A stretch of 64,000 bases of DNA from Ensifer sp. WSM1721 (lineage in GTDB: Bacteria; Pseudomonadota; Alphaproteobacteria; Rhizobiales; Rhizobiaceae), in the NCBI RefSeq assembly GCF_000513895.2, contig NZ_CP165783.1:1-64000 (forward strand). Reading direction: 5' to 3'. Positions within the stretch are counted from its first letter, which is position 1; every line of letters starts with the position of its first letter. Under the pieces are notes generated by a model. That model saw only the letters and a list, made by a program, of their open reading frames with translations, was not told the DNA's origin and ran no database searches. A program made the translations under genes and the position numbers. Shown one piece after another: positions 1 through 64,000 of this stretch.

Positions 1-1263
1 ATGGATATGACGGGATCGGTGGCGGAGACGGCAAGCGCAAGCGGCGCAGGATATCGCAGGCCCGCCGACGAGGCGATCGCGGCGGACGCGCGGGCGCTTT
101 CCGAACAGTTGAAGGCGATGCGCGACCGCCTGTTTGCGCCGACCGCGATGAAAACGCTCCGCAGCTTCACCTCCGGCGAGGCCGCCAAGCTGATCGGCGT
201 CTCCGACGGCTATCTGCGGCAATTGTCGCTCGCGGGCGAGGGGCCGCAGCCCGACACCGGCATCGGCGGGCGCCGCTCCTATTCGCTCTCCGACATCAAC
301 GCGTTGCGCCGCCATCTTGCCGAACAGGCGCTCGCCAAAGCCAATGGGATCAAGGCGCGCGGCTATCTGAAGTGGCGCGATCCGGCGAAGGGCGAGCACC
401 TGCAGGTGATCTCGGTCACCAATTTCAAGGGTGGCTCCGGCAAGACGACGTCTTCCGTCCACCTCGCGCAATATCTCGCTTTGACCGGTCATCGGGTGCT
501 GGCGGTAGATCTCGACCCGCAGGCCTCGCTTTCGGCGCTGTTCGGCTATCAGCCGGAGCTCGACCTGACGGGCAACGACACGCTCTACGGCGCGATCCGC
601 TACGACGCCGAGGCGCGGCCGCTGAAAGAGATCATCCGTAAGACCTATTTCGATGGGCTCGATCTGGTGCCCGGCAATCTCGAACTGCAGGAGTTCGAGC
701 ATACGACGCCGCAGGCCTTGAGCGCCCGCCAGAGCGGCTCCGATGCGGGGCCGCTCTTCTTCGCCCGCGTGCAGGCGACGCTCGCAAGTGTTGCCGACGA
801 CTATGACGTCGTCGTCATCGACTGCCCGCCGCAGCTCGGCTATCTGACGCTCTCGGCGCTCTGCGCCTCGACCTCGGTCATCGTCACCGTGCATCCGCAG
901 ATGCTCGACGTCGCCTCGATGAACCAGTTCCTCTACATGACCTCGGACCTCCTGAGCGTCGTTCGCGAGGCCGGCGGCGAGCTCAATTTCGATTTCCTGC
1001 GCTATCTCGTCACCCGCTTCGAGCCCAATGACGGGCCGCAGGCGCAGATCGTCGGCTTCATGCGCTCGCTCTTCGGCGATCGCGTGCTGACCTCTGCCAT
1101 GGTGAAGTCCACGGCGATTTCCGATGCGGGTCTCACTAAGCAGACGCTCTACGAGGTCGGCCGCGAGAACTTCACCCGCGCGACCTACGACCGGGCGATC
1201 GAGTCGCTCAACGCCGTCAACGGCGAGATCGAGGCTCTCATTCACGCGGCCTGGGGGCGCTAA
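1..1263 (+). CDS. repA: Plasmid partitioning ATPase RepA (ParA family)
   Basis: RepA is the ParA-type ATPase of repABC replicons. With RepB it moves plasmid copies apart, and it represses its own operon. The 420 residues match the usual length of about 400. An N-terminal helix-turn-helix part (about residues 55-105) precedes the deviant Walker A motif KGGSGKTT at about 143-150, and the later motif VVVIDCPPQLGY is the Walker B/switch region. The ATG is the first base of the window, so the promoter lies outside it. repB follows after 3 bases, as in true repABC operons. RepA identity is secure; which repC it serves is open, because none follows repB here. Confidence 0.96.
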   Translation: MDMTGSVAETASASGAGYRRPADEAIAADARALSEQLKAMRDRLFAPTAMKTLRSFTSGEAAKLIGVSDGYLRQLSLAGEGPQPDTGIGGRRSYSLSDINALRRHLAEQALAKANGIKARGYLKWRDPAKGEHLQVISVTNFKGGSGKTTSSVHLAQYLALTGHRVLAVDLDPQASLSALFGYQPELDLTGNDTLYGAIRYDAEARPLKEIIRKTYFDGLDLVPGNLELQEFEHTTPQALSARQSGSDAGPLFFARVQATLASVADDYDVVVIDCPPQLGYLTLSALCASTSVIVTVHPQMLDVASMNQFLYMTSDLLSVVREAGGELNFDFLRYLVTRFEPNDGPQAQIVGFMRSLFGDRVLTSAMVKSTAISDAGLTKQTLYEVGRENFTRATYDRAIESLNAVNGEIEALIHAAWGR

Positions 1264-1266
1264 GAC

Positions 1267-2319
1267 ATGGCGGGCAACAACCGGAAGAACGAATTGCGCG
1301 CGCTCTTCATGGGAGGCGCGCCTGCATCCGCCCCGCAAGCCTCGGCGGACCAGCCTGACGCGTTGACACCTGTCAACAACCAGCCCGCGCCGAACGCGCC
1401 CCGGGCCGCATCCGGCGCAGTCAAGGCCATGGGGCTTTCGCTCGGCAGCATCACGCGCGAGGCCGAGGAGGCGCGCGCGCTCCGAGAGGCGCTGACCCAG
1501 GGCGAGCGCGTTGTCTCGCTCGATCCCGCCCTTGTCGAGGCTTCCTTCGTCGAGGACCGGCTGACCGACGGGGAGGTCGACGATCCGGACTTCCTGGCGC
1601 TCGTCGAGAGCATTCGCGAAAACGGCCAGCAATCGCCGATCCTCGTCCGTCCGCACCCGGTGAAGCAGGGCCATTACCAGACCGCCTACGGCCATCGTCG
1701 CCTGAAAGCGGTGCGCCGGCTCGAACTCCAGGTAAAGGCGATCGTCCGGCCGCTGACGGACGACGAACTGGTACTCGCCCAGGGCAAGGAGAACGCCGAG
1801 CGGCGCAATCTTTCCTTCATCGAACGGGCGCTTTTTGCTTCCGCACTCGTCGCCCGCGGCTTCGACCGCAAGGTGATCGGCGATGCGCTCGCCGTGCAGA
1901 AGAGCGAATTGTCGCGCCTCCTGCAGGTGGCCGACAGCGTCCCGCATCATATAGCTCGCGCCATCGGTCCGGCGCCGAAGGCCGGCCGCGAGCGCTGGAT
2001 GGCGATCGGCACGCTGCTTGAAGGGGAGGAGGCGCGGGCGCAAGCCGAGGATGAGATTGCCTCGTCTCGCTTCCGCGCCGCCGAGACCGACCAGCGCTTT
2101 CAGCTCGTCTTCAACCGCCTGTCGCAGAACGATAAGCCGGAGCCGGAGAAGCCGGAGGAGCTGAAAGATGAGGCGGGGCGGGTGTTCGCGCGGCTGAGGC
2201 TCGACGGTAAAGCGCCCAAGATCGAGTTCCTGCCGGGTACCCACCCGGCTTTCCTCAAGGAAGCCGTGTCGATGCTGGCGAAGTGGTACGCCACCTTTGT
2301 GGCGAACCAAAAGTCGTAG
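1267..2319 (+). CDS. repB: Plasmid partitioning protein RepB (ParB family)
   Basis: RepB is the ParB-type centromere-binding protein of repABC plasmids. It binds parS and stimulates RepA. The 350-residue product has the ParB N-terminal fold (about residues 100-180, with GQQSPILVRPHP and the YGHRRLKA segment) and a helix-turn-helix around 205-226 (GDALAVQKSELSRLL). The gene starts 3 bases after repA, so the two are co-transcribed. The C-terminus (ending ATFVANQKS) differs clearly from the second RepB tail preserved at about 42.5-42.75 kb, so the two come from different repABC lineages. No repC and no antisense-RNA-bearing leader follow; a repeat mosaic and an oxidoreductase gene lie downstream instead. 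Confidence 0.95.
   Translation: MAGNNRKNELRALFMGGAPASAPQASADQPDALTPVNNQPAPNAPRAASGAVKAMGLSLGSITREAEEARALREALTQGERVVSLDPALVEASFVEDRLTDGEVDDPDFLALVESIRENGQQSPILVRPHPVKQGHYQTAYGHRRLKAVRRLELQVKAIVRPLTDDELVLAQGKENAERRNLSFIERALFASALVARGFDRKVIGDALAVQKSELSRLLQVADSVPHHIARAIGPAPKAGRERWMAIGTLLEGEEARAQAEDEIASSRFRAAETDQRFQLVFNRLSQNDKPEPEKPEELKDEAGRVFARLRLDGKAPKIEFLPGTHPAFLKEAVSMLAKWYATFVANQKS
1362..1377. promoter_or_regulatory. parS-like partition site inside repB
   Basis: The sequence GTTGACACCTGTCAAC is a 16-bp palindrome with only the two central bases unpaired. It follows the repABC centromere pattern GTT-N10-AAC and lies within the first 40 codons of repB. Position inside a rep gene is known for some repABC plasmids. 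Binding by this RepB is inferred. Confidence 0.7.
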
Positions 2320-2338
2320 CTGTCGCGGCATGTGATTT

Positions 2339-2505
2339 GCCCCTCACCCTACAGCGCCGTGCGTCCTTTCAGACGCACAAAGGACGCTGTAGGACTTTGA
2401 ATTGCTGCATGTTTTTGTCCTTAAATCGGGTACGATTTAAGGAAACATGCAGTAGCCCTCTCCCCGCACGCGGGGAGAAAGGTGGCGGGCAGGCCGGGTG
2501 AGGGG
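2339..2505. repeat. Mosaic of rhizobial palindromic intergenic repeats
   Basis: Three palindromes stand in a row between an outer inverted pair (CCCTCACCC at 2341-2349, GGGTGAGGG at 2496-2504). The first, 2349-2392, is a CTACAGCG/CGCTGTAG stem with inner TGCGTC/GACGCA. The second, about 2405-2452, has CTGCATGTTT/AAACATGCAG outside and CCTTAAATCG/CGATTTAAGG inside. The third, 2456-2476, is CTCCCCG-CACG-CGGGGAG. This matches the RIME and ABC-type mosaic elements common between rhizobial genes. It occupies the place where repC would normally follow repB. Confidence 0.8.
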
Positions 2506-2536
2506 GAAGTACGGGCGGAAAACCGCCCGACACCTT

Positions 2537-3700
2537 TTACTCGTAATCGACCCAAATCCCACCCTGGTCCGCCGAGCGAACACAAGTCTCAACCCAGCGG
2601 ACACCTTCGAGGCCCGCATCGATGCCTGGAAAGCAGAGGTTCTCGATGCCTTCCGGCGCGAGCCCGCGGTTGCCGTTGATCGCGAGAGCGAAGCGACGGT
2701 AGAGATTGGCCCAGGCCTCGAACAGGCCCTCCGGGTGGCCGCCGCCGATGCGGTCGTCGAGGCGGGCTTCCGGGTAGAGATAATCCATGCCGCGTTCGAG
2801 GATGCGAACCGGCTCCCCCTGGATCTCATAGGAGAGCTGGTTCGGCCGCTCGTCCCACCACTCGATGCTCGCTTTCGAGCCGACGATGCGGACCTTCTGG
2901 CCGTGCATCGAGCCGGCATTGACGGCGCTCGACCAGACATTGGCGACGGCGCCGTTGTCGTATTCCATCAGCGTGATTGCATTGTCCTCGAGCGGCGCGC
3001 GGCTCTTGACGAAGCTCTGGCGCACGCACATCAGCCGCTTGATCTTCAGATGCGGCAGGATGACTTCGGAAATATAGATCGGGTGCGTGCCGACGTCGCC
3101 GAGCACATAACTTGGGCCGGCGAATTTCGGGTCGACACGCCAGCGCGTGGACGGGTTCTGCTCCTCGACCGGGGCACTGTGGAAGCCGTGGGCGAATTGC
3201 AGATTGACGATGCGGATTTCGCCGACATCGCCGTTCTTCACCATGGCGCGCGCCTGTTCGATCATCTGGTGGCCAGCATAGCCATAGGTGACGCCGACGA
3301 TGAGGCCGCGTGCTTCGGCAAGCGCTTTCAGCTCCTTCGCCTCAGTGACGGTGAAGCAGAGCGGCTTTTCGCAGACGACGTGGAGGCCATGCTCGAGGGC
3401 GGCCTTGCAGATGGTGAAATGGGTGTTGTTGGGCGTGGCGATGGAAACCGCCTTAATGCCGTCTGGCCGCTTCGCTTCCTCGGTGAACATGGTCCGGTAA
3501 TCCGGATAGCTGCGCGCCTCGCCGAGCCCCAGATCGACGCCGAAGGCGCGGCCGCGTTCAGGGTCGAGATCGAAAGCGCCGGCAGCGAGCTCGAAAGTCT
3601 CGTCTCGAAGCGCAGCGGAGCGATGGATGTAGCCGATCTGGCTGCCGCGTCCGCCCCCGACCATGCCCCAGCGGATCGGCTTTCTCTTCTTCTCTGACAT
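2537..3700 (-). CDS. Gfo/Idh/MocA family NAD(P)-dependent oxidoreductase
   Basis: This 387-residue protein is a sugar or inositol-type dehydrogenase. The N-terminal Rossmann segment starts with RWGMVGGGRGSQIGYIHR, and the family motif EKPLCFTVTEAKEL (about residues 110-125) carries the conserved EKP whose lysine contacts substrate. The C-terminal half is the usual alpha/beta domain. It is the last gene of a leftward unit with two TIM-barrel isomerases, the standard arrangement of an inositol or rare-sugar catabolic module. The substrate cannot be told from sequence. The start ATG is chosen for its match to the family N-terminus. Confidence 0.92.
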   Translation of the reverse strand: MSEKKRKPIRWGMVGGGRGSQIGYIHRSAALRDETFELAAGAFDLDPERGRAFGVDLGLGEARSYPDYRTMFTEEAKRPDGIKAVSIATPNNTHFTICKAALEHGLHVVCEKPLCFTVTEAKELKALAEARGLIVGVTYGYAGHQMIEQARAMVKNGDVGEIRIVNLQFAHGFHSAPVEEQNPSTRWRVDPKFAGPSYVLGDVGTHPIYISEVILPHLKIKRLMCVRQSFVKSRAPLEDNAITLMEYDNGAVANVWSSAVNAGSMHGQKVRIVGSKASIEWWDERPNQLSYEIQGEPVRILERGMDYLYPEARLDDRIGGGHPEGLFEAWANLYRRFALAINGNRGLAPEGIENLCFPGIDAGLEGVRWVETCVRSADQGGIWVDYE

Positions 3701-3724
3701 TGTGGTGTTCCTGAGTTCCGCGAT

Positions 3725-4648
3725 CTAAAAACCAGCCGAGCGCAGATAGTCGCGGCTTTCCTTCACGTCCGCGAGACTGCCGGCGACGCTTAGAGGATCG
3801 CGCTCCTGCTCGACCGTGATGAAGCCGTGATAGCCGATTTCCTCGAGTGCTCGCTTAACCGCCGGATAGTCGATGACGCCGCGGCCGATCGGGCACATCA
3901 CGCCTTGAGCGCAGGCCTCGAAGAAGCGAATCCTCTCGCCGAGCACGCGGCGGAAGACCTTTTCGTCGATATCCTTGAAGTGCACGTAGTCGAGCCGGTC
4001 GGCATATTTCCGGAGCGTGTCGATCGGGTCCATGCCGGCGTAGTAGGTGTGGCCCGTGTCGATGCAGAAGCCCGCGACTTCCGCCGGCACGTCCCTTGCG
4101 ATCCGCTCGATCTCATCGGCGAACTCGATATAGCCGCCGGCATGCGGATGTATGACGGCGCGTACGCCATATTTGCTCGTCGCAAGCTCGGCGATGGCCT
4201 TGATGTTGGCGGCCATGCCGCGCCACTCTTCGTCCGAGAGCCGAGGTGCTCTGTCGGAGTGGCTAGCGGCAAAATCGCGCTCGTCGTGGCCCCAGTCCAT
4301 CACCGTCAGATACGGTGTCTTGAAGCGCTGGCCGGGCACTTGCTCGGGCTGCGGCAGTTTGGTCGTAACGGCGCAGATTTCGTCGGTCTTGCGGAGAAGA
4401 TTCTCGCGATTCTCCGGCGAGACGAGGTCGTCGAAGATCGTGCCGGCGACGATGAAGAGCTTGCGCTCCTGCAGCGCCTTGGCGACGCGTTCGGAATCGA
4501 GCGGCACATAGCCATAGGGGCCGAGTTCCAGGCCACCATAGCCGGCGGCGCCCGCCTCGTCGAAGACCCGCTCCCAGGCGGGCAGGTTCGGGTTCTTGAC
4601 GTCATCCACGCCCCAGCAGCATGGGGCCGTCGTAATTGTGATTGTCAC
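3725..4648 (-). CDS. Sugar phosphate isomerase/epimerase, IolE-like TIM barrel
   Basis: The 307-residue protein belongs to the AP endonuclease-2-like TIM-barrel family, which includes inosose dehydratase IolE and many sugar epimerases. Metal-site residues appear in the segments VIHPHAGGYIEF, GFCIDTGHTYYAG and YVHFKDID. It opens with CCWGVDDVKNPNLPAWERV, similar to IolE-type proteins. It lies in the middle of the leftward module, 24 bases upstream of the dehydrogenase gene. Inosose or a related keto-sugar is a plausible substrate, but the rest of an iol operon is not here, so this stays a family-level call. Confidence 0.88.
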   Translation of the reverse strand: MTITITTAPCCWGVDDVKNPNLPAWERVFDEAGAAGYGGLELGPYGYVPLDSERVAKALQERKLFIVAGTIFDDLVSPENRENLLRKTDEICAVTTKLPQPEQVPGQRFKTPYLTVMDWGHDERDFAASHSDRAPRLSDEEWRGMAANIKAIAELATSKYGVRAVIHPHAGGYIEFADEIERIARDVPAEVAGFCIDTGHTYYAGMDPIDTLRKYADRLDYVHFKDIDEKVFRRVLGERIRFFEACAQGVMCPIGRGVIDYPAVKRALEEIGYHGFITVEQERDPLSVAGSLADVKESRDYLRSAGF

Positions 4649-4678
4649 GGGTGTTGTCCTAATTGCGTAAGGCGCAGC

Positions 4679-5593
4679 TTACGCGCGTTTTGCCGGCCAG
4701 TATTTGTCAACGTATCTCTGGATTTCCGAGCGCATGAAGCGGCCGGACTCGTCGGCGCGATCCTCCCAGCCGAAGACGCAGGCCGTGACGATGCCGTCGA
4801 AGCCGACTTCGGCAAGCGAGGAGAAGAAGACGTCCCAGTTGATCTCGCCCTGGTACATGTCCATGTGCTGGTGGATCGTCACCTTGGCGCCCGGCGGATT
4901 GATGATGTAGCGCAGGCCGGACGACGCCTTGTGGTTATAGGTGTCGGCCACATGGACATGGGCGATCAGCGGGCCGGCATCGCGGATCATCTTCGCCATG
5001 TCGTCGCCGAAATAGAAGGTATGCGGCGCGCAATAGAGAAACTTGACGTTCTTCGAGCCGATCGTCTTCAGCATGTCGATCGCCGGATGCAGCGTCTCGC
5101 ACCAGTCCTCGGGATGTGGCTCCATGTTGAGCGTCACGCCTTCCTTTTCGAAGACCGGCACGAGTTCTTCCATCGAGCGCCACCAGGCTGCCTCGCTGTG
5201 CTCGTGGGTGTGCATGCCGCCGCAGCAGTTGGAGCGGTGGCTGCGGTCGGGCGAGGGGCCACGGCCGAATTCCGAATTCATCGTGTCGCAGCCCATCTCA
5301 ACGGCGATCTGGATTGCTTCCTTCCAGTAGCGGACGGCGGCCTGGCGCTCGTCCTCGTGCGGGCTCGCCCAGCGGTACATCGGCAGGATCGAGGCGAGCT
5401 GAACCCCATAGTCCTTCAGCGCCGACTTGAACTCGGCGATCCTCTCCTTGTGCGCGCGCGGTCGCGCCCACCAGGGCAGGAAATCGTCGCGCGGCGAAAG
5501 CTCGATATAGTCGTAGCCGAGCTCCGCCGCCTTCCGACACAGATCGCGGAGGCTGAGATGGCGATGCATATAGGGGTCGAGTGCGATCTTCAT
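4679..5593 (-). CDS. Sugar phosphate isomerase/epimerase, TIM barrel
   Basis: This is a second, divergent member of the xylose isomerase-like TIM-barrel family (304 residues). Likely metal ligands lie in NSEFGRGPSPD, LNMEPHPEDW, CAPHTFYFGDD and HVHVADTYNHK. It is the first gene of the leftward operon, with a strong AGGAGG-type ribosome site just before the ATG at 5593. Its promoter must lie in the 190-bp gap shared with the divergent LacI gene, which contains a perfect palindrome. Epimerase plus isomerase plus Gfo/Idh dehydrogenase suggests stepwise oxidation and epimerisation of a polyol or uncommon sugar. No dedicated transporter is adjacent. Confidence 0.88.
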   Translation of the reverse strand: MKIALDPYMHRHLSLRDLCRKAAELGYDYIELSPRDDFLPWWARPRAHKERIAEFKSALKDYGVQLASILPMYRWASPHEDERQAAVRYWKEAIQIAVEMGCDTMNSEFGRGPSPDRSHRSNCCGGMHTHEHSEAAWWRSMEELVPVFEKEGVTLNMEPHPEDWCETLHPAIDMLKTIGSKNVKFLYCAPHTFYFGDDMAKMIRDAGPLIAHVHVADTYNHKASSGLRYIINPPGAKVTIHQHMDMYQGEINWDVFFSSLAEVGFDGIVTACVFGWEDRADESGRFMRSEIQRYVDKYWPAKRA

Positions 5594-5720
5594 GAGTGCT
5601 CCTCCTTGCCGCCGACCCGCTTTTCGCTCTCAAGCGGGCGGTCCTTGTTCGCGCCGTTCCGGTTTTCCCCCGAGACGAGGCACAGGATAGCGCTGGGCAG
5701 CGCGGCGCTCTAAGTCTTCC

Positions 5721-5738
5721 TTGATCAAATTTGATCAA
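5721..5738. promoter_or_regulatory. Perfect 18-bp palindromic operator, LacI type
   Basis: TTGATCAAATTTGATCAA is a perfect palindrome in the divergent gap between the isomerase operon and the LacI gene, 46 bases before the LacI start. Length and symmetry suit a LacI-family dimer. That the adjacent regulator binds it is inferred. Confidence 0.75.
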
Positions 5739-5784
5739 TCACAGATGCTGGCTGCGAAATGGCGGTTTCGCGGGAGGGCTGTGC

Positions 5785-6786
5785 GTGGTCAAAGTGACCT
5801 TGAAGGATGTCGCGAAAGAAGCCGGCGTCGGCACCGCGACCGTCGAGCGCGTCGTCAACGGTCGCGGCGGCGTGCGCCCGGAAACGGTCGAGAAGGTCTT
5901 TCTGGCAGTCAGGAAGCTCGACTATCGGCACAGGATGCCGGAAGCGCATCGGGGGCTGATCAGGATCGAGGTCATCCTGGTTCGGCCCGAAACGAGCTTC
6001 TACTCGCGCCTGAACCACGCCTTCGAGCGGATCGCCGCCCTGCTCGACAAGAGCATCGTCGTCCACCGCACCTTCGCGCGCGAGAACGATCCGGTTGAGT
6101 TCGCCCATTACATCGCCAATCCGGCGGTCCGGCGCTCCGCATTGATCGTCGTGGCGCCGGACCATCCGGATGTGGTGGCGAGCCTGAGAATAGTCGCAAG
6201 CCACGGCACGCCGGTCGTGCAGATCATGACGCGTCCCGCCCCGGAACTCGCCTATATCGGCATCGACAACTATGCCGCCGGCCGGACTGCCGCCTATTAC
6301 ATGTCGCGCATGCAAAGGGATCGGCCGGGCACCTTTGTCGCGCTTTGCCACAGCGGCGCCTATGAGAACCACAAGGAACGGATCCGCGGCTTCTCGGACT
6401 ACCTCGCCGGGCACGATGGCGATCATCTCTTCAGCCAAGTGATGTTCGACTATGACGACGACATCAACTCGATGGAGCTCCTGCGCGACGCACTTCGGGA
6501 TGACCCCGCGGTCATCGGCCTTTACACTGCCGGCGGCGACAACCGGTCGGTTGCCTCCGTCCTGAAAGACCACGCGCAGCGTTGGGTCTTCTGGGTTGGT
6601 CACGAGCTTTCCGAGCAGTCTCGCAATGCTCTCCGGGAGGGCGTCATGTCGATCGTGCTCGATCAGGCGCCGGAGATCCAGGCGCGCCGGTCGATCGACC
6701 TGACGCTTAAGCCCCTTGGTCTCATTGAACTCGAGGTAAGCCCCGAGCCGGTGCGCTTCCTGACGATCACGCCGGAGAATCTCTGA
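5785..6786 (+). CDS. LacI family transcriptional regulator
   Basis: The product carries the LacI helix-turn-helix at its very N-terminus (VTLKDVAKEAGVGTATVERVVNGRGG), followed by a periplasmic-binding-protein-like sensor domain (about residues 60-330). The GTG at 5785 is preferred over the ATG at 5731 because GGGAGG lies 8 bases upstream and the protein then begins at the DNA-binding helix; the ATG would lie inside the palindromic operator. The gene is divergent from the isomerase/dehydrogenase operon, so it most likely represses that operon and itself until a sugar-like inducer binds. One oddity: the recognition helix reads TATVERV rather than the usual TVSRV. Confidence 0.92.
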   Translation: MVKVTLKDVAKEAGVGTATVERVVNGRGGVRPETVEKVFLAVRKLDYRHRMPEAHRGLIRIEVILVRPETSFYSRLNHAFERIAALLDKSIVVHRTFARENDPVEFAHYIANPAVRRSALIVVAPDHPDVVASLRIVASHGTPVVQIMTRPAPELAYIGIDNYAAGRTAAYYMSRMQRDRPGTFVALCHSGAYENHKERIRGFSDYLAGHDGDHLFSQVMFDYDDDINSMELLRDALRDDPAVIGLYTAGGDNRSVASVLKDHAQRWVFWVGHELSEQSRNALREGVMSIVLDQAPEIQARRSIDLTLKPLGLIELEVSPEPVRFLTITPENL

Positions 6787-6804
6787 GCTGGCCGCGCGAC
6801 GAAG

Positions 6805-7959
6805 TCACGCCTCCACCGGCTGCGCTTTTCTCCTGTCGATCAGACGCTTGGCAAGCCTCTGCCCAGGCTTTTCGACTGCGAAAAAAGTCGCGCAGGCAGC
6901 CATGTAGACCAAGGGTACGAGAATTGCGGTGACCACGGCGAAGCGTGCAGGCGGGGTCATCATGTCACCGAAAGCGCTAATGAAATAGGCGGCAAGCGGC
7001 TGCAGGAAGATGAGATGCCAGAGATAGGCTCCGAATGATAGTTCCCCCAGCCAATGAACGAATCGATTGCCGAGCGCGGAGGATAGAGCACTCAGTCCGC
7101 CACCCAGTGCGTCGCCGAAGAAGCGATGATGGAGCAGGGCGAAGAAGACGGCGACAAGCATCACCCGCATCAGCATCTTCATCGCCGTCACGTCGCCGCC
7201 GATCGGCAGAAGAACAAGCGCCAGGGCGGCTGCGCCGTAGAGGAAAGCCTTCGATCTCTCCGCCTCCAGGCCGAGCGCCAACAGCATTCCGCAAAGGAAA
7301 ATGTGCATCTTCAGCGGCAGGAAGGCCGGCATCGGAAAGCGTATCCCCAACAGCCCGGCCGTCGCGACGATCGCGCTGGCGATAACGGATGTGACGAGCG
7401 CACCCTTAAGCCGGCCGCTTCTCTTGAACAGAAGCATGACGAAGGGAAAGGCCGCATAGAACTGCATTTCGAGGCCTATGCTCCAGTCCGGCAGCGGAGT
7501 CCGGTAGGCATAGTCGGGCGAGAGGCCGAAAAGAAAGCTCAAATGCATCAGCCCGTTCGTCAGTCCGTTGTCGAGGTAGCGTGCGGGCGATTGCGGCGTT
7601 CTATCGAGGAAGGTGTCGATCACCATTCGCGATTCGAACAGCCATGGGCCGAGCATGAAGGCGACGGCCAGAAGAAGGTAGTAGAGCGGCGCGATCCTGA
7701 GAAATCGCCGGATCCAGAAGTTGCGCCAGGTCGAGGTCAGTTCCCAAGGTTCCTGGGCGGCGCGCAGCCGATAGTGGAACACCATCAGGAAGCCGGAAAG
7801 CATGATGAAAAGATCGACACCGAGATCAGGTTCCGACAACACCGGCAGCCGCCAGCCCGTCAGCAACAGAGCATGACCGATCATCACCCAGAGGGATGCC
7901 AGGCCTCGAAGCCCATCCAAACAATCGATCCGGCTTCCGCGGGAAGTGTGCTCAGCCAT
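6805..7959 (-). CDS. Acyltransferase family 3 membrane protein (OafA/ExoZ-like)
   Basis: This integral membrane acyltransferase of about 384 residues likely O-acetylates a surface polysaccharide or lipid. It starts with the family signature RIDCLDGLRGLASLWVMIGH, where the arginine and following histidine are conserved. About ten hydrophobic segments follow, with the typical segment FWIRRFLRIAPLYYLLL near residue 105. The ATG at 7959 has AAGGAG 9 bases upstream and is preferred over the in-frame TTG at 7965. The gene converges on the LacI gene with 18 bases between. No exopolysaccharide genes are adjacent, so the acceptor is unknown. Confidence 0.9.
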   Translation of the reverse strand: MAEHTSRGSRIDCLDGLRGLASLWVMIGHALLLTGWRLPVLSEPDLGVDLFIMLSGFLMVFHYRLRAAQEPWELTSTWRNFWIRRFLRIAPLYYLLLAVAFMLGPWLFESRMVIDTFLDRTPQSPARYLDNGLTNGLMHLSFLFGLSPDYAYRTPLPDWSIGLEMQFYAAFPFVMLLFKRSGRLKGALVTSVIASAIVATAGLLGIRFPMPAFLPLKMHIFLCGMLLALGLEAERSKAFLYGAAALALVLLPIGGDVTAMKMLMRVMLVAVFFALLHHRFFGDALGGGLSALSSALGNRFVHWLGELSFGAYLWHLIFLQPLAAYFISAFGDMMTPPARFAVVTAILVPLVYMAACATFFAVEKPGQRLAKRLIDRRKAQPVEA

Positions 7960-8554
7960 AAGCAATCACTCCTTGTTAGCAGCCAAGGGTGACTGCCTTC
8001 GTGTTATGTTGCGATGCACAAGGGACCGCCTTAGAGGCTGACTAAGGCGAGAGTAAGTAACCTGCGGCACGTGGAAACGCGAGGCTGGTGGAACCGGCTG
8101 GATCCGCGGGCGTGGAGCGGCTGCAGCGAGGGGCTTAGGCCAGGATGATTACCGAGCCTCCGGCGCGACTTCAAAAATGCGCTCAGGCGCGGCTCGCCCG
8201 CCCGTCCAAGCTGAAGGCACCGATCACGCCAGAGAATGTTTGAGGGGCGGTGCGATCGACAAGGGCGCCGGTCGGGGATTCAATCTGCGGACCGATCAGC
8301 GGCTCGCCTAACCAGCAGCCTTGGCGCGCGAAGGGAGCGACGTCCGTCGACCCTCTTACAATTGTAGATTACGTCACAACCAGTGCTTGCGAGGTCGAAA
8401 ACAGGAGAGTATCCGTCAACTTGGATCTAGCACCGCAGAGCGGGACAGGAACCGAGTACGAGTGCAAGCGAGAACGATTGTGCGGCCTCGCACCACCAGA
8501 ATAAGAGCCACGCAACTTTCGCAACAGCCTTTTCACGATTGCCAAGGGAAATCC
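7960..8554. other. Intergenic stretch without recognisable gene
   Basis: This 595-bp gap separates the leftward acyltransferase gene from the rightward secreted-protein gene. Short open frames are present but none has a ribosome site with protein-like composition, and I found no strong palindrome. The divergent promoters must lie here. Confidence 0.5.
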
Positions 8555-9145
8555 ATGTGCCCAAGACGCCTCGCCTTCACTCTAGTCGCTACGTTGGTGG
8601 CAGGAGCGGCCCAAGCAGCCGAGTGCCCGACTGCAGCCACTGCCGAAAAGGGTTTCATGCTGCTGCAGGTCGATGCACAAAGCGAGTTCCGCAAGCACTA
8701 TGGACCGATCGTCAAGATCACAAACAGGTATGGTTCACCCACCGGACAAACCGTGTTTTCGTATCGAGGGCTGATCGATTTGTCGCGCATGGGCGCAGGT
8801 TCGCAGCAGGCGCTTTACGCCTTGTCCGATCTGAAGAACCTTTTTCCCCTCAAGAAGGGTGCACGGCATGAGATCTCGTTCGTCCCTCTAAATCCTGACG
8901 AGCCGGCCAATACGCAATGGTCATTCGAGCTTGACGTAACGGGACAGGAAACCTTCAAGCTGGAGAATTGCAAGTACAAGGTCTGAAAGGTTCGGCAGAC
9001 GACCAAGAAGGGTGACGAGCAGGTGGACGTGTGGAGCGCACTCTATTCGCCCGATCTCGAGGCGACGCTCGCCAAGATCTACGACGAAGGCACCGCCAAC
9101 GAATACATCGTTCGCTACGAACGCATCCGAGGACTTCAGCAGTAA
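8555..9145 (+). pseudogene. Secreted protein gene with in-frame TGA (8984-8986)
   Basis: An ATG at 8555 with AAGGGA upstream opens a signal peptide (MCPRRLAFTLVATLVAGAAQA) and about 120 residues of mature protein, ending at TGA 8984-8986 after NCKYKV. The same frame continues past the TGA for 52 more codons to TAA 9143-9145, and the read-on product looks protein-like (QVDVWSALYSPDLEATLAKI, then a segment ending RYERIRGLQQ). A single TGG to TGA change would explain this. The short form (8555-8986, 143 residues) may still be exported. The family is not recognised. It pairs with another small secreted protein downstream. Confidence 0.65.
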
Positions 9146-9219
9146 CGTTTTCAGCGCCACGACACGTCAACCGCTGTAAGGGCACGAAATTCTCACCAAC
9201 CCAAGTGGACGAAAAGACC

Positions 9220-9705
9220 ATGCGGCTTTGTCTTGTTCTTTCAATCGGGGTATGGTCCCTCGCCACGCCTGCATTTGCAGAAGATCTGGGGTGTAAACCC
9301 ATTCACACGCTCATTCGCGACCTAAATGCCGCCAAGCAAGCACGGCTTATCAACCATTGGATCAATGACGGCTCCAACAACTTTGGAACCCAGGAGGTCA
9401 TCCTCGTCGATTGGTCGGAATACTCTCGTTGGGAGGAAGGCCCGTGGAGCATTAACCAGCGTGAGTTCACACCCGATGCTGTCTCGAATTGCCATAAGCT
9501 TCGTGATGAGATTGTGAACGGTGTTTCGACGTTGCTCTATATCTATGATCTACGCGACTACGGTTCCAAGCTGCAGGTCAGGACGTGGATAAACAAGGAC
9601 ACGGGGCTTCCGCTCCAATCGCAGTTCATTACGGTGGATCCGAAGAACTTCGAGGAACGTCTCACGACTTATTCGTTCGACACGGACATCCGTGCGCCAA
9701 TGTGA
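9220..9705 (+). CDS. Small secreted protein of unknown function
   Basis: A 161-residue protein with a clear signal peptide (MRLCLVLSIGVWSLATPAFA, cleavage likely before EDLGC). The mature part contains two cysteines, is rich in aromatic residues, and has a segment (KLQVRTWINKDTGLPLQSQF) resembling small beta-rich periplasmic proteins. I do not recognise the family. The ATG is chosen because it begins the signal peptide; the ribosome site is weak. It lies 74 bases after the preceding secreted-protein gene, on the same strand, so the two may be co-transcribed. Confidence 0.75.
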   Translation: MRLCLVLSIGVWSLATPAFAEDLGCKPIHTLIRDLNAAKQARLINHWINDGSNNFGTQEVILVDWSEYSRWEEGPWSINQREFTPDAVSNCHKLRDEIVNGVSTLLYIYDLRDYGSKLQVRTWINKDTGLPLQSQFITVDPKNFEERLTTYSFDTDIRAPM

Positions 9706-9934
9706 GCAATGCGCGGTCGGAAGTCCATTTGGCCTCGCCGCCGTGTGGTCCCATAGCGCGGATCACGATTCGCTGTTTATCGCTTGCTCGTGGGCCAATG
9801 TGAGGCCATTCTCAGGTCGGATCCTGGCTGCACGGTTAGACGAGAGGTCAGACCTTGCAACGCTTAGTCTCGGCCTCGAAGCATTTGTCGTGCTGCCTTT
9901 TCTCGATCGATCCCTGAAGCGAGGAGGGTTGTCC

Positions 9935-10615
9935 ATGTCTACGCTTCATGTTGACCATCCGTTACAACCGGGCGACCGGGTCCCGAACCTTGTGCTGGAT
10001 GCGATCTCACGCGACGGCAAGATCGCGCTTGACGATTTTCGCGGCCGCAGCCCGTTGTTGATCGGTTTGTTTCGCGGTCTGATGTGTCCCTTCTGCCGGC
10101 GCCATGTCGCGGCAATGGCGCAGCTCAACCCGTTCCTACGTGAGAAAGGCATCGAATCTCTCGCGGTAGTAAACACCCCGGTCGAACGCGCGCGACTCTA
10201 TTTTTGTTATCATCCAATACCCGGTCTCCTTGCCGCATCCGACCCGGGGCGAGCTTCGCATCGCGCCTTCGGCTTACCCCTCCTCGAGTTCACGGAAAAT
10301 GAGACCGACTGGCCGTACAAGGTCGGAATGGACGTGGTCAAGACAATGCGGGTCGACCGGCCGGGGGAGCTGCCTGAACCGATGGATCCGGCCACAGCGG
10401 CCGACCTTCTCAACGAGAAGGATGGATACGAATTAACCGAAGCCGATCAGCAGGTGAGGATACCCGGCCATATGCAGCTTGTCGGCCATTTCCTGCTCGA
10501 TCGAGAAGGTGTGGTGCGCTGGAGCTTCACAGAAGTTGAAGAGGAAGCCTGGAATGTGTGCCAGGCGCTCGATCCCGAAGAATTGATGTCGGCAGCTTCA
10601 CAAGTCGCACATTGA
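9935..10615 (+). CDS. Peroxiredoxin-like (AhpC/TSA thioredoxin-fold) protein
   Basis: The 226-residue product has the alkyl hydroperoxide reductase/thiol-antioxidant fold: PGDRVPNLVLDAI near the start, then the redox site MCPFCRRH (Cys51 and Cys54, a CxxC pair) where thioredoxin-like proteins carry their active cysteines. The later segment GHFLLDREGVVRW is the typical final strand region. It likely reduces peroxides or disulfides in the cytosol; no signal peptide is seen. The ATG at 9935 has a strong GAGGAGGG site 6 bases upstream. An in-frame extension back to 9692 exists but does not look like protein. It converges on the cyclase gene downstream. Confidence 0.85.
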   Translation: MSTLHVDHPLQPGDRVPNLVLDAISRDGKIALDDFRGRSPLLIGLFRGLMCPFCRRHVAAMAQLNPFLREKGIESLAVVNTPVERARLYFCYHPIPGLLAASDPGRASHRAFGLPLLEFTENETDWPYKVGMDVVKTMRVDRPGELPEPMDPATAADLLNEKDGYELTEADQQVRIPGHMQLVGHFLLDREGVVRWSFTEVEEEAWNVCQALDPEELMSAASQVAH

Positions 10616-10677
10616 CGGCGAAAAGCTCGCGCAACGACCGCTGTCGCGTGCGATTTGTGGGTTCCCCGCAGAGCGCG

Positions 10678-12450
10678 CTACTGCGCTGCGACGTCGGTCG
10701 CTGCCGGCGAGCCTTCAGTCGCTCCCGCTTTGACAAGCCCTTCGCGGAGATGTTCCACGTCGGACTCCTGAGCGTAGTGCAGCGTGGCGAGGAAGGATTC
10801 GATGCCGAATTCAGGGGCGAGCGCTCTCACCTTCTCCATATGGGCAGAAGCAGCAATGGCGTCACCGAGCCAGCCGTAGCAGGCCGCGACGAACGCGTGC
10901 TGGACGTGGTCCATGGCGGTCAGGTGCATGAATGCCTCGATCGCCTCACCGTATTGTCGCGCGGCGAAATGCGCCTTTCCGAGGTGGCTCCAAAATCTTT
11001 CGGGGTGATGGGGATTGAGCCGCATCGCCTTGCGGATCCACTCGATCCCCTCTTCCGGCCGCCCAAGCCACGTCAGAAGCTCGCCCTGCTGAACCACGAC
11101 CAAGTCGTAATTCGGGTTCAGGGCAAGGGCACGCTCCTGGTGATAACGTGCCGTCGTCAGCGCATTGTTGTTCACGTGGACCGCGGCGAGGATGCGGTGC
11201 ACGTCGGCATCGTTGTCGTCGAGCGCCAGTGCCCGCTCCAACTCGGCAATGATTTCGGCCCAGACCGCGTCCTTGTCCTCACACCAGCCGTGGACCCACG
11301 CTTGCCCGAGGATGCAGGCCCGCCAGGCATGGGCATGGGCATAACCGGGGTCGAGCGCGACCGCCCGATCTATCAGGAACTGGGCCTGCTCATTATCCGC
11401 AGCGGTGCTGCGGTGGTGCAGCACCTTGGCTGCAAGCGCGCACTCGTATGCGGCCATGTTTGCCGGTTTCGTGCGGCCGAGATGATCTCGCTGGGCCGCT
11501 TCGACGCGCCCCGGGAGAGTGGCCGCTATAGCCGCTGTCACCTCGTCCTGGATGGCGAAAATATCGTCCAATCGCCGGTCGAATTTATCGGCCCAGACAT
11601 GAGCATCGTTGATCGCGTCGATGAGCTGGACCGTCACGCGGACCCGGTCGCCACTCTTTCGGACGCTGCCCTCCACCAGGTATTGGGCGCCGAGCTTCTC
11701 GGCCACTTCACGTACGTTCACGGGCCGGTTCTTGTAGACGAAACTGGAGTTGCGGGAGATGACGAAGAGCTCATGGCGACGGGACAGCTCAGTGATGATG
11801 TCTTCGGTCAGACCATCCGCGAAAAACTCCTGGTCGGGATCACCGCTCATGTTGTCGAACGGCAGCACCACGATCGATGGTTTGGCGACCGTTCGCTTCG
11901 AGTCCGCCTCTTCCGATGAAGGCGGCAGGACGGAGCCCTCGATCCCGACGCGAAAAAGATGCACAGGACGGCTGATGTTCTTCAGCGTCTTTTCGCCCAA
12001 GTCCTCGATGAAGACTTCGAGACGGTCGGCAATTTGCGTCGCCACCGCAGCCGTGACGCAGATACCGCCGACGTCGGCCAGTTGCTCTATGCGAGCGGCG
12101 ACATTCACGCCGTCGCCAAAGATGTCGTCGTCGTCAAAGATGATGTCGCCGAGATTGATGCCGATCCTGAATTCGATCCGCCGATCCTGAGGCACATCCG
12201 CATTGCGCCGCTTCATACGCTGCTGAATTTCCACAGCGCACTTCACCGCGTCGGTCACGCTCTGGAACTCAACAAGCATGCCGTCGCCCGTAGTCTTGAT
12301 GATCCGGCCCTTGTTTTTTGCAATGGCGGGATCGATCAATTCAATCCGATGCGTTCTGAGGCGGGCGATGGTGCCTGCTTCGTCGGCCTCCATCAGCCGA
12401 CTAAAGCCTGCCATATCGGCCGCCAGGACTGCGGCTAGTCTCTGTTCCAT
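10678..12450 (-). CDS. Adenylate/guanylate cyclase with TolB-like and TPR domains
   Basis: A fusion of about 590 residues typical of rhizobia. The N-terminal class III nucleotide cyclase domain (about residues 1-175) begins RLAAVLAADMAGFSRLMEAD and includes KTTGDGMLVEF and GINLGDIIFDDDDIFGDGVN. A TolB-like segment follows (FADGLTEDIITELSRRHELFVISRNSSF, about 210-330), then TPR repeats to the end. The residues after AADMAGFSRLM and in GDII/GDGV can be judged by alignment for real catalysis. Rhizobia carry many such paralogues, probably linking metabolic or surface signals to cAMP. The start at 12450 is chosen because it begins at the family N-terminus; no strong ribosome site is visible. Confidence 0.9.
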   Translation of the reverse strand: MEQRLAAVLAADMAGFSRLMEADEAGTIARLRTHRIELIDPAIAKNKGRIIKTTGDGMLVEFQSVTDAVKCAVEIQQRMKRRNADVPQDRRIEFRIGINLGDIIFDDDDIFGDGVNVAARIEQLADVGGICVTAAVATQIADRLEVFIEDLGEKTLKNISRPVHLFRVGIEGSVLPPSSEEADSKRTVAKPSIVVLPFDNMSGDPDQEFFADGLTEDIITELSRRHELFVISRNSSFVYKNRPVNVREVAEKLGAQYLVEGSVRKSGDRVRVTVQLIDAINDAHVWADKFDRRLDDIFAIQDEVTAAIAATLPGRVEAAQRDHLGRTKPANMAAYECALAAKVLHHRSTAADNEQAQFLIDRAVALDPGYAHAHAWRACILGQAWVHGWCEDKDAVWAEIIAELERALALDDNDADVHRILAAVHVNNNALTTARYHQERALALNPNYDLVVVQQGELLTWLGRPEEGIEWIRKAMRLNPHHPERFWSHLGKAHFAARQYGEAIEAFMHLTAMDHVQHAFVAACYGWLGDAIAASAHMEKVRALAPEFGIESFLATLHYAQESDVEHLREGLVKAGATEGSPAATDVAAQ

Positions 12451-12843
12451 TGATTTACCAACATGGGTACCGCCCTCTTCGAGAGTGGGAGATCCAACGG
12501 CCCGGACCAACTTTATCGCACACCAATGCAATCGCCTATCTAAATTAGCATTCTCTTCCTAAAGCGGCGCGACGCTGCACGATGGAGAGAGGCGGGCGCC
12601 GCAGTTCCGGCGAGCGGAGGATCCGTGATGTTTTTCCTCGTTTGAAACAGAAATTGAACGGTGCCGAAACGCGCGAGCGGAAGCCCCGAAAGCCTTGGAT
12701 GTCCGGGCCGCAATGTCCCTCGGCAGGGCTCTCCCGCCGTCCCCGACCGCCATCCGGCGAGGCGCCCGGAAGGGAGTTGTTAACCTTCATTTCCTATTCG
12801 CTAGAGACAGCCCCTTCGATGATGAATTTCGAGTTTCAAGGCC
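12451..12843. other. Divergent intergenic region, cyclase/ftsK
   Basis: This 393-bp gap holds the promoters of the leftward cyclase gene and the rightward FtsK gene. Open frames here are short and lack ribosome sites. No clear inverted repeat or RNA structure was found. Confidence 0.5.
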
Positions 12844-15657
12844 ATGCGTATTCCCCGGACAAATTTCTCGACGGCAGTTTTGCATGAGGCAAACCAAGCG
12901 GATGACTTCGAGGATCCGCATCCGGTTACGCCGGCGGCCGCGCATGCGCAGGCAACGCATGCTGCCGGTCACGACCACCTGTTCGAGGCGCCGGAAGCGC
13001 CGCGGCGAGCCGCCATCCCGCAGGCCGATGACGCGGGCTATGTGGGACGCGCCGCCCGCCTTTACGGCCACGGCTCGGCCTATGCGCCGGCTCAGGTCGT
13101 TGCGTCCACGCGCGATCCGCTTCCGACCCTTGCCGAGATCACCGGCCAAGGCGACGGACCGAGCTGGGAGAGCCACTTCTTCCTGTCGCCCAATGTCCGC
13201 TTCACCCGCACGCCCGAGCGCGAATTCATGAAGCGCCGTGCGCCTTCGGTGGACGAGAGTGAGACGGAGTCCGAGGAGATGGAAGCTCCCGCGCAGGAGA
13301 TGGTCGAGCCGATTGTAGCCGAAGCGGCTCCGACCGAAGCGGCGCCTGTTGTCGAGCAAGAAGTCTCGTCCTACAGCCCCTCCGAGCTCCTGCGTGTCTT
13401 GGTGCAGCAGCTCCCGAGCTGGAGTGCTGCACAAAGCCGCGATCCCAATTCCGAGCCCGCCATTGCATCCGCGCCGATCGTATTGAAGGACGAGCCGGTC
13501 ATCGGACCGCCCCCGGCGCCCGTGATGGACGGCGAGGCGGCCGTGCAACTGCTGCCCGAGGTCCTGGCCACAACCGCCGATGCCGTTTCCGATATCGGTG
13601 CGGATGATCGGGCGGACGCCCGGCTCTCTTACCTTTCCGACTATGCCTTCTTCGAATTCATGCCGCTCCACGTGGCCACTCCTCCAGCGCCTGCTGCCAC
13701 GCCCGCCGCATCCGAGAACGGGATGCCTGCTACGGTAGTCGTGAAAGCCCCGGTGCCGGTGGCGCCCGCGCCGAAACCCGTCGCTCAAAAGCCGATCGAA
13801 ATCCCCGCGCTGCCGCCGACGGCAATCACATCGCTTTTCCGGGTGGTAGAGTGCCGCCGCGCCGCGCCGGCCGCCGTCGCGCCTGCTGTCGCCCCGTCGC
13901 AAGAGGTTGCCACAGAGGCCGTTGCGCCTATGGAGGCGCCGGCTGCAATGCCGGTCGAGCCTGTTCAGCCCGTCGTCGCGCCCGCAAATGAGCGGCCTCC
14001 CGAAGCGCCGGTGACGAAGGCGGCGATCACCATGCCCGCCGTCGTGCAACGCTCCGCCTCGGCTCTCCCGCCCATCGGAACGACCGAGAAGCGCCAGCCA
14101 GCCGACACCTATGAGTTCCCCGCCAAGGAGCTGTTGCAGGAGCCGCCGCAGGGCCAAGGCTTCTTCATGACGCAGGAGCAGCTCGAGCAGAATGCCGGGC
14201 TTCTCGAGAGCGTGCTCGAAGATTTCGGCGTCAAAGGCGAGATCATCCATGTCCGTCCTGGCCCGGTCGTGACACTCTACGAATTCGAGCCGGCGCCCGG
14301 CGTCAAATCCTCCCGTGTCATCGGTCTTGCCGACGACATTGCCCGGTCGATGTCGGCGCTCTCCGCCCGCGTCGCGGTGGTGCCTGGCCGAAACGTCATC
14401 GGCATCGAGCTGCCGAACGCGACGCGCGAAACCGTCTATTTCCGCGAGCTGATCGAATCCGACGATTTCCTGAAGACCGGCTGCAAGCTAGCGCTCTGCC
14501 TCGGCAAGACGATCGGCGGCGAGCCGGTGATCGCCGAGCTTGCGAAGATGCCGCATCTGCTTGTTGCCGGCACCACCGGCTCGGGCAAGTCGGTGGCGAT
14601 CAACACCATGATTCTGTCGCTCCTCTACCGGCTAAAGCCGGAAGAATGCCGGCTGATCATGGTCGATCCGAAGATGCTCGAGCTCTCCGTCTATGACGGC
14701 ATCCCGCATCTCCTGACGCCGGTGGTTACCGATCCGAAGAAGGCGGTGATGGCGCTCAAATGGGCAGTGCGCGAGATGGAGGACCGCTACCGCAAGATGT
14801 CGCGGCTCGGCGTCCGCAACATCGACGGTTACAATCAGCGGGCCGCAGCCGCGCGCGAGAAGGGCGAGCCGATCCTGGCAACGGTGCAGACGGGCTTCGA
14901 GAAGGGCACCGGCGAGCCGCTGTTCGAGCAGCAGGAAATGGATCTCTCGCCGATGCCCTATATCGTCGTCATTGTCGACGAGATGGCCGACCTGATGATG
15001 GTCGCCGGCAAGGAGATCGAAGGGGCGATTCAGCGGCTAGCGCAGATGGCGCGCGCCGCCGGCATCCACCTGATCATGGCGACGCAGCGTCCGTCGGTCG
15101 ACGTCATCACCGGCACGATCAAGGCGAACTTCCCGACCCGCATCTCCTTCCAGGTGACGTCGAAGATCGACAGCCGCACCATCCTCGGCGAACAGGGTGC
15201 GGAACAGCTTCTCGGGCAGGGCGACATGCTGCACATGGCCGGTGGCGGTCGCATCGCCCGCGTTCATGGGCCCTTCGTCTCCGATCTGGAGGTCGAGCAT
15301 GTGGTCGCGCATCTGAAGACTCAAGGCCGGCCGGAATATCTCGAAACCGTAACGGCCGACGAGGAGGAAGAAGAGGCGGAAGAGGATCAGGGTGCCGTCT
15401 TCGACAAGGGCGCGATCGCCGCGGAAGACGGGAACGAGCTCTACGAGCAGGCGGTGAAGGTGGTGCTGCGCGACAAGAAGTGCTCGACCTCCTATATCCA
15501 GCGGCGCCTGGGCATCGGCTACAACCGCGCCGCCTCGCTCGTCGAGCGGATGGAGAAGGAAGGCCTCGTCGGCCCGGCCAACCACGTCGGCAAGCGCGAG
15601 ATCGTCTATGGTAATCGCGACAATGCGGCGAAGCCGGACGGTGATGATGTGGATTGA
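12844..15657 (+). CDS. ftsK: FtsK/SpoIIIE-type DNA translocase lacking membrane domain
   Basis: The 937-residue protein is a hexameric dsDNA pump. Residues 1 to about 425 are a hydrophilic Pro/Ala/Glu-rich region without transmembrane helices, unlike cell-division FtsK with its four helices. The motor follows: the alpha region from about 428, Walker [13 protein letters not shown] near 575, Walker [15 protein letters not shown] near 705. The C-terminal gamma winged helix (about 863-937, [20 protein letters not shown] onwards) is the part that reads KOPS polarity sites in known FtsK. It probably acts in segregation or dimer resolution of replicons in the cytosol. The chromosome would be expected to encode a membrane-bound paralogue. 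Confidence 0.92.
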
Positions 15658-15880
15658 TCTGCCGGTCGCACGGGCAGGCAATCGCCTATAGACGCAGTCA
15701 AGTCGCAGAGCGGGGGGTAGAGTCTCCGCCTTCTGCCTGCTTTTGCGTCATTGCCACCAAGCCTCCAATCCTGATGAAAAAATAAGCACGTGGCCATTCG
15801 ATCGCCATTGACGCCGGCGACGTCGACGCAAGCCATTGATAAACATCGGGTGACGATATTGGCACAAGGCTTGCTTACTC

Positions 15881-15896
15881 ATCTTGTATGCAAGAT
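15881..15896. promoter_or_regulatory. GntR-type operator overlapping the gntR start
   Basis: ATCTTGTATGCAAGAT has perfect 6-bp half-sites around TATG, and that ATG is the start codon of the following GntR gene. The core TTGTATGCAA resembles FadR/FCD-type operators (TNGTNNNACNA). Binding here would block both transcription and initiation, so direct autoregulation is inferred. Confidence 0.65.
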
Positions 15897-16625
15897 TTGT
15901 CGCCACCAAAGAACGTTCAGACCAGCATCGACGAGGCCGTCGTCTCCGGCATCCTCTCCGCACGCATCCGCCCCGGCACGCGGCTGAGCGAGAACGAGGT
16001 CGCGCGCCTCTTCAACGTCTCGCGCACTCGGGTGCGCGAGGCGATGATGCGGCTCGAGCAGCGCGGCATCGTCAAGGTAAGCCCGAGGCGCGGCTGGTTC
16101 GTGGTGGAGCCCTCGGCCGAGGAGGCGGTCAGCGTCTACGCCGCCCGCCGCGTCGTCGAGGCGGGGTTGTTGCGCAGCATGGAGCGCCTGACAGAGGCGG
16201 GCCGGGACAAGCTTCATGCACATCTTGCCGAGGAAAAGGCAGCGATCGCGGCGGGCGACCGGCAGCGGCTCACCTGCCTGATGGGCGACTTCCACATCCG
16301 TATCGCCGAGCTCTCCGGCAATTTCATCCTGGTCGAGATCCTGCGCGACCTGACGGCGCGCACGATCCTGATCTCACTCATCTACCAGTCCGAGTTCCAT
16401 GCCATGCAGTCGCATCTCGGCCATTGCCGCATCGTCGCGGCAATGGAGGAGGGCGACTTCCTGAAGGCGGCGGAGCTTGCCATCGAGCATCTGGACGAGG
16501 TGGAAACCGGGCTCGATCTGACGAGACGCCCCGATCCGCTCGCCGATCTCCGGCACTCGCTTTCGCTGCCGCCGGCCTCGAATGCACCCCGTAGACCCAA
16601 GACACAAACCAACAGAGGAGAATGA
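15888..16625 (+). CDS. GntR family regulator, FadR/FCD subfamily
   Basis: A 245-residue regulator with an N-terminal winged helix-turn-helix (about residues 15-80, with IRPGTRLSENEVARLFNVSR and RVREAMMRLEQRGIV) and a helical FCD effector domain (about 95-220). FCD proteins bind carboxylates or amino acids through His/Asp-held metal; candidate residues lie in CLMGDFHIRIAELSGN. It is the first gene of the transporter operon, with only 4 bases before the solute-binding protein start, and a palindrome covers its own start codon. It therefore likely senses the transported amino acid or a related compound and controls the operon. Confidence 0.9.
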   Translation: MQDLSPPKNVQTSIDEAVVSGILSARIRPGTRLSENEVARLFNVSRTRVREAMMRLEQRGIVKVSPRRGWFVVEPSAEEAVSVYAARRVVEAGLLRSMERLTEAGRDKLHAHLAEEKAAIAAGDRQRLTCLMGDFHIRIAELSGNFILVEILRDLTARTILISLIYQSEFHAMQSHLGHCRIVAAMEEGDFLKAAELAIEHLDEVETGLDLTRRPDPLADLRHSLSLPPASNAPRRPKTQTNRGE

Positions 16626-16629
16626 CCCA

Positions 16630-17415
16630 ATGCTTTCAAGAAGATTGTTCGTTGCCATGGCGGCAATGGCCGCCGCGATCGGCTTCGGCTCCGTGGCAAA
16701 CGCCGATGCGCTCGGCGATATCACGGCCCGCGGCACGCTGCGCGTCGCCGTACCGCAGGATTTCCCGCCCTTCGGCAGCGTCGGCCCCGACATGGCGCCG
16801 GTCGGCTACGATATCGACATGGCGAATCTCATTGCCGAGAAGCTCGGCGTAAAGGTCGAGCTCGTGCCGGTCACCAGTGCCAACCGCATTCCCTACCTGC
16901 AGACGAACAAGGTCGATCTCGTTATCTCGAGCCTCGGCAAGAACCCGGACCGGGAAAAGGTCATCGATTTCTCCACCGCCTATGCGCCCTTCTACAACGG
17001 CGTCTTCGCACCGGCGGATTTTGCGGCGACAAAGCCGGAAGAGCTTGCCGGCAAGACCATCGGCGTCACCCGCGGCGCCGTCGAGGACCTGGAACTGACG
17101 AAGGTCGCGCCGGCCGACACCGTCATCAAGCGCTATGAGGACAACAACGGCACGATCTCGGCGTTCCTCTCGGGTCAGGTCGAGGCGGTGGCGACCGGCA
17201 ACGTCGTCGCCGCTGCGATCCTCGCCAAGAACCCGCCGAAGCGTCCGGAACTGAAGTTCCTCATCAAGAACTCGCCCTGCTACATCGGCCTTTCCAAGGA
17301 ACAGCCGGCCCTGCTCGAAAAGGTCAATGGCATCATCGCAGCCGCCAAGGTTGATGGCAGCCTGAACGCCATTGCCCAGAAGTGGCTCGGTACGGACCTG
17401 CCGGCCGAACTCTGA
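16630..17415 (+). CDS. Polar amino acid ABC transporter substrate-binding protein
   Basis: A 261-residue periplasmic solute-binding protein of family 3. The signal peptide (MLSRRLFVAMAAMAAAIGFG, cleavage near SVANA-DA) is followed by the typical opening LGDITARGTLRVAVPQDFPP and the two-lobe fold with VDLVISSLGKNPDREKVIDF. The ribosome site AGAGGAG lies about 10 bases before the ATG, overlapping the end of the gntR gene. Two permeases and an ATPase follow, which completes a polar amino acid importer. The exact ligand (glutamate, arginine or an opine-like compound) is not evident. Confidence 0.93.
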   Translation: MLSRRLFVAMAAMAAAIGFGSVANADALGDITARGTLRVAVPQDFPPFGSVGPDMAPVGYDIDMANLIAEKLGVKVELVPVTSANRIPYLQTNKVDLVISSLGKNPDREKVIDFSTAYAPFYNGVFAPADFAATKPEELAGKTIGVTRGAVEDLELTKVAPADTVIKRYEDNNGTISAFLSGQVEAVATGNVVAAAILAKNPPKRPELKFLIKNSPCYIGLSKEQPALLEKVNGIIAAAKVDGSLNAIAQKWLGTDLPAEL

Positions 17416-17479
17416 TCGCATGACGCCGTCCCGCAGAGGCGGGATGGCGTCACCGACGCTTGCCAACAGGAGTGTGCCA

Positions 17480-18151
17480 TTGAATTACCAATTCGAATTC
17501 GGCTGGCTCTTCGAATATTATCCGACGATCGTCAAAGGGATCGGCATCACGATCCAACTGATCGCCGTCGGCGCCGTGGCCGGCATCTCGCTCGGCATCA
17601 TTTGCGCCTGGGTGCGCGCACTCGGCCCCGTCTGGCTGAGGCCGGTGGTCGCCGCCTATGTGGAGCTCATCCGCAACACGCCCTTCCTGATCCAGCTCTT
17701 CTTCATCTTCTTCGGCCTGCCGTCGCTGGGCCTGCAGCTCAGCGAACTGCAGGCCGCCAATCTGGCCATGGTTGTCAATCTCGGCGCCTATAGCTCAGAG
17801 ATCATCCGCGCCGGCATCCAGGCGACGCCCGGGGGTCAATTCGAGGCGGGCGCGAGCCTCGCCATGACGCCGTTCGAAACCTTCCGGCATGTGGTGCTAG
17901 TGCCGTCGCTTCAGCGCATCTGGCCGGCGCTGTCCTCGCAGGTCGTCATCGTCATGCTCGGTTCCGCCGTCGTGTCACAGATTGCCGCCGAGGACCTGAC
18001 CTTCGCCGCCAATTTCATCCAGTCGCGCACCTTCCGCGCCTTCGAGGCCTATTTCGTCTCGACCGCCGTCTATCTGCTGCTAGCCATCCTGCTCCGCCAG
18101 GTGCTCGGCGGGGTCGGCTGGCTCATCTTCCCGAGGAGAGCGGCGCGATGA
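17480..18151 (+). CDS. Amino acid ABC transporter permease, HisM type
   Basis: A permease of 223 residues with about five transmembrane helices and the polar amino acid EAA loop (EAGASLAMTPFETFRHVVLVP). The segment VELIRNTPFLIQLFFIFFGLP is a family hallmark. The start is taken as TTG at 17480, because CAGGAG lies 8 bases upstream and the product then begins MNYQFEFGWLFEYYPTIVKG, the usual N-terminus. The in-frame GTG at 17474 is too close to that site. The stop overlaps the next permease start by 4 bases (ATGA), which suggests translational coupling. Confidence 0.92.
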   Translation: MNYQFEFGWLFEYYPTIVKGIGITIQLIAVGAVAGISLGIICAWVRALGPVWLRPVVAAYVELIRNTPFLIQLFFIFFGLPSLGLQLSELQAANLAMVVNLGAYSSEIIRAGIQATPGGQFEAGASLAMTPFETFRHVVLVPSLQRIWPALSSQVVIVMLGSAVVSQIAAEDLTFAANFIQSRTFRAFEAYFVSTAVYLLLAILLRQVLGGVGWLIFPRRAAR

Positions 18152-18807
18152 TCGAGTTCACGATCTGGGACATCCTGCGCAACCTGTTGCTTGCCACCCG
18201 CTGGACGATCGTGCTTTCGCTCGTCTCCTTCGTCGGCGGCGGCATGGTCGGGCTGGCCTTGCTCTTCCTTCGCACCAGCAAGCGCAAATGGCTGCGGGGG
18301 TTTGCGAAATATTATATCGAGCTCTTCCAGGGCACGCCGCTCTTGATGCAGCTTTTCATCGCCTTCTTCGGCCTCGGCCTCTTCGGCATCGACGTTCCGG
18401 CCTGGCTTGCGGCGGGGCTGGCGCTCATCCTCTGGTCCGCCGCCTTCCTCGGCGAGATCTGGCGCGGCTGCGTCGAGGCGATCGCCAAGGGACAATGGGA
18501 GGCCTCCGCCAGCCTCGGCATGGCGCGTCTGCAGCAGATGCGTTTCGTGATCCTGCCGCAGGCGATGCGGATCGCCGTGCCGCCGACAGTCGGCTTCTCG
18601 GTCCAGGTTATCAAGGGCACGGCGCTGACTTCGATCATCGGCTTCGTCGAACTTTCGAAGGCCGGCACGGTCGTCACCAACGCCACCTTCCAGCCCTTCA
18701 CCGTCTACGGTCTCGTGGCGCTTATCTACTTCGCGCTCTGCTGGCCGCTCTCGAAGAGCAGCCAGATCCTCGAAAGGAAACTCAATGTCGCTCATCGAAA
18801 TCACTGA
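18148..18807 (+). CDS. Amino acid ABC transporter permease, HisQ type
   Basis: The second permease subunit has 219 residues. It shows the family helices and the conserved YYIELFQGTPLLMQLFIAFFG region followed by the EAA loop EASASLGMARLQQMRFVILPQ. It should pair with the preceding permease as a heterodimer in the inner membrane. The ATG overlaps the upstream stop by 4 bases and its own end overlaps the ATPase gene by 23 bases, so all three are translated as one unit. The start is fixed by the overlap and by the typical N-terminus. Confidence 0.92.
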   Translation: MIEFTIWDILRNLLLATRWTIVLSLVSFVGGGMVGLALLFLRTSKRKWLRGFAKYYIELFQGTPLLMQLFIAFFGLGLFGIDVPAWLAAGLALILWSAAFLGEIWRGCVEAIAKGQWEASASLGMARLQQMRFVILPQAMRIAVPPTVGFSVQVIKGTALTSIIGFVELSKAGTVVTNATFQPFTVYGLVALIYFALCWPLSKSSQILERKLNVAHRNH

Positions 18808-19510
18808 CGTCCGCAAAAGCTACGGGACGAACGAGGTCTTGAAGGGCATCAATCTCGATGTCGAGCCTGGCGAGGTGATCGCCATCATCGGCAAGAGCGG
18901 TTCGGGGAAATCGACGCTCTTGCGCTGCATCAACGGCCTCGAAACGATCAGCGAGGGATCGATCTCGGTTGCGGGCGCCCAGCTCATGAACGACGAAGTG
19001 CATCTGAAGGCGCTGAGACTGAAGGTCGGGATGATCTTCCAGCAGTTCAACCTGTTTCCGCACCTGACGGTTGGCGGCAACGTGATGCTGTCGCAGATCG
19101 TCGTGAAGAAGACGCCGAAGCCGGAGGCCGAGGCGATGGCGCGCAAGATGCTGGAGCGCGTCGGCCTCAGCGAGAAATTCGACGCCTATCCGGACGAGCT
19201 CTCGGGCGGTCAGCAGCAGCGCGTCGCGATCGCCCGCGCGCTCGCAATGCAGCCCATCGCGCTTCTCTGCGACGAGATCACCTCGGCGCTTGACCCGGAA
19301 CTGGTGGCGGAGGTGCTCGCCGTGGTGCGCGAGCTTGCCGCCGAGGGCATGACGCTCTTGATGGTGACGCATGAGATGAAGTTTGCCCGCGACGTCTGCT
19401 CGCGCGTCGTCTTCATGCATCAGGGCCGCGTCCATGAAATCGGTCCGCCGGAAGAGGTCTTTTCCCATCCGCAGACGCCGGAGCTGAAACAGTTCCTTGG
19501 TCTGCATTGA
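18785..19510 (+). CDS. Amino acid ABC transporter ATP-binding protein
   Basis: The 241-residue ATPase drives the transporter encoded just upstream. Walker A is GKSGSGKST (about residues 36-44), the signature is LSGGQQQR (near 139), and Walker B ends LLCDEITSALDPE. The final HEIGPPEEVFSHPQTPE is standard for GlnQ/HisP-like proteins. The gene overlaps the second permease by 23 bases and ends the operon; a hairpin follows within 40 bases. Function is secure at family level; substrate is not. Confidence 0.95.
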   Translation: MSLIEITDVRKSYGTNEVLKGINLDVEPGEVIAIIGKSGSGKSTLLRCINGLETISEGSISVAGAQLMNDEVHLKALRLKVGMIFQQFNLFPHLTVGGNVMLSQIVVKKTPKPEAEAMARKMLERVGLSEKFDAYPDELSGGQQQRVAIARALAMQPIALLCDEITSALDPELVAEVLAVVRELAAEGMTLLMVTHEMKFARDVCSRVVFMHQGRVHEIGPPEEVFSHPQTPELKQFLGLH

Positions 19511-19524
19511 GGAAATGGATTGCG

Positions 19525-19548
19525 GCCGGCGGGAGTAAGTCCGCCGGC
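19525..19548. terminator. Hairpin between convergent operons
   Basis: GCCGGCGG and CCGCCGGC form a perfect 8-bp GC stem with an 8-base loop. It lies between the rightward ABC operon and the leftward cupredoxin gene, so it can stop transcription from both sides. No long T-run follows, so efficiency is uncertain. Confidence 0.55.
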
Positions 19549-19558
19549 TGCCACCGGA

Positions 19559-19870
19559 TCACGGCCGCACGGTAATGCGCCCCTTCATATTGGGGTGGTA
19601 GCGGCAGATATAATCGAAGCTGCCCGGCTCCTGCAGAAGAAGGCGTCCTGACTTCTTCGCCGGGAGGTTCACCTCCCAGCCCCCTTTCACCGTCGCGGTG
19701 TGGACGAGCCCGTCCTTGTTGATCCACTCGATCTCATCGCCGACTTTGGCGTCGACTTCCGCTGGCGTGTAGACGAGACGATCAACCGTGACCTGGATGG
19801 TTTCTGCCTGAGCGGCAACGGCAATGGCGGCCGCTCCAAGCAACGAAGGGAAGAAAACCATAGAACGCAT
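19559..19870 (-). CDS. Periplasmic cupredoxin (amicyanin/plastocyanin-like)
   Basis: A small copper protein of 103 residues. A signal peptide (about residues 1-22) is followed by a single cupredoxin fold. The type 1 copper ligands are visible: His57 in LVHTATV, then Cys89, His92 and Met95 in the closing loop ICRYHPNMKG. It probably carries electrons in the periplasm. It starts 7 bases after the DUF4142 gene and is co-transcribed with it from an ECF-type promoter. Its physiological partner is unknown; no methylamine or nitrite reductase genes are near. Confidence 0.92.
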   Translation of the reverse strand: MRSMVFFPSLLGAAAIAVAAQAETIQVTVDRLVYTPAEVDAKVGDEIEWINKDGLVHTATVKGGWEVNLPAKKSGRLLLQEPGSFDYICRYHPNMKGRITVRP

Positions 19871-19877
19871 TGCGGGC

Positions 19878-20402
19878 TCACTTCAGTTCGGCTGCGACAC
19901 GCTCGGCATGCTGCTGATGGCCTTGGAACAGTTTCAGCCCGGTTTCCAGCAGGCTCTTGAGCTCGGCGTTCTGGGCCGCCGGGATGAGCTGCGTTTCGAC
20001 CGCGCTGTTGACCTGCTTATGGTAGGCGATCTCGTGGTCGATATAGGCCTTGTCGAACTCGGCGCCGGTAAGCTTGCCCAGTTCCTGCCGCTTTGCCTCG
20101 GCCTCCTTCGACAGGGTCTTGCTGGTGTCGTTGTCTTCCGGCGTGACGTTGAGCTTCTTGACGAGGTCGAGCGCCTGCTTGTTCACCGCCTCATGGTCGC
20201 GCACCATGCTCTCGGCGAATTCGACGATGGTCGGGTTCTTGGACATGGCGATGGCCTGCTTTGCCGCCTCGATGTCGATCACGCCTGCGGTATAGGCGAT
20301 GTGTGCAATCTGTGGATCGGTCGGTTTGTCGGCGGCGGGCGCCCCGCCGGCTGCGAATAGCAGGGCGATGACCGTGGCGGCGCTCTTAAGTCGGATCGTC
20401 AT
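19878..20402 (-). CDS. DUF4142 exported helical protein
   Basis: This 174-residue protein has a signal peptide (MTIRLKSAATVIALLFAAGG, cleavage after PAA) and a DUF4142 four-helix, ferritin-like domain (SKNPTIVEFAESMVRDHEAV, then YIDHEIAYHKQV). His and Glu residues spaced along the helices are conserved in the family, but its chemistry is not established. The start at 20402 is chosen for the signal peptide and GGAAAGGAAC upstream. It heads a two-gene unit with the cupredoxin. Its promoter carries the same motif as that of the adjacent ECF sigma gene, so it is probably a target of that sigma factor. Confidence 0.9.
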   Translation of the reverse strand: MTIRLKSAATVIALLFAAGGAPAADKPTDPQIAHIAYTAGVIDIEAAKQAIAMSKNPTIVEFAESMVRDHEAVNKQALDLVKKLNVTPEDNDTSKTLSKEAEAKRQELGKLTGAEFDKAYIDHEIAYHKQVNSAVETQLIPAAQNAELKSLLETGLKLFQGHQQHAERVAAELK

Positions 20403-20449
20403 GAGATGTTCCTTTCCTTCGAAGATCAAAGCGTGGATGGACACGCTTT

Positions 20450-20476
20450 GGATGCTTCGTGGCGAGAAACGTTCCC
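20450..20476 (-). promoter_or_regulatory. ECF-type promoter of DUF4142-cupredoxin operon
   Basis: Read on the minus strand, this is GGGAACGTTTC, 10 bases, then GCATCC. The same two blocks with identical spacing precede the sigma gene itself (21172-21198). This gives a GGAAC -35 and a CATCC -10 separated by 16 bases, a normal ECF geometry. Confidence 0.75.
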
Positions 20477-20478
20477 GA

Positions 20479-21150
20479 TTATCCTCCTGGCCGTCGCGCG
20501 AGCCGGGCGAGCACCGCTTCGGTGAGGCGCTGGCACCGTTTGCCTGCGAAGGGGAAGGCGTCGAGCAGGATGGGGCCGATCTGCCGTTCCAATTCCTCTT
20601 TGAGGAGGTGCCGCGCCCGGTGCAATCTGGTGCGGACGGTTTCGGCGCGCAGGCCAAGCAGAGTTGCGGTTTCCTCGTTATTGAGCCCCTCGATGACGCG
20701 CAGCACGAACACGGTGCGGTAGGTTTCCGGAAGTTGGTCGGTCGCCTTCTCGACGAGATCGAGGATTTGTCGCTGTGCCATCGTCTTTTCCGGATCGCTG
20801 CTGCCTGAATTCGGCGGGAATGTGATGATCTCCGCCTGATGCGACTGCCGCACAGCCTCGGAGAGCTTCATCTGCCGTCGCCTTTTGCGCAGGCGGCCGA
20901 GGGATTCGTTGATGACGATGCGGGCAAGCCAGGTCGAGAGCGTGGAGTCGCCGCGAAAATCCTCAAGATGCGTGAAGGCGCGGACATAGGCCTCCTGCAG
21001 CACGTCTTCCGCGTCGCTGTTGTTGCCGACGATGCTCCGGGCAATGCGATAGAGCTTGCGGTTGTGCGCCTGCATGATCGCGCGGAAGCGTTCGAGATGC
21101 TCCGATAAGGGCTGATGCTCGAGGAAATCACGGGTTTCTGCGATGGGCAT
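20479..21150 (-). CDS. ECF RNA polymerase sigma factor
   Basis: A 223-residue sigma-70 family factor of the extracytoplasmic type. Region 2 is visible in NNSDAEDVLQEAYVRAFTHL and STLSTWLARIVINESLGRLR (about residues 40-100). Region 4 is in LPETYRTVFVLRVIEGLNNE and the helix ending RAETVRTRLHRARHLL. A basic tail of about 35 residues extends beyond region 4. The ATG at 21150 has AAAGGAGG upstream; a longer frame exists but is not protein-like. No anti-sigma gene is adjacent. Its own promoter and the promoter of the downstream DUF4142 operon share a motif, which implies autoregulation and a small local regulon. Confidence 0.93.
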   Translation of the reverse strand: MPIAETRDFLEHQPLSEHLERFRAIMQAHNRKLYRIARSIVGNNSDAEDVLQEAYVRAFTHLEDFRGDSTLSTWLARIVINESLGRLRKRRRQMKLSEAVRQSHQAEIITFPPNSGSSDPEKTMAQRQILDLVEKATDQLPETYRTVFVLRVIEGLNNEETATLLGLRAETVRTRLHRARHLLKEELERQIGPILLDAFPFAGKRCQRLTEAVLARLARRPGG

Positions 21151-21171
21151 GATCGCCTCCTTTCGCGGATT

Positions 21172-21198
21172 GGATGCCGCATTTCTCGAAACGTTCCC
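21172..21198 (-). promoter_or_regulatory. ECF-type promoter of the sigma gene
   Basis: Minus-strand GGGAACGTTTC, 10 bases, then GCATCC, identical in blocks and spacing to the site before the DUF4142 gene. It ends about 20 bases before the sigma start codon. Autoregulation is inferred. Confidence 0.75.
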
Positions 21199-21292
21199 AT
21201 GCCGGCTGCCGACACCTGCCGAAATCTTATCGCGTTGCGCCGGGCGGCGGTAGTTTGGCCGTCGATTGCAGATGTCTGGCGGGGAGGGGGCG

Positions 21293-21414
21293 ATCGAAAA
21301 AGAGAAAGCCCGGCGTGGGAGGAGGTACGCCGGGCTTTCGATCCTGATCGGCAACTGGGAGGAGGAGGGTTGCCGATCCCACGATAGAGCTGGGAGGAGG
21401 AGTGCTCTATCGAT
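21293..21414 (-). ncRNA. αr14 (NfeR1-like) trans-acting small RNA with anti-SD loops
   Basis: Three consecutive hairpins lie on the minus strand: 21383-21411 (stem GATAGAGC/GCTCTATC), 21346-21378 (stem GATCGGCAAC/GTTGCCGATC), and 21304-21339 (stem GAAAGCCCGGCGT/ACGCCGGGCTTTC), the last followed by a T-run (TCTCTTTTTC) as a Rho-independent terminator. Each loop exposes CCTCCTCCC, an anti-Shine-Dalgarno sequence, as in the multicopy αr14 family of rhizobia. Such RNAs block ribosome binding on ABC transporter and other mRNAs. A promoter is expected just right of 21415; TTGCA and TATTGT-like boxes are present there. Family assignment rests on architecture remembered from the family. Confidence 0.85.
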
Positions 21415-21601
21415 AAGTCATACAATAATGCTGCAACGCAGCAATTGCAAGCCCAAAAACCAGAAAATTTATTGGGTGGACAAATAACGCGTAATTGGGA
21501 CGAGGATTGGGCCGCGGCACAGCGGGCGGTGATCTTGCCGCGCGCGCTTGCTTTCATGGTCATATGCGCCAGATTCGAAGGAGCGGATATTGGAGACGGC
21601 G

Positions 21602-21886
21602 ATGGCGGAGGATCGTAGAGCGGTTTTGGTCCGGATCACCGGAAGAGTGCAGGGCGTGTGCTTCCGCGCCTGGACACGCGACGAGGCCGAACGGCTCGGC
21701 CTCGACGGCTGGGTCCGCAATGAGAGCGACGGCTCCGTGACCGCCTTGATCGCCGGAGCGGACGCCGCCGTCAGCACGATGCTGAACCGCCTCTGGAAGG
21801 GTCCGCCAGGGGCCTCCGTCTCCAATGTCGCGAGCGAAGAGGCGGCTTCGATTCACGCGCCGGCGGGTTTTCGGATTACGCGTTAG
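21602..21886 (+). CDS. acyP: Acylphosphatase
   Basis: A 94-residue acylphosphatase that hydrolyses carboxyl-phosphate bonds. The active-site signature is present: [19 protein letters not shown] holds the phosphate-binding loop and the catalytic arginine (in CFRAW), and [11 protein letters not shown] holds the catalytic asparagine. Length matches the family (about 90-100). The ATG at 21602 is chosen; an in-frame TTG 12 bases earlier, nearer to AAGGAG, is an alternative. Gene fragments of pca regulators begin about 45 bases downstream. There is no operon partner. Confidence 0.92.
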
Positions 21887-21931
21887 CCCACGATGATTTT
21901 CGGTCGAGTGGACAGGCGCTTCCTGATGGCG

Positions 21932-21992
21932 GGAGCGCTATCTACCGTTGCTTAAAGAGACGCAGGCGGCACTGCGGCCGCTGGTGCAGTAG
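21932..21992 (+). pseudogene. 3' end fragment of a pcaR-like gene
   Basis: These 61 bases match the last 61 bases of the intact pcaR gene (41002-41062) with only a handful of differences, and encode the same tail, KETQAALRPLVQ, and stop. Nothing before 21932 continues the match. It is a scrap of a second pcaR copy left by rearrangement. Confidence 0.8.
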
Positions 21993-22009
21993 CATTCCGG
22001 CTTTTGGTC

Positions 22010-22232
22010 TGCCGCTTGAACGATTTCGCCGAGGCGCAATGGTTCGAGCAGCACCGCATTTTCGCCGGTGACGATTGTGACGCCGCCCATCGGTCTTCTC
22101 CTCGAGGAAGAGCGTCATGGTGCCCGGCATGATGCGGGTCGAGACGGTCGGAAGCGCACCGATGCGGAGCGACGGGCCGCCGCCAGAACGCTCCTGCACC
22201 CTTTGGTCCTCCGTTATCTCCGAACCCGCGCC
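22010..22232 (-). pseudogene. Internal fragment of a pcaQ-like LysR regulator
   Basis: On the minus strand, GGGPSLRIGALPTVSTRIMP then GTMTLFLEE is followed, after a one-base frameshift, by VTIVTGENAVLLEPLRLGEI. This is the start of the effector domain of PcaQ-type LysR proteins (roughly residues 90-150). The DNA-binding half and the C-terminus are missing. A matching C-terminal fragment lies at about 49.0-49.17 kb on the opposite strand. Confidence 0.65.
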
Positions 22233-22239
22233 ATTTTCA

Positions 22240-23403
22240 TTAATCTTCTTCGACCCTTTTCGCCGGGCTCGCCGGTATCGGTTTGACAGGCGCGCCGGGA
22301 AAGATCTTTTGCAGGTTCCCGGCAATCACCTGATCGCCTTCCGAAACACCGGATGACAGCCCGACGAGGCCCTCAATGCTCGGGCCGAGGGAGACCAGCC
22401 GGTGCTCGACGACGTTGCCCTTGCCGACGAGATAGACATATTTTCCGAGTTGGCTCGATCCGAGGGCCGTCTCTGGCACCATCAGCACGTTCGGTTCGTC
22501 CCTGATGTGCAGGCGGACGCGGACGTATTGACCGGGCAGCAATGTGAGATCGGTGTTGTCGATCGTCGCGCGCGCCACGACCGTGCCGGTACTGCGCTCG
22601 ACCGCATTGTTAATGAAGCTGAGATCGCCACGGTACCGCGGCTTGGTATCGCCCGGCAGGAACACTTCGGCCTGAACCGGCCCAGCTGCCCGCGCCTTCT
22701 GGATGTCAGCGAGCTCAGCTTCGCTCGGATTGAACTCGACATAGAGCGGCGAAAGTTGCACGAGGTTGTTGATTGGCGTGCCGGCAGTGTCACTGACTAG
22801 CGTTCCCTCCGGAGCCAGGTTTCGCCCGAGCCGCCCTGCAAAGGGCGCACGGATTTCCGTGTAATCGAGCTTGATCTCGGCGGTGCGCACCGCCGCCCGC
22901 GACATCGCGAGAGCCGCCTCCGCCTGTCGCACGGCGCTCTCGCGCTGGTCGAAAGTGTCCTTCGCCAAGTAGCCGGTCGTGGCAAGTTCGTTGCCACGCG
23001 TGAGATTGGAGCGAAGATAGGCAAGCGAAGCTTCGTCGCGTTGCACCTGGGCTTTCGCCTGATCGAGCTCGGCCTCGTAGTCGCGCGCGTCGATCCGGTA
23101 GAGGAGGTCGCCCTGCTTGACGTCGGCGCCATCCGGAATTTCCTGCGACCGCAGATAACCGGAGACCTTGGCCCGCAGCGTCACGTTGCGGATCGACTCC
23201 GTGCGCGCGGAATATTCGAGGTAGATGGGGATCGTCTTCTTGACCACCGCGGCGACAGGGACGGGCATGGCAGGCGGTGCTGCAGCAACCGCAGCCCCGG
23301 CGTCGCCGCCGTCGAACTCAATCTTGCCGCCGGTGTATGAATAGGCCGCAGCTAGAGCGACGATCGCGACCGCTGCGGCAAAGCCAAGTTTCAAACCGCG
23401 CAT
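22240..23403 (-). CDS. RND efflux periplasmic adaptor (membrane fusion protein)
   Basis: The 387-residue adaptor links an inner-membrane RND pump to an outer-membrane channel. A hydrophobic N-terminal anchor (about residues 7-24) is followed by the family segments PIYLEYSARTESIRNVTLRA and VSGYLRSQEIPDGADVKQGD, a coiled-coil hairpin (about 105-175), then DYTEIRAPFAGRLGRNLAPE of the lipoyl half. It lies 15 bases downstream of the RND gene, an order reversed from the common adaptor-first layout. No outer-membrane factor gene is adjacent, so a TolC homologue elsewhere must serve. Confidence 0.93.
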   Translation of the reverse strand: MRGLKLGFAAAVAIVALAAAYSYTGGKIEFDGGDAGAAVAAAPPAMPVPVAAVVKKTIPIYLEYSARTESIRNVTLRAKVSGYLRSQEIPDGADVKQGDLLYRIDARDYEAELDQAKAQVQRDEASLAYLRSNLTRGNELATTGYLAKDTFDQRESAVRQAEAALAMSRAAVRTAEIKLDYTEIRAPFAGRLGRNLAPEGTLVSDTAGTPINNLVQLSPLYVEFNPSEAELADIQKARAAGPVQAEVFLPGDTKPRYRGDLSFINNAVERSTGTVVARATIDNTDLTLLPGQYVRVRLHIRDEPNVLMVPETALGSSQLGKYVYLVGKGNVVEHRLVSLGPSIEGLVGLSSGVSEGDQVIAGNLQKIFPGAPVKPIPASPAKRVEED

Positions 23404-23418
23404 TTCAAGCTCCAGTCC

Positions 23419-26400
23419 CTATTCCGCCGCCTCGGGCTTCCGCCGTTCCTCAGCCCCGTTCACCGCGAGCCCCTCCCGCCACTGCTCTATGACAGCATAG
23501 AAGACCGGGACGAAAACAAGCGTCAGGATGGTTGCCATGAGCATGCCACCAAACACCGTCGTGCCGATCGACTGTCGGCTGGCGGCGCCGGCGCCCGTCG
23601 CGTACATCAGCGGGACGACGCCGAGAATGAAGGCGAATGCCGTCATCAAAATCGGGCGTAGCCGCAGGCGGGCCGCCTCGGCGGCAGCGCCGATGATGTC
23701 CAAGCCCTCCTGTCGCCGCCGCTTGGCGAACTCGACGATCAGAATGGCGTTTTTTGCTGCAAGCCCAACCAGCATCACGAAGCCGATCTGCGAATAGACG
23801 TCGATCTGCATGGCGCGCAGCCATAACGCGAGCAGCGCGCCCAGGAGAGCGAGCGGCACCGAAAGCAGCACCATGAACGGCATCGACCAGCTTTCATACT
23901 GCGCCGCAAGGATCAGGAAGCAGAAGACGATTGCCAGTGCGAAGACGAGTGCGGCGATCGATCCCGCCCTGATTTCCTGATAGGTGATGCCCGTCCATTC
24001 GAAGCTGAAGTCACGCGGCAGACTGGCCGCGGCGGCGCGCTCCATCGCCGCCACCGCCTGGCTCGAACTGTAGCCCGGGGCCGCCGCGCCGTTTACGAGC
24101 GCCGAGGGATAGTTGTTGTAGTGGGTAATGGTTTCGGGGCCGACGGTTGGTTTCAGGGAGCCGAGCGTGTCGAGCGGAACCATGTCGCCTGCCGAATTGC
24201 GCACGTAGAGCCGGGAAATGTCATTAGGATTGGCGCGAGCGCCTTGATCGGCCTGCAATGTGACGCGGAAAGTGCGGCCGAACAGGTTGAAGTCGTTGAC
24301 ATAGAGCGAACCGAAATAGATCTGCAGGGTATTGAATATATCCGGCAGGTTGAGACCCAAGAGCTTTGCCTTGTCACGGTCGAGATCATAGTTGAATTGC
24401 GGGCTCGACGTGCTGAACGTAGTGAAGAGTTGGTGCGGGTTTATCTCCGGCCGCTTTCGCGCCTCGGCTATCAAGGCTTGCGTGGCGTCGTTCAGCGCCA
24501 CGCTGCCGTGACCGCCCAGGTCCTCGAGCTGGAATTCGAAGCCGCCCGTCGCCCCGAGCCCTTGTATCGACGGCGGATCGAAGGCGAGCACGAGGGCGTC
24601 GGGAATCTGCAGCAGGAGTGGCTGCACCGCTTCGCGCAGCGCCGACGCCCCCTGCTCAGGGGGCCGCTCATCCCACGGCTTCAGGACCGCGAACTGAACA
24701 GCGGAATTCGACTGACTCGCGAAACTCAGGAAATTGAAGCCGACCACCGAGCCGACGAAGTCCACGCCGGCCGTGCCGCGGAGTATTTCCTCCGACTGCC
24801 TCGCGACCGCTTCGGTCCGTTCTACCGATGCGCCGTCCGGGAGCTGGATGACCACGAAAAAATATCCCTGGTCTTCGACGGGCAGGAATGTGGAGGGAAT
24901 GCGCTGCCACAAGGCGTAGGTAGAGCCGATGGCGGCCAAGAAGAGCCCGAAGAGGGCCCAACGCCACCGAACGAGCCCGGCAATGCTCCGTGCGTAACTG
25001 TGCGCGAGCCAGTGAAAACCGGTGTTGAACCAACGGAACAGCACGAATTTCGGCGCGCCGCGATGACGCAGGAAAGCGGCGCTGAGCGCCGGACTGAGCG
25101 TCAGCGAATTGAATGCCGAGAACGCAACCGATATCGCGACCGTCAGCGCGAACTGATTGTAAAGGCTGCCGGCGACGCCCGGAATGAAGGCGACCGGCAC
25201 GAAAACGGCCAGAAGCACGGCCGTCGTCGCGATGATTGGTCCGGTCACCTCCTGCATCGCTTTGCGCGTCGCCGCGAGGGGGGCCAGGCCGGACTCAAGC
25301 TGCCGTTCGACGTTCTCGACGACGACGATGGCATCGTCGACCACCAGGCCGATGGCGAGCACCATTCCGAGCAGGCTCAGCATGTTCAGCGAGAAGCCGA
25401 GCAGGTACATGACGACAAGCGTCGCGATCAATGACACCGGAATGGCGATCGTCGGGATAATCGTCGTGCGCACGTTCTGGAGGAAGATGAAGACAACGGC
25501 AATGACGAGAGCCAGCGCCTCGACCAGCGTGATCACGACATCCTGCATCGCCGCGGACACGAAGCGCGTGGTGTCATAGAACATATGGTAGGCGATGCCC
25601 TTCGGAAAGCGCTGCGACAGCTCGTCCATCTTTGCCTTGACCCGGCTCTGAAGATCGAGCGCATTCGAACCGGGTGCCTGGAACACCGCCAAAACGACGC
25701 TTTGCTTGCCGTTGAAGCTGACGGAAGACGAATAGAGCAGCGCGCCCAGTTCGACGCGGGCCACGTCGCGCAGCCTGATCGCCGCACCGGTCTCCGGGTC
25801 GGCGCGCAGCACTATATCGGCAAATTGCCGGGGGTCGCTCAAGCGTCCGACCGCATTGATCTGCATCTCGAAGGGCGTGCCCGCCGGCGCCGGAGATTGC
25901 CCGATCTTTCCGCCGGCGACTTGGACGTTCTGCTCGGCGATGACGTTCTGCACGTCGACGGCGGTGATGCCCAGATTGGCCATGCGGTCTGGATCGAGCC
26001 ATACGCGCATAGAATAACGCCGTTCGCCAAAGAGCTGGACATCACCGACCCCCGGCAGGCGCTTGAGAGGGTCGAGGATCTGCAGATAGGCATAGTTGCT
26101 GACGGAAGCGAAATCGACGGAATCGTCGGGAGAATCCAAGCTCACCAGCACGGTGAAATTCGGTATTTGCTTGGCGATCGTGACCCCGCTCTGATTGACG
26201 AGGGCCGGAAGCGAGGACGCTGCTTGCGAAACGCGGTTCTGCACATCAAGCGCCGCGACGTCGATGGGGTAGCCGACATCGAAGGAGATGATGATCCTCG
26301 AGGAGCCGTCATTGGAGCTCGTGGACGACATGTAGAGCATGCCCGGCACGCCATTGATCTGCTGTTCGAGCGGCGTGGTTACCGTATCGGCGACCACCTG

Positions 26401-26562
26401 AGCGCCGGCACCCGGATAGTTGGCGGCGACGACAATCTGTGGCGGGGTAATGTCCGGAAATTGGGAGACCGGAAGCAGGAAATAGCAAATGCCGCCCGCA
26501 AGCGTCATGACGATGGCGATCGCTGAGGCGAAAATCGGCCGGAGAATGAAGAACTCGATCAT
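23419..26562 (-). CDS. RND multidrug efflux transporter, HAE1 (AcrB) family
   Basis: This 1047-residue inner-membrane proton antiporter extrudes hydrophobic compounds. It has the HAE1 layout of twelve helices and two large periplasmic loops. The N-terminal segment MIEFFILRPIFASAIAIVMT is followed by FPDITPPQIVVAANYPGAGA. Helix 4 carries the proton-relay aspartates in GLVVDDAIVVVENVER, and the second half has SQIGFVMLVGLAAKNAILIV with the relay lysine. Its start overlaps the stop of a small upstream frame (ATGA). The divergent TetR gene and two operators about 420-460 bp upstream indicate repression. Substrates are not predictable; aromatic compounds are possible given the catabolic genes nearby. 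Confidence 0.95.
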   Translation of the reverse strand: MIEFFILRPIFASAIAIVMTLAGGICYFLLPVSQFPDITPPQIVVAANYPGAGAQVVADTVTTPLEQQINGVPGMLYMSSTSSNDGSSRIIISFDVGYPIDVAALDVQNRVSQAASSLPALVNQSGVTIAKQIPNFTVLVSLDSPDDSVDFASVSNYAYLQILDPLKRLPGVGDVQLFGERRYSMRVWLDPDRMANLGITAVDVQNVIAEQNVQVAGGKIGQSPAPAGTPFEMQINAVGRLSDPRQFADIVLRADPETGAAIRLRDVARVELGALLYSSSVSFNGKQSVVLAVFQAPGSNALDLQSRVKAKMDELSQRFPKGIAYHMFYDTTRFVSAAMQDVVITLVEALALVIAVVFIFLQNVRTTIIPTIAIPVSLIATLVVMYLLGFSLNMLSLLGMVLAIGLVVDDAIVVVENVERQLESGLAPLAATRKAMQEVTGPIIATTAVLLAVFVPVAFIPGVAGSLYNQFALTVAISVAFSAFNSLTLSPALSAAFLRHRGAPKFVLFRWFNTGFHWLAHSYARSIAGLVRWRWALFGLFLAAIGSTYALWQRIPSTFLPVEDQGYFFVVIQLPDGASVERTEAVARQSEEILRGTAGVDFVGSVVGFNFLSFASQSNSAVQFAVLKPWDERPPEQGASALREAVQPLLLQIPDALVLAFDPPSIQGLGATGGFEFQLEDLGGHGSVALNDATQALIAEARKRPEINPHQLFTTFSTSSPQFNYDLDRDKAKLLGLNLPDIFNTLQIYFGSLYVNDFNLFGRTFRVTLQADQGARANPNDISRLYVRNSAGDMVPLDTLGSLKPTVGPETITHYNNYPSALVNGAAAPGYSSSQAVAAMERAAAASLPRDFSFEWTGITYQEIRAGSIAALVFALAIVFCFLILAAQYESWSMPFMVLLSVPLALLGALLALWLRAMQIDVYSQIGFVMLVGLAAKNAILIVEFAKRRRQEGLDIIGAAAEAARLRLRPILMTAFAFILGVVPLMYATGAGAASRQSIGTTVFGGMLMATILTLVFVPVFYAVIEQWREGLAVNGAEERRKPEAAE

Positions 26563-26807
26563 GGCCGGATCGATCCTTGTACGACACCGGAACTGCCGCG
26601 ATCCTCGCCGATCGATAATGTCTGATGGACATCGCTCAATGGCCTGCGGTCCGACCGGTCATCGACCGGGGTAAACGCATTAGAGATATGTGCAGGAGAA
26701 GAGGCGGGCGGCCCCAAGGCATCGAAATCGACTTTGTCCGCGGTCACCGACACTCGGACCATCCGGTCAAGAAGCTTTCCCGCCGTCAGCCTGTCCAGCT
26801 TGCCCAT
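26559..26807 (-). CDS. Small open frame coupled to the RND pump gene
   Basis: An 82-codon frame starts at an ATG with a good ribosome site (CTGGAGG, 6 bases upstream) and ends with its TGA overlapping the ATG of the RND gene as ATGA. The beginning, MGKLDRLTAGKLLDRMVRVS, then TADKVDFDA, is vaguely like the C-terminal part of large serine recombinases, while the rest is low in structure. It may be a leader peptide for pump translation or a remnant. No family is recognised. Confidence 0.4.
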   Translation of the reverse strand: MGKLDRLTAGKLLDRMVRVSVTADKVDFDALGPPASSPAHISNAFTPVDDRSDRRPLSDVHQTLSIGEDRGSSGVVQGSIRP

Positions 26808-26977
26808 CGTAAGCCTCCAGCACCAGCAAATCGCGATTTGCACCGTCGTTAATTAGACGTTTGACGATCGTGCCAACCGACATTGTGACATTCGTGCTAG
26901 AAATATTTCTTGCGGTTACCGTCGCGCCCGGAAGCGTTCGAGAAGATCGGCCGCTCCTTGATCTCCCGCCGCCGAGA

Positions 26978-27021
26978 TGTTACAGATCGGTAACATTGGC
27001 GCATGTTACAGAACGGTTACA
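26978..27021. promoter_or_regulatory. Tandem TetR-type operators
   Basis: TGTTACAGATCGGTAACA (26978-26995) is an inverted repeat with perfect 6-bp arms. A near copy, TGTTACAGAACGGTTACA (27004-27021), starts 26 bp later. Both lie just before the TetR gene and facing the RND operon, as expected for a TetR repressor controlling both. Confidence 0.75.
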
Positions 27022-27071
27022 AAGCGTCAAGGGGCAACCGCCTTCGATACCAATTCGGCCGGCCGAACCTG

Positions 27072-27668
27072 ATGACAACTGACAGCCAATCGCGTCGCTC
27101 CCCGCGTGATCGCATTGTCGATGCTGCCCGCGGATTGTTCCGCAAGCATGGTGTCCGGGGCGTTGGCGTCGATGCCATCGTCGACGCTGCCAACAGCAAC
27201 AAGATGACGCTTTATCGCCATTTCAGCTCTAAGGACGACCTCATCGTCGAATGCCTCCGGCACGCGGGAATGGAGATGGATACTTACTGGCGGGAACTCG
27301 AGGAAGCGCACCCCGGCGACGGTTTGGCGCAGCTCAGGGATTGGGTCCGCCGGATCGCCGATCATCTCGGTGCCAACGACTGCAATTGCGAACTGATGAG
27401 CGCCGCCGTCCAACTCACGGACGAGGATCATCCTGCCCGGTCCGTTATCAAGAAGTTCAAGGATTCACAGCGCGATCATGTATTGGAGCTTTGCCGCAAG
27501 GCACGTGTCGCAAACGCCGAGTTGCTTTGCGACACGCTGCTGCTTTTGATCGAAGGTGCGCGGCTCCACCAGCAAAGCAGCGGCCACGAAGGTCCAAGCG
27601 CTCGATTTGCCGAAATCGCCGACGCGGCGATCCTTTCCTTTGCCGAGAGCAGCTCCGTCGCGGAATAG
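27072..27668 (+). CDS. TetR family repressor, probably of the RND pump
   Basis: The regulator has 198 residues. Its helix-turn-helix is SPRDRIVDAARGLFRKHGVR through VDAANSNKMTLYRHFSSKDD (about residues 10-60), and the rest is the helical ligand pocket and dimer surface. The ATG at 27072 is chosen because the in-frame codons upstream (from 27003) lie in the operator DNA. The gene is divergent from the RND operon across about 500 bp that contain two related 18-bp inverted repeats, so pump repression and inducer release are likely. The ligand is unknown. Confidence 0.9.
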   Translation: MTTDSQSRRSPRDRIVDAARGLFRKHGVRGVGVDAIVDAANSNKMTLYRHFSSKDDLIVECLRHAGMEMDTYWRELEEAHPGDGLAQLRDWVRRIADHLGANDCNCELMSAAVQLTDEDHPARSVIKKFKDSQRDHVLELCRKARVANAELLCDTLLLLIEGARLHQQSSGHEGPSARFAEIADAAILSFAESSSVAE

Positions 27669-28055
27669 GCGCTGAAGCAGCGATCGAGTGTCTCTTCCTA
27701 TTGCGTTGGCTGGTATCGCCCATCGCGGGTTTTCACTTGTCGCCCTCTCGGAGCGGTCGATGACCGCTTGTGGCTTGTGCTTCAGACTTGGCTTTACCGG
27801 GAGACTTGTCCGGGACATCGAAATGCATCCGGCGTCCACGACGCCAAAAAATCATTGATCCATCAGCCGGCGGGCGTCTGCTCTCACTCAGCCTCTGTAG
27901 CCCTCGGGCGAGGGTTAGAAACGAAGCTCCAGCGGAAAGTCAGTGCCTCGGCTGCGCACCGAAGCAGGGGCGGGCCTCGCCCAGTTCGAAGACTTGTGAG
28001 CTGACGAAGGCACCATTTATGAGAACCGAACTGACCCGCATGGGAACAAAGACTC
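27669..28055. other. Intergenic stretch without recognisable gene
   Basis: About 390 bases separate the TetR gene and the convergent molybdenum oxidoreductase operon. Short frames are present without ribosome sites or recognisable products. The only clear structure is the palindrome at its right edge. Confidence 0.5.
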
Positions 28056-28095
28056 AAAGCGCGTCGCGTGGCCCGAATTGAATGCGACGCGCTTT
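28056..28095. terminator. 12-bp-arm palindrome ending the paoC operon
   Basis: AAAGCGCGTCGC and GCGACGCGCTTT form a perfect 12-bp stem with a 16-base loop, touching the paoC stop codon. On the minus strand a TTTGAGTCTTT stretch follows, so it can end that operon. The same arm sequence is a familiar short palindromic repeat between rhizobial genes. Confidence 0.7.
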
Positions 28096-30385
28096 AGATG
28101 GCACTCACTGGCAAGCCGGGGAGCAGCTTGTCCAAGGTGATCGGGAATTCGCGCACGCGCACACCGGTCGCGTTGTAGATGGCGTTGGCGATCGCCGCCC
28201 CGGCGCCGCAGACGCCGAGTTCGCCGAGTCCCTTGGCGCCGAGCGGATTGGCTTTGTCGTCGTATTCCTCGAGAAAGACGACCTCCATGTCTGCAACGTC
28301 ACCGTTGACGGGGACATGATACTCGGCGAGGTCGCCGTTGACGAAGTGGCCGTAGCGGGGATCGAGCACGGTTTCCTCCATCAGTGCAGCACCAATGCCC
28401 CAGGTCATGCCGCCGAGGATCTGCGAGCGGGCGGTCTTGGGGTTGAGGATGCGGCCCGCACCGATCACCGACAGCATGCGGCGCATGCGGATCTCGCCCG
28501 TGTCGCTGTCGACCGCGACTTCCGCGAAGTGCGCTCCATAGGAGTGCTGGGAGTAGGCTCTGTAGCTTTCCGTGTCGCGACCGGCGGCGACCGAACCGGT
28601 GCCCTCCATGCCGTCGGGAGCAATTCTGCCGATGAAATCGGCCAAACTCACAGAACGGTCGCCGACCCGGATCTCTCCGCCGACGAAGATCGGTGCGACG
28701 TCGTTCGCACCCCGAAGTGGGGAGCGGTCGCTGGATCGGGCCGCCTCCATGATTCTCTCCTTAAGCGCGTTGCAGGCGTGATGCAGTGCCGAACCCGCGC
28801 TCGCCGCCCCCCAGGAACCGCCGGAACCGGCCGTGCGCGGGAAGCGGCTGTCACCGAGTTCGACCTTGACCGCGGCGATCGGCACCCCGAGGCTTTCCGC
28901 CGCGATCTGGGTGAGGATGGTGTAGGTGCCGGTTCCGATATCGGTCATGTCGAGACGAGCCGTGACGCGGCCGGTCGCATCGATTGCCACCCTGGCCGTC
29001 CCCGCGCCGATATAATTCGGCCGAATGGCGGCCGCCATGCCGTAACCGATCAGCTTGCGGCCTTCGCGGATGCGTCCTGGCGTCGGCTTGCGGCGTTCCC
29101 AGCCGAAGCGGCGCGCGCCTTCCTGCATGCAGGCGACGAGGTTACGCGTTGAAAACGGCACGCCCTGTTCCGGATCCACGGTCGGCTCGTTGCGGATCCT
29201 CAGTTCGATCGGATCGAGACCGAGTTTTTCGGCGAGCTCATCCATCGCCGATTCAAAGGCGAGCATGCCCGGCGCCTCGCCGGGCGAGCGCATCCATTCG
29301 CCCCGATTGAGGTCGACCGGGACGAGCCGGTGGCGGGTCAACCGATTCGGCGCGGCATAAAGCGAGCGGGTGAAGACCGCGGTCTGCTCACAGAATTCCT
29401 CGAAGCCGGAGGTCGCCGACCAGACATCATGGCCGATCGACGTCAGCCGCCCATCGCGGTCCGCGCCGAGGCGCACCTGCTGGATCATCTCCGCCCGATA
29501 ACCGGCATTGGCAAACATCTGCTGCCGCGTCAGCGCGACCTTGACGGGGCGGCGCAGCACCCTTGCGGCGAGCGCGGCGAGCACGCCGTCGGCATGGACG
29601 ATCAACTTGGAGCCGAAACCACCGCCGATAAACGGGCTGACGATGCGGACACGCTCTCGCGGAATACCGAGCGTGCTGGCGAGGCCGGCCTGAAAGTTGG
29701 CAAGCGTCTGTGCGCACGTGTAGATCGTCACCTCGTCGCCCGACCAGACGGCGAGCGTCGCATGCGGCTCCATCGGGTTGTGATGCTCGTAAGGCGTCCG
29801 GTAGGTCGCGTCGACTTTGACCGGAGCGGCCGCGAAAGCGCCTTCGAAGTCGCCGATCGCGCTATCCGTCTCAAAGCCGGCATTGGTGCGCCGGGGCGTG
29901 TAGGCGTCGGCGAGACGCGCCGACAGATCGAAGGCCCCGCGCTCCTCTTCATAGCGCACCCTGATGAGCCCCGCGGCGGCTCGCGCCGCCTCGAATGTTT
30001 CCGCCACGACGAGCGCGACTGGCTCGTCGTAGAAGCGAACGCGGTTGCTGTTGAGCATGGGCCTGGCGCGGGTGAAGACCTCGGGCACCGTGGGTGTTAC
30101 CGCCGGGCCGAATACCGGTTGGGCCGGTGCGTTCCGATGGGTCATGATGTGCAGCACGCCCGGCATCTTCTCGGCCTCCGCACTGTCGATCTCGACGATA
30201 CGACCCTTGGCGATGGCCGCGCCGAGGATGTAGCCGTACGCGGCCCCATTCACGGCATGTTCATAGGCGTAGGTCGCACGGCCGGTGACTTTGAGCGGCC
30301 CGTCAACGCGCGCGAGCGGCTGACCGACAACGCCATTGCCGGTCTCGGAGGTACGGTTTTCACGTATTATGGTCTCTGTCATCAT
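28094..30385 (-). CDS. paoC: Aldehyde oxidoreductase molybdenum-binding subunit (PaoC/YagR type)
   Basis: The 763-residue large subunit of the xanthine oxidase family carries the molybdenum cofactor and oxidises aldehydes, probably aromatic ones. Typical segments are VGQPLARVDGPLKVTGRATY at the start, PFIGGGFGSK (cofactor contact, about residue 250), MRSPGEAPGMLAFE, and near the end GAKGLGELGVCGAGAAIANA, whose glutamate in GLGE is the catalytic base. It is the last gene of a leftward operon with the FAD and iron-sulfur subunits. No signal peptide is seen, as in E. coli PaoABC, where the complex is exported through the Tat signal of PaoA. Cofactor maturation genes are not adjacent. Confidence 0.92.
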   Translation of the reverse strand: MMTETIIRENRTSETGNGVVGQPLARVDGPLKVTGRATYAYEHAVNGAAYGYILGAAIAKGRIVEIDSAEAEKMPGVLHIMTHRNAPAQPVFGPAVTPTVPEVFTRARPMLNSNRVRFYDEPVALVVAETFEAARAAAGLIRVRYEEERGAFDLSARLADAYTPRRTNAGFETDSAIGDFEGAFAAAPVKVDATYRTPYEHHNPMEPHATLAVWSGDEVTIYTCAQTLANFQAGLASTLGIPRERVRIVSPFIGGGFGSKLIVHADGVLAALAARVLRRPVKVALTRQQMFANAGYRAEMIQQVRLGADRDGRLTSIGHDVWSATSGFEEFCEQTAVFTRSLYAAPNRLTRHRLVPVDLNRGEWMRSPGEAPGMLAFESAMDELAEKLGLDPIELRIRNEPTVDPEQGVPFSTRNLVACMQEGARRFGWERRKPTPGRIREGRKLIGYGMAAAIRPNYIGAGTARVAIDATGRVTARLDMTDIGTGTYTILTQIAAESLGVPIAAVKVELGDSRFPRTAGSGGSWGAASAGSALHHACNALKERIMEAARSSDRSPLRGANDVAPIFVGGEIRVGDRSVSLADFIGRIAPDGMEGTGSVAAGRDTESYRAYSQHSYGAHFAEVAVDSDTGEIRMRRMLSVIGAGRILNPKTARSQILGGMTWGIGAALMEETVLDPRYGHFVNGDLAEYHVPVNGDVADMEVVFLEEYDDKANPLGAKGLGELGVCGAGAAIANAIYNATGVRVREFPITLDKLLPGLPVSAI

Positions 30386-30391
30386 CGCACC

Positions 30392-31378
30392 TCATGCACC
30401 TTCGATAGCCGCGGCGAGCGTCTGCCGTATCGTGCGCTTTGCCAGCGGGATCTTGAAATCATTACCGCCACGCCCCACCGCTCCGGCGAGCGCGCTTTCG
30501 GCAGCATCGGAAAAGGCGGAGTCGGAGGCTGCTGCTTCGGCGAGGACGTATTCCGCTTCCGTCGCGCGCCACGGCTTCGGTGCGACGCCGCCCAACGCGA
30601 TGCGGGCACTCCGTATGCGGTAGCCGCTCGTTTCGACAACGGTCGCGACCGAGACGAGCGCAAAGGCGTAGGAAGCGCGGTCTCGCACCTTGCGGTAAAG
30701 CTGCCGGCCAGGAGGCGGGGGCGGTAGGATCACGGCGGTGATCATCTCGCCGTGGCCGAGAGCCGTCTCGACATGCGGCGTCGAGCCCGGCAACCGGGAG
30801 AGATCGCCGACGGGAATGGTACGTTGCGTGCCGTCGGGCAGGGTGGTCTCGACCGCGGCGTCGAGTGCGGCCATGGCGACGGCCATATCCGAAGGATGCA
30901 CGGCGATGCAGGCGTCGCTGGCGCCGAGCACAGCGTGCATCCGGTTGAAGCCCCGGAGGGCCGCGCAGCCCGATCCGGGCGCGCGCTTGTTGCAAGGCAT
31001 GTTGCGGTCATAGAAATAGGGGCAGCGCGTGCGCTGGAGGAGATTGCCGGCGGTCGAAGCCTTGTTGCGGATCTGACCGGACGCGCCGGCGAGAAGCGCT
31101 TGGCTGAGGATCGGATAGCGCGATCGCACCCGCGCATCGGCGGCGAGATCGCTGTTGCGGACCTGTGCGCCGATGCGAAGGCCGCCCTCCGGCGTCTCCT
31201 CGATCCGGTCGAGCGGCAAGCGGCTGATATCGACGAGGTGTGTCGGCCGCTCGACCTCCAGCTTCATCAGGTCGAGAAGATTAGTGCCGCCGCTGATGAA
31301 CTTCGCTTCGGGCTCGGCCGCCACCGCGGCGGCCGCCTCGTTTACGCTATTGGCGCGCACGTAGGTAAAGGGCTGCAT
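30392..31378 (-). CDS. paoB: Aldehyde oxidoreductase FAD subunit with extra Fe-S motif (PaoB/YagS type)
   Basis: The 328-residue FAD subunit transfers electrons from the molybdenum subunit. The start [16 protein letters not shown] and the FAD-binding [16 protein letters not shown] are standard. The stretch [20 protein letters not shown], with the further cysteine in SGCAA, supplies the cysteines that bind an additional [4Fe-4S] cluster in PaoB, which separates this from ordinary xanthine dehydrogenase subunits. The ATG at 31378 is chosen on this family N-terminus, discarding a longer frame. It lies 6 bases before paoC and 4 bases after paoA. Confidence 0.92.
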
Positions 31379-31382
31379 GGGC

Positions 31383-32039
31383 TCACACCTCTTCGGCTGC
31401 GTCGCGGATGGCGGCGACAATGTTGGGATAGGCGGCACAACGGCAGATGTTGCCGCTCATGCGCTCGCGGATCTCTGCTTCGGTAAGCGCCGTCGGGCCG
31501 GATGCCAGATCGGCACTTGCGTGGCTCGGCCAGCCGGCCCTGACTTCCTCGAGCATTCCCACCGCCGAACAGATCTGCCCTGGCGTGCAATAACCGCATT
31601 GAAAGCCATCGTGGGCGACAAAGGCGGCCTGAACAGGGTGCAGTCGGTCACCGTCGGCGAGCCCTTCGATCGTCGTGATCTCGTCGCCTTCATGCTGGGC
31701 TGCGAGCGAGAGGCAGGAATTGATCCGTCGGCCGTTTACGAGGACTGTGCAGGCGCCGCACTGACCGTGGTCGCAGCCTTTTTTCGAACCGGTGAGGCCG
31801 AGGTCGTTTCGCAAGGCGTCAAGCAGAGTCGTGCGCGGGTCAAGCTCCAGTGCATGTTCGACTGCGTTGATCCTGAAGGTCATCGGTATTCGCGATATCG
31901 GTGCAGTAGCAAGCCCGGCCGTCATCGCAGCGCCAGCGTTCTCAGCACCGACGGGTAAGCCCGATGCCAGAAAGAGGCAGGTCGCTGCTCCGCCTTCCAA
32001 AACCGCCCGGCGCGTGATCCTGTAGTCCGTTTCGGCCAT
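31383..32039 (-). CDS. paoA: Aldehyde oxidoreductase 2Fe-2S subunit with Tat signal (PaoA/YagT type)
   Basis: A 218-residue iron-sulfur subunit. The N-terminus has a twin-arginine signal ([20 protein letters not shown]), so the assembled complex is likely exported to the periplasm. The plant-ferredoxin-like cluster ligands are in [22 protein letters not shown] context, and the second cluster ligands are in [11 protein letters not shown] and [13 protein letters not shown]. It heads the paoABC-type operon. The 137-bp gap upstream leads to an AraC gene in the same direction. In E. coli this enzyme detoxifies aromatic aldehydes; the same role would fit the ferulate/vanillin genes in this window. 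Confidence 0.92.
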
Positions 32040-32175
32040 GAATGATCTCCCGGTCGCAACGGCACGGGCCAGGAGGGGTTTTCCATCCTGCCGCGAGCCG
32101 CCGAATTTCCTGTCTTCGACGTGCGGAACTTGGGTGCGCGGGGGGACGCTTTCTTTCAGAAAAGCGGAGGCGCTG

Positions 32176-33060
32176 TCAGGATTCCGGAGAAAAGTGCAGC
32201 CGGTAGGTGCGCGGCGTGATGCCCTTGAGGCGACGGAACGTCGTGGTGAAATGGCTCTGGCTGGAGAAGCCGAGGCGGAATGCAATCGCGCCTATTGCCA
32301 AACCGGTATCTCTGAGCAGCAGCTCCGCCCGCCTTACACGCTCCTCCAGGATATAGGCGTAGGGCGGGCGTCCGGTCGTCTCCTTGAAACGCCGTGCGAA
32401 GGTGTCTAGCGGCATGCCGGCAATGGCCGCCACCTCGCTCAGCGAGATATCGGAGGCGATATGGGCGTCGATATAATCGCGGACACGCTCGAACGTCCGG
32501 CGGCCAAGGCGGCCCTGGCTCGCGACCGGAAACAGGTTGCCTTCCAGGCCGGCCATGCGCAACGCGACGAGGGCAACCAGATGCTCGACATAGACGGTGT
32601 CCGGCACGTGGCCGAGCGACATCTCGGTGCAAAGCGATCGCAGAAGCGTGCCGATGACCGCGTCGCTCCTGTTCACCAGAACCGGCGTGTCGCGCAGCCG
32701 CTCCAATCCCGGAAGCACAAGCGCGGGATCAATCCACAAGGCAGAATAGGAGAGATCCACGTCGCGGTAAAAGCCAACGCGTTCTGCGCCGGCGGGAACG
32801 AAAGTGAGGACTCCGGGCCGGTCCTGCCCGTCATAAAGGGTCTTGCCCTCGGTCCGGATCGATGTCCGGGACGTACTTCCCCCATCTGTCAGCACGATCA
32901 GATGATGAGGTGCCGTCCAACGGAGTTCGGCCTCTTGGCATGCCCAGCGCCGACTGTCGAATATGACTGAAGAGTCAAGCCAGGACGCAGTTTGCAGCGG
33001 TGCTGATACTTCTTCGCGGGTCCGGATACGTCCATCGCCAAGCAATGGTTTGAATGACAT
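32176..33060 (-). CDS. AraC family transcriptional regulator
   Basis: A 294-residue regulator with an N-terminal cupin-like sensor part (about residues 40-170) and a C-terminal pair of helix-turn-helix motifs. The first is in HIASDISLSEVAAIAGMPLD TFARRF and the second ends FSSQSHFTTTFRRLKGITPR. It lies directly upstream of, and parallel to, the aldehyde oxidoreductase operon with a 137-bp gap, which makes that operon its likely target. A 12-bp-arm hairpin lies 59 bases before its start. Ligand unknown. Confidence 0.9.
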   Translation of the reverse strand: MSFKPLLGDGRIRTREEVSAPLQTASWLDSSVIFDSRRWACQEAELRWTAPHHLIVLTDGGSTSRTSIRTEGKTLYDGQDRPGVLTFVPAGAERVGFYRDVDLSYSALWIDPALVLPGLERLRDTPVLVNRSDAVIGTLLRSLCTEMSLGHVPDTVYVEHLVALVALRMAGLEGNLFPVASQGRLGRRTFERVRDYIDAHIASDISLSEVAAIAGMPLDTFARRFKETTGRPPYAYILEERVRRAELLLRDTGLAIGAIAFRLGFSSQSHFTTTFRRLKGITPRTYRLHFSPES

Positions 33061-33403
33061 CGCAAGACTCCATCAGTTCACCTCGGGAGCCCCGGCGGGC
33101 TGCGCCACAAAGCATGGGTGTATCGGTGAGGCTCCCTCACCGATACAGGGGAGAGTCATAGGAACAACAGTCCGGCCTTGATAGACCCGAGTTGTTCAAG
33201 GATGTTCAATGATTGGTGACCACCCGGGTTTTGTGCTTCCAAAGTCGCATTATGTATCGACTGGAATCGCGCGGGCAGGCGCGATCTACTCCCATGCGCT
33301 TAATGGCACGGGCACGAGCTTTCTGATTGGTGGATCCTTCCATTGTTTGAGCGGCTGCGCCTTTACGGAAATCGCGAACGCAGCCGTTCACACGATTGCG
33401 ATG
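33061..33403. other. Intergenic region with one hairpin
   Basis: Between the leftward AraC gene and the toxin-antitoxin operon there is one clear structure: TGTATCGGTGAG and CTCACCGATACA (33119-33147), perfect 12-base arms with a 5-base loop. It could be an AraC operator or a terminator. No gene is seen in the remaining stretch. Confidence 0.5.
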
Positions 33404-33431
33404 TGACTGCATATTAGCTATATTGCAGTCA
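33404..33431. promoter_or_regulatory. Operator of the FitAB-type toxin-antitoxin operon
   Basis: TGACTGCA and TGCAGTCA are perfect 8-bp arms separated by 12 AT-rich bases, 27 bases before the antitoxin start. FitA-type antitoxins bind such inverted repeats as dimers of dimers, so autoregulation is likely. Confidence 0.75.
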
Positions 33432-33457
33432 TTGAAGGCGAATACGAAGGTTTGACT

Positions 33458-33712
33458 ATGGCTATCCTGACAGTACGGAATGTGCCCGATGAGGTGCATC
33501 GCGCTTTGCGCGTGCGCGCGGCGATGCACGGCCGCAGCACCGAGGCCGAAGTGCGTGACATTCTGGAAAGTGTGGTGAAGCCCGAGCAGCGCGTTCGCAT
33601 GGGGGATGCCTTGGCTGCGGTCGGCCGGCGGCTGGGACTGACCAATGATGATTTCGCAGTGTTTGATGAGGTACGTGACAAGTCGCCGGCAGAGCCAATG
33701 AGGTTTGAATGA
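33458..33712 (+). CDS. FitA-like ribbon-helix-helix antitoxin
   Basis: The 84-residue protein starts with the FitA/Arc-type ribbon-helix-helix domain (MAILTVRNVPDEVHRALRVR, then AAMHGRSTEAEVRDILE). This both binds DNA and dimerises. The C-terminal tail (about residues 55-84) would fill the toxin active site. The ATG at 33458 is chosen with CGAAGG about 8 bases upstream. It overlaps the toxin gene by 4 bases (ATGA), the usual coupling, and an inverted repeat precedes it. Confidence 0.93.
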   Translation: MAILTVRNVPDEVHRALRVRAAMHGRSTEAEVRDILESVVKPEQRVRMGDALAAVGRRLGLTNDDFAVFDEVRDKSPAEPMRFE

Positions 33713-34134
33713 TCGTCTTGGATACGAATGTCGTCTCCGAGGCGATGAAACCAGCCCCCAATCCGGCTGTGCACTCCTGGCTGAACGAACAGGTCGCTGA
33801 GACCCTGTACCTGTCCAGTGTGACGTTGGCCGAACTGCTGTTTGGCATCGGTGCTTTGCCGGATGGTCGGCGCAAGAAGGTTCTGACCGAAACGCTTGAC
33901 GGCGTGCTCGAACTGTTTGGCGATCGCGTGTTGCCGTTCGACATCGGAGCTGCTCGGCATTATGCCGACTTAGCCGTGAAGGCCCGAGCGGCCGGCAAGG
34001 GCTTCCCGACGCCCGACGGATATATTGCCGCCATTGCCGCCTCCAAAGGATTCATCATAGCGACGCGTGATATGAGCCCCTTTGAAGCGGCAGGACTTAC
34101 CGTCGTAAATCCCTGGAGCTACCAAGAAATCTAA
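33709..34134 (+). CDS. FitB/VapC-type PIN-domain ribonuclease toxin
   Basis: A PIN-domain toxin of 141 residues. The acidic metal-binding residues are in place: MIVLDTNVVSEAMKP (Asp5), TLAELLFGIGALPDG (Glu43 region), PDGYIAAIAASKG and IIATRDMSPFEAAG near the end. It probably cleaves RNA when free of the antitoxin encoded just upstream with a 4-base overlap. The complete operator-antitoxin-toxin order suggests an active plasmid- or region-stabilising module. Confidence 0.93.
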   Translation: MIVLDTNVVSEAMKPAPNPAVHSWLNEQVAETLYLSSVTLAELLFGIGALPDGRRKKVLTETLDGVLELFGDRVLPFDIGAARHYADLAVKARAAGKGFPTPDGYIAAIAASKGFIIATRDMSPFEAAGLTVVNPWSYQEI

Positions 34135-34347
34135 AGCGTTAATTCACTGGTCTCTGGTTCGATTTCCTATCAAGGCGACGGATACCTTGTCCACTTCCCA
34201 AAAGCCGCGGTCGATCGTCTCGAATTTGGCAAGCCGAAGTTCGGCCGCCGCTTGCCTCACGTCTGGTTCGCGCCGCATGAGCGGACATTCGGCGATAGCT
34301 CAAGCTCGTGCACCAAGTCTCGCGCGAGTTCGAGCAAACCCGACTGG

Positions 34348-34698
34348 TTATTGTCGCAGGATTTTCTCCATCGCTTTCCCTTTCGCGAGTTCGTCGATCA
34401 GTTTGTCCAGGTAGCGGATTTCCCGCATAGTCGTTTCTTGGATTTCTTCCACACGGACGCCGCAGATCACTCCTGTAATCAACGATCGGGAGGGATTCAT
34501 CTGAGGCGCTTGCGCAAAGAAATTCTCGAACGTGGTGTTCTTCGCCAACTGATCGTCCAGGGTCTGTTGGCTATACCCCGTCAGCCAACAGATGATTTCA
34601 TCGACCTCTCCCTTCGTGCGCCCCTTCTTCTCCGCCTTGGCGACATAGTGGGGATAGACGCTCGCCACGCTGACTGAATAGATGCGATGCTTCGTCAT
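34348..34698 (-). CDS. DUF2200 family protein
   Basis: This 116-residue protein matches the DUF2200 family along its length: [20 protein letters not shown] at the start, then [20 protein letters not shown] and [18 protein letters not shown] text in the middle (here [20 protein letters not shown]), ending [17 protein letters not shown]. The function is unknown; it is cytosolic and alone. The 210 bases between its end and the toxin gene contain only short frames, one of 44 codons on the minus strand (34144-34278) without a ribosome site. Confidence 0.88.
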
Positions 34699-35159
34699 CC
34701 GCCCTCCTGAACGTTCCAGATATTTTTCGGCTCAAGAGAGCTGACTTCAAGACCTCACCAAGTACAAAATGAACATCCTCCGCTACGCGGGGCTCAGGGC
34801 CCGAGCGCGGAAGGAGCGTTAAGTTCGCCAAGGCGAAACCGCGCCATTCATCGCGCCGGATGCCGATAACGCATGGGGTTCGATCTTTTGCTTCCCTTAG
34901 AGCACGCAACGTGTCGAGAGGAGTCGTCCCTACGCGAGCGCCAATGCGGAAGACGTTCGCGTTCGCACAGGCGCCTACGTGTTACCTCCGGAACTGCCGC
35001 AGTGGCACAGCCCGGGTATTCAGCAAAAGACCGATGGCGCGTGCGGGCTGAACGAAACTCCGCCACCACACGATGACAACAACCGTTTGAATTCGTCGCC
35101 AACGAATCTGGCGTGTGTAGTACCGACAGCTGGACACTTAGACCGGGAAGGGAAGCACC
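34699..35159. other. Intergenic stretch without recognisable gene
   Basis: About 460 bases between divergent DUF2200 and DUF1127 genes. Frames on both strands are short and not protein-like, and no clear inverted repeat was found. Promoters for both neighbours must lie here. Confidence 0.5.
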
Positions 35160-35402
35160 ATGTCTAAGACCTCGTTCAATATTGAGCCTTCAGCCTTTCT
35201 GCCGGCGGCACGAAGCGCAGCCTTCTTGATCTACGCAGCACAGCTTACCGAGAGAATCCGCCAACGGAGGCGGATCAGCCGTGCACGCGGCTCCGCCCTC
35301 CATGAGATGCCGGATCACATCCTCAAGGACATCGGCGTGACGCGTTTCGAAATCGACCACCTTTGCTTCGGAAGAGTCGGCAACCGGCGCAAGGGCGCGT
35401 GA
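35160..35402 (+). CDS. DUF1127 small basic protein
   Basis: The 80-residue protein ends in the DUF1127 signature: an arginine-rich stretch (RIRQRRRISRARG), then ALHEMPDHILKDIGVTRFEI. Rhizobia carry many of these small proteins, some of which influence RNA turnover, phosphate or carbon control. The N-terminal 45 residues are unrelated to others and moderately hydrophobic. GGGAAGG lies about 8 bases before the ATG. It stands alone before the TPR protein. Confidence 0.88.
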   Translation: MSKTSFNIEPSAFLPAARSAAFLIYAAQLTERIRQRRRISRARGSALHEMPDHILKDIGVTRFEIDHLCFGRVGNRRKGA

Positions 35403-35454
35403 TGCGGTCGGATGCCATTGTTTCCTCCGATCGAGAAATTAGATGAGGATGACC

Positions 35455-37164
35455 ATGAAAACGCAACTTCTCTCCAGTGCCCTGTCGGCAGCGATCCTGA
35501 TCGCCGCTGCTCCGGCACTTGGCCACGATGCGAAGTACCACGTGGCGAAGAACACTGAACTGAAACAGTTCGGTGGCAACCAAGTTCCGGCGCGATCTTT
35601 CGGCGGTGCACGAGTTCCTCTTTGGCCAAGCCTTACCGGTTCTCGCTCCGCCGCTTCGATGGCGAGCGAAGAAGCACAGGCTTATATCGATCAGGGGATG
35701 ATGCTGAGTTTCGGGTTCAACCATGCCGAGGCTGCACGCAGCTTCAAGCAAGCACAGAAGCTTGATCCGTCTTGCGCGATCTGTTTCTGGGGCGAGGCGC
35801 TGGTGCTCGGCCCGAACATCAACGCACCGATGGATCCCGATGCGAATGCTGCGGCATTGGCGGCGGTGGCGAAAGCCATGACGCTTGCGCCCAATGCATC
35901 TCCGCGTGAGCAAGCGTTGATCGCCGCCCTGGCCCGTCGCTACGCGCCAGGCACCGAACGAGCAGTTCTTGACCAAGCCTATGCAGATGCCATGGCCGAA
36001 GTCGCCGGTAAGTTTCCGGATGACGACGATATTGCCGTTCTTTATGCAGAGGCGTTGATGGATCTCAGCCCCTGGGACTACTGGACCGACGCCGGCGCAA
36101 AACCGAAGGGAAAGACTGCGGAGATCATCTCGACGCTTGAGCGGGTGCTGGCGCGCAACCCGGAGCACGTTGGTGCGATCCATCTCTACATCCATGCTGT
36201 CGAGGCTTCGACGACGCCCGAGCGGGCGGAGCCGCACGCCGATCGCCTGGCGAAGATGGAGATCGATGCCGGTCATCTCGTTCACATGCCCTCCCACATC
36301 TACTACCGCGTCGGACGCTATGCCGATTCGCTTGCCGTCAACCGCCGGGCGGTCGCAGCTGACGAGTCGTTCTTTGAAACCGTGGCGCCTGAGGGGCTCT
36401 ATGCAGGCGGGTACTATCCGCACAATATCCACTTCCTGCTGGTTTCGGCGCAAATGGCCGGCGACGGACCGACTGCAATCGAAGCTGCGCAGAAGCTCTC
36501 TAGGGTAGTCTCGGACGAGCTCGCGCGCGCCGCACCTGCCTTCGTTCAGCCGATAAAGGCTGCCCCCCTGTTTGCGCATGCCCAGTTCAGCGATCCTGAA
36601 ACGATTCTGGGGGTCGCGCGTCCCACCGGCGCCTTCCCGTTTGTTGATGCGGCTTGGCACTATATGCGCGGGGTGGCCCAGGCTGCCCGCGGTGATGTCG
36701 ACGCTGCTCGGGTCGAAAGGGCGGCGATCGCAGAGATCGCACGATCTTCCGACTTAAGCGGGCTCGAGGCAGGCGGAATGCCTGCTGCTGACGTACTGGC
36801 TATCGCCAGGCACGTCCTCACGGCTCGTATTGCCCAGGCCCGCGAAGATTGGCCGGCTGCCGCTCGCGCCTTCGCAGATGCCAAGAAAGTTGAGGATCAA
36901 CTCTCATATATGGAACCGCGCCACTGGTATTACCCGGTTGGACAGTCACTTGGGGCGGCGCTGCTCCGCGTTGGCGATATTGATGGCGCGGAGAAGGCCT
37001 TTCTTGAGAGCCTCGATCTTGCTCCGAACAATGGCTGGGCACTGTTCGGCCTGAGCGAGGTCTACCGTGCACGCGGCGACGAAGTTTTGGTGGAAAAAAC
37101 AACACGTCAATGGCGCGATGCTTGGGTCGGCAACACCTCGATGCTGCGGCTCGAACGACTTTAG
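35455..37164 (+). CDS. Exported TPR-repeat protein
   Basis: A protein of 569 residues with a signal peptide (MKTQLLSSALSAAILIAAAP, cleavage after ALG). Helical TPR-like repeats run over most of the mature part, for example QAYIDQGMMLSFGFNHAEAA followed by CAICFWGEALVLGPNIN, and LLRVGDIDGAEKAFLESLDL near the end. The ATG at 35455 is chosen because GAGG lies 7 bases upstream; another ATG 12 bases earlier is possible. This family is widespread and of unknown role, probably periplasmic scaffolding. Histidine and cysteine residues (CAIC, HMPSHIYYR) may bind metal or heme-like ligands, which is speculative. Confidence 0.85.
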   Translation: MKTQLLSSALSAAILIAAAPALGHDAKYHVAKNTELKQFGGNQVPARSFGGARVPLWPSLTGSRSAASMASEEAQAYIDQGMMLSFGFNHAEAARSFKQAQKLDPSCAICFWGEALVLGPNINAPMDPDANAAALAAVAKAMTLAPNASPREQALIAALARRYAPGTERAVLDQAYADAMAEVAGKFPDDDDIAVLYAEALMDLSPWDYWTDAGAKPKGKTAEIISTLERVLARNPEHVGAIHLYIHAVEASTTPERAEPHADRLAKMEIDAGHLVHMPSHIYYRVGRYADSLAVNRRAVAADESFFETVAPEGLYAGGYYPHNIHFLLVSAQMAGDGPTAIEAAQKLSRVVSDELARAAPAFVQPIKAAPLFAHAQFSDPETILGVARPTGAFPFVDAAWHYMRGVAQAARGDVDAARVERAAIAEIARSSDLSGLEAGGMPAADVLAIARHVLTARIAQAREDWPAAARAFADAKKVEDQLSYMEPRHWYYPVGQSLGAALLRVGDIDGAEKAFLESLDLAPNNGWALFGLSEVYRARGDEVLVEKTTRQWRDAWVGNTSMLRLERL

Positions 37165-37269
37165 GGCGGAGGCGCAGCAATTGGCGGCTCGAATTGGTGC
37201 GATCGGTCCAAGTTCCAGCCGGCCGGGCAGCGCGCGTTCGGTGGGATGGTGAAGGGCACTGCGCCGCCG

Positions 37270-38472
37270 CTACACCCGCTCCAGCGCGACCGCGATGCCC
37301 TGGCCGACGCCGATGCACATGGTGGAGAGCGAGTAGCGTCCGCCCGTCTCGACGAGCTCGAGTGCCGCCGTGCCGGTGATGCGCGCGCCGGACATGCCGA
37401 GCGGGTGGCCGAGCGCGATCGCGCCGCCATTGCGGTTGACGCGGGGATCGTCGTCGGCGATCCCGAGCTCGCGCAGCACCGCCAGGCCCTGGCTCGCGAA
37501 AGCCTCGTTGAGCTCGATGACGTCGAACTGGTCCTGCGTCATGCCGAGCCGCGCCATCAGCTTTTGCGAGGCGGGGAGAGGGCCGATTCCCATGATGCGT
37601 GGCGGCACGCCGGCGGTCGCGCCGCCAAGGATGCGGGCAATGGGTCTGAGCCCGTGTTTCTTCGCCGCCTCTTGCGATGCGATGATCAGCGCCGCCGCGC
37701 CGTCGTTGACGCCGGAGGCGTTGCCGGCGGTGACGGTACCGCCTTCGCGGAACGGCGCCTTCAGCTTGGCGAGCGCCTCGATCGTCGTTGCGCGCGGATG
37801 TTCGTCGCGGTCAACTGTGAGCGGCTCGCCCCTCTTTTGCGGAATGGTGACCGCAACGATCTCCTTGGCGAGACGGCCGTTCGCCTGGGCGGCCGCGGCC
37901 TTCGCTTGGCTGCGCACGGCAAAGGCGTCCTGATCCCCACGCGAGACATCATACGCCTCGGCGACGTTCTCGCCGGTCTCCGGCATCGAATCGACGCCGT
38001 ATTGCGCCTTCATCAGCGGATTGATGAAGCGCCAGCCGATCGTCGTGTCGTGGATTTCGGCATGGCGCGAGAAGGCGCTCTCGGCCTTGGGCAGGACGAA
38101 GGGCGCCCGCGACATGGATTCGACGCCGCCGCCGATCATCAGCTCCGCCTCGCCGGATCTGATCGCGCGGGCCGCGGTGATCACCGCATCCATGCCGGAG
38201 CCGCAGAGCCGGTTGATCGTCGTGCCGGGGACGGAGACGGGCAGGCCCGCGAGCAACAGCGACATGCGCGCGACATTGCGGTTGTCCTCGCCCGCCTGGT
38301 TGGCACAGCCGAAGATCACGTCGTCGACCGCACCCCAGTCGACGGAGCCATTGCGCTCCATTAGCGCCTTCAGCGGGATGGCGCCAAGATCGTCGGCGCG
38401 CACGGCGGCAAGCGCGCCGCCGAAGCGGCCGATCGGCGTGCGGATATAGTCGCAGATGTAAGCTTCGCGCAT
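37270..38472 (-). CDS. pcaF: Beta-ketoadipyl-CoA thiolase
   Basis: The 400-residue thiolase splits beta-ketoadipyl-CoA into succinyl-CoA and acetyl-CoA, the last step of the protocatechuate branch. Thiolase residues are visible: the acylated cysteine in INRLCGSGMDAV (about residue 90), the histidine in GGAIALGHPLGMSGARI, and the second cysteine in MCIGVGQGIA. The opening REAYICDYIRTPIGRFGGAL is the PcaF/PaaJ type. Its start overlaps the pcaJ stop, and pcaI precedes, giving pcaIJF in one unit. Genomic context makes pcaF more likely than another degradative thiolase. Confidence 0.95.
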   Translation of the reverse strand: MREAYICDYIRTPIGRFGGALAAVRADDLGAIPLKALMERNGSVDWGAVDDVIFGCANQAGEDNRNVARMSLLLAGLPVSVPGTTINRLCGSGMDAVITAARAIRSGEAELMIGGGVESMSRAPFVLPKAESAFSRHAEIHDTTIGWRFINPLMKAQYGVDSMPETGENVAEAYDVSRGDQDAFAVRSQAKAAAAQANGRLAKEIVAVTIPQKRGEPLTVDRDEHPRATTIEALAKLKAPFREGGTVTAGNASGVNDGAAALIIASQEAAKKHGLRPIARILGGATAGVPPRIMGIGPLPASQKLMARLGMTQDQFDVIELNEAFASQGLAVLRELGIADDDPRVNRNGGAIALGHPLGMSGARITGTAALELVETGGRYSLSTMCIGVGQGIAVALERV

Positions 38473-39263
38473 CAGGCGGCCTCCTTCGCCGTACCGGTGC
38501 CCGCATGGGCCTTCCTGGTGCGGGCATTGATGTCGCGCAGCACCGAAAGCTCCGTTTCCGTCGGTGCCGGCGTCTCGATGACGATCTCGGCGAATTTAAT
38601 CGGCCAGCCGCAATTCTCGATGATTTGCTCGCGGCTGACGCCGGGGTGGGTGGAGACGACGGTCAGTTCCTTGGTCTCCGGGGCCGGCTCGAGAATGCAG
38701 AGATCGGTGATGACGCGGGTCGGCCCGTTTGTCTTCAGGCCGAGCCTCTCGCGGTGGTTGCCGCCTTCGCCGTGCCCCATCGAGGTGACGAAGGGCAGCT
38801 TCTCGACGAAGCCGCGCTTCGTCAGCGCCATGGTGATGAAGATGCGGCCGCAATTGGAGGCGATCTCCGGCGCGCCGCCGCCGCCCGGCAGGCGGACCTT
38901 GGGATGGTCGTAAGGGCCGACGACGGTCGTGTTCAGGTTGGCGAATTTGTCGATCTGCGCGCCGCCGAGGAAGCCCGTCGTGATGCGGCCGCCCTGTAGC
39001 CAGTAGCGGAACATTTCCGGCACCGAGACGGTGAAGAGCGCCGTGTCGCAGAGCTCGCCGTCGCCGATCGAGAGCGGCAGGACGTCCGGCTTGGTGCCGA
39101 CGGTGCCGCTCTCATAGATCAGCGTGATGTCCGGCGCATGCGTCAGCCGCGCGACGTTGCAGGCGGCAGAGGGCGCGCCGATGCCGACGAAGCAGACGTC
39201 GTCGTTGGAAAGTTCGCGGGCCGCGGCGATCGTCATCATTTCGTTTGCGGTGAAATCCGTCAT
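38472..39263 (-). CDS. pcaJ: 3-oxoadipate CoA-transferase subunit B
   Basis: The 263-residue beta subunit transfers CoA from succinyl-CoA to beta-ketoadipate. The catalytic glutamate lies in LIYESGTVGTKPDVLPLSIG (about residue 50), and GGAQIDKFANLNTT and RLPGGGGAPEIAS are family segments. The ATG at 39263 with GAGGAGTCGACG upstream is chosen; an upstream extension in the same frame reads through pcaI and is not real. It starts 10 bases after pcaI and overlaps pcaF by one base. Both subunits are complete. Confidence 0.95.
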   Translation of the reverse strand: MTDFTANEMMTIAAARELSNDDVCFVGIGAPSAACNVARLTHAPDITLIYESGTVGTKPDVLPLSIGDGELCDTALFTVSVPEMFRYWLQGGRITTGFLGGAQIDKFANLNTTVVGPYDHPKVRLPGGGGAPEIASNCGRIFITMALTKRGFVEKLPFVTSMGHGEGGNHRERLGLKTNGPTRVITDLCILEPAPETKELTVVSTHPGVSREQIIENCGWPIKFAEIVIETPAPTETELSVLRDINARTRKAHAGTGTAKEAA

Positions 39264-39273
39264 CGTCGACTCC

Positions 39274-40134
39274 TCAGGCAACCTTGGCTGAGATTTTTGC
39301 GGCATGGCCGGCAAAGTCTTCCGGCGTCGCATCAAGCACGTTCTCCTTGATCCAGGCGGCGAAGGTCTCCCGGTCACGGGAAATCTCGTCCCAGCGGATG
39401 TAGAAGGCGTTGTTGCGCGGATAATAGCCATGCGCATAGGAGGGGAAGGCACCGCCCGGCACGTGGGCGACCGCGGTCACCGCCCAGCTTGGCAGCACGA
39501 CGGAATTGGGCGAGGGCGGCGAGAGTTCGTCGACGATCTCCTCGACCGTGACGAGCGAGCGCCTGGCGGCCAGCACCGCCTCTTTCTGCACGCCGACGAT
39601 GCCTTCGATCAGCACATTGCCTTTGCGGTCGGCGCGCTGCGCGTGGATGATCGTCACGTCAGGCCGGATCGCCGGCACGGCCGCGAGCACCTCGCCGGTG
39701 AAGGGACAGGTAACGCTTCTGATGTTGGCGTTCACCTTCGGCAGGTCGGCGCCGATATAGCCGCGCAACGTTGCGAAGGGCAGGTTCGCAGCGCCCGCCT
39801 CGTAGGCGTTCGCCATCGCCGCATGCGAATGCTCCTCGATTTGAAGCGGTCGCGGCCATTGATTTTCCACCGCGTCGCGGAAGCGGTGCAGCGAGCCGAC
39901 GCCGGGATTGCCGCCCCAGGAGAATTTCATCCCGCGCGCCGCGCCGACGCCGATCAGCTGGTCATAGAGAATATCCGGCGTCATGCGCACGAGGAACAGG
40001 TCTCTCCTGCCCTGGCGGATCACCTCATGGCCGGCGGCATAGGGGATCAGATGGGTGAACCCTTCCATGGCGACGGTATCGCCATCCCTGACGTTCTCCG
40101 CCACCGCTTCGGCGAGCGACACGATACGAGCCAT
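39274..40134 (-). CDS. pcaI: 3-oxoadipate CoA-transferase subunit A
   Basis: The 286-residue alpha subunit of the same CoA-transferase. The segments GDTVAMEGFTHLIPYAAGHE and FLVRMTPDILYDQLIGVGAA, then KFSWGGNPGVGSLHRF, are typical of the class I glutaconate/oxoadipate transferases. It heads the leftward pcaIJF operon; the ribosome site AGGGAGGG lies 5-8 bases before the ATG. The gap to divergent pcaR (172 bp) contains a long inverted repeat that would be the PcaR binding site, so induction by beta-ketoadipate is likely. Confidence 0.95.
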   Translation of the reverse strand: MARIVSLAEAVAENVRDGDTVAMEGFTHLIPYAAGHEVIRQGRRDLFLVRMTPDILYDQLIGVGAARGMKFSWGGNPGVGSLHRFRDAVENQWPRPLQIEEHSHAAMANAYEAGAANLPFATLRGYIGADLPKVNANIRSVTCPFTGEVLAAVPAIRPDVTIIHAQRADRKGNVLIEGIVGVQKEAVLAARRSLVTVEEIVDELSPPSPNSVVLPSWAVTAVAHVPGGAFPSYAHGYYPRNNAFYIRWDEISRDRETFAAWIKENVLDATPEDFAGHAAKISAKVA

Positions 40135-40242
40135 TAAAACCCTCCCTTCGTTTTTATTGCCGGCCTGCCGCTGGCCTTTTACGGCGGCATTCGGCAGCGG
40201 CTGCTGGTAATAAGCGCGCAGTTTCGAAGGCCGTCAAACATT

Positions 40243-40279
40243 TTGTGCGATATTTGACTTTTGTTCGTATATCGCACAA
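40243..40279. promoter_or_regulatory. PcaR operator overlapping the pcaR promoter
   Basis: TTGTGCGATAT (40243-40253) and ATATCGCACAA (40269-40279) are perfect 11-bp arms around a 15-base spacer. A candidate -35 TTGACT (40254-40259) lies in the spacer, with CAATCT 17 bases on as -10 for pcaR. IclR-family regulators bind such long spaced repeats. Confidence 0.8.
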
Positions 40280-40306
40280 TCTAGAGGTGAAACGGCAGGA
40301 GATGTC

Positions 40307-41062
40307 ATGCGGGAAACGGATTTCGTCAGCGGCTTTGCCCGCGGGTTGCGGGTGATCGAAGCCTTCGGCGAGGCGCAGCCGCGTCTTTCGATCGCGGACG
40401 CCGCGAAGATCACCGGACTCGACCGGGCGACGGTCCGGCGGTCGCTGCTGACGCTGTCGGAACTGGGTTATGCCGACTATGACGGCAAGTTTTTCACGCT
40501 CACTCCGAGGATCCTGAGGCTCGGGCACGCCTATCTTTCGGCGACGCCGCTGCCGACGATCGTCCAGCCCTATCTCGACCAGCTTTCGGAAAAGGCGGGC
40601 CAGAGCGCCTCCGCCTCAGTGCTGGACGGCACCGAGATCGTCTATGTGGCACGCGCCTCGCAGCGCCGGGTGATGTCCATCAACCTGACGCCGGGCTCGC
40701 GCCTTCCCGCCTATTGCGCCTCGATGGGCCGCGTCCTGCTCGCCGCGCTTCCCGAGCCGGAGGCGCGCGCCATCCTCGCCCGCTCGGAGCTGAGGGCCAA
40801 TACGCCGAAAACGAAGACCGATCCGGAGGAACTGATGGCGGAGCTCAGCCGGGTTCGCGCGCAAGGCTATGCAATCATCGATCAGGAACTCGAGCTCGGG
40901 CTATGCTCGATCGCGGTGCCGCTGATGAACGCGCGCAACCAGGTCATTGCCGCGCTCAATATCGGCGCTCCCGCGGCTCACGTCGCGGCCGCTGAACTGG
41001 CGGAGCGCTACCTGCTGTTGCTCAAGGAGACGCAGGCGGCACTGCGGCCGCTGGTACAGTAG
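40307..41062 (+). CDS. pcaR: IclR family regulator of beta-ketoadipate genes
   Basis: A 251-residue IclR-type protein: an N-terminal winged helix (ETDFVSGFARGLRVIEAFGE, then AKITGLDRATVRRSLLTLSE) and a C-terminal effector domain (about residues 75-250, with SVLDGTEIVYVARASQRRVM and GYAIIDQELELGLCSIAVPL). It matches PcaR/PcaU-type proteins and is divergent from pcaIJF, the known rhizobial arrangement, where it activates pcaIJF with beta-ketoadipate. The last 61 bases are duplicated as a fragment at 21932-21992. Confidence 0.94.
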   Translation: MRETDFVSGFARGLRVIEAFGEAQPRLSIADAAKITGLDRATVRRSLLTLSELGYADYDGKFFTLTPRILRLGHAYLSATPLPTIVQPYLDQLSEKAGQSASASVLDGTEIVYVARASQRRVMSINLTPGSRLPAYCASMGRVLLAALPEPEARAILARSELRANTPKTKTDPEELMAELSRVRAQGYAIIDQELELGLCSIAVPLMNARNQVIAALNIGAPAAHVAAAELAERYLLLLKETQAALRPLVQ

Positions 41063-41147
41063 CCGAGTCTCTGTTCCGAAAAATCCGCATTCGGCACCTG
41101 AGACCCGGCTTCGCTTTCGGTGGAGAGAGCGAACGTTGGCGTGGCCG

Positions 41148-41627
41148 TCAGCCGCGCCGAGCCGCCTCGATCGCGGCGACGTCGATCTTCCCCATATCCA
41201 GCATCGCAACAAACGCGCGTTTTGCTTCATCGCCGCCCGCAGCCAGCCCCTCGGTCAGCACGCGCGGCGTGATTTGCCACGAGACGCCCCATTTGTCCTT
41301 GCACCAACCGCACGCACTTTCCTGACCGCCATTGCTGACGATGGCGTTCCAATAGCGGTCGGTCTCTTCTTGATCGTCAGTGGCGATCTGGAATGAGAAG
41401 GCTTCGCTATGTTTGAACATGGGCCCACCATTGAGGCCGATACACGGGATGCCGGCGACGGTGAATTCGACCGTCAGCACGTCGCCCGCCTTGCCGGACG
41501 GGTAGTCGCTGGGAGCTCGGAAGATGGCACCGATCGAGCTGTTCGGAAAAGTCTCGGCGTAGAAGCGGGCTGCAGCCTCGGCATCCTTGTCATACCATAG
41601 GCAGATCGTGTTCTTGGCGATGGCCAT
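41148..41627 (-). CDS. VOC superfamily protein (PhnB-like, 3-demethylubiquinone-9 3-methyltransferase fold)
   Basis: The 159-residue protein has the glyoxalase/bleomycin-resistance fold of the PhnB type. Family text includes MAIAKNTICLWYDKDAEAAA, the middle FTVAGIPCIGLNGGPMFKHS, and ACGWCKDKWGVSWQITPRVL near the end. Despite the old family name it is not a proven methyltransferase. A ribosome site AAAGGGA lies 5-7 bases before the ATG. It stands alone between pcaR and a sugar or macrolide-type methyltransferase gene. Confidence 0.9.
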   Translation of the reverse strand: MAIAKNTICLWYDKDAEAAARFYAETFPNSSIGAIFRAPSDYPSGKAGDVLTVEFTVAGIPCIGLNGGPMFKHSEAFSFQIATDDQEETDRYWNAIVSNGGQESACGWCKDKWGVSWQITPRVLTEGLAAGGDEAKRAFVAMLDMGKIDVAAIEAARRG

Positions 41628-41811
41628 TGCTTGTCCCTTTCGCTTTGAGCCAGTTCAGGATTTCCGGCGCACTCGCAGGCGGTTCACAGTCAGGCTGAAC
41701 GCCCCACCAGCAGCAGAGAATGCGCACAGCCATCCGACGTTCCGCCGGCAATGCCCGAAAGGTTATAGCAGTTTCGCCAGGGCTGCCGCTCTCAAGACCA
41801 GATGCGGCCAT

Positions 41812-42504
41812 TCATCCATTGAGTCTGGTCCGGCGTAGGACGACGTTTTCTCCGTCTTCGAATGCGAAGTCAGGACGCGCCTGCAGGAACTCGTCTGTCG
41901 CCGTTCGGCATCCTTCGTAGTCATGGTAGTCATCGATCAGGATGACCCCGCGCGGACTTATCCGGTCTGCCAGCCCATTCAGGCAATAGCTGACGGGATC
42001 ATACCAGTCGCAGTCGATGTGAGCGAAGGCGATCTTCTCTATGCCGGCCGCCGGGAGGGTGTTCTCGAATAGTCCCTTATGGAGGTTGACCATCGGCCCA
42101 TCGATGGCGAGGCCATACTTCGTGAAGGACCGGCAGACTTCATCGAAAAGGTTGTCGCGGTAGCCATAGTAAAACTCGCCGCCGAGTCCTTTTGATTCCC
42201 CGCTCGCGATCGTCTTGTAACGGTCCCTTGCTTTCTGGCCGTCCTTCGCCGATTGAGGTGGGGGGATCATTCCAAAAACATCGAAGCCGTGAAAGCGGCG
42301 TCGATGGCGGTTTGCTTTCTTGGACAGGATGATGGCGCTTCCGCCCAGGGCAATGCCGAATTCGGCTATGTCGCCAGGCACATTCTCTTTCAGAACTTCC
42401 TTCAGCGCTGTCTCGAGACGTCTCAGCTTCCGAGGCGAGAGGTAGGTAAGGCGCTCTCGCCGCACCGACCGCGCCGTGGCACTCAACCGGGAAGTTTCGA
42501 GCAT
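41812..42504 (-). CDS. TylF/MycF-type O-methyltransferase
   Basis: A 230-residue SAM-dependent methyltransferase of the macrocin O-methyltransferase family. The SAM-binding region is IAEFGIALGGSAIILSKKAN, the metal-linked segment KIAFAHIDCDWYDPVSYCLN contains the typical HIDCDWYD motif, and RGVILIDDYHDYEGCR follows. The ATG at 42504 is chosen as the first with protein-like context, but no ribosome site precedes it, because upstream DNA is a truncated repB. The gene may have lost its own promoter and N-terminal end when the two joined. The substrate, probably a glycosyl group, is unknown. Confidence 0.85.
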   Translation of the reverse strand: MLETSRLSATARSVRRERLTYLSPRKLRRLETALKEVLKENVPGDIAEFGIALGGSAIILSKKANRHRRRFHGFDVFGMIPPPQSAKDGQKARDRYKTIASGESKGLGGEFYYGYRDNLFDEVCRSFTKYGLAIDGPMVNLHKGLFENTLPAAGIEKIAFAHIDCDWYDPVSYCLNGLADRISPRGVILIDDYHDYEGCRTATDEFLQARPDFAFEDGENVVLRRTRLNG

Positions 42505-42754
42505 GTGGCGCGCACGCCAAAGCCGACAGCGACAAGCGCTTTGATCTGGCGCTAGGCCAGTTACTGGGAAAAGCGGCAAAGCCGACCGCGAAAACATGGA
42601 AGCCACGAGAGGGAAAAGCGCTGACGGGCAGCATCAAGGCTGACGGAAAGACGTACACGTTGGCGCTCAAAGCCGACGAAGCGCCCGCCTTCGGGGAGTT
42701 TCTTACAAATAAGCTCGATGAGCTTTACGCAGAATTCAAACGTACAGGAGACTG
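42505..42754 (+). pseudogene. 3' remnant of a second repB
   Basis: From about 42505 the plus-strand frame reads a RepB C-terminus of about 82 codons: ADSDKRFDLALGQLLGKAAK, a lysine/arginine-rich linker, then GKTYTLALKADEAPAFGEFL and LDELYAEFKRTGD before TGA at 42752-42754. This matches the layout of the intact RepB tail (TDQRFQLVFNRL) but not its sequence. The ParB N-terminal and helix-turn-helix parts are gone; the methyltransferase gene begins exactly at the left edge on the other strand. Confidence 0.85.
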
Positions 42755-42763
42755 AGCCGCAAA

Positions 42764-42816
42764 AGAAAAAGGCCCCCAAACGTTGCCGTCGTGGAAGCCC
42801 TTCTCTGTGTTGTAGC
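42764..42816 (-). ncRNA. Counter-transcribed RNA (incA) regulating repC
   Basis: The repB-repC gap carries the standard antisense RNA gene on the minus strand. A CTTGAC -35 (42847-42852) and GATTCT -10 (42823-42828) point left. The RNA ends in a stem GGCTTCC/GGGGGCC followed by TTTTTC (42764-42770). Such RNAs of about 50-60 bases pair with the repC leader, lower RepC synthesis and act as an incompatibility factor. Exact ends are estimated. Confidence 0.8.
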
Positions 42817-42911
42817 GAACCGAGAATCGCATTTCCCCGAATCCCAGTCAAGAGTCCTTGGCACCGTTTTTGGTGAGCAGGTTTCTTTTGCCTTTTTGAA
42901 AGGTGAAGGAA

Positions 42912-44126
42912 ATGCAGGTTGGAAGTGTGACGACGCCCTTTGGGCGGCGGCCGATCTCGCTTGCCCAAATCAAAGGGCAGCTGCGGACGGCCGAAATCAA
43001 ACCCGGCAAGACCGCCGACAAATGGAAGGTGTTCCGTGACGCCTGCGAGGCGAGGGCGGTGCTCGGCATTCAGGACCGCGCCCTTGCGGTGCTCGATGCT
43101 CTGCTGACGTTTTACCCGGACAACGAGCTTTGCGAAGACCGCGGTCTCGTCGTATTTCCGTCAAATGATCAGCTCTCGGTACGCGCGCACGGTATTGCAG
43201 GCACGACCTTGCGCCGGCATCTCGCCGCGCTGGTGGACGCAGGATTGATCCAGCGGAAGGACAGCGCCAACGGCAAGCGTTACGCCCGCAAGGATGATAG
43301 CGGGGCGATCGAGGAGGCTTTCGGCTTCAGCCTGGCGCCGCTGCTGGCCCGTGCCGAGGAGCTCGCCCACGCCGCACAAGAGGTTGCCGCAGAGCGTAAG
43401 CGCTTCCGCATCACCAAGGAGGCGCTGTCGATCTGCCGGCGCGATGTGCGCAAGCTGATCAGCGCTGCGATGGAGGAGGGGGCTGCCGGAGATTGGGGGC
43501 GCATCGAGGAGGTGTTCCTCGGTCTGACCGGGCGCATCCCCCGCACACCTACGATCGCCGATATCGACACAATCCTCGAAGAGATGAAGATGCTGCGCGA
43601 GGAAATCATCAACCGGCTCGAAACTCAGGAAGATTCCGAAAATACGGCCAGCAATGCTGTTCAAAACGAACGCCACATACAGAATTCAAATACCGAATCC
43701 AGCAATGAACTTGAACCTAGCTCTCGAGAAGAGCAGGGCGCGAAGCCGAGCCAGAAAACGGGGTCGATGCGTGTGCCGATAAAGGCATTTCCGCTGGGTA
43801 TGGTGCTGAAGGCCTGCCCAGAGATCAACGATTATGGGCCGGGGGGCGCGGTGGGAAGCTGGCGCGACCTGATGTCGGCGGCGGTCGTCGTTCGATCGAT
43901 GCTGGGGGTCAGCCCGTCGGCCTACGAGGATGCCTGCGAGGTCATGGGGCCGGAAAACGCGGCGGTTGCTGTTGCCTGCATTCTCGGAAGGGCGGGGCAC
44001 ATCAACAATGCCGGCGGTTACCTCAGGGATCTGACCGCCAAGGCGCGGCGAGGGGAATTCTCCCTCGGCCCAATGCTGATGGCACTGATGCGGGCACGTG
44101 GGGTGCATGTGCGCATGGTCTCGTGA
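42912..44126 (+). CDS. repC: Replication initiator RepC
   Basis: RepC initiates replication of repABC-family plasmids at an origin within its own gene. The 404-residue product opens MQVGSVTTPFGRRPISLAQI and shows the winged-helix DNA-binding half (IAGTTLRRHLAALVDAGLIQ RKDSANGKRYARKDD) typical of RepC. The C-terminal half ends in VGSWRDLMSAAVVVRSMLGV and GHINNAGGYLRDLTAKARRG, both hallmarks. It is intact in length. The leader contains the antisense RNA gene, but repA is absent upstream and repB is only a scrap, so this is an orphan repC or half of a split system with repAB at 1-2319. Confidence 0.97.
   Translation: MQVGSVTTPFGRRPISLAQIKGQLRTAEIKPGKTADKWKVFRDACEARAVLGIQDRALAVLDALLTFYPDNELCEDRGLVVFPSNDQLSVRAHGIAGTTLRRHLAALVDAGLIQRKDSANGKRYARKDDSGAIEEAFGFSLAPLLARAEELAHAAQEVAAERKRFRITKEALSICRRDVRKLISAAMEEGAAGDWGRIEEVFLGLTGRIPRTPTIADIDTILEEMKMLREEIINRLETQEDSENTASNAVQNERHIQNSNTESSNELEPSSREEQGAKPSQKTGSMRVPIKAFPLGMVLKACPEINDYGPGGAVGSWRDLMSAAVVVRSMLGVSPSAYEDACEVMGPENAAVAVACILGRAGHINNAGGYLRDLTAKARRGEFSLGPMLMALMRARGVHVRMVS
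43627..43730 (+). other. AT-rich segment inside repC, candidate oriV
   Basis: This stretch in the middle of repC (around GAAAATACGGCC and AGAATTCAAATACCGAATCC) is markedly richer in A and T than the surrounding gene and encodes a Gln/Asn/Ser-rich linker. RepC-type origins are known to lie in such an AT-rich part of repC. Location by analogy only. Confidence 0.45.
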
Positions 44127-44374
44127 ATGACACGGTGATAAGCTGCAGGGCGATGGTTCAGGGAGCCGGCGTGGGCTCAGCCGTCGTTTATTTGCAATGC
44201 TATTGAGACTAAGTCGGCATGCCGGCTTTGGGGCGTGAATACGTTGCAGGGGCAGCATACTCGCGAGTGGCGAAGCGGCATCTCCCGCGTAGGGCATTCT
44301 GTCATATCGGAGGATACTCATTTCCGATTCCGCCATTCTAATCGATCCCCAACGAGGAATTCCAAGGAGGGATC

Positions 44375-44707
44375 GTGGAAATCAGCGACAGTGACCGCGA
44401 GCTTATTACCGTGATGAGACGGTATTTTGCGGCGAAAGCCGAACTGGCGAGCTTGAAAGAACAATTGGAGGCGGCACGGCAGGCAGCCGGCGAGGCGATA
44501 GGCGCGTTCTACGATCCCCGCCTGAACACCGAGCACGCCGCGGAGCTGCAGCGCTGGCATCGCTTGAAACGTGAGATGGTTGCGCTGATGCAGCGCGCTG
44601 AAGCGTGGGGGAGGGCGGCATCGGAGGCTGACCGGCGCGACAGTTCGGAGTCGGAAGAATGGCAGTCGTTCGAGAGGCGAGCCGATGCACTCTTCGGCCG
44701 CGAGTGA
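44375..44707 (+). CDS. Hypothetical coiled-coil protein
   Basis: A 110-residue protein predicted to be almost wholly helical. The segment RRYFAAKAELASLKEQLEAA followed by RQAAGEAIGAF has heptad spacing of a coiled coil, and the C-terminal third is acidic with many Arg/Glu pairs. CAAGGAGGG lies about 5 bases before a start taken as GTG at 44375, which is a good ribosome site. It sits between repC and a convergent recombinase, 3 bases from the latter's end. Function unknown. Confidence 0.65.
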   Translation: MEISDSDRELITVMRRYFAAKAELASLKEQLEAARQAAGEAIGAFYDPRLNTEHAAELQRWHRLKREMVALMQRAEAWGRAASEADRRDSSESEEWQSFERRADALFGRE

Positions 44708-44710
44708 CGC

Positions 44711-45868
44711 TTAGACGATCAGCCGGGCCGCTCGTCCATTCTTTCGTTCAGCGTTGTTGTAGTAGCTCGACGCCTGCGTCACCGATTTGTGCAGTGACTG
44801 CTGCATCGCTTCTAGCAGCGGAATGCCGCGGTTGGCCGCCTCGGTGAGATAGCCGGATCTTAAGCCATGCGCTGAAAACAGCGCCGGATCGAGGCTGGCC
44901 TGCTTGCAGCGGCTTTTCAGCATCAGGGTGACCGATTGCGGCGTCAGCGCCCGCCGGTCGACATTGCCCCACTGGTCGATGCGCCGAAACACCGGCCCTT
45001 CCTTGATTTGCGCCTCCGTGAGCCAGCTTTTCAAGGCGGTTACCGGCCGGCCGATCAGAATGACGTGCGCGTCATCATCGGCGCTCGTCGTCTTGGTACG
45101 GCCGAGGCGGATCGACAGGCAGGGCAGGGGAGGGGAGGTCTTGTCGCTCGGATCGGCGCGCACCGGCTCCTCGTCATGAAGATCCTCGACGCGCAGTCCC
45201 GCCACTTCCGAACGTCGGCGGCCGCCGGAGGCAAAAGCGAGGAGCAGCAGCGCCCGGTCGCGCCGATCGACCAGCCGATCGCCGGCACAGGTGGCGAGCA
45301 ATTGGACGAGAACATCGACTGTCACCGCTTGTCTGCTCTTCCTCTGCCGCGGCCGGTTGCTGGCTTTGACCGCCAGCCTAAGCGCGCTCTTCAGCGATGG
45401 TGCGCCGAAAGCGCCGGTCAGACCCTGCCAGCGGGTGAGGATCGACCAGGAGGTCAGCCGCCGCCGCACCGTGCCTGGCGCATGCGGGCCGGACGCCCTG
45501 AGCAGGCGCTCGGCGCGCAGTCCCGCCTCGACCTCCGCCGGCATGCCGTGGGTTGGATCCTCGGCGCGCTTCACCGGATCCCAGAGGTGGTGGGCGACGA
45601 ACTTTAAGAGCAGCCCCTCGGGCGCCGGCCAGGGGAGGGGGGCACCGGTCGCGAGTTGGCACCAGGCCTCGAGGTAGCCGAGATCGGAGGCGAGCGCCCG
45701 TAGCGTGTTTTCGCCCATGCCCTCACTGGCGAGGTGTTTCAGCGTTGCGACGTCGTCGTCGGTGAGCAGAACGGCGAGCTGGTCGCGCCGGTCGAACGGC
45801 AGGATGGCGTCGAGCGCATCGAGTTCCTCGACGCGGCTGGCAATCGATGTCGATGGCACGATACTCAT
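44711..45868 (-). CDS. Tyrosine recombinase/phage-type integrase
   Basis: The 385-residue protein is a site-specific recombinase. A SAM-like N-terminal core-binding domain (about residues 55-145) precedes the catalytic domain. Catalytic residues are visible: Arg in ASGGRRRSEVAGLRVEDL, the box II His-x-x-Arg in SAHGLRSGYLTEAA, and the nucleophile Tyr in TQASSYYNNAERKNG near the end. It may integrate an element or resolve plasmid dimers; it is adjacent to repC, a place where plasmid-maintenance recombinases are common. No att sites were identified. Confidence 0.92.
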   Translation of the reverse strand: MSIVPSTSIASRVEELDALDAILPFDRRDQLAVLLTDDDVATLKHLASEGMGENTLRALASDLGYLEAWCQLATGAPLPWPAPEGLLLKFVAHHLWDPVKRAEDPTHGMPAEVEAGLRAERLLRASGPHAPGTVRRRLTSWSILTRWQGLTGAFGAPSLKSALRLAVKASNRPRQRKSRQAVTVDVLVQLLATCAGDRLVDRRDRALLLLAFASGGRRRSEVAGLRVEDLHDEEPVRADPSDKTSPPLPCLSIRLGRTKTTSADDDAHVILIGRPVTALKSWLTEAQIKEGPVFRRIDQWGNVDRRALTPQSVTLMLKSRCKQASLDPALFSAHGLRSGYLTEAANRGIPLLEAMQQSLHKSVTQASSYYNNAERKNGRAARLIV

Positions 45869-46073
45869 CGCGGCAGCCCGTCTTCGTCATAGAGATCATC
45901 GTGCGCCGACGTCATATCCTGTTCCCTCTCCGGCCTGCCTTCCGCAGCGAGCATCCACACCCGGTCGACCGAAGAGACTTTTCCACCCTCGACCGGCTTG
46001 CCGCCCGCGGCGGTCGGCCCCGCGTCAGGACGAGTCTCTGCGAATTCGGCGGAGCGGGAATCATCCTTCGTCC

Positions 46074-46202
46074 CTAGAAGGAGGTGAGCTGAACTACAGG
46101 CCGTCCGCGCCGGCACACATAGATTTCGTCCTGCCGAAACGCCAGATCGATCAGCTCTTCCAGCCGTTCTGCCGCCTCGTCGACCTCGATCAATATCTTC
46201 AT
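46074..46202 (-). CDS. Short Phd-like antitoxin fragment or orphan
   Basis: A 42-codon frame reads MKILIEVDEAAERLEELIDL then AFRQDEIYVCRRGRPVVQLT, which has the pattern of the Phd/YefM antitoxin N-terminal domain (helix, then a strand with RxGRPVVQL). It begins 9 bases after the VapC-type toxin gene on the same strand. The usual C-terminal toxin-binding tail is missing, so it is a shortened antitoxin, a remnant, or a translated regulator. Confidence 0.6.
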   Translation of the reverse strand: MKILIEVDEAAERLEELIDLAFRQDEIYVCRRGRPVVQLTSF

Positions 46203-46210
46203 CGGCTTGC

Positions 46211-46588
46211 CTACCAAACCCGCTCATGCAGCACCCCATCGAAAGCGCTGTCGAGCGAAACAAACGTGCAATGTTCCAGTCGCGTCTGGGCGGCAAGCAG
46301 GCGGTCCCATGGGTCGCGGTGGTCCCAGTCGAAGCTTGCGGCCAGTTCGGCATGCAGATCGGAGATGGCAAGGGTCTGCAAACCGCTGGCTGTGACGGCG
46401 GCGCGCAACTCCTGTGGCTTGAGATCGAGCTTCTTCAGCCGCATCTTGTTGTCGAGCTCGTAAAAGGAGACGGCGCTGACGAGGATCGTGTTGGCCTTGT
46501 CCTCGATCAGCGATCGTGCCCTCGTGGAGAGGCGATCGCTGCCGATCGTCCACCAGTAGACGGCGTGGCTGTCGAGCAGGACCTTCAT
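46211..46588 (-). CDS. VapC-type PIN-domain toxin
   Basis: A 125-residue PIN-domain ribonuclease. The N-terminal MKVLLDSHAVYWWTIGSDRL has the first acidic residue, with further residues in LVSAVSFYELDNKMRLKKLD (Glu), DWDHRDPWDRLLAAQTRLEH and TFVSLDSAFDGV. This is the second PIN type of the window (the type with LLDSHAVYWW). The ATG at 46588 overlaps the antitoxin stop by 4 bases. A short Phd-like frame follows. The antitoxin gene upstream is complete, so the pair is probably functional. Confidence 0.92.
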   Translation of the reverse strand: MKVLLDSHAVYWWTIGSDRLSTRARSLIEDKANTILVSAVSFYELDNKMRLKKLDLKPQELRAAVTASGLQTLAISDLHAELAASFDWDHRDPWDRLLAAQTRLEHCTFVSLDSAFDGVLHERVW

Positions 46589-46875
46589 TTGGAGGGTTCG
46601 CGCTCGTTGGATTGGCCCTGCCAGACGCCGACATCGTCGTTCCAGTCGCCGGCGTCGATCGCCGCCTGTTCGGCGTCGACCGCGTCGAACAGGTCGTCCG
46701 GCAGGCCACGCTGGCGTAAGAGACCGAACGGGCGCTTGCCGCCGTCGGCCGGGCCGATGCGCGCATAGACTTCGTTGCCGCGCATGATGATGATTTCCTC
46801 GCCGTGGTTGGCGCGGTCGAGCACCTCGGCGAAATGCTTGCGGGCTTCGCTGATCTTGTAGGTGGTCTGGGGCAT
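46585..46875 (-). CDS. Phd/YefM family antitoxin
   Basis: A 96-residue antitoxin. The Phd/YefM DNA-binding domain is at the start (MPQTTYKISEARKHFAEVLD then RANHGEEIIIMRGNEVYARI), and the acidic tail (about residues 60-96, AAIDAGDWNDDVGVWQGQ) would cover the toxin. A GGAGG-like site precedes the ATG. It heads the leftward toxin operon with a 4-base overlap. A third short antitoxin-like frame lies after the toxin. Confidence 0.92.
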   Translation of the reverse strand: MPQTTYKISEARKHFAEVLDRANHGEEIIIMRGNEVYARIGPADGGKRPFGLLRQRGLPDDLFDAVDAEQAAIDAGDWNDDVGVWQGQSNEREPSK

Positions 46876-46986
46876 CGCAACCTCCGGTACTCGGTTCGTG
46901 AAGGCATCCTACCATCGCTTTCGTGCCCGTACAATCGCGATGTACATATCACTATCGATACGTGGTCCTCATGGCTTCACGTGCGT

Positions 46987-47307
46987 ATGGCTTTAAACAA
47001 GCGGGGGTTCACACTAATGAAGGCATATCAGAGGGCGGTCCTGAAGGCCGCTTTGGATGACATCGATAATCTGGCTGCCCCGCGAAACGTTGACGGAGTT
47101 TGCCGAGTACTCTCGGTCGATTTCGTGGAATTCGTAAAATTGGGCCGAGTTGGAATGAGAGCTGTCGTCCTGAAAGCCCTGGAAAGTGTTGATATAGAGC
47201 CAACGTTGCCACCTGCAGAAACGCTGGCGCCCGACGCGGCTTCTCCGTCGCGCCGCAAAACCTCCATTGTACGTCGGACATCCCCGCCGCTGCCGGCAGC
47301 TGGTTGA
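46987..47307 (+). CDS. Possible small hypothetical protein
   Basis: A plus-strand frame of about 106 residues begins MALNKRGFTLMKAYQRAVLK and continues with a plausible helical stretch (DFVEFVKLGRVGMRAVVLKA). The last 30 residues are low-complexity and serine/proline rich, and no ribosome site is convincing. The region (46876-47530) otherwise holds nothing recognisable. It may be a fragment or non-coding. Confidence 0.35.
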   Translation: MALNKRGFTLMKAYQRAVLKAALDDIDNLAAPRNVDGVCRVLSVDFVEFVKLGRVGMRAVVLKALESVDIEPTLPPAETLAPDAASPSRRKTSIVRRTSPPLPAAG

Positions 47308-47530
47308 TAGTGGTGGTTAGCCGCGCAGTCCGGGACAACACCGCTGTCTCGGAGATTCGAGGCGGCTCTTGCTAACCTAGGTGATCGGAATGATCGCTCT
47401 CTTGACCTCGCGTCTGCGCGCACATCCGCGCAAGGTATGCCTTGAGATTTGGACAGCCACGGCGCTGCTGGCCGGTCGAAGCAGTTTTTGATACATTCTG
47501 CCTCTAAGGGAAAAATCGGGGATGTTTGCC

Positions 47531-48166
47531 ATGGCCTATGTTGATTGGGCGATCAAGGGCCCCAAGATCGCATCGTGCAGTTGCGACTACGGCTGCCCGT
47601 GCGAATTCAACGGCAAGCCGACCGAGGGCCTGTGCGAAGGCCTCGAATGCATGCTTATCGAAGAGGGATGGTTCGGCGACCTGCGGCTCGATGGGCTGAA
47701 GGTTGCTGCCGTCTATCGCTGGCCTGGTCCCGTGCATGAGGGCGGCGGCGTCGTCCGCGGGTTCTTCGATGCCAATGCGAACGAGGCGCAGATCGATGCC
47801 CTGTTCACCATCCTCGGCGGCAAGGAACAGGAGCCGACGACTGTCTTCAATATTTATGGCTCCACGATCTCCGAAGAGCTCGAGCCAATTTTCGCCCCGA
47901 TCGAGTTTCACAGCGACATTGAGAAACGTACAGGCGGCTTCCGCATATACGGCCATCTCGAACTCGAACTCGAACCGATCAGGAATCCTGTGACCGGCGC
48001 GCCCCATCGCGCGCGCATCGTCCTGCCGGAAGGTTTTGAGTTCCGTGAGGCGGAGATCGCAAGCGGTACGTTTAACGCCAACGGCGAAATCGCAATGGGG
48101 CGGCAGAAGCGTTACGGCGCACTTTGGCGCGCCGCCTACGGGCCGTACGGCATCATCGAAGAGTGA
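47531..48166 (+). CDS. DUF1326 domain protein
   Basis: A 211-residue protein of the DUF1326 family. The cysteine cluster near the start, PKIASCSCDYGCPCEFNGKP, is the family hallmark and suggests metal or redox chemistry. The body is beta-rich, with GFFDANANEAQIDALFTILG and FRIYGHLELELEPIRNPVTG. The ATG at 47531 is chosen, with GGGGAT 9 bases upstream; another ATG at 47522 is possible. Function is unknown. DUF1326 genes are often next to DUF2182 membrane proteins, none of which is present here. Confidence 0.88.
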   Translation: MAYVDWAIKGPKIASCSCDYGCPCEFNGKPTEGLCEGLECMLIEEGWFGDLRLDGLKVAAVYRWPGPVHEGGGVVRGFFDANANEAQIDALFTILGGKEQEPTTVFNIYGSTISEELEPIFAPIEFHSDIEKRTGGFRIYGHLELELEPIRNPVTGAPHRARIVLPEGFEFREAEIASGTFNANGEIAMGRQKRYGALWRAAYGPYGIIEE

Positions 48167-48174
48167 GCCACGCG

Positions 48175-48396
48175 CACGCTGCAACGCACCACAGTCGGAT
48201 CGCCCCTTCTGTTGAGCACGACGGACTCGCCATCGAGGATCACGGCCTCATGCCTGAGCTGGTGCGCTTCGGCCGCGATCGCGGCGAAGCGGCAGGTCGC
48301 CACGCGTGATAACGCGTACCCAGGTTTCAGCAGGGTTGCCTGAACAGGAAGGATCCAACCGCCGACCGTGACGACGGCGTCGATCTCGCCGATCCC
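48175..48396 (-). pseudogene. Fragment of an ATP-dependent DNA ligase gene
   Basis: On the minus strand the frame reads ATCRFAAIAAEAHQLRHEAV then ILDGESVVLNRRGDPTV, a close match to the adenylation-domain region of LigD/ligB-type DNA ligases (pattern RFxAI...ALPxxxxILDGExVVLxxxG). The nucleotidyl lysine motif and the rest of the enzyme are absent. It is an isolated remnant behind DUF1326. Confidence 0.55.
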
Positions 48397-48428
48397 TGGC
48401 GCGGCCGGGGATTAGGGTGCGGACCGGA

Positions 48429-48455
48429 AAGCCCGGATCGCAACGATCCGGGCTT
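48429..48455. terminator. Strong hairpin, terminator-like
   Basis: AAGCCCGGATCG and CGATCCGGGCTT are perfect 12-bp arms around CAA, followed on the plus strand by ATTTC. It can terminate transcripts from DUF1326 or from an RNA gene. Confidence 0.6.
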
Positions 48456-48571
48456 ATTTCTGCCGGGTGGTAGATTGCGCCGAGTTGTCGGCTACTCCGA
48501 GCAAATGGACGCGATGAAGGAATAGCGGGCGCATCGAGCCACCTCAAGCCGATCTGATAAGCGCGGAAGCG

Positions 48572-48695
48572 AAAAGAAAAAAGGGGCCGACGGAAAACCG
48601 CGGCCCATGAGTTTTGAAGGTGTGAACCTCCAGAGGGGAACAGTTGTTGCAGCGGAACTGGGAGGAAAACCGCCATGTGCATCAACTGAATGCAA
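48572..48695 (-). ncRNA. Candidate small RNA ending in a Rho-independent terminator
   Basis: On the minus strand a stem GGGCCG-CGG-TTTT-CCG-T-CGGCCC (48584-48606) is followed at once by TTTTTTCTTTT, an almost ideal terminator, but no gene ends here. Upstream on that strand are unpaired C-rich segments TTTTCCTCCCAGTTCC and GTTCCCCTCTGGAGGTT, which fit an RNA with anti-SD motifs. The start lies near 48690-48720, where an inverted repeat ATGATC/GATCAT (48697-48715) occurs. Family not assigned. Confidence 0.55.
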
Positions 48696-49004
48696 CATGA
48701 TCGTTTTTTGATCATTTGGGAAACGTATTTTGTGCAATGCAGCTATGCAAATGCCGGTGCTGTGTGCAAGTGGCGACAGCCCCCGCGGTCGGTCGTTTGA
48801 TCGCCAACGGACGTCTGCGTCGTGACGTTGCTTGCGTCATCCGGCTCGGTCGAAATCCGGCCATGGGTAGAATGGGCGAGCTTGAGTGCCTGCTGAGCAG
48901 GCAGGGGGTTTCGGTTAAGTAAAATGACATTGTCGACGAAAACCATAACCCATGGATTATATGAACAGCGCTCGATTAGCGTATTGATGGCTGATGCGGC
49001 CAAC

Positions 49005-50390
<1,386 letters not shown>

Positions 50391-50452
50391 TCAATGGACT
50401 TTCTGGTCTGCAAATTGCACAATCCGACCATGACATGGAGGAGTGGAGCCAG

Positions 50453-51376
50453 ATGCGGGATGCTGCGACTGAGGGATTGTATGGCGAAGACGCGGCGCAC
50501 GGCACTGGTTTTCGCTTCCATTGCGAGACACTTTTTTCCAGAAGCAGCCTGCACCGTTTCGAAATCGGTCTGCATCGCCACTCCGCCTTTCTACAAATCT
50601 TGTACATTTCCAGCGGCGAGGGCGATGCGTTGTTGTATGGCCGTGTCGAGCCTATCCGCCCCCCGGTCGCGGTCATCGTGCCGCCGGGGTTCGAACACGG
50701 CTTCCGCTTCTCGCGTGATATAGGCGGCGTGATAGTGACTGTGCTGCCGGGTGCGCTGAGCGCGTCGGTGCAGGCATTGTTGCTGCGCATTTTCCAGCAA
50801 CCGGTGCTTCTGCCATTGCAGGAGTTTGGTGAAGGGGAATGCCTGCGCAGCGGTTTCGAACGGATTTCTACCGAATACCAAACCCGTGAGATCGGTCGGG
50901 ACGCCATGATTGAAGGCCAGCTTGCCACTGTGGTCACGCTTCTGACGCGGGCGGCGCGGCCGCTTTTGGAAACGAGAGGCGAAGGCCTTGCGGCGCAGCG
51001 TTTCGAACGATTGCTGGCGCTGATCGCCCGGCATATCCGCGAGCCGCAGAAGGCGGAGTTTTATGCAAACAAGCTCGGTCTTTCGGAAACTCATCTCAAC
51101 CGGCTCGTACGCTCGGTTTCCGGCCTCAGCCTGCAGCGGTTGATCGCCAGGCGTCAGATCGAAATCGCCCAGCAGGAGCTAATCTTCACGGCATCCACGG
51201 TGCAGATGATCGCCGATGGTCTGGGCTTTGCCGATCCGGCCTATTTCAACCGCTTCTTCAAGCGGGAAACCGGATTGACGCCACGGGCATGGCGGCTGGC
51301 GGAACAGCGCAAAATGGGCGATTCCGGCGCGCGGCAGAAAGAGCTTCAGACCAGCATTCTTGCCAGTTCTCCTTGA
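50453..51376 (+). CDS. AraC family regulator, PobR-like
   Basis: The 307-residue regulator has a cupin-like sensor part (about residues 20-150, with FEIGLHRHSAFLQILYISSG holding ligand-facing histidines) and a C-terminal AraC DNA-binding domain (NKLGLSETHLNRLVRSVSGL, then ADGLGFADPAYFNRFFKRET). It is divergent from pobA with a 116-bp gap, the position of PobR-type activators that respond to 4-hydroxybenzoate. The ATG at 50453 is chosen with GGAGTGGAG upstream; an ATG 18 bases earlier is an alternative. Confidence 0.92.
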   Translation: MRDAATEGLYGEDAAHGTGFRFHCETLFSRSSLHRFEIGLHRHSAFLQILYISSGEGDALLYGRVEPIRPPVAVIVPPGFEHGFRFSRDIGGVIVTVLPGALSASVQALLLRIFQQPVLLPLQEFGEGECLRSGFERISTEYQTREIGRDAMIEGQLATVVTLLTRAARPLLETRGEGLAAQRFERLLALIARHIREPQKAEFYANKLGLSETHLNRLVRSVSGLSLQRLIARRQIEIAQQELIFTASTVQMIADGLGFADPAYFNRFFKRETGLTPRAWRLAEQRKMGDSGARQKELQTSILASSP

Positions 51377-51402
51377 ACTGAAAGAAGGGCGGGCAAGTAA
51401 CG

Positions 51403-51540
51403 CTCCACGCGAAGAGACGTTTGGTCCGGTGGCGCCGCTCTTCAAGTTCGAGACCGAGGAACAGGTGATCGAGATGGCCAACAACACCGAATTCGGCCTC
51501 GCCTCCTATTTCTACTCGAAGGATGTCTCGAAGAGGGCGT
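51403..51540 (+). pseudogene. Fragment of succinate-semialdehyde dehydrogenase gene (gabD)
   Basis: The plus strand reads EETFGPVAPLFKFETEEQVI, then EMANNTEFGLASYFYSKDVS, the segment after the catalytic cysteine of GabD-type aldehyde dehydrogenases. The frame breaks on both sides within a few codons. Catalytic residues are absent. It is a scrap beside mobile-element remnants. Confidence 0.8.
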
Positions 51541-51589
51541 GTCGCAAACCGTTGAGAGGGTCGCACTCGCCCCGTGATCGGCAGCCCTT

Positions 51590-51765
51590 TCATGCTTTGT
51601 TAACCTTTTGAAGTCCGAAGATGCGCGCGAGCAGATCGTTCTGATCGTTGACGGTCCAATCGCCGGTGAAGCCGAACCCCTTCTTCAGCCAGAGCATCGC
51701 TTCGAAACCAGCAATGGTTCGGCGTGCCGTCTTGAAGAATTGAAAGCCGCCGATCTTAGGCGCGT
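51590..51765 (-). mobile_element. C-terminal remnant of an IS6-family transposase
   Basis: The minus strand reads [40 protein letters not shown] and NDLLARIFGLQKVNKA then stop (51590-51592). The ARRTIAGFEAM...LKKG pattern is the C-terminus of IS6-family transposases. The catalytic DDE part and terminal repeats are missing. Confidence 0.75.
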
Positions 51766-51962
51766 TTGAGGCCTGATTGGGTGCGCTCGATCAGCAAATC
51801 TCGCTCGAACTGCGCTACGGCATTGAGCACGTTCATGGTCATCGTGCCGGTCGAACTGGTGAGGTCGGCGCCGCCGGCCGTGCCGCTCGGCTTCGGCAAC
51901 GGCCGCCCGACAATCGACCATTGCTCATCCGCCACCTTCGATGCGTATTGCCAACTGATCAT
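51757..51962 (-). pseudogene. Remnant of a Tn3-type resolvase (serine recombinase)
   Basis: The minus strand reads [20 protein letters not shown] then [17 protein letters not shown], the conserved helix E region of serine resolvases/invertases, and stops where the IS6 remnant begins. The catalytic serine part and the DNA-binding tail are absent. It marks a junction of two mobile elements. Confidence 0.8.
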
Positions 51963-52023
51963 CCCAACCTCCCTTCATCCGAAGGCAAGGGGTCATCGCA
52001 ATCCTCAATTTCCAAACACCCTC

Positions 52024-53823
52024 TCAGCCAATCAGGCCGAGCTTCCGCAACCGGTAATCCAGCTTGGCACGGGTCAGTCCGAGGCCTCGCGCGGCAGCCG
52101 AGACATTGCCCCCGGCGATGTGTAGCGCCTTTTGGTAAAGGGCGCTCTCGGCGATGGCGAGATCCGCGGACGACGAAATCTGCTCCGGGATCGAAGCGGT
52201 ATCGGTCGACTTCGAAAGGGGGACCCTGACGGTGATCTTTCCATCCCGACTGAGCGACTGCGGCAAGACGGGCGAGACCTCGCCACCGGTGAAGAGATGC
52301 TGGATGTCGATTTGCCCGTCGGGCTCGGCAAAGATGACGCCGCGCTCGATCAAGTTCTGCAGTTCGCGGATGTTACCGGGAAAGTCATAGGCGAGGAGGG
52401 CGTCCATCGCCCGGCGGGACAGACCGACGACATCCCTGCGGTGGCGTTCACGAAAAAGGCGAAGGAAGTGATCGACGAGCAACGGGATATCGTCGCGCCG
52501 CTCCTTCAGTGGCGGTACGACGATCGGGAAAACGCAGAGACGGAAATAGAGGTCCTGACGGAAGCGACCGGCACGCACCTCCTCGGCTAGGTCGACATTG
52601 GACGCCGCGACCACGCGCACATCGGCGGGGATGGTGCGCGTGCCGCCCACTCTTTCGATCTGGCGCTCCTGGATGGCGCGCAGGAGCTTGGCCTGGGCGG
52701 CATAGGCAAGCGAGGCGATTTCATCGAGAAAGATGGTGCCGCCAGCGGCTCGCTCGAAATAGCCCGGACGCGAGACGAGCGCTCCGGTGAATGCCCCTTT
52801 CTCAACGCCAAAGAGCTCCGACTCCACCAGCCCGTCCGGGATCGCGGCACAGTTGATTGGCACGAAGGGTCCGTTGGCGCGGACGCTGAGGCGATGGAGT
52901 TGTTGCGAAAAAAGCTCCTTGCCGACACCGGATTCGCCGATCAGCAGCACCGTCGCCTCGGTGTCGGCAACCTTCTCGACCATCAGCCTGGCGCGCAGGA
53001 AGCTGGCAGAGACGCCGACGACCTGATCCTTGGCGGCCGGTGGTGCTTCCGGTCCTGCCTTGGAGGGTTCTACAGCCGGCAGCCTCGCTTCGGGTTTCTG
53101 TCGCTGGGGATGACGCGTCCTTTTCCATTCGAGCCCGAGATAGCCCCGCTCCGGCGCATCCTCCCCCCACTCCTCGGCATTCCGACCGATCACCAGGCAG
53201 CGCGGCGCGCCCATGGCGACGCAGTCAATCTCCCGGAAAATGACCGGACGCCCGAACAAGGTGCTGGTATAGCCGGTCGGATAACCGGCCTGCATCCAGC
53301 ACACCGGTTCGCTCGCAAGACCATGATGGGCGATGTGCTCGGCGGCCTCAGAAGAATCGTCCCAGTAGAATTCGCCGAAATAGGTACCTTTAACACTGTC
53401 GAATTCGAAGTGTTTGGTCGTTACCTTGACGAAACCCTCGAGGGTATGGACGCGCGGTCCGGCCGCCAGGGCATGTGTTAGATCCTGTTGCGGGAAACGT
53501 TTCTGGATCAGTTCGGCGTCGCGCACGCCCTGCATATAGCCGACACGCATGAAGATGCCCTTGGCCGTCTCGACGCCGAATGCTTCGATGATCTCGTGCC
53601 TGAGGCGACCGAGCACGCGGGATTGCATCAGCACCATACGCTGGTCATTGAGCCAGATGCGGCCGTCGCCCAGTGCGAAATGCAGCGCCTCGGTGAGCTC
53701 GACCAACGTGGGCGAGGCCCCTTTGTCGAGTTCGCTGAAGGCACCCTTCGAGAGCATCTTGCCGGTCGCCCTCGACGCATCGGCGAGTGAGATGAGTTGA
53801 GAAGGAGGATCGCCGTCAGACAT
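52024..53823 (-). CDS. Sigma-54-dependent activator, XylR/DmpR-like
   Basis: A 599-residue enhancer-binding protein. An aromatic-sensing XylR-type N-terminal domain with a V4R part (about residues 20-215; [20 protein letters not shown]) is followed by the AAA+ core: Walker [21 protein letters not shown], the sigma-54 contact [17 protein letters not shown], and arginine fingers in [13 protein letters not shown] Fis-type helix-turn-helix ends the protein ([20 protein letters not shown]). The start is ATG at 53823. It is divergent from the aldehyde dehydrogenase/CalA genes, which have a -24/-12 promoter, and a palindrome lies between them. The effector is probably a phenylpropanoid. Confidence 0.93.
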
Positions 53824-53831
53824 CGGCAAGC

Positions 53832-53858
53832 TTTCATGAAATGCTGAAATTCATGAAA
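53832..53858. promoter_or_regulatory. Upstream activator palindrome for the sigma-54 regulator
   Basis: TTTCATGAA and TTCATGAAA are perfect 9-bp arms with a 9-base spacer. The site lies 9 bases before the regulator start and about 120 bp before the -24/-12 promoter of the divergent operon, the usual enhancer distance. Binding is inferred. Confidence 0.7.
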
Positions 53859-53978
53859 CAATCCATGATTTTCTGAACAGATGCAAGTCGAACAGCACCG
53901 GCTTCCTGTTGCCGCTGAAATACGAAAACGTAAGTGATCTCAGCGACATCGCCGACGAAGGACTGCCATATCTGCAAC

Positions 53979-53994
53979 TGGCACACGCCTTGCG
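53979..53994 (+). promoter_or_regulatory. Sigma-54 (-24/-12) promoter of the aldehyde dehydrogenase-calA genes
   Basis: TGGCACACGCCTTGCG matches the sigma-54 consensus TGGCAC-N5-TTGCA, with GG and GC exactly 10 bases apart. It points right towards the aldehyde dehydrogenase gene about 138 bp downstream and is paired with a divergent sigma-54 activator gene. Confidence 0.82.
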
Positions 53995-54131
53995 AGACTG
54001 CCGGTAGGCCGCTGGAGGAAGCGGCCTGGAGGATTGCACCGACGGCACACCGGAACCGTTTCCACGCGCGTCGCGGGGAGGGTGAGGCCATGCCTTCTTC
54101 CCACCAACCGAAAGCCGAGGAGGGCTTTAGC

Positions 54132-55604
54132 ATGACCAAGCATAACCAGAACTTTCTCGACGCGGAGCGCTGGACCGGCCGCGCCTTCATCTCTGATTGG
54201 GAACTAACGGGCGGCGGGACGATCGACGTCATCGATCCCGCCAATGACACTGTGCTCGCCTCGGTCGGCTACGGCGGCCCGCAGGATATCGCCCGGGCGG
54301 CGGCCAAAGCCCGTTCCGCCCAGATGAACTGGGCAAAAACGCTTCCGGCCGAGCGCGCCAGGATTCTCAACAAGGCAGCCGATCTGCTCGAGGAAAACGG
54401 CGCCGAACTGGTGCAATGGATTATGAAGGAGTCCGGCTCAATCCACGCGAAAGCGATGATTGAGATCGAGCACGGTGCCCTCTTCATCCGCCATGCCGCA
54501 ACACTCGCCACGTCGCCGACCGGCATGTTCCTGCCGAGCATGGACGGCCGTACCAACTATGCGCGTCGGGTGCCGCACGGTGTCGTCGGCGTGATCTCGC
54601 CATTCAATTTTCCGCTGGTGCTCTCGGTGCGATCGATCGCGGCAGCGTTGGCGCTCGGCAACGCCGTCGTCCACAAGCCCGACCCGCGCACGCCGATCTC
54701 CGGCGGGATCATCATTGCTCGCATTTTCGAGGAAGCCGGCCTGCCGGTGGGCGCGCTCCACGTCGTTCCCGGCGGCGCCGATGCCGGCGAGGCGCTGTGC
54801 AGCGACCCTAATGTGGCGATGATCTCGTTTACCGGTTCTGCTCGCGGCGGCGCGAGAGTCGGCGAGGTCTGCGGCCGTCACCTGAAGCGTGTCCAGCTCG
54901 AACTTGGAGGCAAGAACGCGCTGATCATACTTGATGATGCCGATCTCGACATTGCCGCCTCCAACGCCGCCTGGGGCGCATTCCTGCACCAGGGCCAGAT
55001 CTGCATGGCGACCGGCCTGGTTCTTGTCGACGAAAAGATCGAGCAGGCGCTCACGGAGCGGCTGGTGTCGAAGGCACAGCATTTGCCGGCGGGCGATCCT
55101 TCGACCAACCGGGTCGCGCTCGGCCCAATCATCGCCGATTCCCAGGTCGCAAGCATCCAGACGATCGTCGACGATGCCGTCGCCAAGGGAGCCCGACTGC
55201 TCGCCGGCGGAACACATGACGGCCGCTACTATCCAGCGACCGTTCTTGGCGGCGTCAAGCCGGGCATGCTCGCCTTCGACGAGGAAATCTTCGGTCCGGT
55301 CGCGTGCATCGTCGCATTCAAGACCGACGAGGAGGCGATAGAACTTGCCAACCGCTCCGAATACGGACTCGCCGCAGGCGTGATCTCTGCCGATCTGCGC
55401 CGCGCCATTTCCGTTGGCGACCAGCTGAACGTCGGCCAGTTGCACATCAACGACCAGACCGTGAATGGCGGGCCCTACGCTCCCTTCGGTGGCCGGGGAA
55501 AGTCCGGTAACGGCACGCGTGTCGGCGGCCCAGCGGACATCGAGGAATTCACCCAATGGCAGTGGGTGTCGGTGAAGGACGCCGCGACGTCCTATCCGTT
55601 CTGA
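54132..55604 (+). CDS. Aryl-aldehyde dehydrogenase (benzaldehyde/coniferaldehyde type)
   Basis: The 490-residue NAD(P)-dependent enzyme oxidises an aromatic aldehyde. The catalytic Cys is in FLHQGQICMATGLVLVDEKI, the general base Glu in VQLELGGKNALIIL, and the cofactor loop is at SFTGSARGGARVGEVCG. Sequence opening (DAERWTGRAFISDWELTGGG) and length fit the XylC/benzaldehyde dehydrogenase group. The ATG at 54132 is chosen because GAGGAGGG lies 8 bases upstream. It is 83 bases before calA, so it likely turns the coniferaldehyde made by CalA into ferulate. A second aldehyde dehydrogenase for vanillin lies farther right. Confidence 0.88.
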   Translation: MTKHNQNFLDAERWTGRAFISDWELTGGGTIDVIDPANDTVLASVGYGGPQDIARAAAKARSAQMNWAKTLPAERARILNKAADLLEENGAELVQWIMKESGSIHAKAMIEIEHGALFIRHAATLATSPTGMFLPSMDGRTNYARRVPHGVVGVISPFNFPLVLSVRSIAAALALGNAVVHKPDPRTPISGGIIIARIFEEAGLPVGALHVVPGGADAGEALCSDPNVAMISFTGSARGGARVGEVCGRHLKRVQLELGGKNALIILDDADLDIAASNAAWGAFLHQGQICMATGLVLVDEKIEQALTERLVSKAQHLPAGDPSTNRVALGPIIADSQVASIQTIVDDAVAKGARLLAGGTHDGRYYPATVLGGVKPGMLAFDEEIFGPVACIVAFKTDEEAIELANRSEYGLAAGVISADLRRAISVGDQLNVGQLHINDQTVNGGPYAPFGGRGKSGNGTRVGGPADIEEFTQWQWVSVKDAATSYPF

Positions 55605-55687
55605 AACCAGCGGCGAACCAGGCGGCGGCAAGGGCCCGTTGGCCCGCTCGCGGCAAGAATTCATTCTGACCAAGACAGGAACGAGAC

Positions 55688-56455
55688 ATGACCCTCAATG
55701 GAAAGACCATTGTCATCACCGGCGCATCTTCAGGCATCGGCGGCGAAGTCGCCCGCCTCGCCCGCTTCCACGGCGCCCACGTCGTCGGCGTCGACCGCAA
55801 CGAGGCGACGCTAACCCTCGACGGTTTCGTCAAGGCCGACCTCAGCGATCCGGCAGCAATCGACGCGGCCGTGACCCAACTGCCGGATCGGATCGACGCT
55901 CTCATCAATGCCGCAGGCGTTCCGGGGACCGTCGACCGCGATATCGTCGCCAGGGTCAACTATCTCGGCGTGCGCCACCTGACGGAACTCGTGGTCGACC
56001 GCATGCCGCAGGGCGGCTCGATCGTCAATTTCGCCTCCATCCTGGGCGCCGAATGGCCGAGACGCGTCGAGGCCCACAGGGCCCTGGCCGCCAGCGCCAG
56101 CTTCGCCGAAGGCCTAGCGTGGCTCGAGGAGAACCCGGTCCGGCAGGAGACCTGCTATCAGTATCTCAAGGAGGCGCTGATCGTCTGGTCGCACAAGCGC
56201 AGCTTCGAGCTCTTCATGCGGCACGACATTCGCATGAACTCGGTGGCCCCCGGGCCGGTCTTCACCCCGATCCTTGGGGACTTCATCAACATGCTCGGCC
56301 CAGAGCGCGTCGAACACGACGCGACCCGAATGAAGCGCCCGGCCTTCGCCGACGAGATCGCCGGCCCAGTCCTCTTCCTCTGCTCGGACGCCGCCCGTTG
56401 GGTCGTGGGCATTAACCTGCCGATCGATGGCGGGCTCGCTGCCGCCTATATTTGA
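55688..56455 (+). CDS. calA: Coniferyl-alcohol dehydrogenase-like SDR
   Basis: A 255-residue short-chain dehydrogenase closely resembling CalA of Pseudomonas, which oxidises coniferyl alcohol to coniferaldehyde. The cofactor motif is GASSGIGGEVARL, followed by the DRN segment; the catalytic Ser is in NFASILGAEWPRR, and Tyr/Lys in QETCYQYLKEALIVWSHKRS. The VAPGPVFTPILGDFINMLGP region and length also match. It follows the aldehyde dehydrogenase and the sigma-54 promoter upstream, supporting monolignol catabolism. The symbol rests on remembered similarity, not a search. Confidence 0.85.
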   Translation: MTLNGKTIVITGASSGIGGEVARLARFHGAHVVGVDRNEATLTLDGFVKADLSDPAAIDAAVTQLPDRIDALINAAGVPGTVDRDIVARVNYLGVRHLTELVVDRMPQGGSIVNFASILGAEWPRRVEAHRALAASASFAEGLAWLEENPVRQETCYQYLKEALIVWSHKRSFELFMRHDIRMNSVAPGPVFTPILGDFINMLGPERVEHDATRMKRPAFADEIAGPVLFLCSDAARWVVGINLPIDGGLAAAYI

Positions 56456-56485
56456 ATTGAAGCCCCGCTGACACAAATGACATGC

Positions 56486-56512
56486 GGGGAGGCCGCCGCG
56501 GGCGGTCTCCCC
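56486..56512. terminator. Hairpin between convergent calA and transporter genes
   Basis: GGGGAG-G-CCGCC and GGCGG-T-CTCCCC form a stem with a 3-base loop between two convergent genes. It likely ends both transcripts; no long T-run is evident. Confidence 0.65.
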
Positions 56513-56537
56513 GTCGATTCTGCGGCACGCTCCCGCG

Positions 56538-57746
56538 TCAGGCCGCCTGCAAGGCGCGCTCCCGACGCACCAGCAGCAGGACGGTGGTCAGCCCAGCCAG
56601 AAGCGTGATCGGAACGAGCGCGAAGATCACGTCAGACGGGCTGCTGCCGCCGGCGACGAGAAAACCCGCCAGCAATGGCCCCGCGATGGAACCAAGCCGG
56701 CCGACGGACACTGCCACACCGACACCGGTGCCACGGATTTCGAAGGGATAGCATTGGGGCGCCACGCCGTAGAGGATCGCCTGCACGCAAAGGATAGCAC
56801 CGCCCACCAGCGCTCCAGCCATGAGGGTGAGCCCGAGATGTGCGGGCAGCAGGCTGAGCATGAGCAAAGCTGCGGCCGCCGCCGCGAAGCCGAGCGCGAC
56901 CGGCATGACCGGGTTCTTCTGGTCGAGCATCCGACCGCCGACCAGGCTACCTGCCGCGCCGCCGAGATTGAACAGTATCTGGACGAACGATGCCTCCTCA
57001 CGCGCCAAGCCGCGGGAGACGAGAAGCTGCGGCATCCAGTTCAAGAGCAGATAGACGACGAGCAGCCCGAGAAAAAACGAGAGCCAGAGCGCCACCGTGG
57101 AAAGCAGCGTCTGCGGCGCCAGAATGCTCGAAAGAGCGCCCGAAGTGGATTTGGCGTCGCTCTTCACCACGCGGAGCGGCGGCAGCAGGATATGGATGGC
57201 CGGCGCGAGCAGCAACGGCATGATGCCGCCGACGAGGAAGATCGAGTGCCAGTCGCCGCCGTGCAGGCCGAGCATTGCGACGCCGCTTGCCACGGCACCG
57301 CCCAACGGCACGCCGGCATACATGATTGAGACAGCGCGCCCCCGGCGGCCCGGATCGGCCGATTCCGCGGCGATGTTGACGAGATTCGGCAAAGCGCCAC
57401 CGAGGCCGACCCCGGTCAGGAAGCGCATGATGACGAGTTGTTCGAAGCTGGTGACATAGGCGGTGGCGGCCGAGAATATACCGAAAGTCACGAGCGCAAG
57501 CACGAGCCCGGAGCGCCTTCCCCAGGCATCGGCGATCCGTCCCCCGGCGAGCGCCCCGAAGATCAGGCCGATCGTGGCCGAAGAGAAGAAGAGGCCGATC
57601 TGTTGAGGCGTCAGCCCGAAAGCCGGTGCAAGCTTGGGCACTGCGACGCCGGCTGCCTGAAGGTCGAAGCCTTCAATGACGGCTGCCATGAAGGCGAGCG
57701 CGAGCGCTCGCCGCCCGCCGGAGCGGTGGTCGATGGTGGTCTGCAT
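56538..57746 (-). CDS. MFS aromatic acid:H+ symporter (AAHS family)
   Basis: A 402-residue transporter with twelve predicted helices. It has the AAHS signature in helix 1 (MAAVIEGFDLQAAGVAVPKL), the loop motif GGRIADAWGRRSGL, and the segment MRFLTGVGLGGALPNLVNIA. Such proteins import 4-hydroxybenzoate, protocatechuate or hydroxyphenylpropionates. It lies between calA and the MarR gene, transcribed left with the latter, so it probably imports ferulate, coumarate or a monolignol. The exact substrate cannot be read from sequence. Confidence 0.92.
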   Translation of the reverse strand: MQTTIDHRSGGRRALALAFMAAVIEGFDLQAAGVAVPKLAPAFGLTPQQIGLFFSSATIGLIFGALAGGRIADAWGRRSGLVLALVTFGIFSAATAYVTSFEQLVIMRFLTGVGLGGALPNLVNIAAESADPGRRGRAVSIMYAGVPLGGAVASGVAMLGLHGGDWHSIFLVGGIMPLLLAPAIHILLPPLRVVKSDAKSTSGALSSILAPQTLLSTVALWLSFFLGLLVVYLLLNWMPQLLVSRGLAREEASFVQILFNLGGAAGSLVGGRMLDQKNPVMPVALGFAAAAAALLMLSLLPAHLGLTLMAGALVGGAILCVQAILYGVAPQCYPFEIRGTGVGVAVSVGRLGSIAGPLLAGFLVAGGSSPSDVIFALVPITLLAGLTTVLLLVRRERALQAA

Positions 57747-57793
57747 TTCGTCCTCCCAGAAAGCGGGTTCCTACCTCCCCGCTGGTTGCAGGC

Positions 57794-58276
57794 CTAGCCC
57801 TGCTTCGGCCCATCCTCCTGCCAGATCTTCGCCAACAGCCGGCGAAGCTCTGTCTGTTCCGCCGCCGTCAGGCGACGAAGCATGCTGCGTTCGTGCTCGG
57901 CGACGAGCGCCAGCCACTCGGTCGCCGCCTCCTCGCCCCGCCGGGTCGGGAAGAGCCGCTGTACCCGCTGGTCGGACTCATCCGCCTCGCGTAGAAAAAG
58001 CCCCCGTTCTTCGAGCTCCGCGAGGATCGGCACGATGTTTGCCCTCTGCATGCCGAGCGCACGGCAGATCTCCGCCGAGCTGATGCCGGGCGTCTCGATT
58101 ATGGTCAGCAATACGCTCATCGGCACCGGCCGTGTGTTCGCCCGTTCGAGCGCCGACCCTGCTCCCTGCAGGTCGAAAATCGACGCACGGCGGAGATGAT
58201 AGCCCACCAGGTCGTCTAGCCGGCCAAACTTTGCGTCTTTGGGATCCTGCTCGGGCTGCGTCTTTTCCAAAGGCAT
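57794..58276 (-). CDS. MarR family regulator of ferulate genes
   Basis: A 160-residue winged-helix regulator. The recognition region is SAEICRALGMQRANIVPILA followed by the wing DESDQRVQRLFPTRRG. The ATG at 58276 is preferred because GGGAG lies 7-8 bases upstream; an in-frame ATG at 58312 has no such site. It is divergent from the vdh-ech-fcs operon across a near-perfect 13-bp-arm palindrome. MarR proteins called FerC/FerR repress ferulate genes and release DNA upon binding feruloyl-CoA or p-coumaroyl-CoA; the same role is likely here. Confidence 0.9.
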   Translation of the reverse strand: MPLEKTQPEQDPKDAKFGRLDDLVGYHLRRASIFDLQGAGSALERANTRPVPMSVLLTIIETPGISSAEICRALGMQRANIVPILAELEERGLFLREADESDQRVQRLFPTRRGEEAATEWLALVAEHERSMLRRLTAAEQTELRRLLAKIWQEDGPKQG

Positions 58277-58315
58277 GTCGGCGTCTCCCGCATTGGCTCT
58301 TGCATTATTCATAAT

Positions 58316-58353
58316 GCTATGTCACATAACAGTCAATCGCTATATGACATAGC
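58316..58353. promoter_or_regulatory. MarR operator between regulator and ferulate operon
   Basis: GCTATGTCACATA (58316-58328) and TATATGACATAGC (58341-58353) are inverted repeats differing at one base, with a 12-base spacer. They cover the divergent promoter region of marR and vdh. Confidence 0.78.
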
Positions 58354-58406
58354 GGTTCTTCGCCGGCAGCTCTCAAGCTTCGCCGGCCGTCTTTGGGAGG
58401 AGACAG

Positions 58407-59858
58407 ATGGCTTTCGTGTCGATGCGCATTGGTGGGGCGGAACATGCCGCCTCGACCGGCCGCACATTCCGCCGGCAGAATCCGGTAACCGGCGAGGTGG
58501 CGAGCGAAGCAGCCGCGGCGAGCGTTGCCGATGCCGCCGCCGCGGTCGAAGCGGCGGCAGCCGCCTTCCCCGCTTGGGCCGCGCTCGGCCCCAATGCGCG
58601 CCGCGCAGTACTTCTGAAAGCAGCCGACGCGCTGGCCGCGAAAGGCGATGCCTTCGTCGCCGCCATGGCCTCCGAGATCGGCGCAACGGAGGCGTGGGCG
58701 CGCTTCAACGTCATGCTCGCCTCGTCCATGCTGCGCGAGGCGGCCGCGCTGACGACGCAGGTCTCCGGCGAAGTGATTCCCTCCGACAAGCCCGGCTGCC
58801 TCGCAATGGCGATCCGCGAGCCCGCCGGCGTGGTGCTCGGCATTGCCCCCTGGAACGCGCCGGTCATTCTCGGCGTGCGAGCGCTTGCGACGCCGCTTGC
58901 ATGCGGCAATGGCGTCGTCTTCAAGGGGTCGGAGATCTGCCCTCGCACCCACGCGCTGATTGTCGAGGCCCTCGAGGAGGGCGGTTTGCCTGGCGGGGTG
59001 GTCAGCCTCGTGCTCAACGCGCCGGAGGATGCCGGTGACATCGTCGGCGCGCTGATCGACCATCCGGCCATCCGGCGCGTCAACTTCACCGGCTCCACCA
59101 ATGTCGGCCGGATCATCGCCGAACGTGCGGCCCGGCAGTTGAAGCCGGTCCTCTTGGAACTCGGCGGCAAGGCCCCGCTCTTGGTGCTGAAGGACGCCGA
59201 CGTCGACGAGGCGGTCAAGGCCGCGATCTTCGGCGCCTTCTTCAACCAGGGCCAGATCTGCATGTCGACCGAGCGGATCATCGTCGTGCCGGAGGTAGCC
59301 GAGGAATTCGTGGCAAAGTTCACCGCGCGCGCCCAGGCCCTGAAGGCGGGCGACCCGCGCGAGGGGGCGGCCCCGCTCGGCGCCGTCGTCGATGTCCGCA
59401 CAGTAGAGAAGGTCGAGGCTCTGATCGCGGACGCCGCGGCCAAGGGCGCGACCGTGACCGGTGCGGGTGCCGTGGAAGGCGTGCTCCTGCCCGCCCAGGT
59501 GGTCGACAAGGTCACTTTCGATATGCGCCTCTATTCCGAGGAAAGCTTCGGCCCGGTCGTCGCCATCCTGCGCGCGAAGGACGAGGAGGACGCCATCCGT
59601 CTCGCCAACGACAGTGAGTATGGCCTGTCCGCGGCGGTGTTCAGCCGCGACACGGCCCGGGGCCTGTCGGTCGCGCGCCGCATCCGTTCCGGCATCTGCC
59701 ACGTCAATGGCCCGACAGTGCACGACGAGGCACAGATGCCCTTTGGGGGCACCAAGGCGTCCGGATATGGCCGCTTCGGCGGCAAGGCCGGCATCGCCGA
59801 GTTCACCGAACTGCGCTGGATCACCATCGAGACCGAGCCCGGACGCTTCCCGCTTTGA
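58407..59858 (+). CDS. vdh: Vanillin dehydrogenase (aromatic aldehyde dehydrogenase)
   Basis: The 483-residue aldehyde dehydrogenase has Cys in FNQGQICMSTERIIVVPEVA, Glu in PVLLELGGKAPLLVLK, and the NAD site at FTGSTNVGRIIAERAA. Its position at the head of a vdh-ech-fcs operon, behind a strong GGGAGGA ribosome site, points to oxidation of vanillin (and 4-hydroxybenzaldehyde) released by the lyase. The benzaldehyde dehydrogenase-like sequence NRAEHAASTGRTF-style opening (here GGAEHAASTGRTFRRQNPVT) matches salicylaldehyde/vanillin dehydrogenases. The operon lacks vanAB, so vanillate must be demethylated by enzymes encoded elsewhere. Confidence 0.92.
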   Translation: MAFVSMRIGGAEHAASTGRTFRRQNPVTGEVASEAAAASVADAAAAVEAAAAAFPAWAALGPNARRAVLLKAADALAAKGDAFVAAMASEIGATEAWARFNVMLASSMLREAAALTTQVSGEVIPSDKPGCLAMAIREPAGVVLGIAPWNAPVILGVRALATPLACGNGVVFKGSEICPRTHALIVEALEEGGLPGGVVSLVLNAPEDAGDIVGALIDHPAIRRVNFTGSTNVGRIIAERAARQLKPVLLELGGKAPLLVLKDADVDEAVKAAIFGAFFNQGQICMSTERIIVVPEVAEEFVAKFTARAQALKAGDPREGAAPLGAVVDVRTVEKVEALIADAAAKGATVTGAGAVEGVLLPAQVVDKVTFDMRLYSEESFGPVVAILRAKDEEDAIRLANDSEYGLSAAVFSRDTARGLSVARRIRSGICHVNGPTVHDEAQMPFGGTKASGYGRFGGKAGIAEFTELRWITIETEPGRFPL

Positions 59859-59927
59859 CAGGCTGAGCTGATACTTAACCCCTTCCGGCCGATTGGCCGA
59901 AGCTGATGCACATGCAAGGAGGGCCCT

Positions 59928-60758
59928 ATGGCCAACGATATAGACACCGTCGCCTATGATGTCGTCGACGGCATCGCCTGGGTGCGTTTCAACCGGCCCG
60001 ACAAGCGCAATGCAATGAGCCCGACGCTCAATCGCGCCATGATGGAGGTGCTCGATGAACTCGAGTTCCGGGAAGATGTGGGCGTGCTGGTGCTGACTGG
60101 CGAAGGCGCGGCCTGGACCGCTGGCATGGACCTCAAGGAATATTTCCGCGAGACGGAAGCGGAGGGCCTCAAGGGCGTCCGCAAATCGCAGCGCGAGAGC
60201 TACGGCTGGTGGCGCCGCCTGCGCTGGTATCAGAAGCCGACCATCGCCATGGTCAACGGCTGGTGCTTCGGCGGCGGCTACGGTCCGCTCTTTGCCTGTG
60301 ACCTCGCCTTCGCGGCGGACGAGGCAAAGTTCGGCCTTTCGGAGATCAACTGGGGTATCCTGCCGGGCGGCGGCGCGACCAAGGTCGCCGTCGAACTCCT
60401 GCCCTTCCGCAAGGCGATGTATCATGCGTTGCTGGGCGAACCGATCGACGGCAAGACCGCCGCAGAGTGGGGCCTCGTCAACGAGAGCTTGCCGCTCGCT
60501 GGGCTCAAGGACCGGGTAATCGAAGTTGCCAAGGTCCTGCTCGAGAAGAATCCGGTGGCGCTGAAAGCCACCAAGGACGCCGTGCGCCGTGTCGGCATCA
60601 TGTCCTACGATGAGGCGGAAGATTACCTCGTCCGCGCTCAGGAGGCGGCCAACTCGTTCGACAATGACGGCCGCAAGGAGGGCATTCGCCAGTTCATCGA
60701 CGAGAAGTCCTACAGACCGGGTCTCGGCGCCTACGACAAGGATCGGCAGATCCGCTGA
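59928..60758 (+). CDS. ech: Feruloyl/p-coumaroyl-CoA hydratase-lyase
   Basis: The 276-residue crotonase-fold enzyme hydrates feruloyl-CoA and splits it into vanillin and acetyl-CoA. The segments RPDKRNAMSPTLNRAMMEVL, AWTAGMDLKEYFRE and TIAMVNGWCFGGGYGPLFAC are those of HCHL. The catalytic glutamate (Glu143 in Pseudomonas HCHL) is in FGLSEINWGILPGGGATK. At the position of Pseudomonas Ser123 (GGGFSPL) this protein has glycine (GGGYGPL), a FerB-like variant. It lies between vdh and fcs with a good AAGGAGG site, in one operon. Confidence 0.95.
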   Translation: MANDIDTVAYDVVDGIAWVRFNRPDKRNAMSPTLNRAMMEVLDELEFREDVGVLVLTGEGAAWTAGMDLKEYFRETEAEGLKGVRKSQRESYGWWRRLRWYQKPTIAMVNGWCFGGGYGPLFACDLAFAADEAKFGLSEINWGILPGGGATKVAVELLPFRKAMYHALLGEPIDGKTAAEWGLVNESLPLAGLKDRVIEVAKVLLEKNPVALKATKDAVRRVGIMSYDEAEDYLVRAQEAANSFDNDGRKEGIRQFIDEKSYRPGLGAYDKDRQIR

Positions 60759-60789
60759 AGCCCTGGAGGAGGGAAGGAGGAGGAGAACG

Positions 60790-62304
60790 ATGCAGGAGTT
60801 TTTTTGTCCCGATCCGGTGGCGCTGCATGCGCGCCTTCGGCCAGATTCGCTTGCCTGCGTTGATCTGGCAAGCGACCGCTGCTGGACCTACTGCGAACTC
60901 GATACGGACATTCAGCGCGCAGTCGCCCTGTTGCACCACGAGGGCATCGATAAGGGCGACCGGATTGCCGTCCTTGCTCGCAACAGCGTCTACCAGATCA
61001 TCCTGCAACAGGCGCTGATGCGGCTCGGCGCGATTTTCGTGCCACTGAACTGGCGCCTGTCCCAGCAGGAGTTGCCGCATCTGCTGAAGGACTGCGCTCC
61101 CACTATCCTGTATACGGACAATGAAGTTTCCGACCTGCCGCCGGGCTGCCGCAGCCACAGCTTCGCGAGCTTTGCCTCTGAGTTGGCCGCCCTTGATCCG
61201 GCACCGCGTTGCCTTCCGCATTCGAGCAGCGACACCTGCATCATCCTCTACACCTCCGGTACGTCAGGGGGTCCGAAAGGCGCGCTGCTCACCGCCCAGT
61301 TTCTTCTGGCGACCGCGGTGAACTTCAACGTGCTCGGGGAGGTCGACACCGGCTGCATATTCCTGTGCGACACCCCGATGTTCCATGTCATCGGCATCGT
61401 CACACAGATCTGGCCGCCCATGCTGCGCGGCGGGACCTTCATCGTCTCGCCCGGCTTCGATGCGGAGAAGACCAACGACCGGCTCAGCGATCCCGATTTT
61501 GGCATCACACACTATTTCTGCGTGCCGCAGATGGCCGAGGCCCTGCGTCAAGCGCCGAACTTCGAACCGGAGGGTTGGACAAAGCTCAAGGCGCTGTTCA
61601 CCGGCGGCGCACCCAATCCCGCGGCACACATCCGCTGGTGGCTCGACCGGGGCGTGCGGATGGTCGACGGCTACGGTATGACCGAAACCGGCACGACGCT
61701 CGGCATGCCCCTATCGCGCGAGCTGCTGCACAGCAAGGCGGGAGCCGCGGGAATCCCGGGACCGCTGACGGCTGTGCGACTGGTAGACGAGGAGGACCAG
61801 GACGTGCCTGATGGTACGCCGGGCGAGATCCTGGTCTTCGGACTGAACGTGATCGCCGGCTATTGGAACCGGCCGGACGAGTGCAAAAATAGTTTCACCG
61901 AGGACGGCTGGATCCGTACCGGCGACATCGGACGCCGCGACGAGGACGGCTACATCACGATCGTCGACCGCCGCAAGGACATGTTCATCTCGGGCGGAGA
62001 GAACGTTTATCCGGTAGAGATCGAGGCAGTGCTTTTGGAACATCCCGGTGTGAGCGAGGTTGCCGTGATCGGCGTTCCCGACGAACGATGGGGCGAAGTC
62101 GGTCGCGCCTACGTTGTCGCCGCACCGGGCCAGGCGCTCGGCCATGACGAACTCGCCCGTCACTGCCAGTCGTTGATTGCACGTTACAAAACTCCGAAAG
62201 AGTTCCGCCTTGTCGATAAGCTTCCGCGAACCGCGTCCGGAAAGGTGATCAAACATGTCCTACGCAAGGAGGCGTTGGACGAACGCTGGACCGAGGGCAA
62301 CTAG
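60790..62304 (+). CDS. fcs: Feruloyl-CoA synthetase
   Basis: A 504-residue AMP-forming acid-CoA ligase. The P-loop-like motif is IILYTSGTSGGPKGALLT, the aromatic-site motif DGYGMTETGTTLG, the adenylate motif TGDIGRRDEDGYITIVDRRK, and the C-terminal catalytic lysine is in LPRTASGKVIKHVL. It activates ferulate or p-coumarate for the lyase encoded just upstream. The ATG at 60790 with AGGAG upstream is chosen over longer frames. It is the last intact gene of the operon; its end overlaps the tail of a broken gene on the other strand. Confidence 0.94.
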   Translation: MQEFFCPDPVALHARLRPDSLACVDLASDRCWTYCELDTDIQRAVALLHHEGIDKGDRIAVLARNSVYQIILQQALMRLGAIFVPLNWRLSQQELPHLLKDCAPTILYTDNEVSDLPPGCRSHSFASFASELAALDPAPRCLPHSSSDTCIILYTSGTSGGPKGALLTAQFLLATAVNFNVLGEVDTGCIFLCDTPMFHVIGIVTQIWPPMLRGGTFIVSPGFDAEKTNDRLSDPDFGITHYFCVPQMAEALRQAPNFEPEGWTKLKALFTGGAPNPAAHIRWWLDRGVRMVDGYGMTETGTTLGMPLSRELLHSKAGAAGIPGPLTAVRLVDEEDQDVPDGTPGEILVFGLNVIAGYWNRPDECKNSFTEDGWIRTGDIGRRDEDGYITIVDRRKDMFISGGENVYPVEIEAVLLEHPGVSEVAVIGVPDERWGEVGRAYVVAAPGQALGHDELARHCQSLIARYKTPKEFRLVDKLPRTASGKVIKHVLRKEALDERWTEGN

Positions 62305-62435
62305 ACTTGTGCCTTCGCCTGGACGGTTCGCCGAAGTGCTGGGAAACACCGGCTGCCGCATGACGTTCGAGGATGTCGCAATGTTGTTTGCAGCCGGCGT
62401 GATCGCCAGCTGGCGGGCGAGCCGCCTAGCCAAGC

Positions 62436-63428
62436 CATGGCTTCCGTGGGCCCAGCTTTGGGCGATCGCCTGGAGACTTTCGGCGTCACCCGGGTAACGG
62501 CCCGCCGGCCCAGCAAGAACAAGGTTGAAACCATCCGGGAACCCGGCCTTCGAAAGAAGGGTTTTTGCCTCTTCGTAGTTGGGCGCCTCGGGCAGGAGTT
62601 TCGCCGAGGTGCCCGGCAGGCTGTTGGGAAAGACCTGAGCAGCAGCCGTGCCATAGCCCGCGAGGATCTTGTCGACGAGAATGCCCCGGTCCGTAGCCAA
62701 CGCAAGCGCCCGGCGGACCAGCGGGTTCTTGAAGGGATTGGCGATCGGTTCACCCGATTTGTCGGTCACGCCCGGAAGCGTCTCACGCGCAACGTCGAAC
62801 TGTACGAAGTTAACACGTGCAGCACCCACGCTCGCGATTTTGGCGCCGCGCTGCTCCAAGGAGGCGACGTCGCGGGCCGGGATTGCGTCGGCCACATCGA
62901 CCTCTCCCGTGCTGAGCGCCGCCACGCGCGCTGCCGGGTTCTCGATGACCCGGAAGGTAACCTTGGACCAGACAGGCTCGCCGCCCCAGTAGTCGTCGTT
63001 CCGGGCAAGCCTCAGGCTCTCGCCGGAACTCCACCTCTCGAATCTGTAAGGGCCAGTACCGACAGGCGGGCGTCCGGCGTTGAGGTCCTCGGTCGTCACG
63101 AACCCCTCAGAGGGCCGGTTCATCACAAAAATGGAGGAGAAAGAGAGGGGCAGATTGGGGACTGCGCCGTTCGTCTCGATAAGGACGGTAAGGGGATCGG
63201 GTGCCGAGACCGACTTGATGCCGCTCACATAGGAGCGAAAGCCGCCGCTCGGCGGTTTCAGGACGTCCCGGATGCGCTCGATCGTGTAGACGACATCGTC
63301 TGCGTCAAAGGCCGAGCCGTCATGGAACCGAACATTTTCGCGGAGCTTGAACTCCCATTGGGTATCGGACAGAGGCCGCCAGGAGGTGGCGAGGCCAGGC
63401 TTCAACTCGAGATTCTCATCCTGATAGA
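62436..63428 (-). pseudogene. Truncated peptide ABC transporter substrate-binding protein gene
   Basis: On the minus strand the frame contains a family 5 solute-binding protein from LVYQDENLELKPGLATSWRP through WEFKLRENVRFHDGSAFDAD, WSSGESLRLARNDDYWGGEP and FKNPLVRRALALATDRGILV to DAESLQAIAQSWA. The signal peptide and first 70 or so residues are missing, and the normal C-terminal third is replaced by unrelated sequence. It is fused to an SDR scrap and a BCCT start at its 5' side. Confidence 0.85.
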
Positions 63429-63432
63429 CGAG

Positions 63433-63485
63433 ATGACGACCAATATCGAAGGGAAAGTCGTTCTGATCACCGGCGGCGGCACCGG
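63433..63485 (+). pseudogene. 5' fragment of a short-chain dehydrogenase gene
   Basis: The plus strand has ATG at 63433 and reads MTTNIEGKVVLITGGGTG, the typical SDR N-terminus with its cofactor motif, then stops matching at about 63485. It lies exactly between two broken genes of opposite orientation. Confidence 0.7.
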
Positions 63486-63675
63486 AGACCAGGAAGCCGG
63501 CCGACGAGACGACGAAGCCCCAGCCGAAGCCGGAGATGATTGCGTCGAGAACCACCTTGGAGATCGAGGACAGGCTTTCAGGGAAGACCGTTCCCCAGCC
63601 GACAAATCCCAGGATGATGAACATGGCCGGCCAGAATACGGCCGGATCGATATGACTAGGTCGTGATGGCTCCAT
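63486..63675 (-). pseudogene. 5' fragment of a BCCT-family transporter gene
   Basis: The ATG at 63675 has GGGAGGAGC upstream. It reads MEPSRPSHIDPAVFWPAMFI then ILGFVGWGTVFPESL and FGWGFVVSSAGFLV, the first helix region of betaine/carnitine/choline transporters. After about 62 codons it runs into the SDR scrap. The rest of the transporter is absent here. Confidence 0.8.
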
Positions 63676-63731
63676 TTTTTGCTCCTCCCAATAAACCTCT
63701 TGGCCGCCGCTGCTCCGGGCAGCCAAGCCAA

Positions 63732-64000
63732 TCATGCGACCCTGTCCGGCGGATCGCGGCCGTCGAAAAAGGCAGTGATATTCTCGACCACCTTCATCCC
63801 CATTGCCGTGCGTGTCTCGGCCGTCGCGCTGCCGAGATGCGGCAGAAGCACGACGTTTTCCAGAGCCGTGAGGCCGGCGGGCACCGACGGCTCACCCTCA
63901 TACACATCGAGACCGGCGCCGGCGATGGGCCCTGATCTCAGCGCCTCGACGAGGGCTGTCGTATCGACGACATCACCCCGGGCCGTGTTGATCAGGAAGG
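63732..64000 (-). CDS. 2-hydroxyacid dehydrogenase (glyoxylate/hydroxypyruvate reductase type), partial
   Basis: Only the C-terminal 88 codons are in the window; the gene continues beyond its right edge. The text FLINTARGDVVDTTALVEAL carries the catalytic-arginine region, and AGAGLDVYEGEPSVPAGLTA followed by LLPHLGSATAETRTAMG holds the catalytic histidine (PHLGS). This is the D-isomer-specific 2-hydroxyacid dehydrogenase family; the ENVVLLPHLGSAT pattern fits GhrB/GyaR-like reductases. No specific substrate can be given from a fragment. Confidence 0.9.
   Translation of the reverse strand, partial: FLINTARGDVVDTTALVEALRSGPIAGAGLDVYEGEPSVPAGLTALENVVLLPHLGSATAETRTAMGMKVVENITAFFDGRDPPDRVA

Follow-up and report, generated by a model that had tools for sequence, protein, structure and literature searches.

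The chromid of Ensifer sp. WSM1721 carries a complete repABC module together with a distant repAB pair of another lineage, and we consider it likely that this pair is left over from an earlier chromid replicator that lost its repC: another repABC probably took over, and the old RepAB would now act as a second partition system for a centromere at the new origin. Pointing this way are gene content, genus-wide conservation, constraint, the way RepB types and parS classes are distributed together, gene neighbourhoods that are shared in part, and KOPS polarity.

The orphan pair opens the window, by which we mean the whole stretch of 64,000 nucleotides that was analysed. Its repA (1–1263, plus strand) encodes an intact ParA-type partition ATPase of 420 amino acids that scores 648 bits against TIGR03453, and its repB (1267–2319, plus strand) an intact ParB-type protein of 350 amino acids that scores 380 bits against TIGR03454, both above the curated cut-offs of these profiles. 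Window and contig C2 start at the same base, so what lies upstream of repA was taken from the contig's end. The initial annotation had described an intact repAB at 1–2319 without repC or an antisense-RNA leader, and open reading frames, Rfam and profile scores agree: the window's list of open reading frames holds no repC after the orphan repB, and the Rfam search returned neither ctRNA nor S-element near the pair. Set against the definition of repABC, the locus has repA and repB of the family and lacks a downstream repC with ctRNA; set against that of ParABS, it has a ParA-type ATPase and a ParB-type protein, both under selection.

Orphan RepB is present in 32 of 33 genomes of the genus and orphan repA is kept at 92–99% in 31 other genus genomes, with no RepC match beside the pair in any of the 31 relatives whose loci were read. 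The dN/dS values of the orphan pair (0.068 and 0.119) resemble those of the working pair (0.053 and 0.136). Orphan repAB is thus under purifying selection, with a constraint like that on the working genes, and the idea that it is decaying debris was rejected because its dN/dS is as low as theirs. Its surroundings are also partly shared. The second ftsK of the genome (12844–15657, plus strand; Pfam FtsK_SpoIIIE, alpha and gamma domains) has a counterpart near orphan repAB in many relatives, the other copy in this genome being on C1. Ancestral chromid neighbours of the pair, namely pcaF, CoA-transferase subunits and iclR, lie at 37270–41062, and homologues of these genes are found upstream of a complete orphan-type repABC in 5 of 70 loci from outside the genus.

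Reading the rest of the 1.70 Mb replicon (contig C2) brought up a complete repABC at C2:1,422,327–1,426,022, in the order repA, repB, ctRNA, S-element, repC, as the initial annotation had allowed in suggesting that one might lie outside the window. KOPS polarity flips at this module, with ratios of 25:4 and 1:15 on its two sides (under a limit of 0.72 Mb that was fixed after the samples were inspected), and no reversal occurs in the window; KOPS was chosen over GC skew because 8-kb samples gave too weak a skew. A dif pattern had 0 matches in the genome. As part of our main reading, the chromid replicates from this module.

The repC inside the window belongs to a fragment of an accessory plasmid. 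This backbone piece of 4.45 kb (42501–46968, plus strand) comprises the 3' end, 84 codons long, of a repB from a different lineage (42501–42752, plus strand), a ctRNA (the antisense RNA RF00489; 42759–42804, minus strand; 75.2 bits), the S-element that forms the repC leader (RF00490; 42846–42914, plus strand; 81.9 bits), an intact repC of 407 amino acids (42903–44126, plus strand; NF040974, 569 bits), an integrase and VapBC. The tyrosine recombinase at 44711–45868 (minus strand) follows repC on related plasmids too, and the ends of the 42.5–47 kb insertion show no clear repeat. Compared with a full repABC, repA and all but those 84 codons of repB are absent. At 86% identity, the tail matches the RepB of an accessory plasmid of S. 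meliloti, and it therefore does not belong to the repB at 1267–2319. The initial annotation was right to report, at 42.5–44.1 kb, an intact repC accompanied by antisense RNA and by a repB tail of foreign origin, and to assign it to a lineage other than that of repAB.

Its further proposal, that repAB and this repC form a split system that jointly maintains the replicon, had in its favour that both parts are intact on one molecule; we reject it because a complete repABC, which the initial annotation itself had named as a finding that would refute it, is present on the same replicon; there is no sign that the two parts cooperate, and we regard such joint maintenance as extremely improbable, all the more as repAB occurs in nearly every genome of the genus whereas the repC fragment matches accessory plasmids. 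The associated idea of partition proteins from one lineage and an initiator from another survives for the chromid as a whole but fails for the 43-kb RepC, the initiator being the RepC at 1.42 Mb. Compatible with our main reading is that the fragment serves as an active second origin or as an incompatibility determinant against related plasmids, which we hold to be possible but rather unlikely: its repC, S-element and ctRNA are all intact, and a small plasmid carrying the pSymB antisense region was used to displace pSymB (PMC4207669), but the operon's promoter region is missing along with repA and most of repB, and KOPS polarity does not reverse at 43 kb, although a recent insertion would leave polarity unchanged.

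Two classes of parS were found at the working loci. Class 1, GTTGTCCGCGGACAAC, is the working module's own site, upstream of its repA, and class 2, GTTGACAGCTGTCAAC, is used by orphan-type relatives in complete repABC modules. All 33 working loci of the genus carry both, the class 2 copies lying just downstream of repC, beside class 1, and neither class occurs near the orphan genes in any of 31 loci. A parS of the consensus GTTNNNNGCNNNNAAC beside the orphan genes was likewise rejected, with none in the 31 loci and none, even allowing one mismatch, in the window and the flank upstream of it. The sole exception in that search was one unrelated near-palindrome at the orphan locus of genome G013. 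Since class 2 sites are never linked to the orphan genes, the match between RepB and site is one of distribution only.

That distribution extends beyond the genus. Of the 70 outside loci that encode an orphan-type RepB, an exact class 2 site is present at 34, a one-base variant only at 5 and a class 1 site at none, the consensus palindrome being absent from 31. Working-type RepB is present in all 14 outside genomes, and class 2 in exactly those 6 that also have orphan-type RepB, although in one of the genomes (G179) the two lie on separate contigs. A class 1 site does not lie beside the working-type module in 4 of 11 outside non-Ensifer genomes, and is absent from all four plasmids with a working-type RepB (52–57% identity); one of these plasmid loci, L262, has two sites of a sequence other than class 1. 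Residue 217 of RepB agrees with this pattern in sequence comparison, with arginine in 33 of 33 class 2 RepBs, and also in the orphans and in the RepB of pAMI4, and lysine in 10 of 10 class 1 RepBs; at residues 174 and 214, pAMI4 RepB differs from the class 2 RepBs.

These observations bear on whether the working RepB might read both classes, leaving the orphan RepAB without a site on the chromid. Class 2 does adjoin the working module, but it tracks orphan-type RepB in six of six cases and is missing from the eight other outside genomes, which have working-type RepB and class 1, and residue 217 separates the two sets of RepB, such that we find this very unlikely. It is also unlikely, if somewhat less so, that the orphan RepAB sits on class 2 sites not to move DNA but to regulate, or to tether the chromid and chromosome origins to each other. 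The closeness of class 2 sites to the working repC would suit such a role, as would A. tumefaciens, in which chromosome 2 RepB and ParB1 interact and together cluster the origins (PMC9239152); RepA, on the other hand, is conserved at least as well as RepB, which would be expected were the ParA motor important. Genome G131 carries both modules complete and is, after Ensifer, the next neighbour of the orphan clade (0.989). The genes flanking its class 2 cluster differ from those at the Sinorhizobium origin. The idea that a class 2 cluster with conserved neighbours was already in place when the working module arrived next to it found no support.

S. meliloti pSymB (NC_003078) is a chromid of the same type, with its working repABC at 55,093–58,784, in which repB occupies 56,559–57,560, class 1 at 58,913, class 2 at 53,601 and 54,646, and an orphan repAB at about 1,611,490–1,613,811 beside ftsK, its repB being at 1,612,756–1,613,811; the stretches compared hold no counterpart of the 43-kb repC. 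Other replicons share individual features. Paracoccus aminophilus pAMI4 has 3parS, several copies of one 16-base parS away from repABC that RepB binds in vitro and on which partition depends (PMC9040568), a layout that the class 2 repeats downstream of repC may share. As described there, those sites serve the operon's only repAB, which carries the same parS, whereas class 2 on the chromid differs from the adjacent module's parS and matches a distant second repAB. The same source reports parS 30–90 kb from repABC on Allorhizobium vitis chromosome 2 (PMC9040568), which in our set (L211) has an orphan-type RepB like the chromid's but, unlike the orphan locus, a complete repABC with a repC match downstream. 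A 259-kb plasmid of Martelella mediterranea likewise combines two repABC lineages on one molecule, both modules being termed functional in the paper's title (PMC5613091); the chromid differs in having one module reduced to repAB, across a genus. We found no earlier description of the orphan pair and its class 2 match in the openly readable literature that was covered.

Taken together, we infer from sequence the following course of events and division of labour. The old chromid replicator would have lost repC, leaving the repAB pair, and a repABC of another lineage would have taken over initiation. We predict that orphan RepB loads on the class 2 copies and that orphan RepA moves or positions the resulting complexes, while the working RepB would use class 1, giving two centromere classes on one origin. 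With orphan RepB predicted at the working origin, its partition genes would lie about 100–560 kb from their centromere. We lean slightly towards the broader interpretation that this represents a bacterial centromere relocation that predates the divergence of Sinorhizobium from Ensifer, in which the initiator was swapped and the old centromere machinery kept, yielding an origin with two independent ParABS systems, one encoded at that distance.

repABC modules are described as self-contained, with partition, initiation and control travelling together. Here, instead, a model genus seems to have a core chromid on which partition proteins of one lineage and an initiator of another operate side by side, which bears on how plasmids turn into second chromosomes, on why several parS groups occur at some origins and on experiments that assume a single partition system on pSymB.

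By similarity, C2 (1,701,392 bp), one of four contigs in this genome and represented in the window by its first 64 kb, is a pSymB-type chromid of a Sinorhizobium. It begins with repA at base 1 because the record was cut at the repA start codon. The record has intact, typical copies of repA (1-1263) and repB (1267-2319), and no ctRNA, S-element or repC comes after them. The initial annotation had described this repC-less pair and a separate repC with its antisense RNA and a different repB tail, a picture that we confirm: region 42,501-44,126 holds the 3′ end of another repB (84 codons) together with a ctRNA, an S-element and an intact repC. Window positions 42,521-46,968 are about 84% identical to S. 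meliloti accessory-plasmid backbones (repB end, repC, integrase and VapBC), the repB-to-repC part shares 90% identity with stretches of genomes G003 and G004 in which a repB adjoins, and the left flank consists of ancestral chromid genes (pca, iclR). Among the matches listed (20 of 496 records) only plasmids of 77-405 kb occur and, to judge from these alignments, the 43-kb repC belongs to a plasmid fragment. The Rfam small RNAs ar14 and ar15 map to window positions 21301-21418 and 48578-48687.

RepC (PF03428) matches occur four times in the genome: on contigs C3 and C4, in the 43-kb copy, and at C2:1,423,083-1,423,601, the last within a complete repA-repB-ctRNA-S-element-repC module (C2:1,422,327-1,426,022) that is colinear with pSymB 55,090-58,784 of S. 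meliloti 1021 (82%). Using the KOPS motif GGGNAGGG, taken from the accessible text of PMC13342612, we sampled polarity over 278 kb. With a 0.72 Mb limit chosen after the samples had been seen, the forward:reverse ratio is 25:4 from the working module clockwise to 0.72 Mb and 1:15 on the other side (Fisher p = 1.6e-7). No reversal occurs around the window (18:4 over 0-0.72 Mb, and 7:0 over the end of the contig beyond 1.42 Mb). The working replicator of C2 is outside the window, at 1.42 Mb, and the earlier proposal that the initial repAB and the 43-kb repC form a split replicator is refuted by this complete module and by a KOPS reversal that is not at the window. The polarity switches at about 0.72-0.85 Mb rather than at about 0.57 Mb, directly across from the working repABC, in agreement with the offset dif reported for S. 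meliloti pSymB in the accessible part of PMC13342612.

Judged from its distribution, the orphan repAB is characteristic of the genus. Its RepB is present in 32 of 33 genus genomes, this one included (79-100% identity), the sole miss being G030, which is 70% complete. Across 10-kb stretches of the orphan locus from 31 other genus genomes, each covering at least 4.2 kb 3′ of repB, both genes are always present (31/31) and a RepC match never is (0/31). Premature stops are absent from all 32 copies, despite one flagged for G003 in a first search. By the Nei-Gojobori method, the median dN/dS over pairs, which are not independent, is 0.068 for orphan repA and 0.119 for orphan repB, alongside 0.053, 0.136 and 0.229 for repA, repB and repC of the working module (31 genomes). 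The repC-less pair is also found on all three Ensifer chromids examined and, being common to Sinorhizobium and Ensifer chromids, is therefore older than their split. Public records name the pair RepA and RepB. In the 20 genomes with both on one contig, the shorter path between orphan and working repB measures about 100-560 kb. Both genes also sit on the chromosome-size contigs G022:C1 (6.13 Mb) and G008:C1 (6.48 Mb), which suggests natural chromosome-chromid fusions. An orphan-type RepB with no RepC match in the stretch covered was also seen in Phyllobacterium sophorae (L186), Agrobacterium sp. AGB01 (L202) and Neorhizobium sp. SHOUNA12A (L209), where repC may have been lost recurrently, or have diverged or lie elsewhere.

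Two classes of parS word meet at the working origin. Class 1, GTTGTCCGCGGACAAC, lies about 140-185 bp upstream of working repA, and class 2, GTTGACAGCTGTCAAC, lies 0.4-4.3 kb downstream of working repC; G016 has a further site, about 6.5 kb downstream. Counting 31 loci and two more, with G016 and G009 also covered beyond the record start, each class is present in 33/33 genus genomes; for class 2, 32 genomes have two or more exact copies and G027 has a single one, located at a contig edge. All exact copies in the window's genome (two of class 1, three of class 2) are at the working origin, and S. meliloti 1021 is arranged in the same way; a looser consensus gives 18 sites versus 11 for a reversed control. 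Neither class occurs in the window and its upstream flank, or at any of 31 orphan loci, one of which (G013) holds an unrelated near-palindrome. In three Ensifer loci (L266, L288, L289) the region upstream of working repA also holds one exact class 2 site at about 0.5 kb and a further class 1 site at about 1.4 kb.

The distribution of these words was compared with RepB type. One scan gave 563 confirmed loci with relatives of orphan RepB, and of the best 80, ten are Sinorhizobium and 70 lie outside. Among these 70, a RepC match follows within 2 kb downstream of repB in 66; 34 have exact class 2, five only a one-base variant and 31 nothing within the stretch, and their 75 sites comprise 67 exact class 2, seven one-base variants, one unrelated and no class 1. 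Exact class 1 was found in 18 of 247 family genomes drawn, four of them of this genus; the other 14 all have a working-type RepB (53-71%). In 7 of the 11 non-Ensifer genomes among these 14, class 1 lies 1.3-2 kb upstream of the working-type repB, at the expected repA promoter position, and in the other four (G179, G035, G224, G061) it is not beside that gene. Four plasmids with a RepB 52-57% identical to the working RepB have no class 1, and the working-type RepB family therefore extends beyond class 1. Of the 14 outside genomes, six carry exact class 2, the same six with a RepB at least 51% identical to the orphan (E <= 1e-88), the other eight reaching at most 48% (E at least 5e-75); this match has a chance of 1 in 3003 if rows are independent, with three of the six from one genus and the cut-off set post hoc. 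Within the DNA-binding region, all 33 class 2 RepBs and the orphans have R at residue 217, where all 10 class 1 RepBs, five of them from this genus or Ensifer, have K. The RepB of Paracoccus aminophilus plasmid pAMI4 binds class 2 in vitro, according to the accessible text of PMC9040568; it shares R217 with the orphans but differs at 174 and 214. We infer from these sequence patterns that orphan RepB would read class 2 and working RepB class 1.

In a concatenated RepA+RepB tree the orphans join Ensifer (0.981) and then genome G131 (0.989), and single-gene trees, in which some nodes are weakly supported, place them among complete repABC modules and apart from the working module. Both modules occur in G131: a working-type RepB and its adjoining class 1 site, and an orphan-type repA-repB-repC (RepA 91.5%, RepB 65% to the orphan pair), with three class 2 sites 71 kb from the latter on the same contig; it has the look expected of a putative state before repC loss. 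Class 2 sites clustered far from repABC, as in G131 and as reported in PMC9040568 for A. vitis chromosome 2, may have let genes and centromere part. The G131 cluster and the Sinorhizobium origin have different genes around them. A second ftsK with all three FtsK domains lies at window positions 12844-15657 (75% identity to the copy on contig C1 over about 512 aa), and ftsK is less than 10 kb from the orphan repAB in several relatives. Among the 70 outside loci of the best 80 of 563, ftsK relatives adjoin the orphan-type RepB in three and pcaF is near in five, with iclR too in four, neighbours that in part agree with the proposed ancestry. Relative to pca, the block with orphan repAB and ftsK has the opposite orientation in S. 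meliloti (L018) to that in the window (1-41062) and in S. fredii NGR234.

We found no earlier account that describes a second repAB, or class 2 sites, on pSymB, a novelty that is provisional because most subscription papers lie outside our literature coverage. Within that coverage, the class 2 word appears only in PMC9040568 and the class 1 word nowhere. The accessible text of PMC9040568 states that, as far as its authors knew, an additional partition locus had been described for no other repABC replicon, and that repC is missing from some replicons in its figure; the accessible parts of PMC6090056, PMC4207669 and PMC5929573 make no mention of an orphan repAB. The chromid has two RepAB pairs, two site classes and one origin. 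Orphan RepB would load on class 2 at that origin, and orphan RepA would drive or position the bound RepB, in parallel to the working pair. The output may be movement, control of the working module, or origin tethering of the kind that PMC9239152 describes for A. tumefaciens RepB and ParB1.
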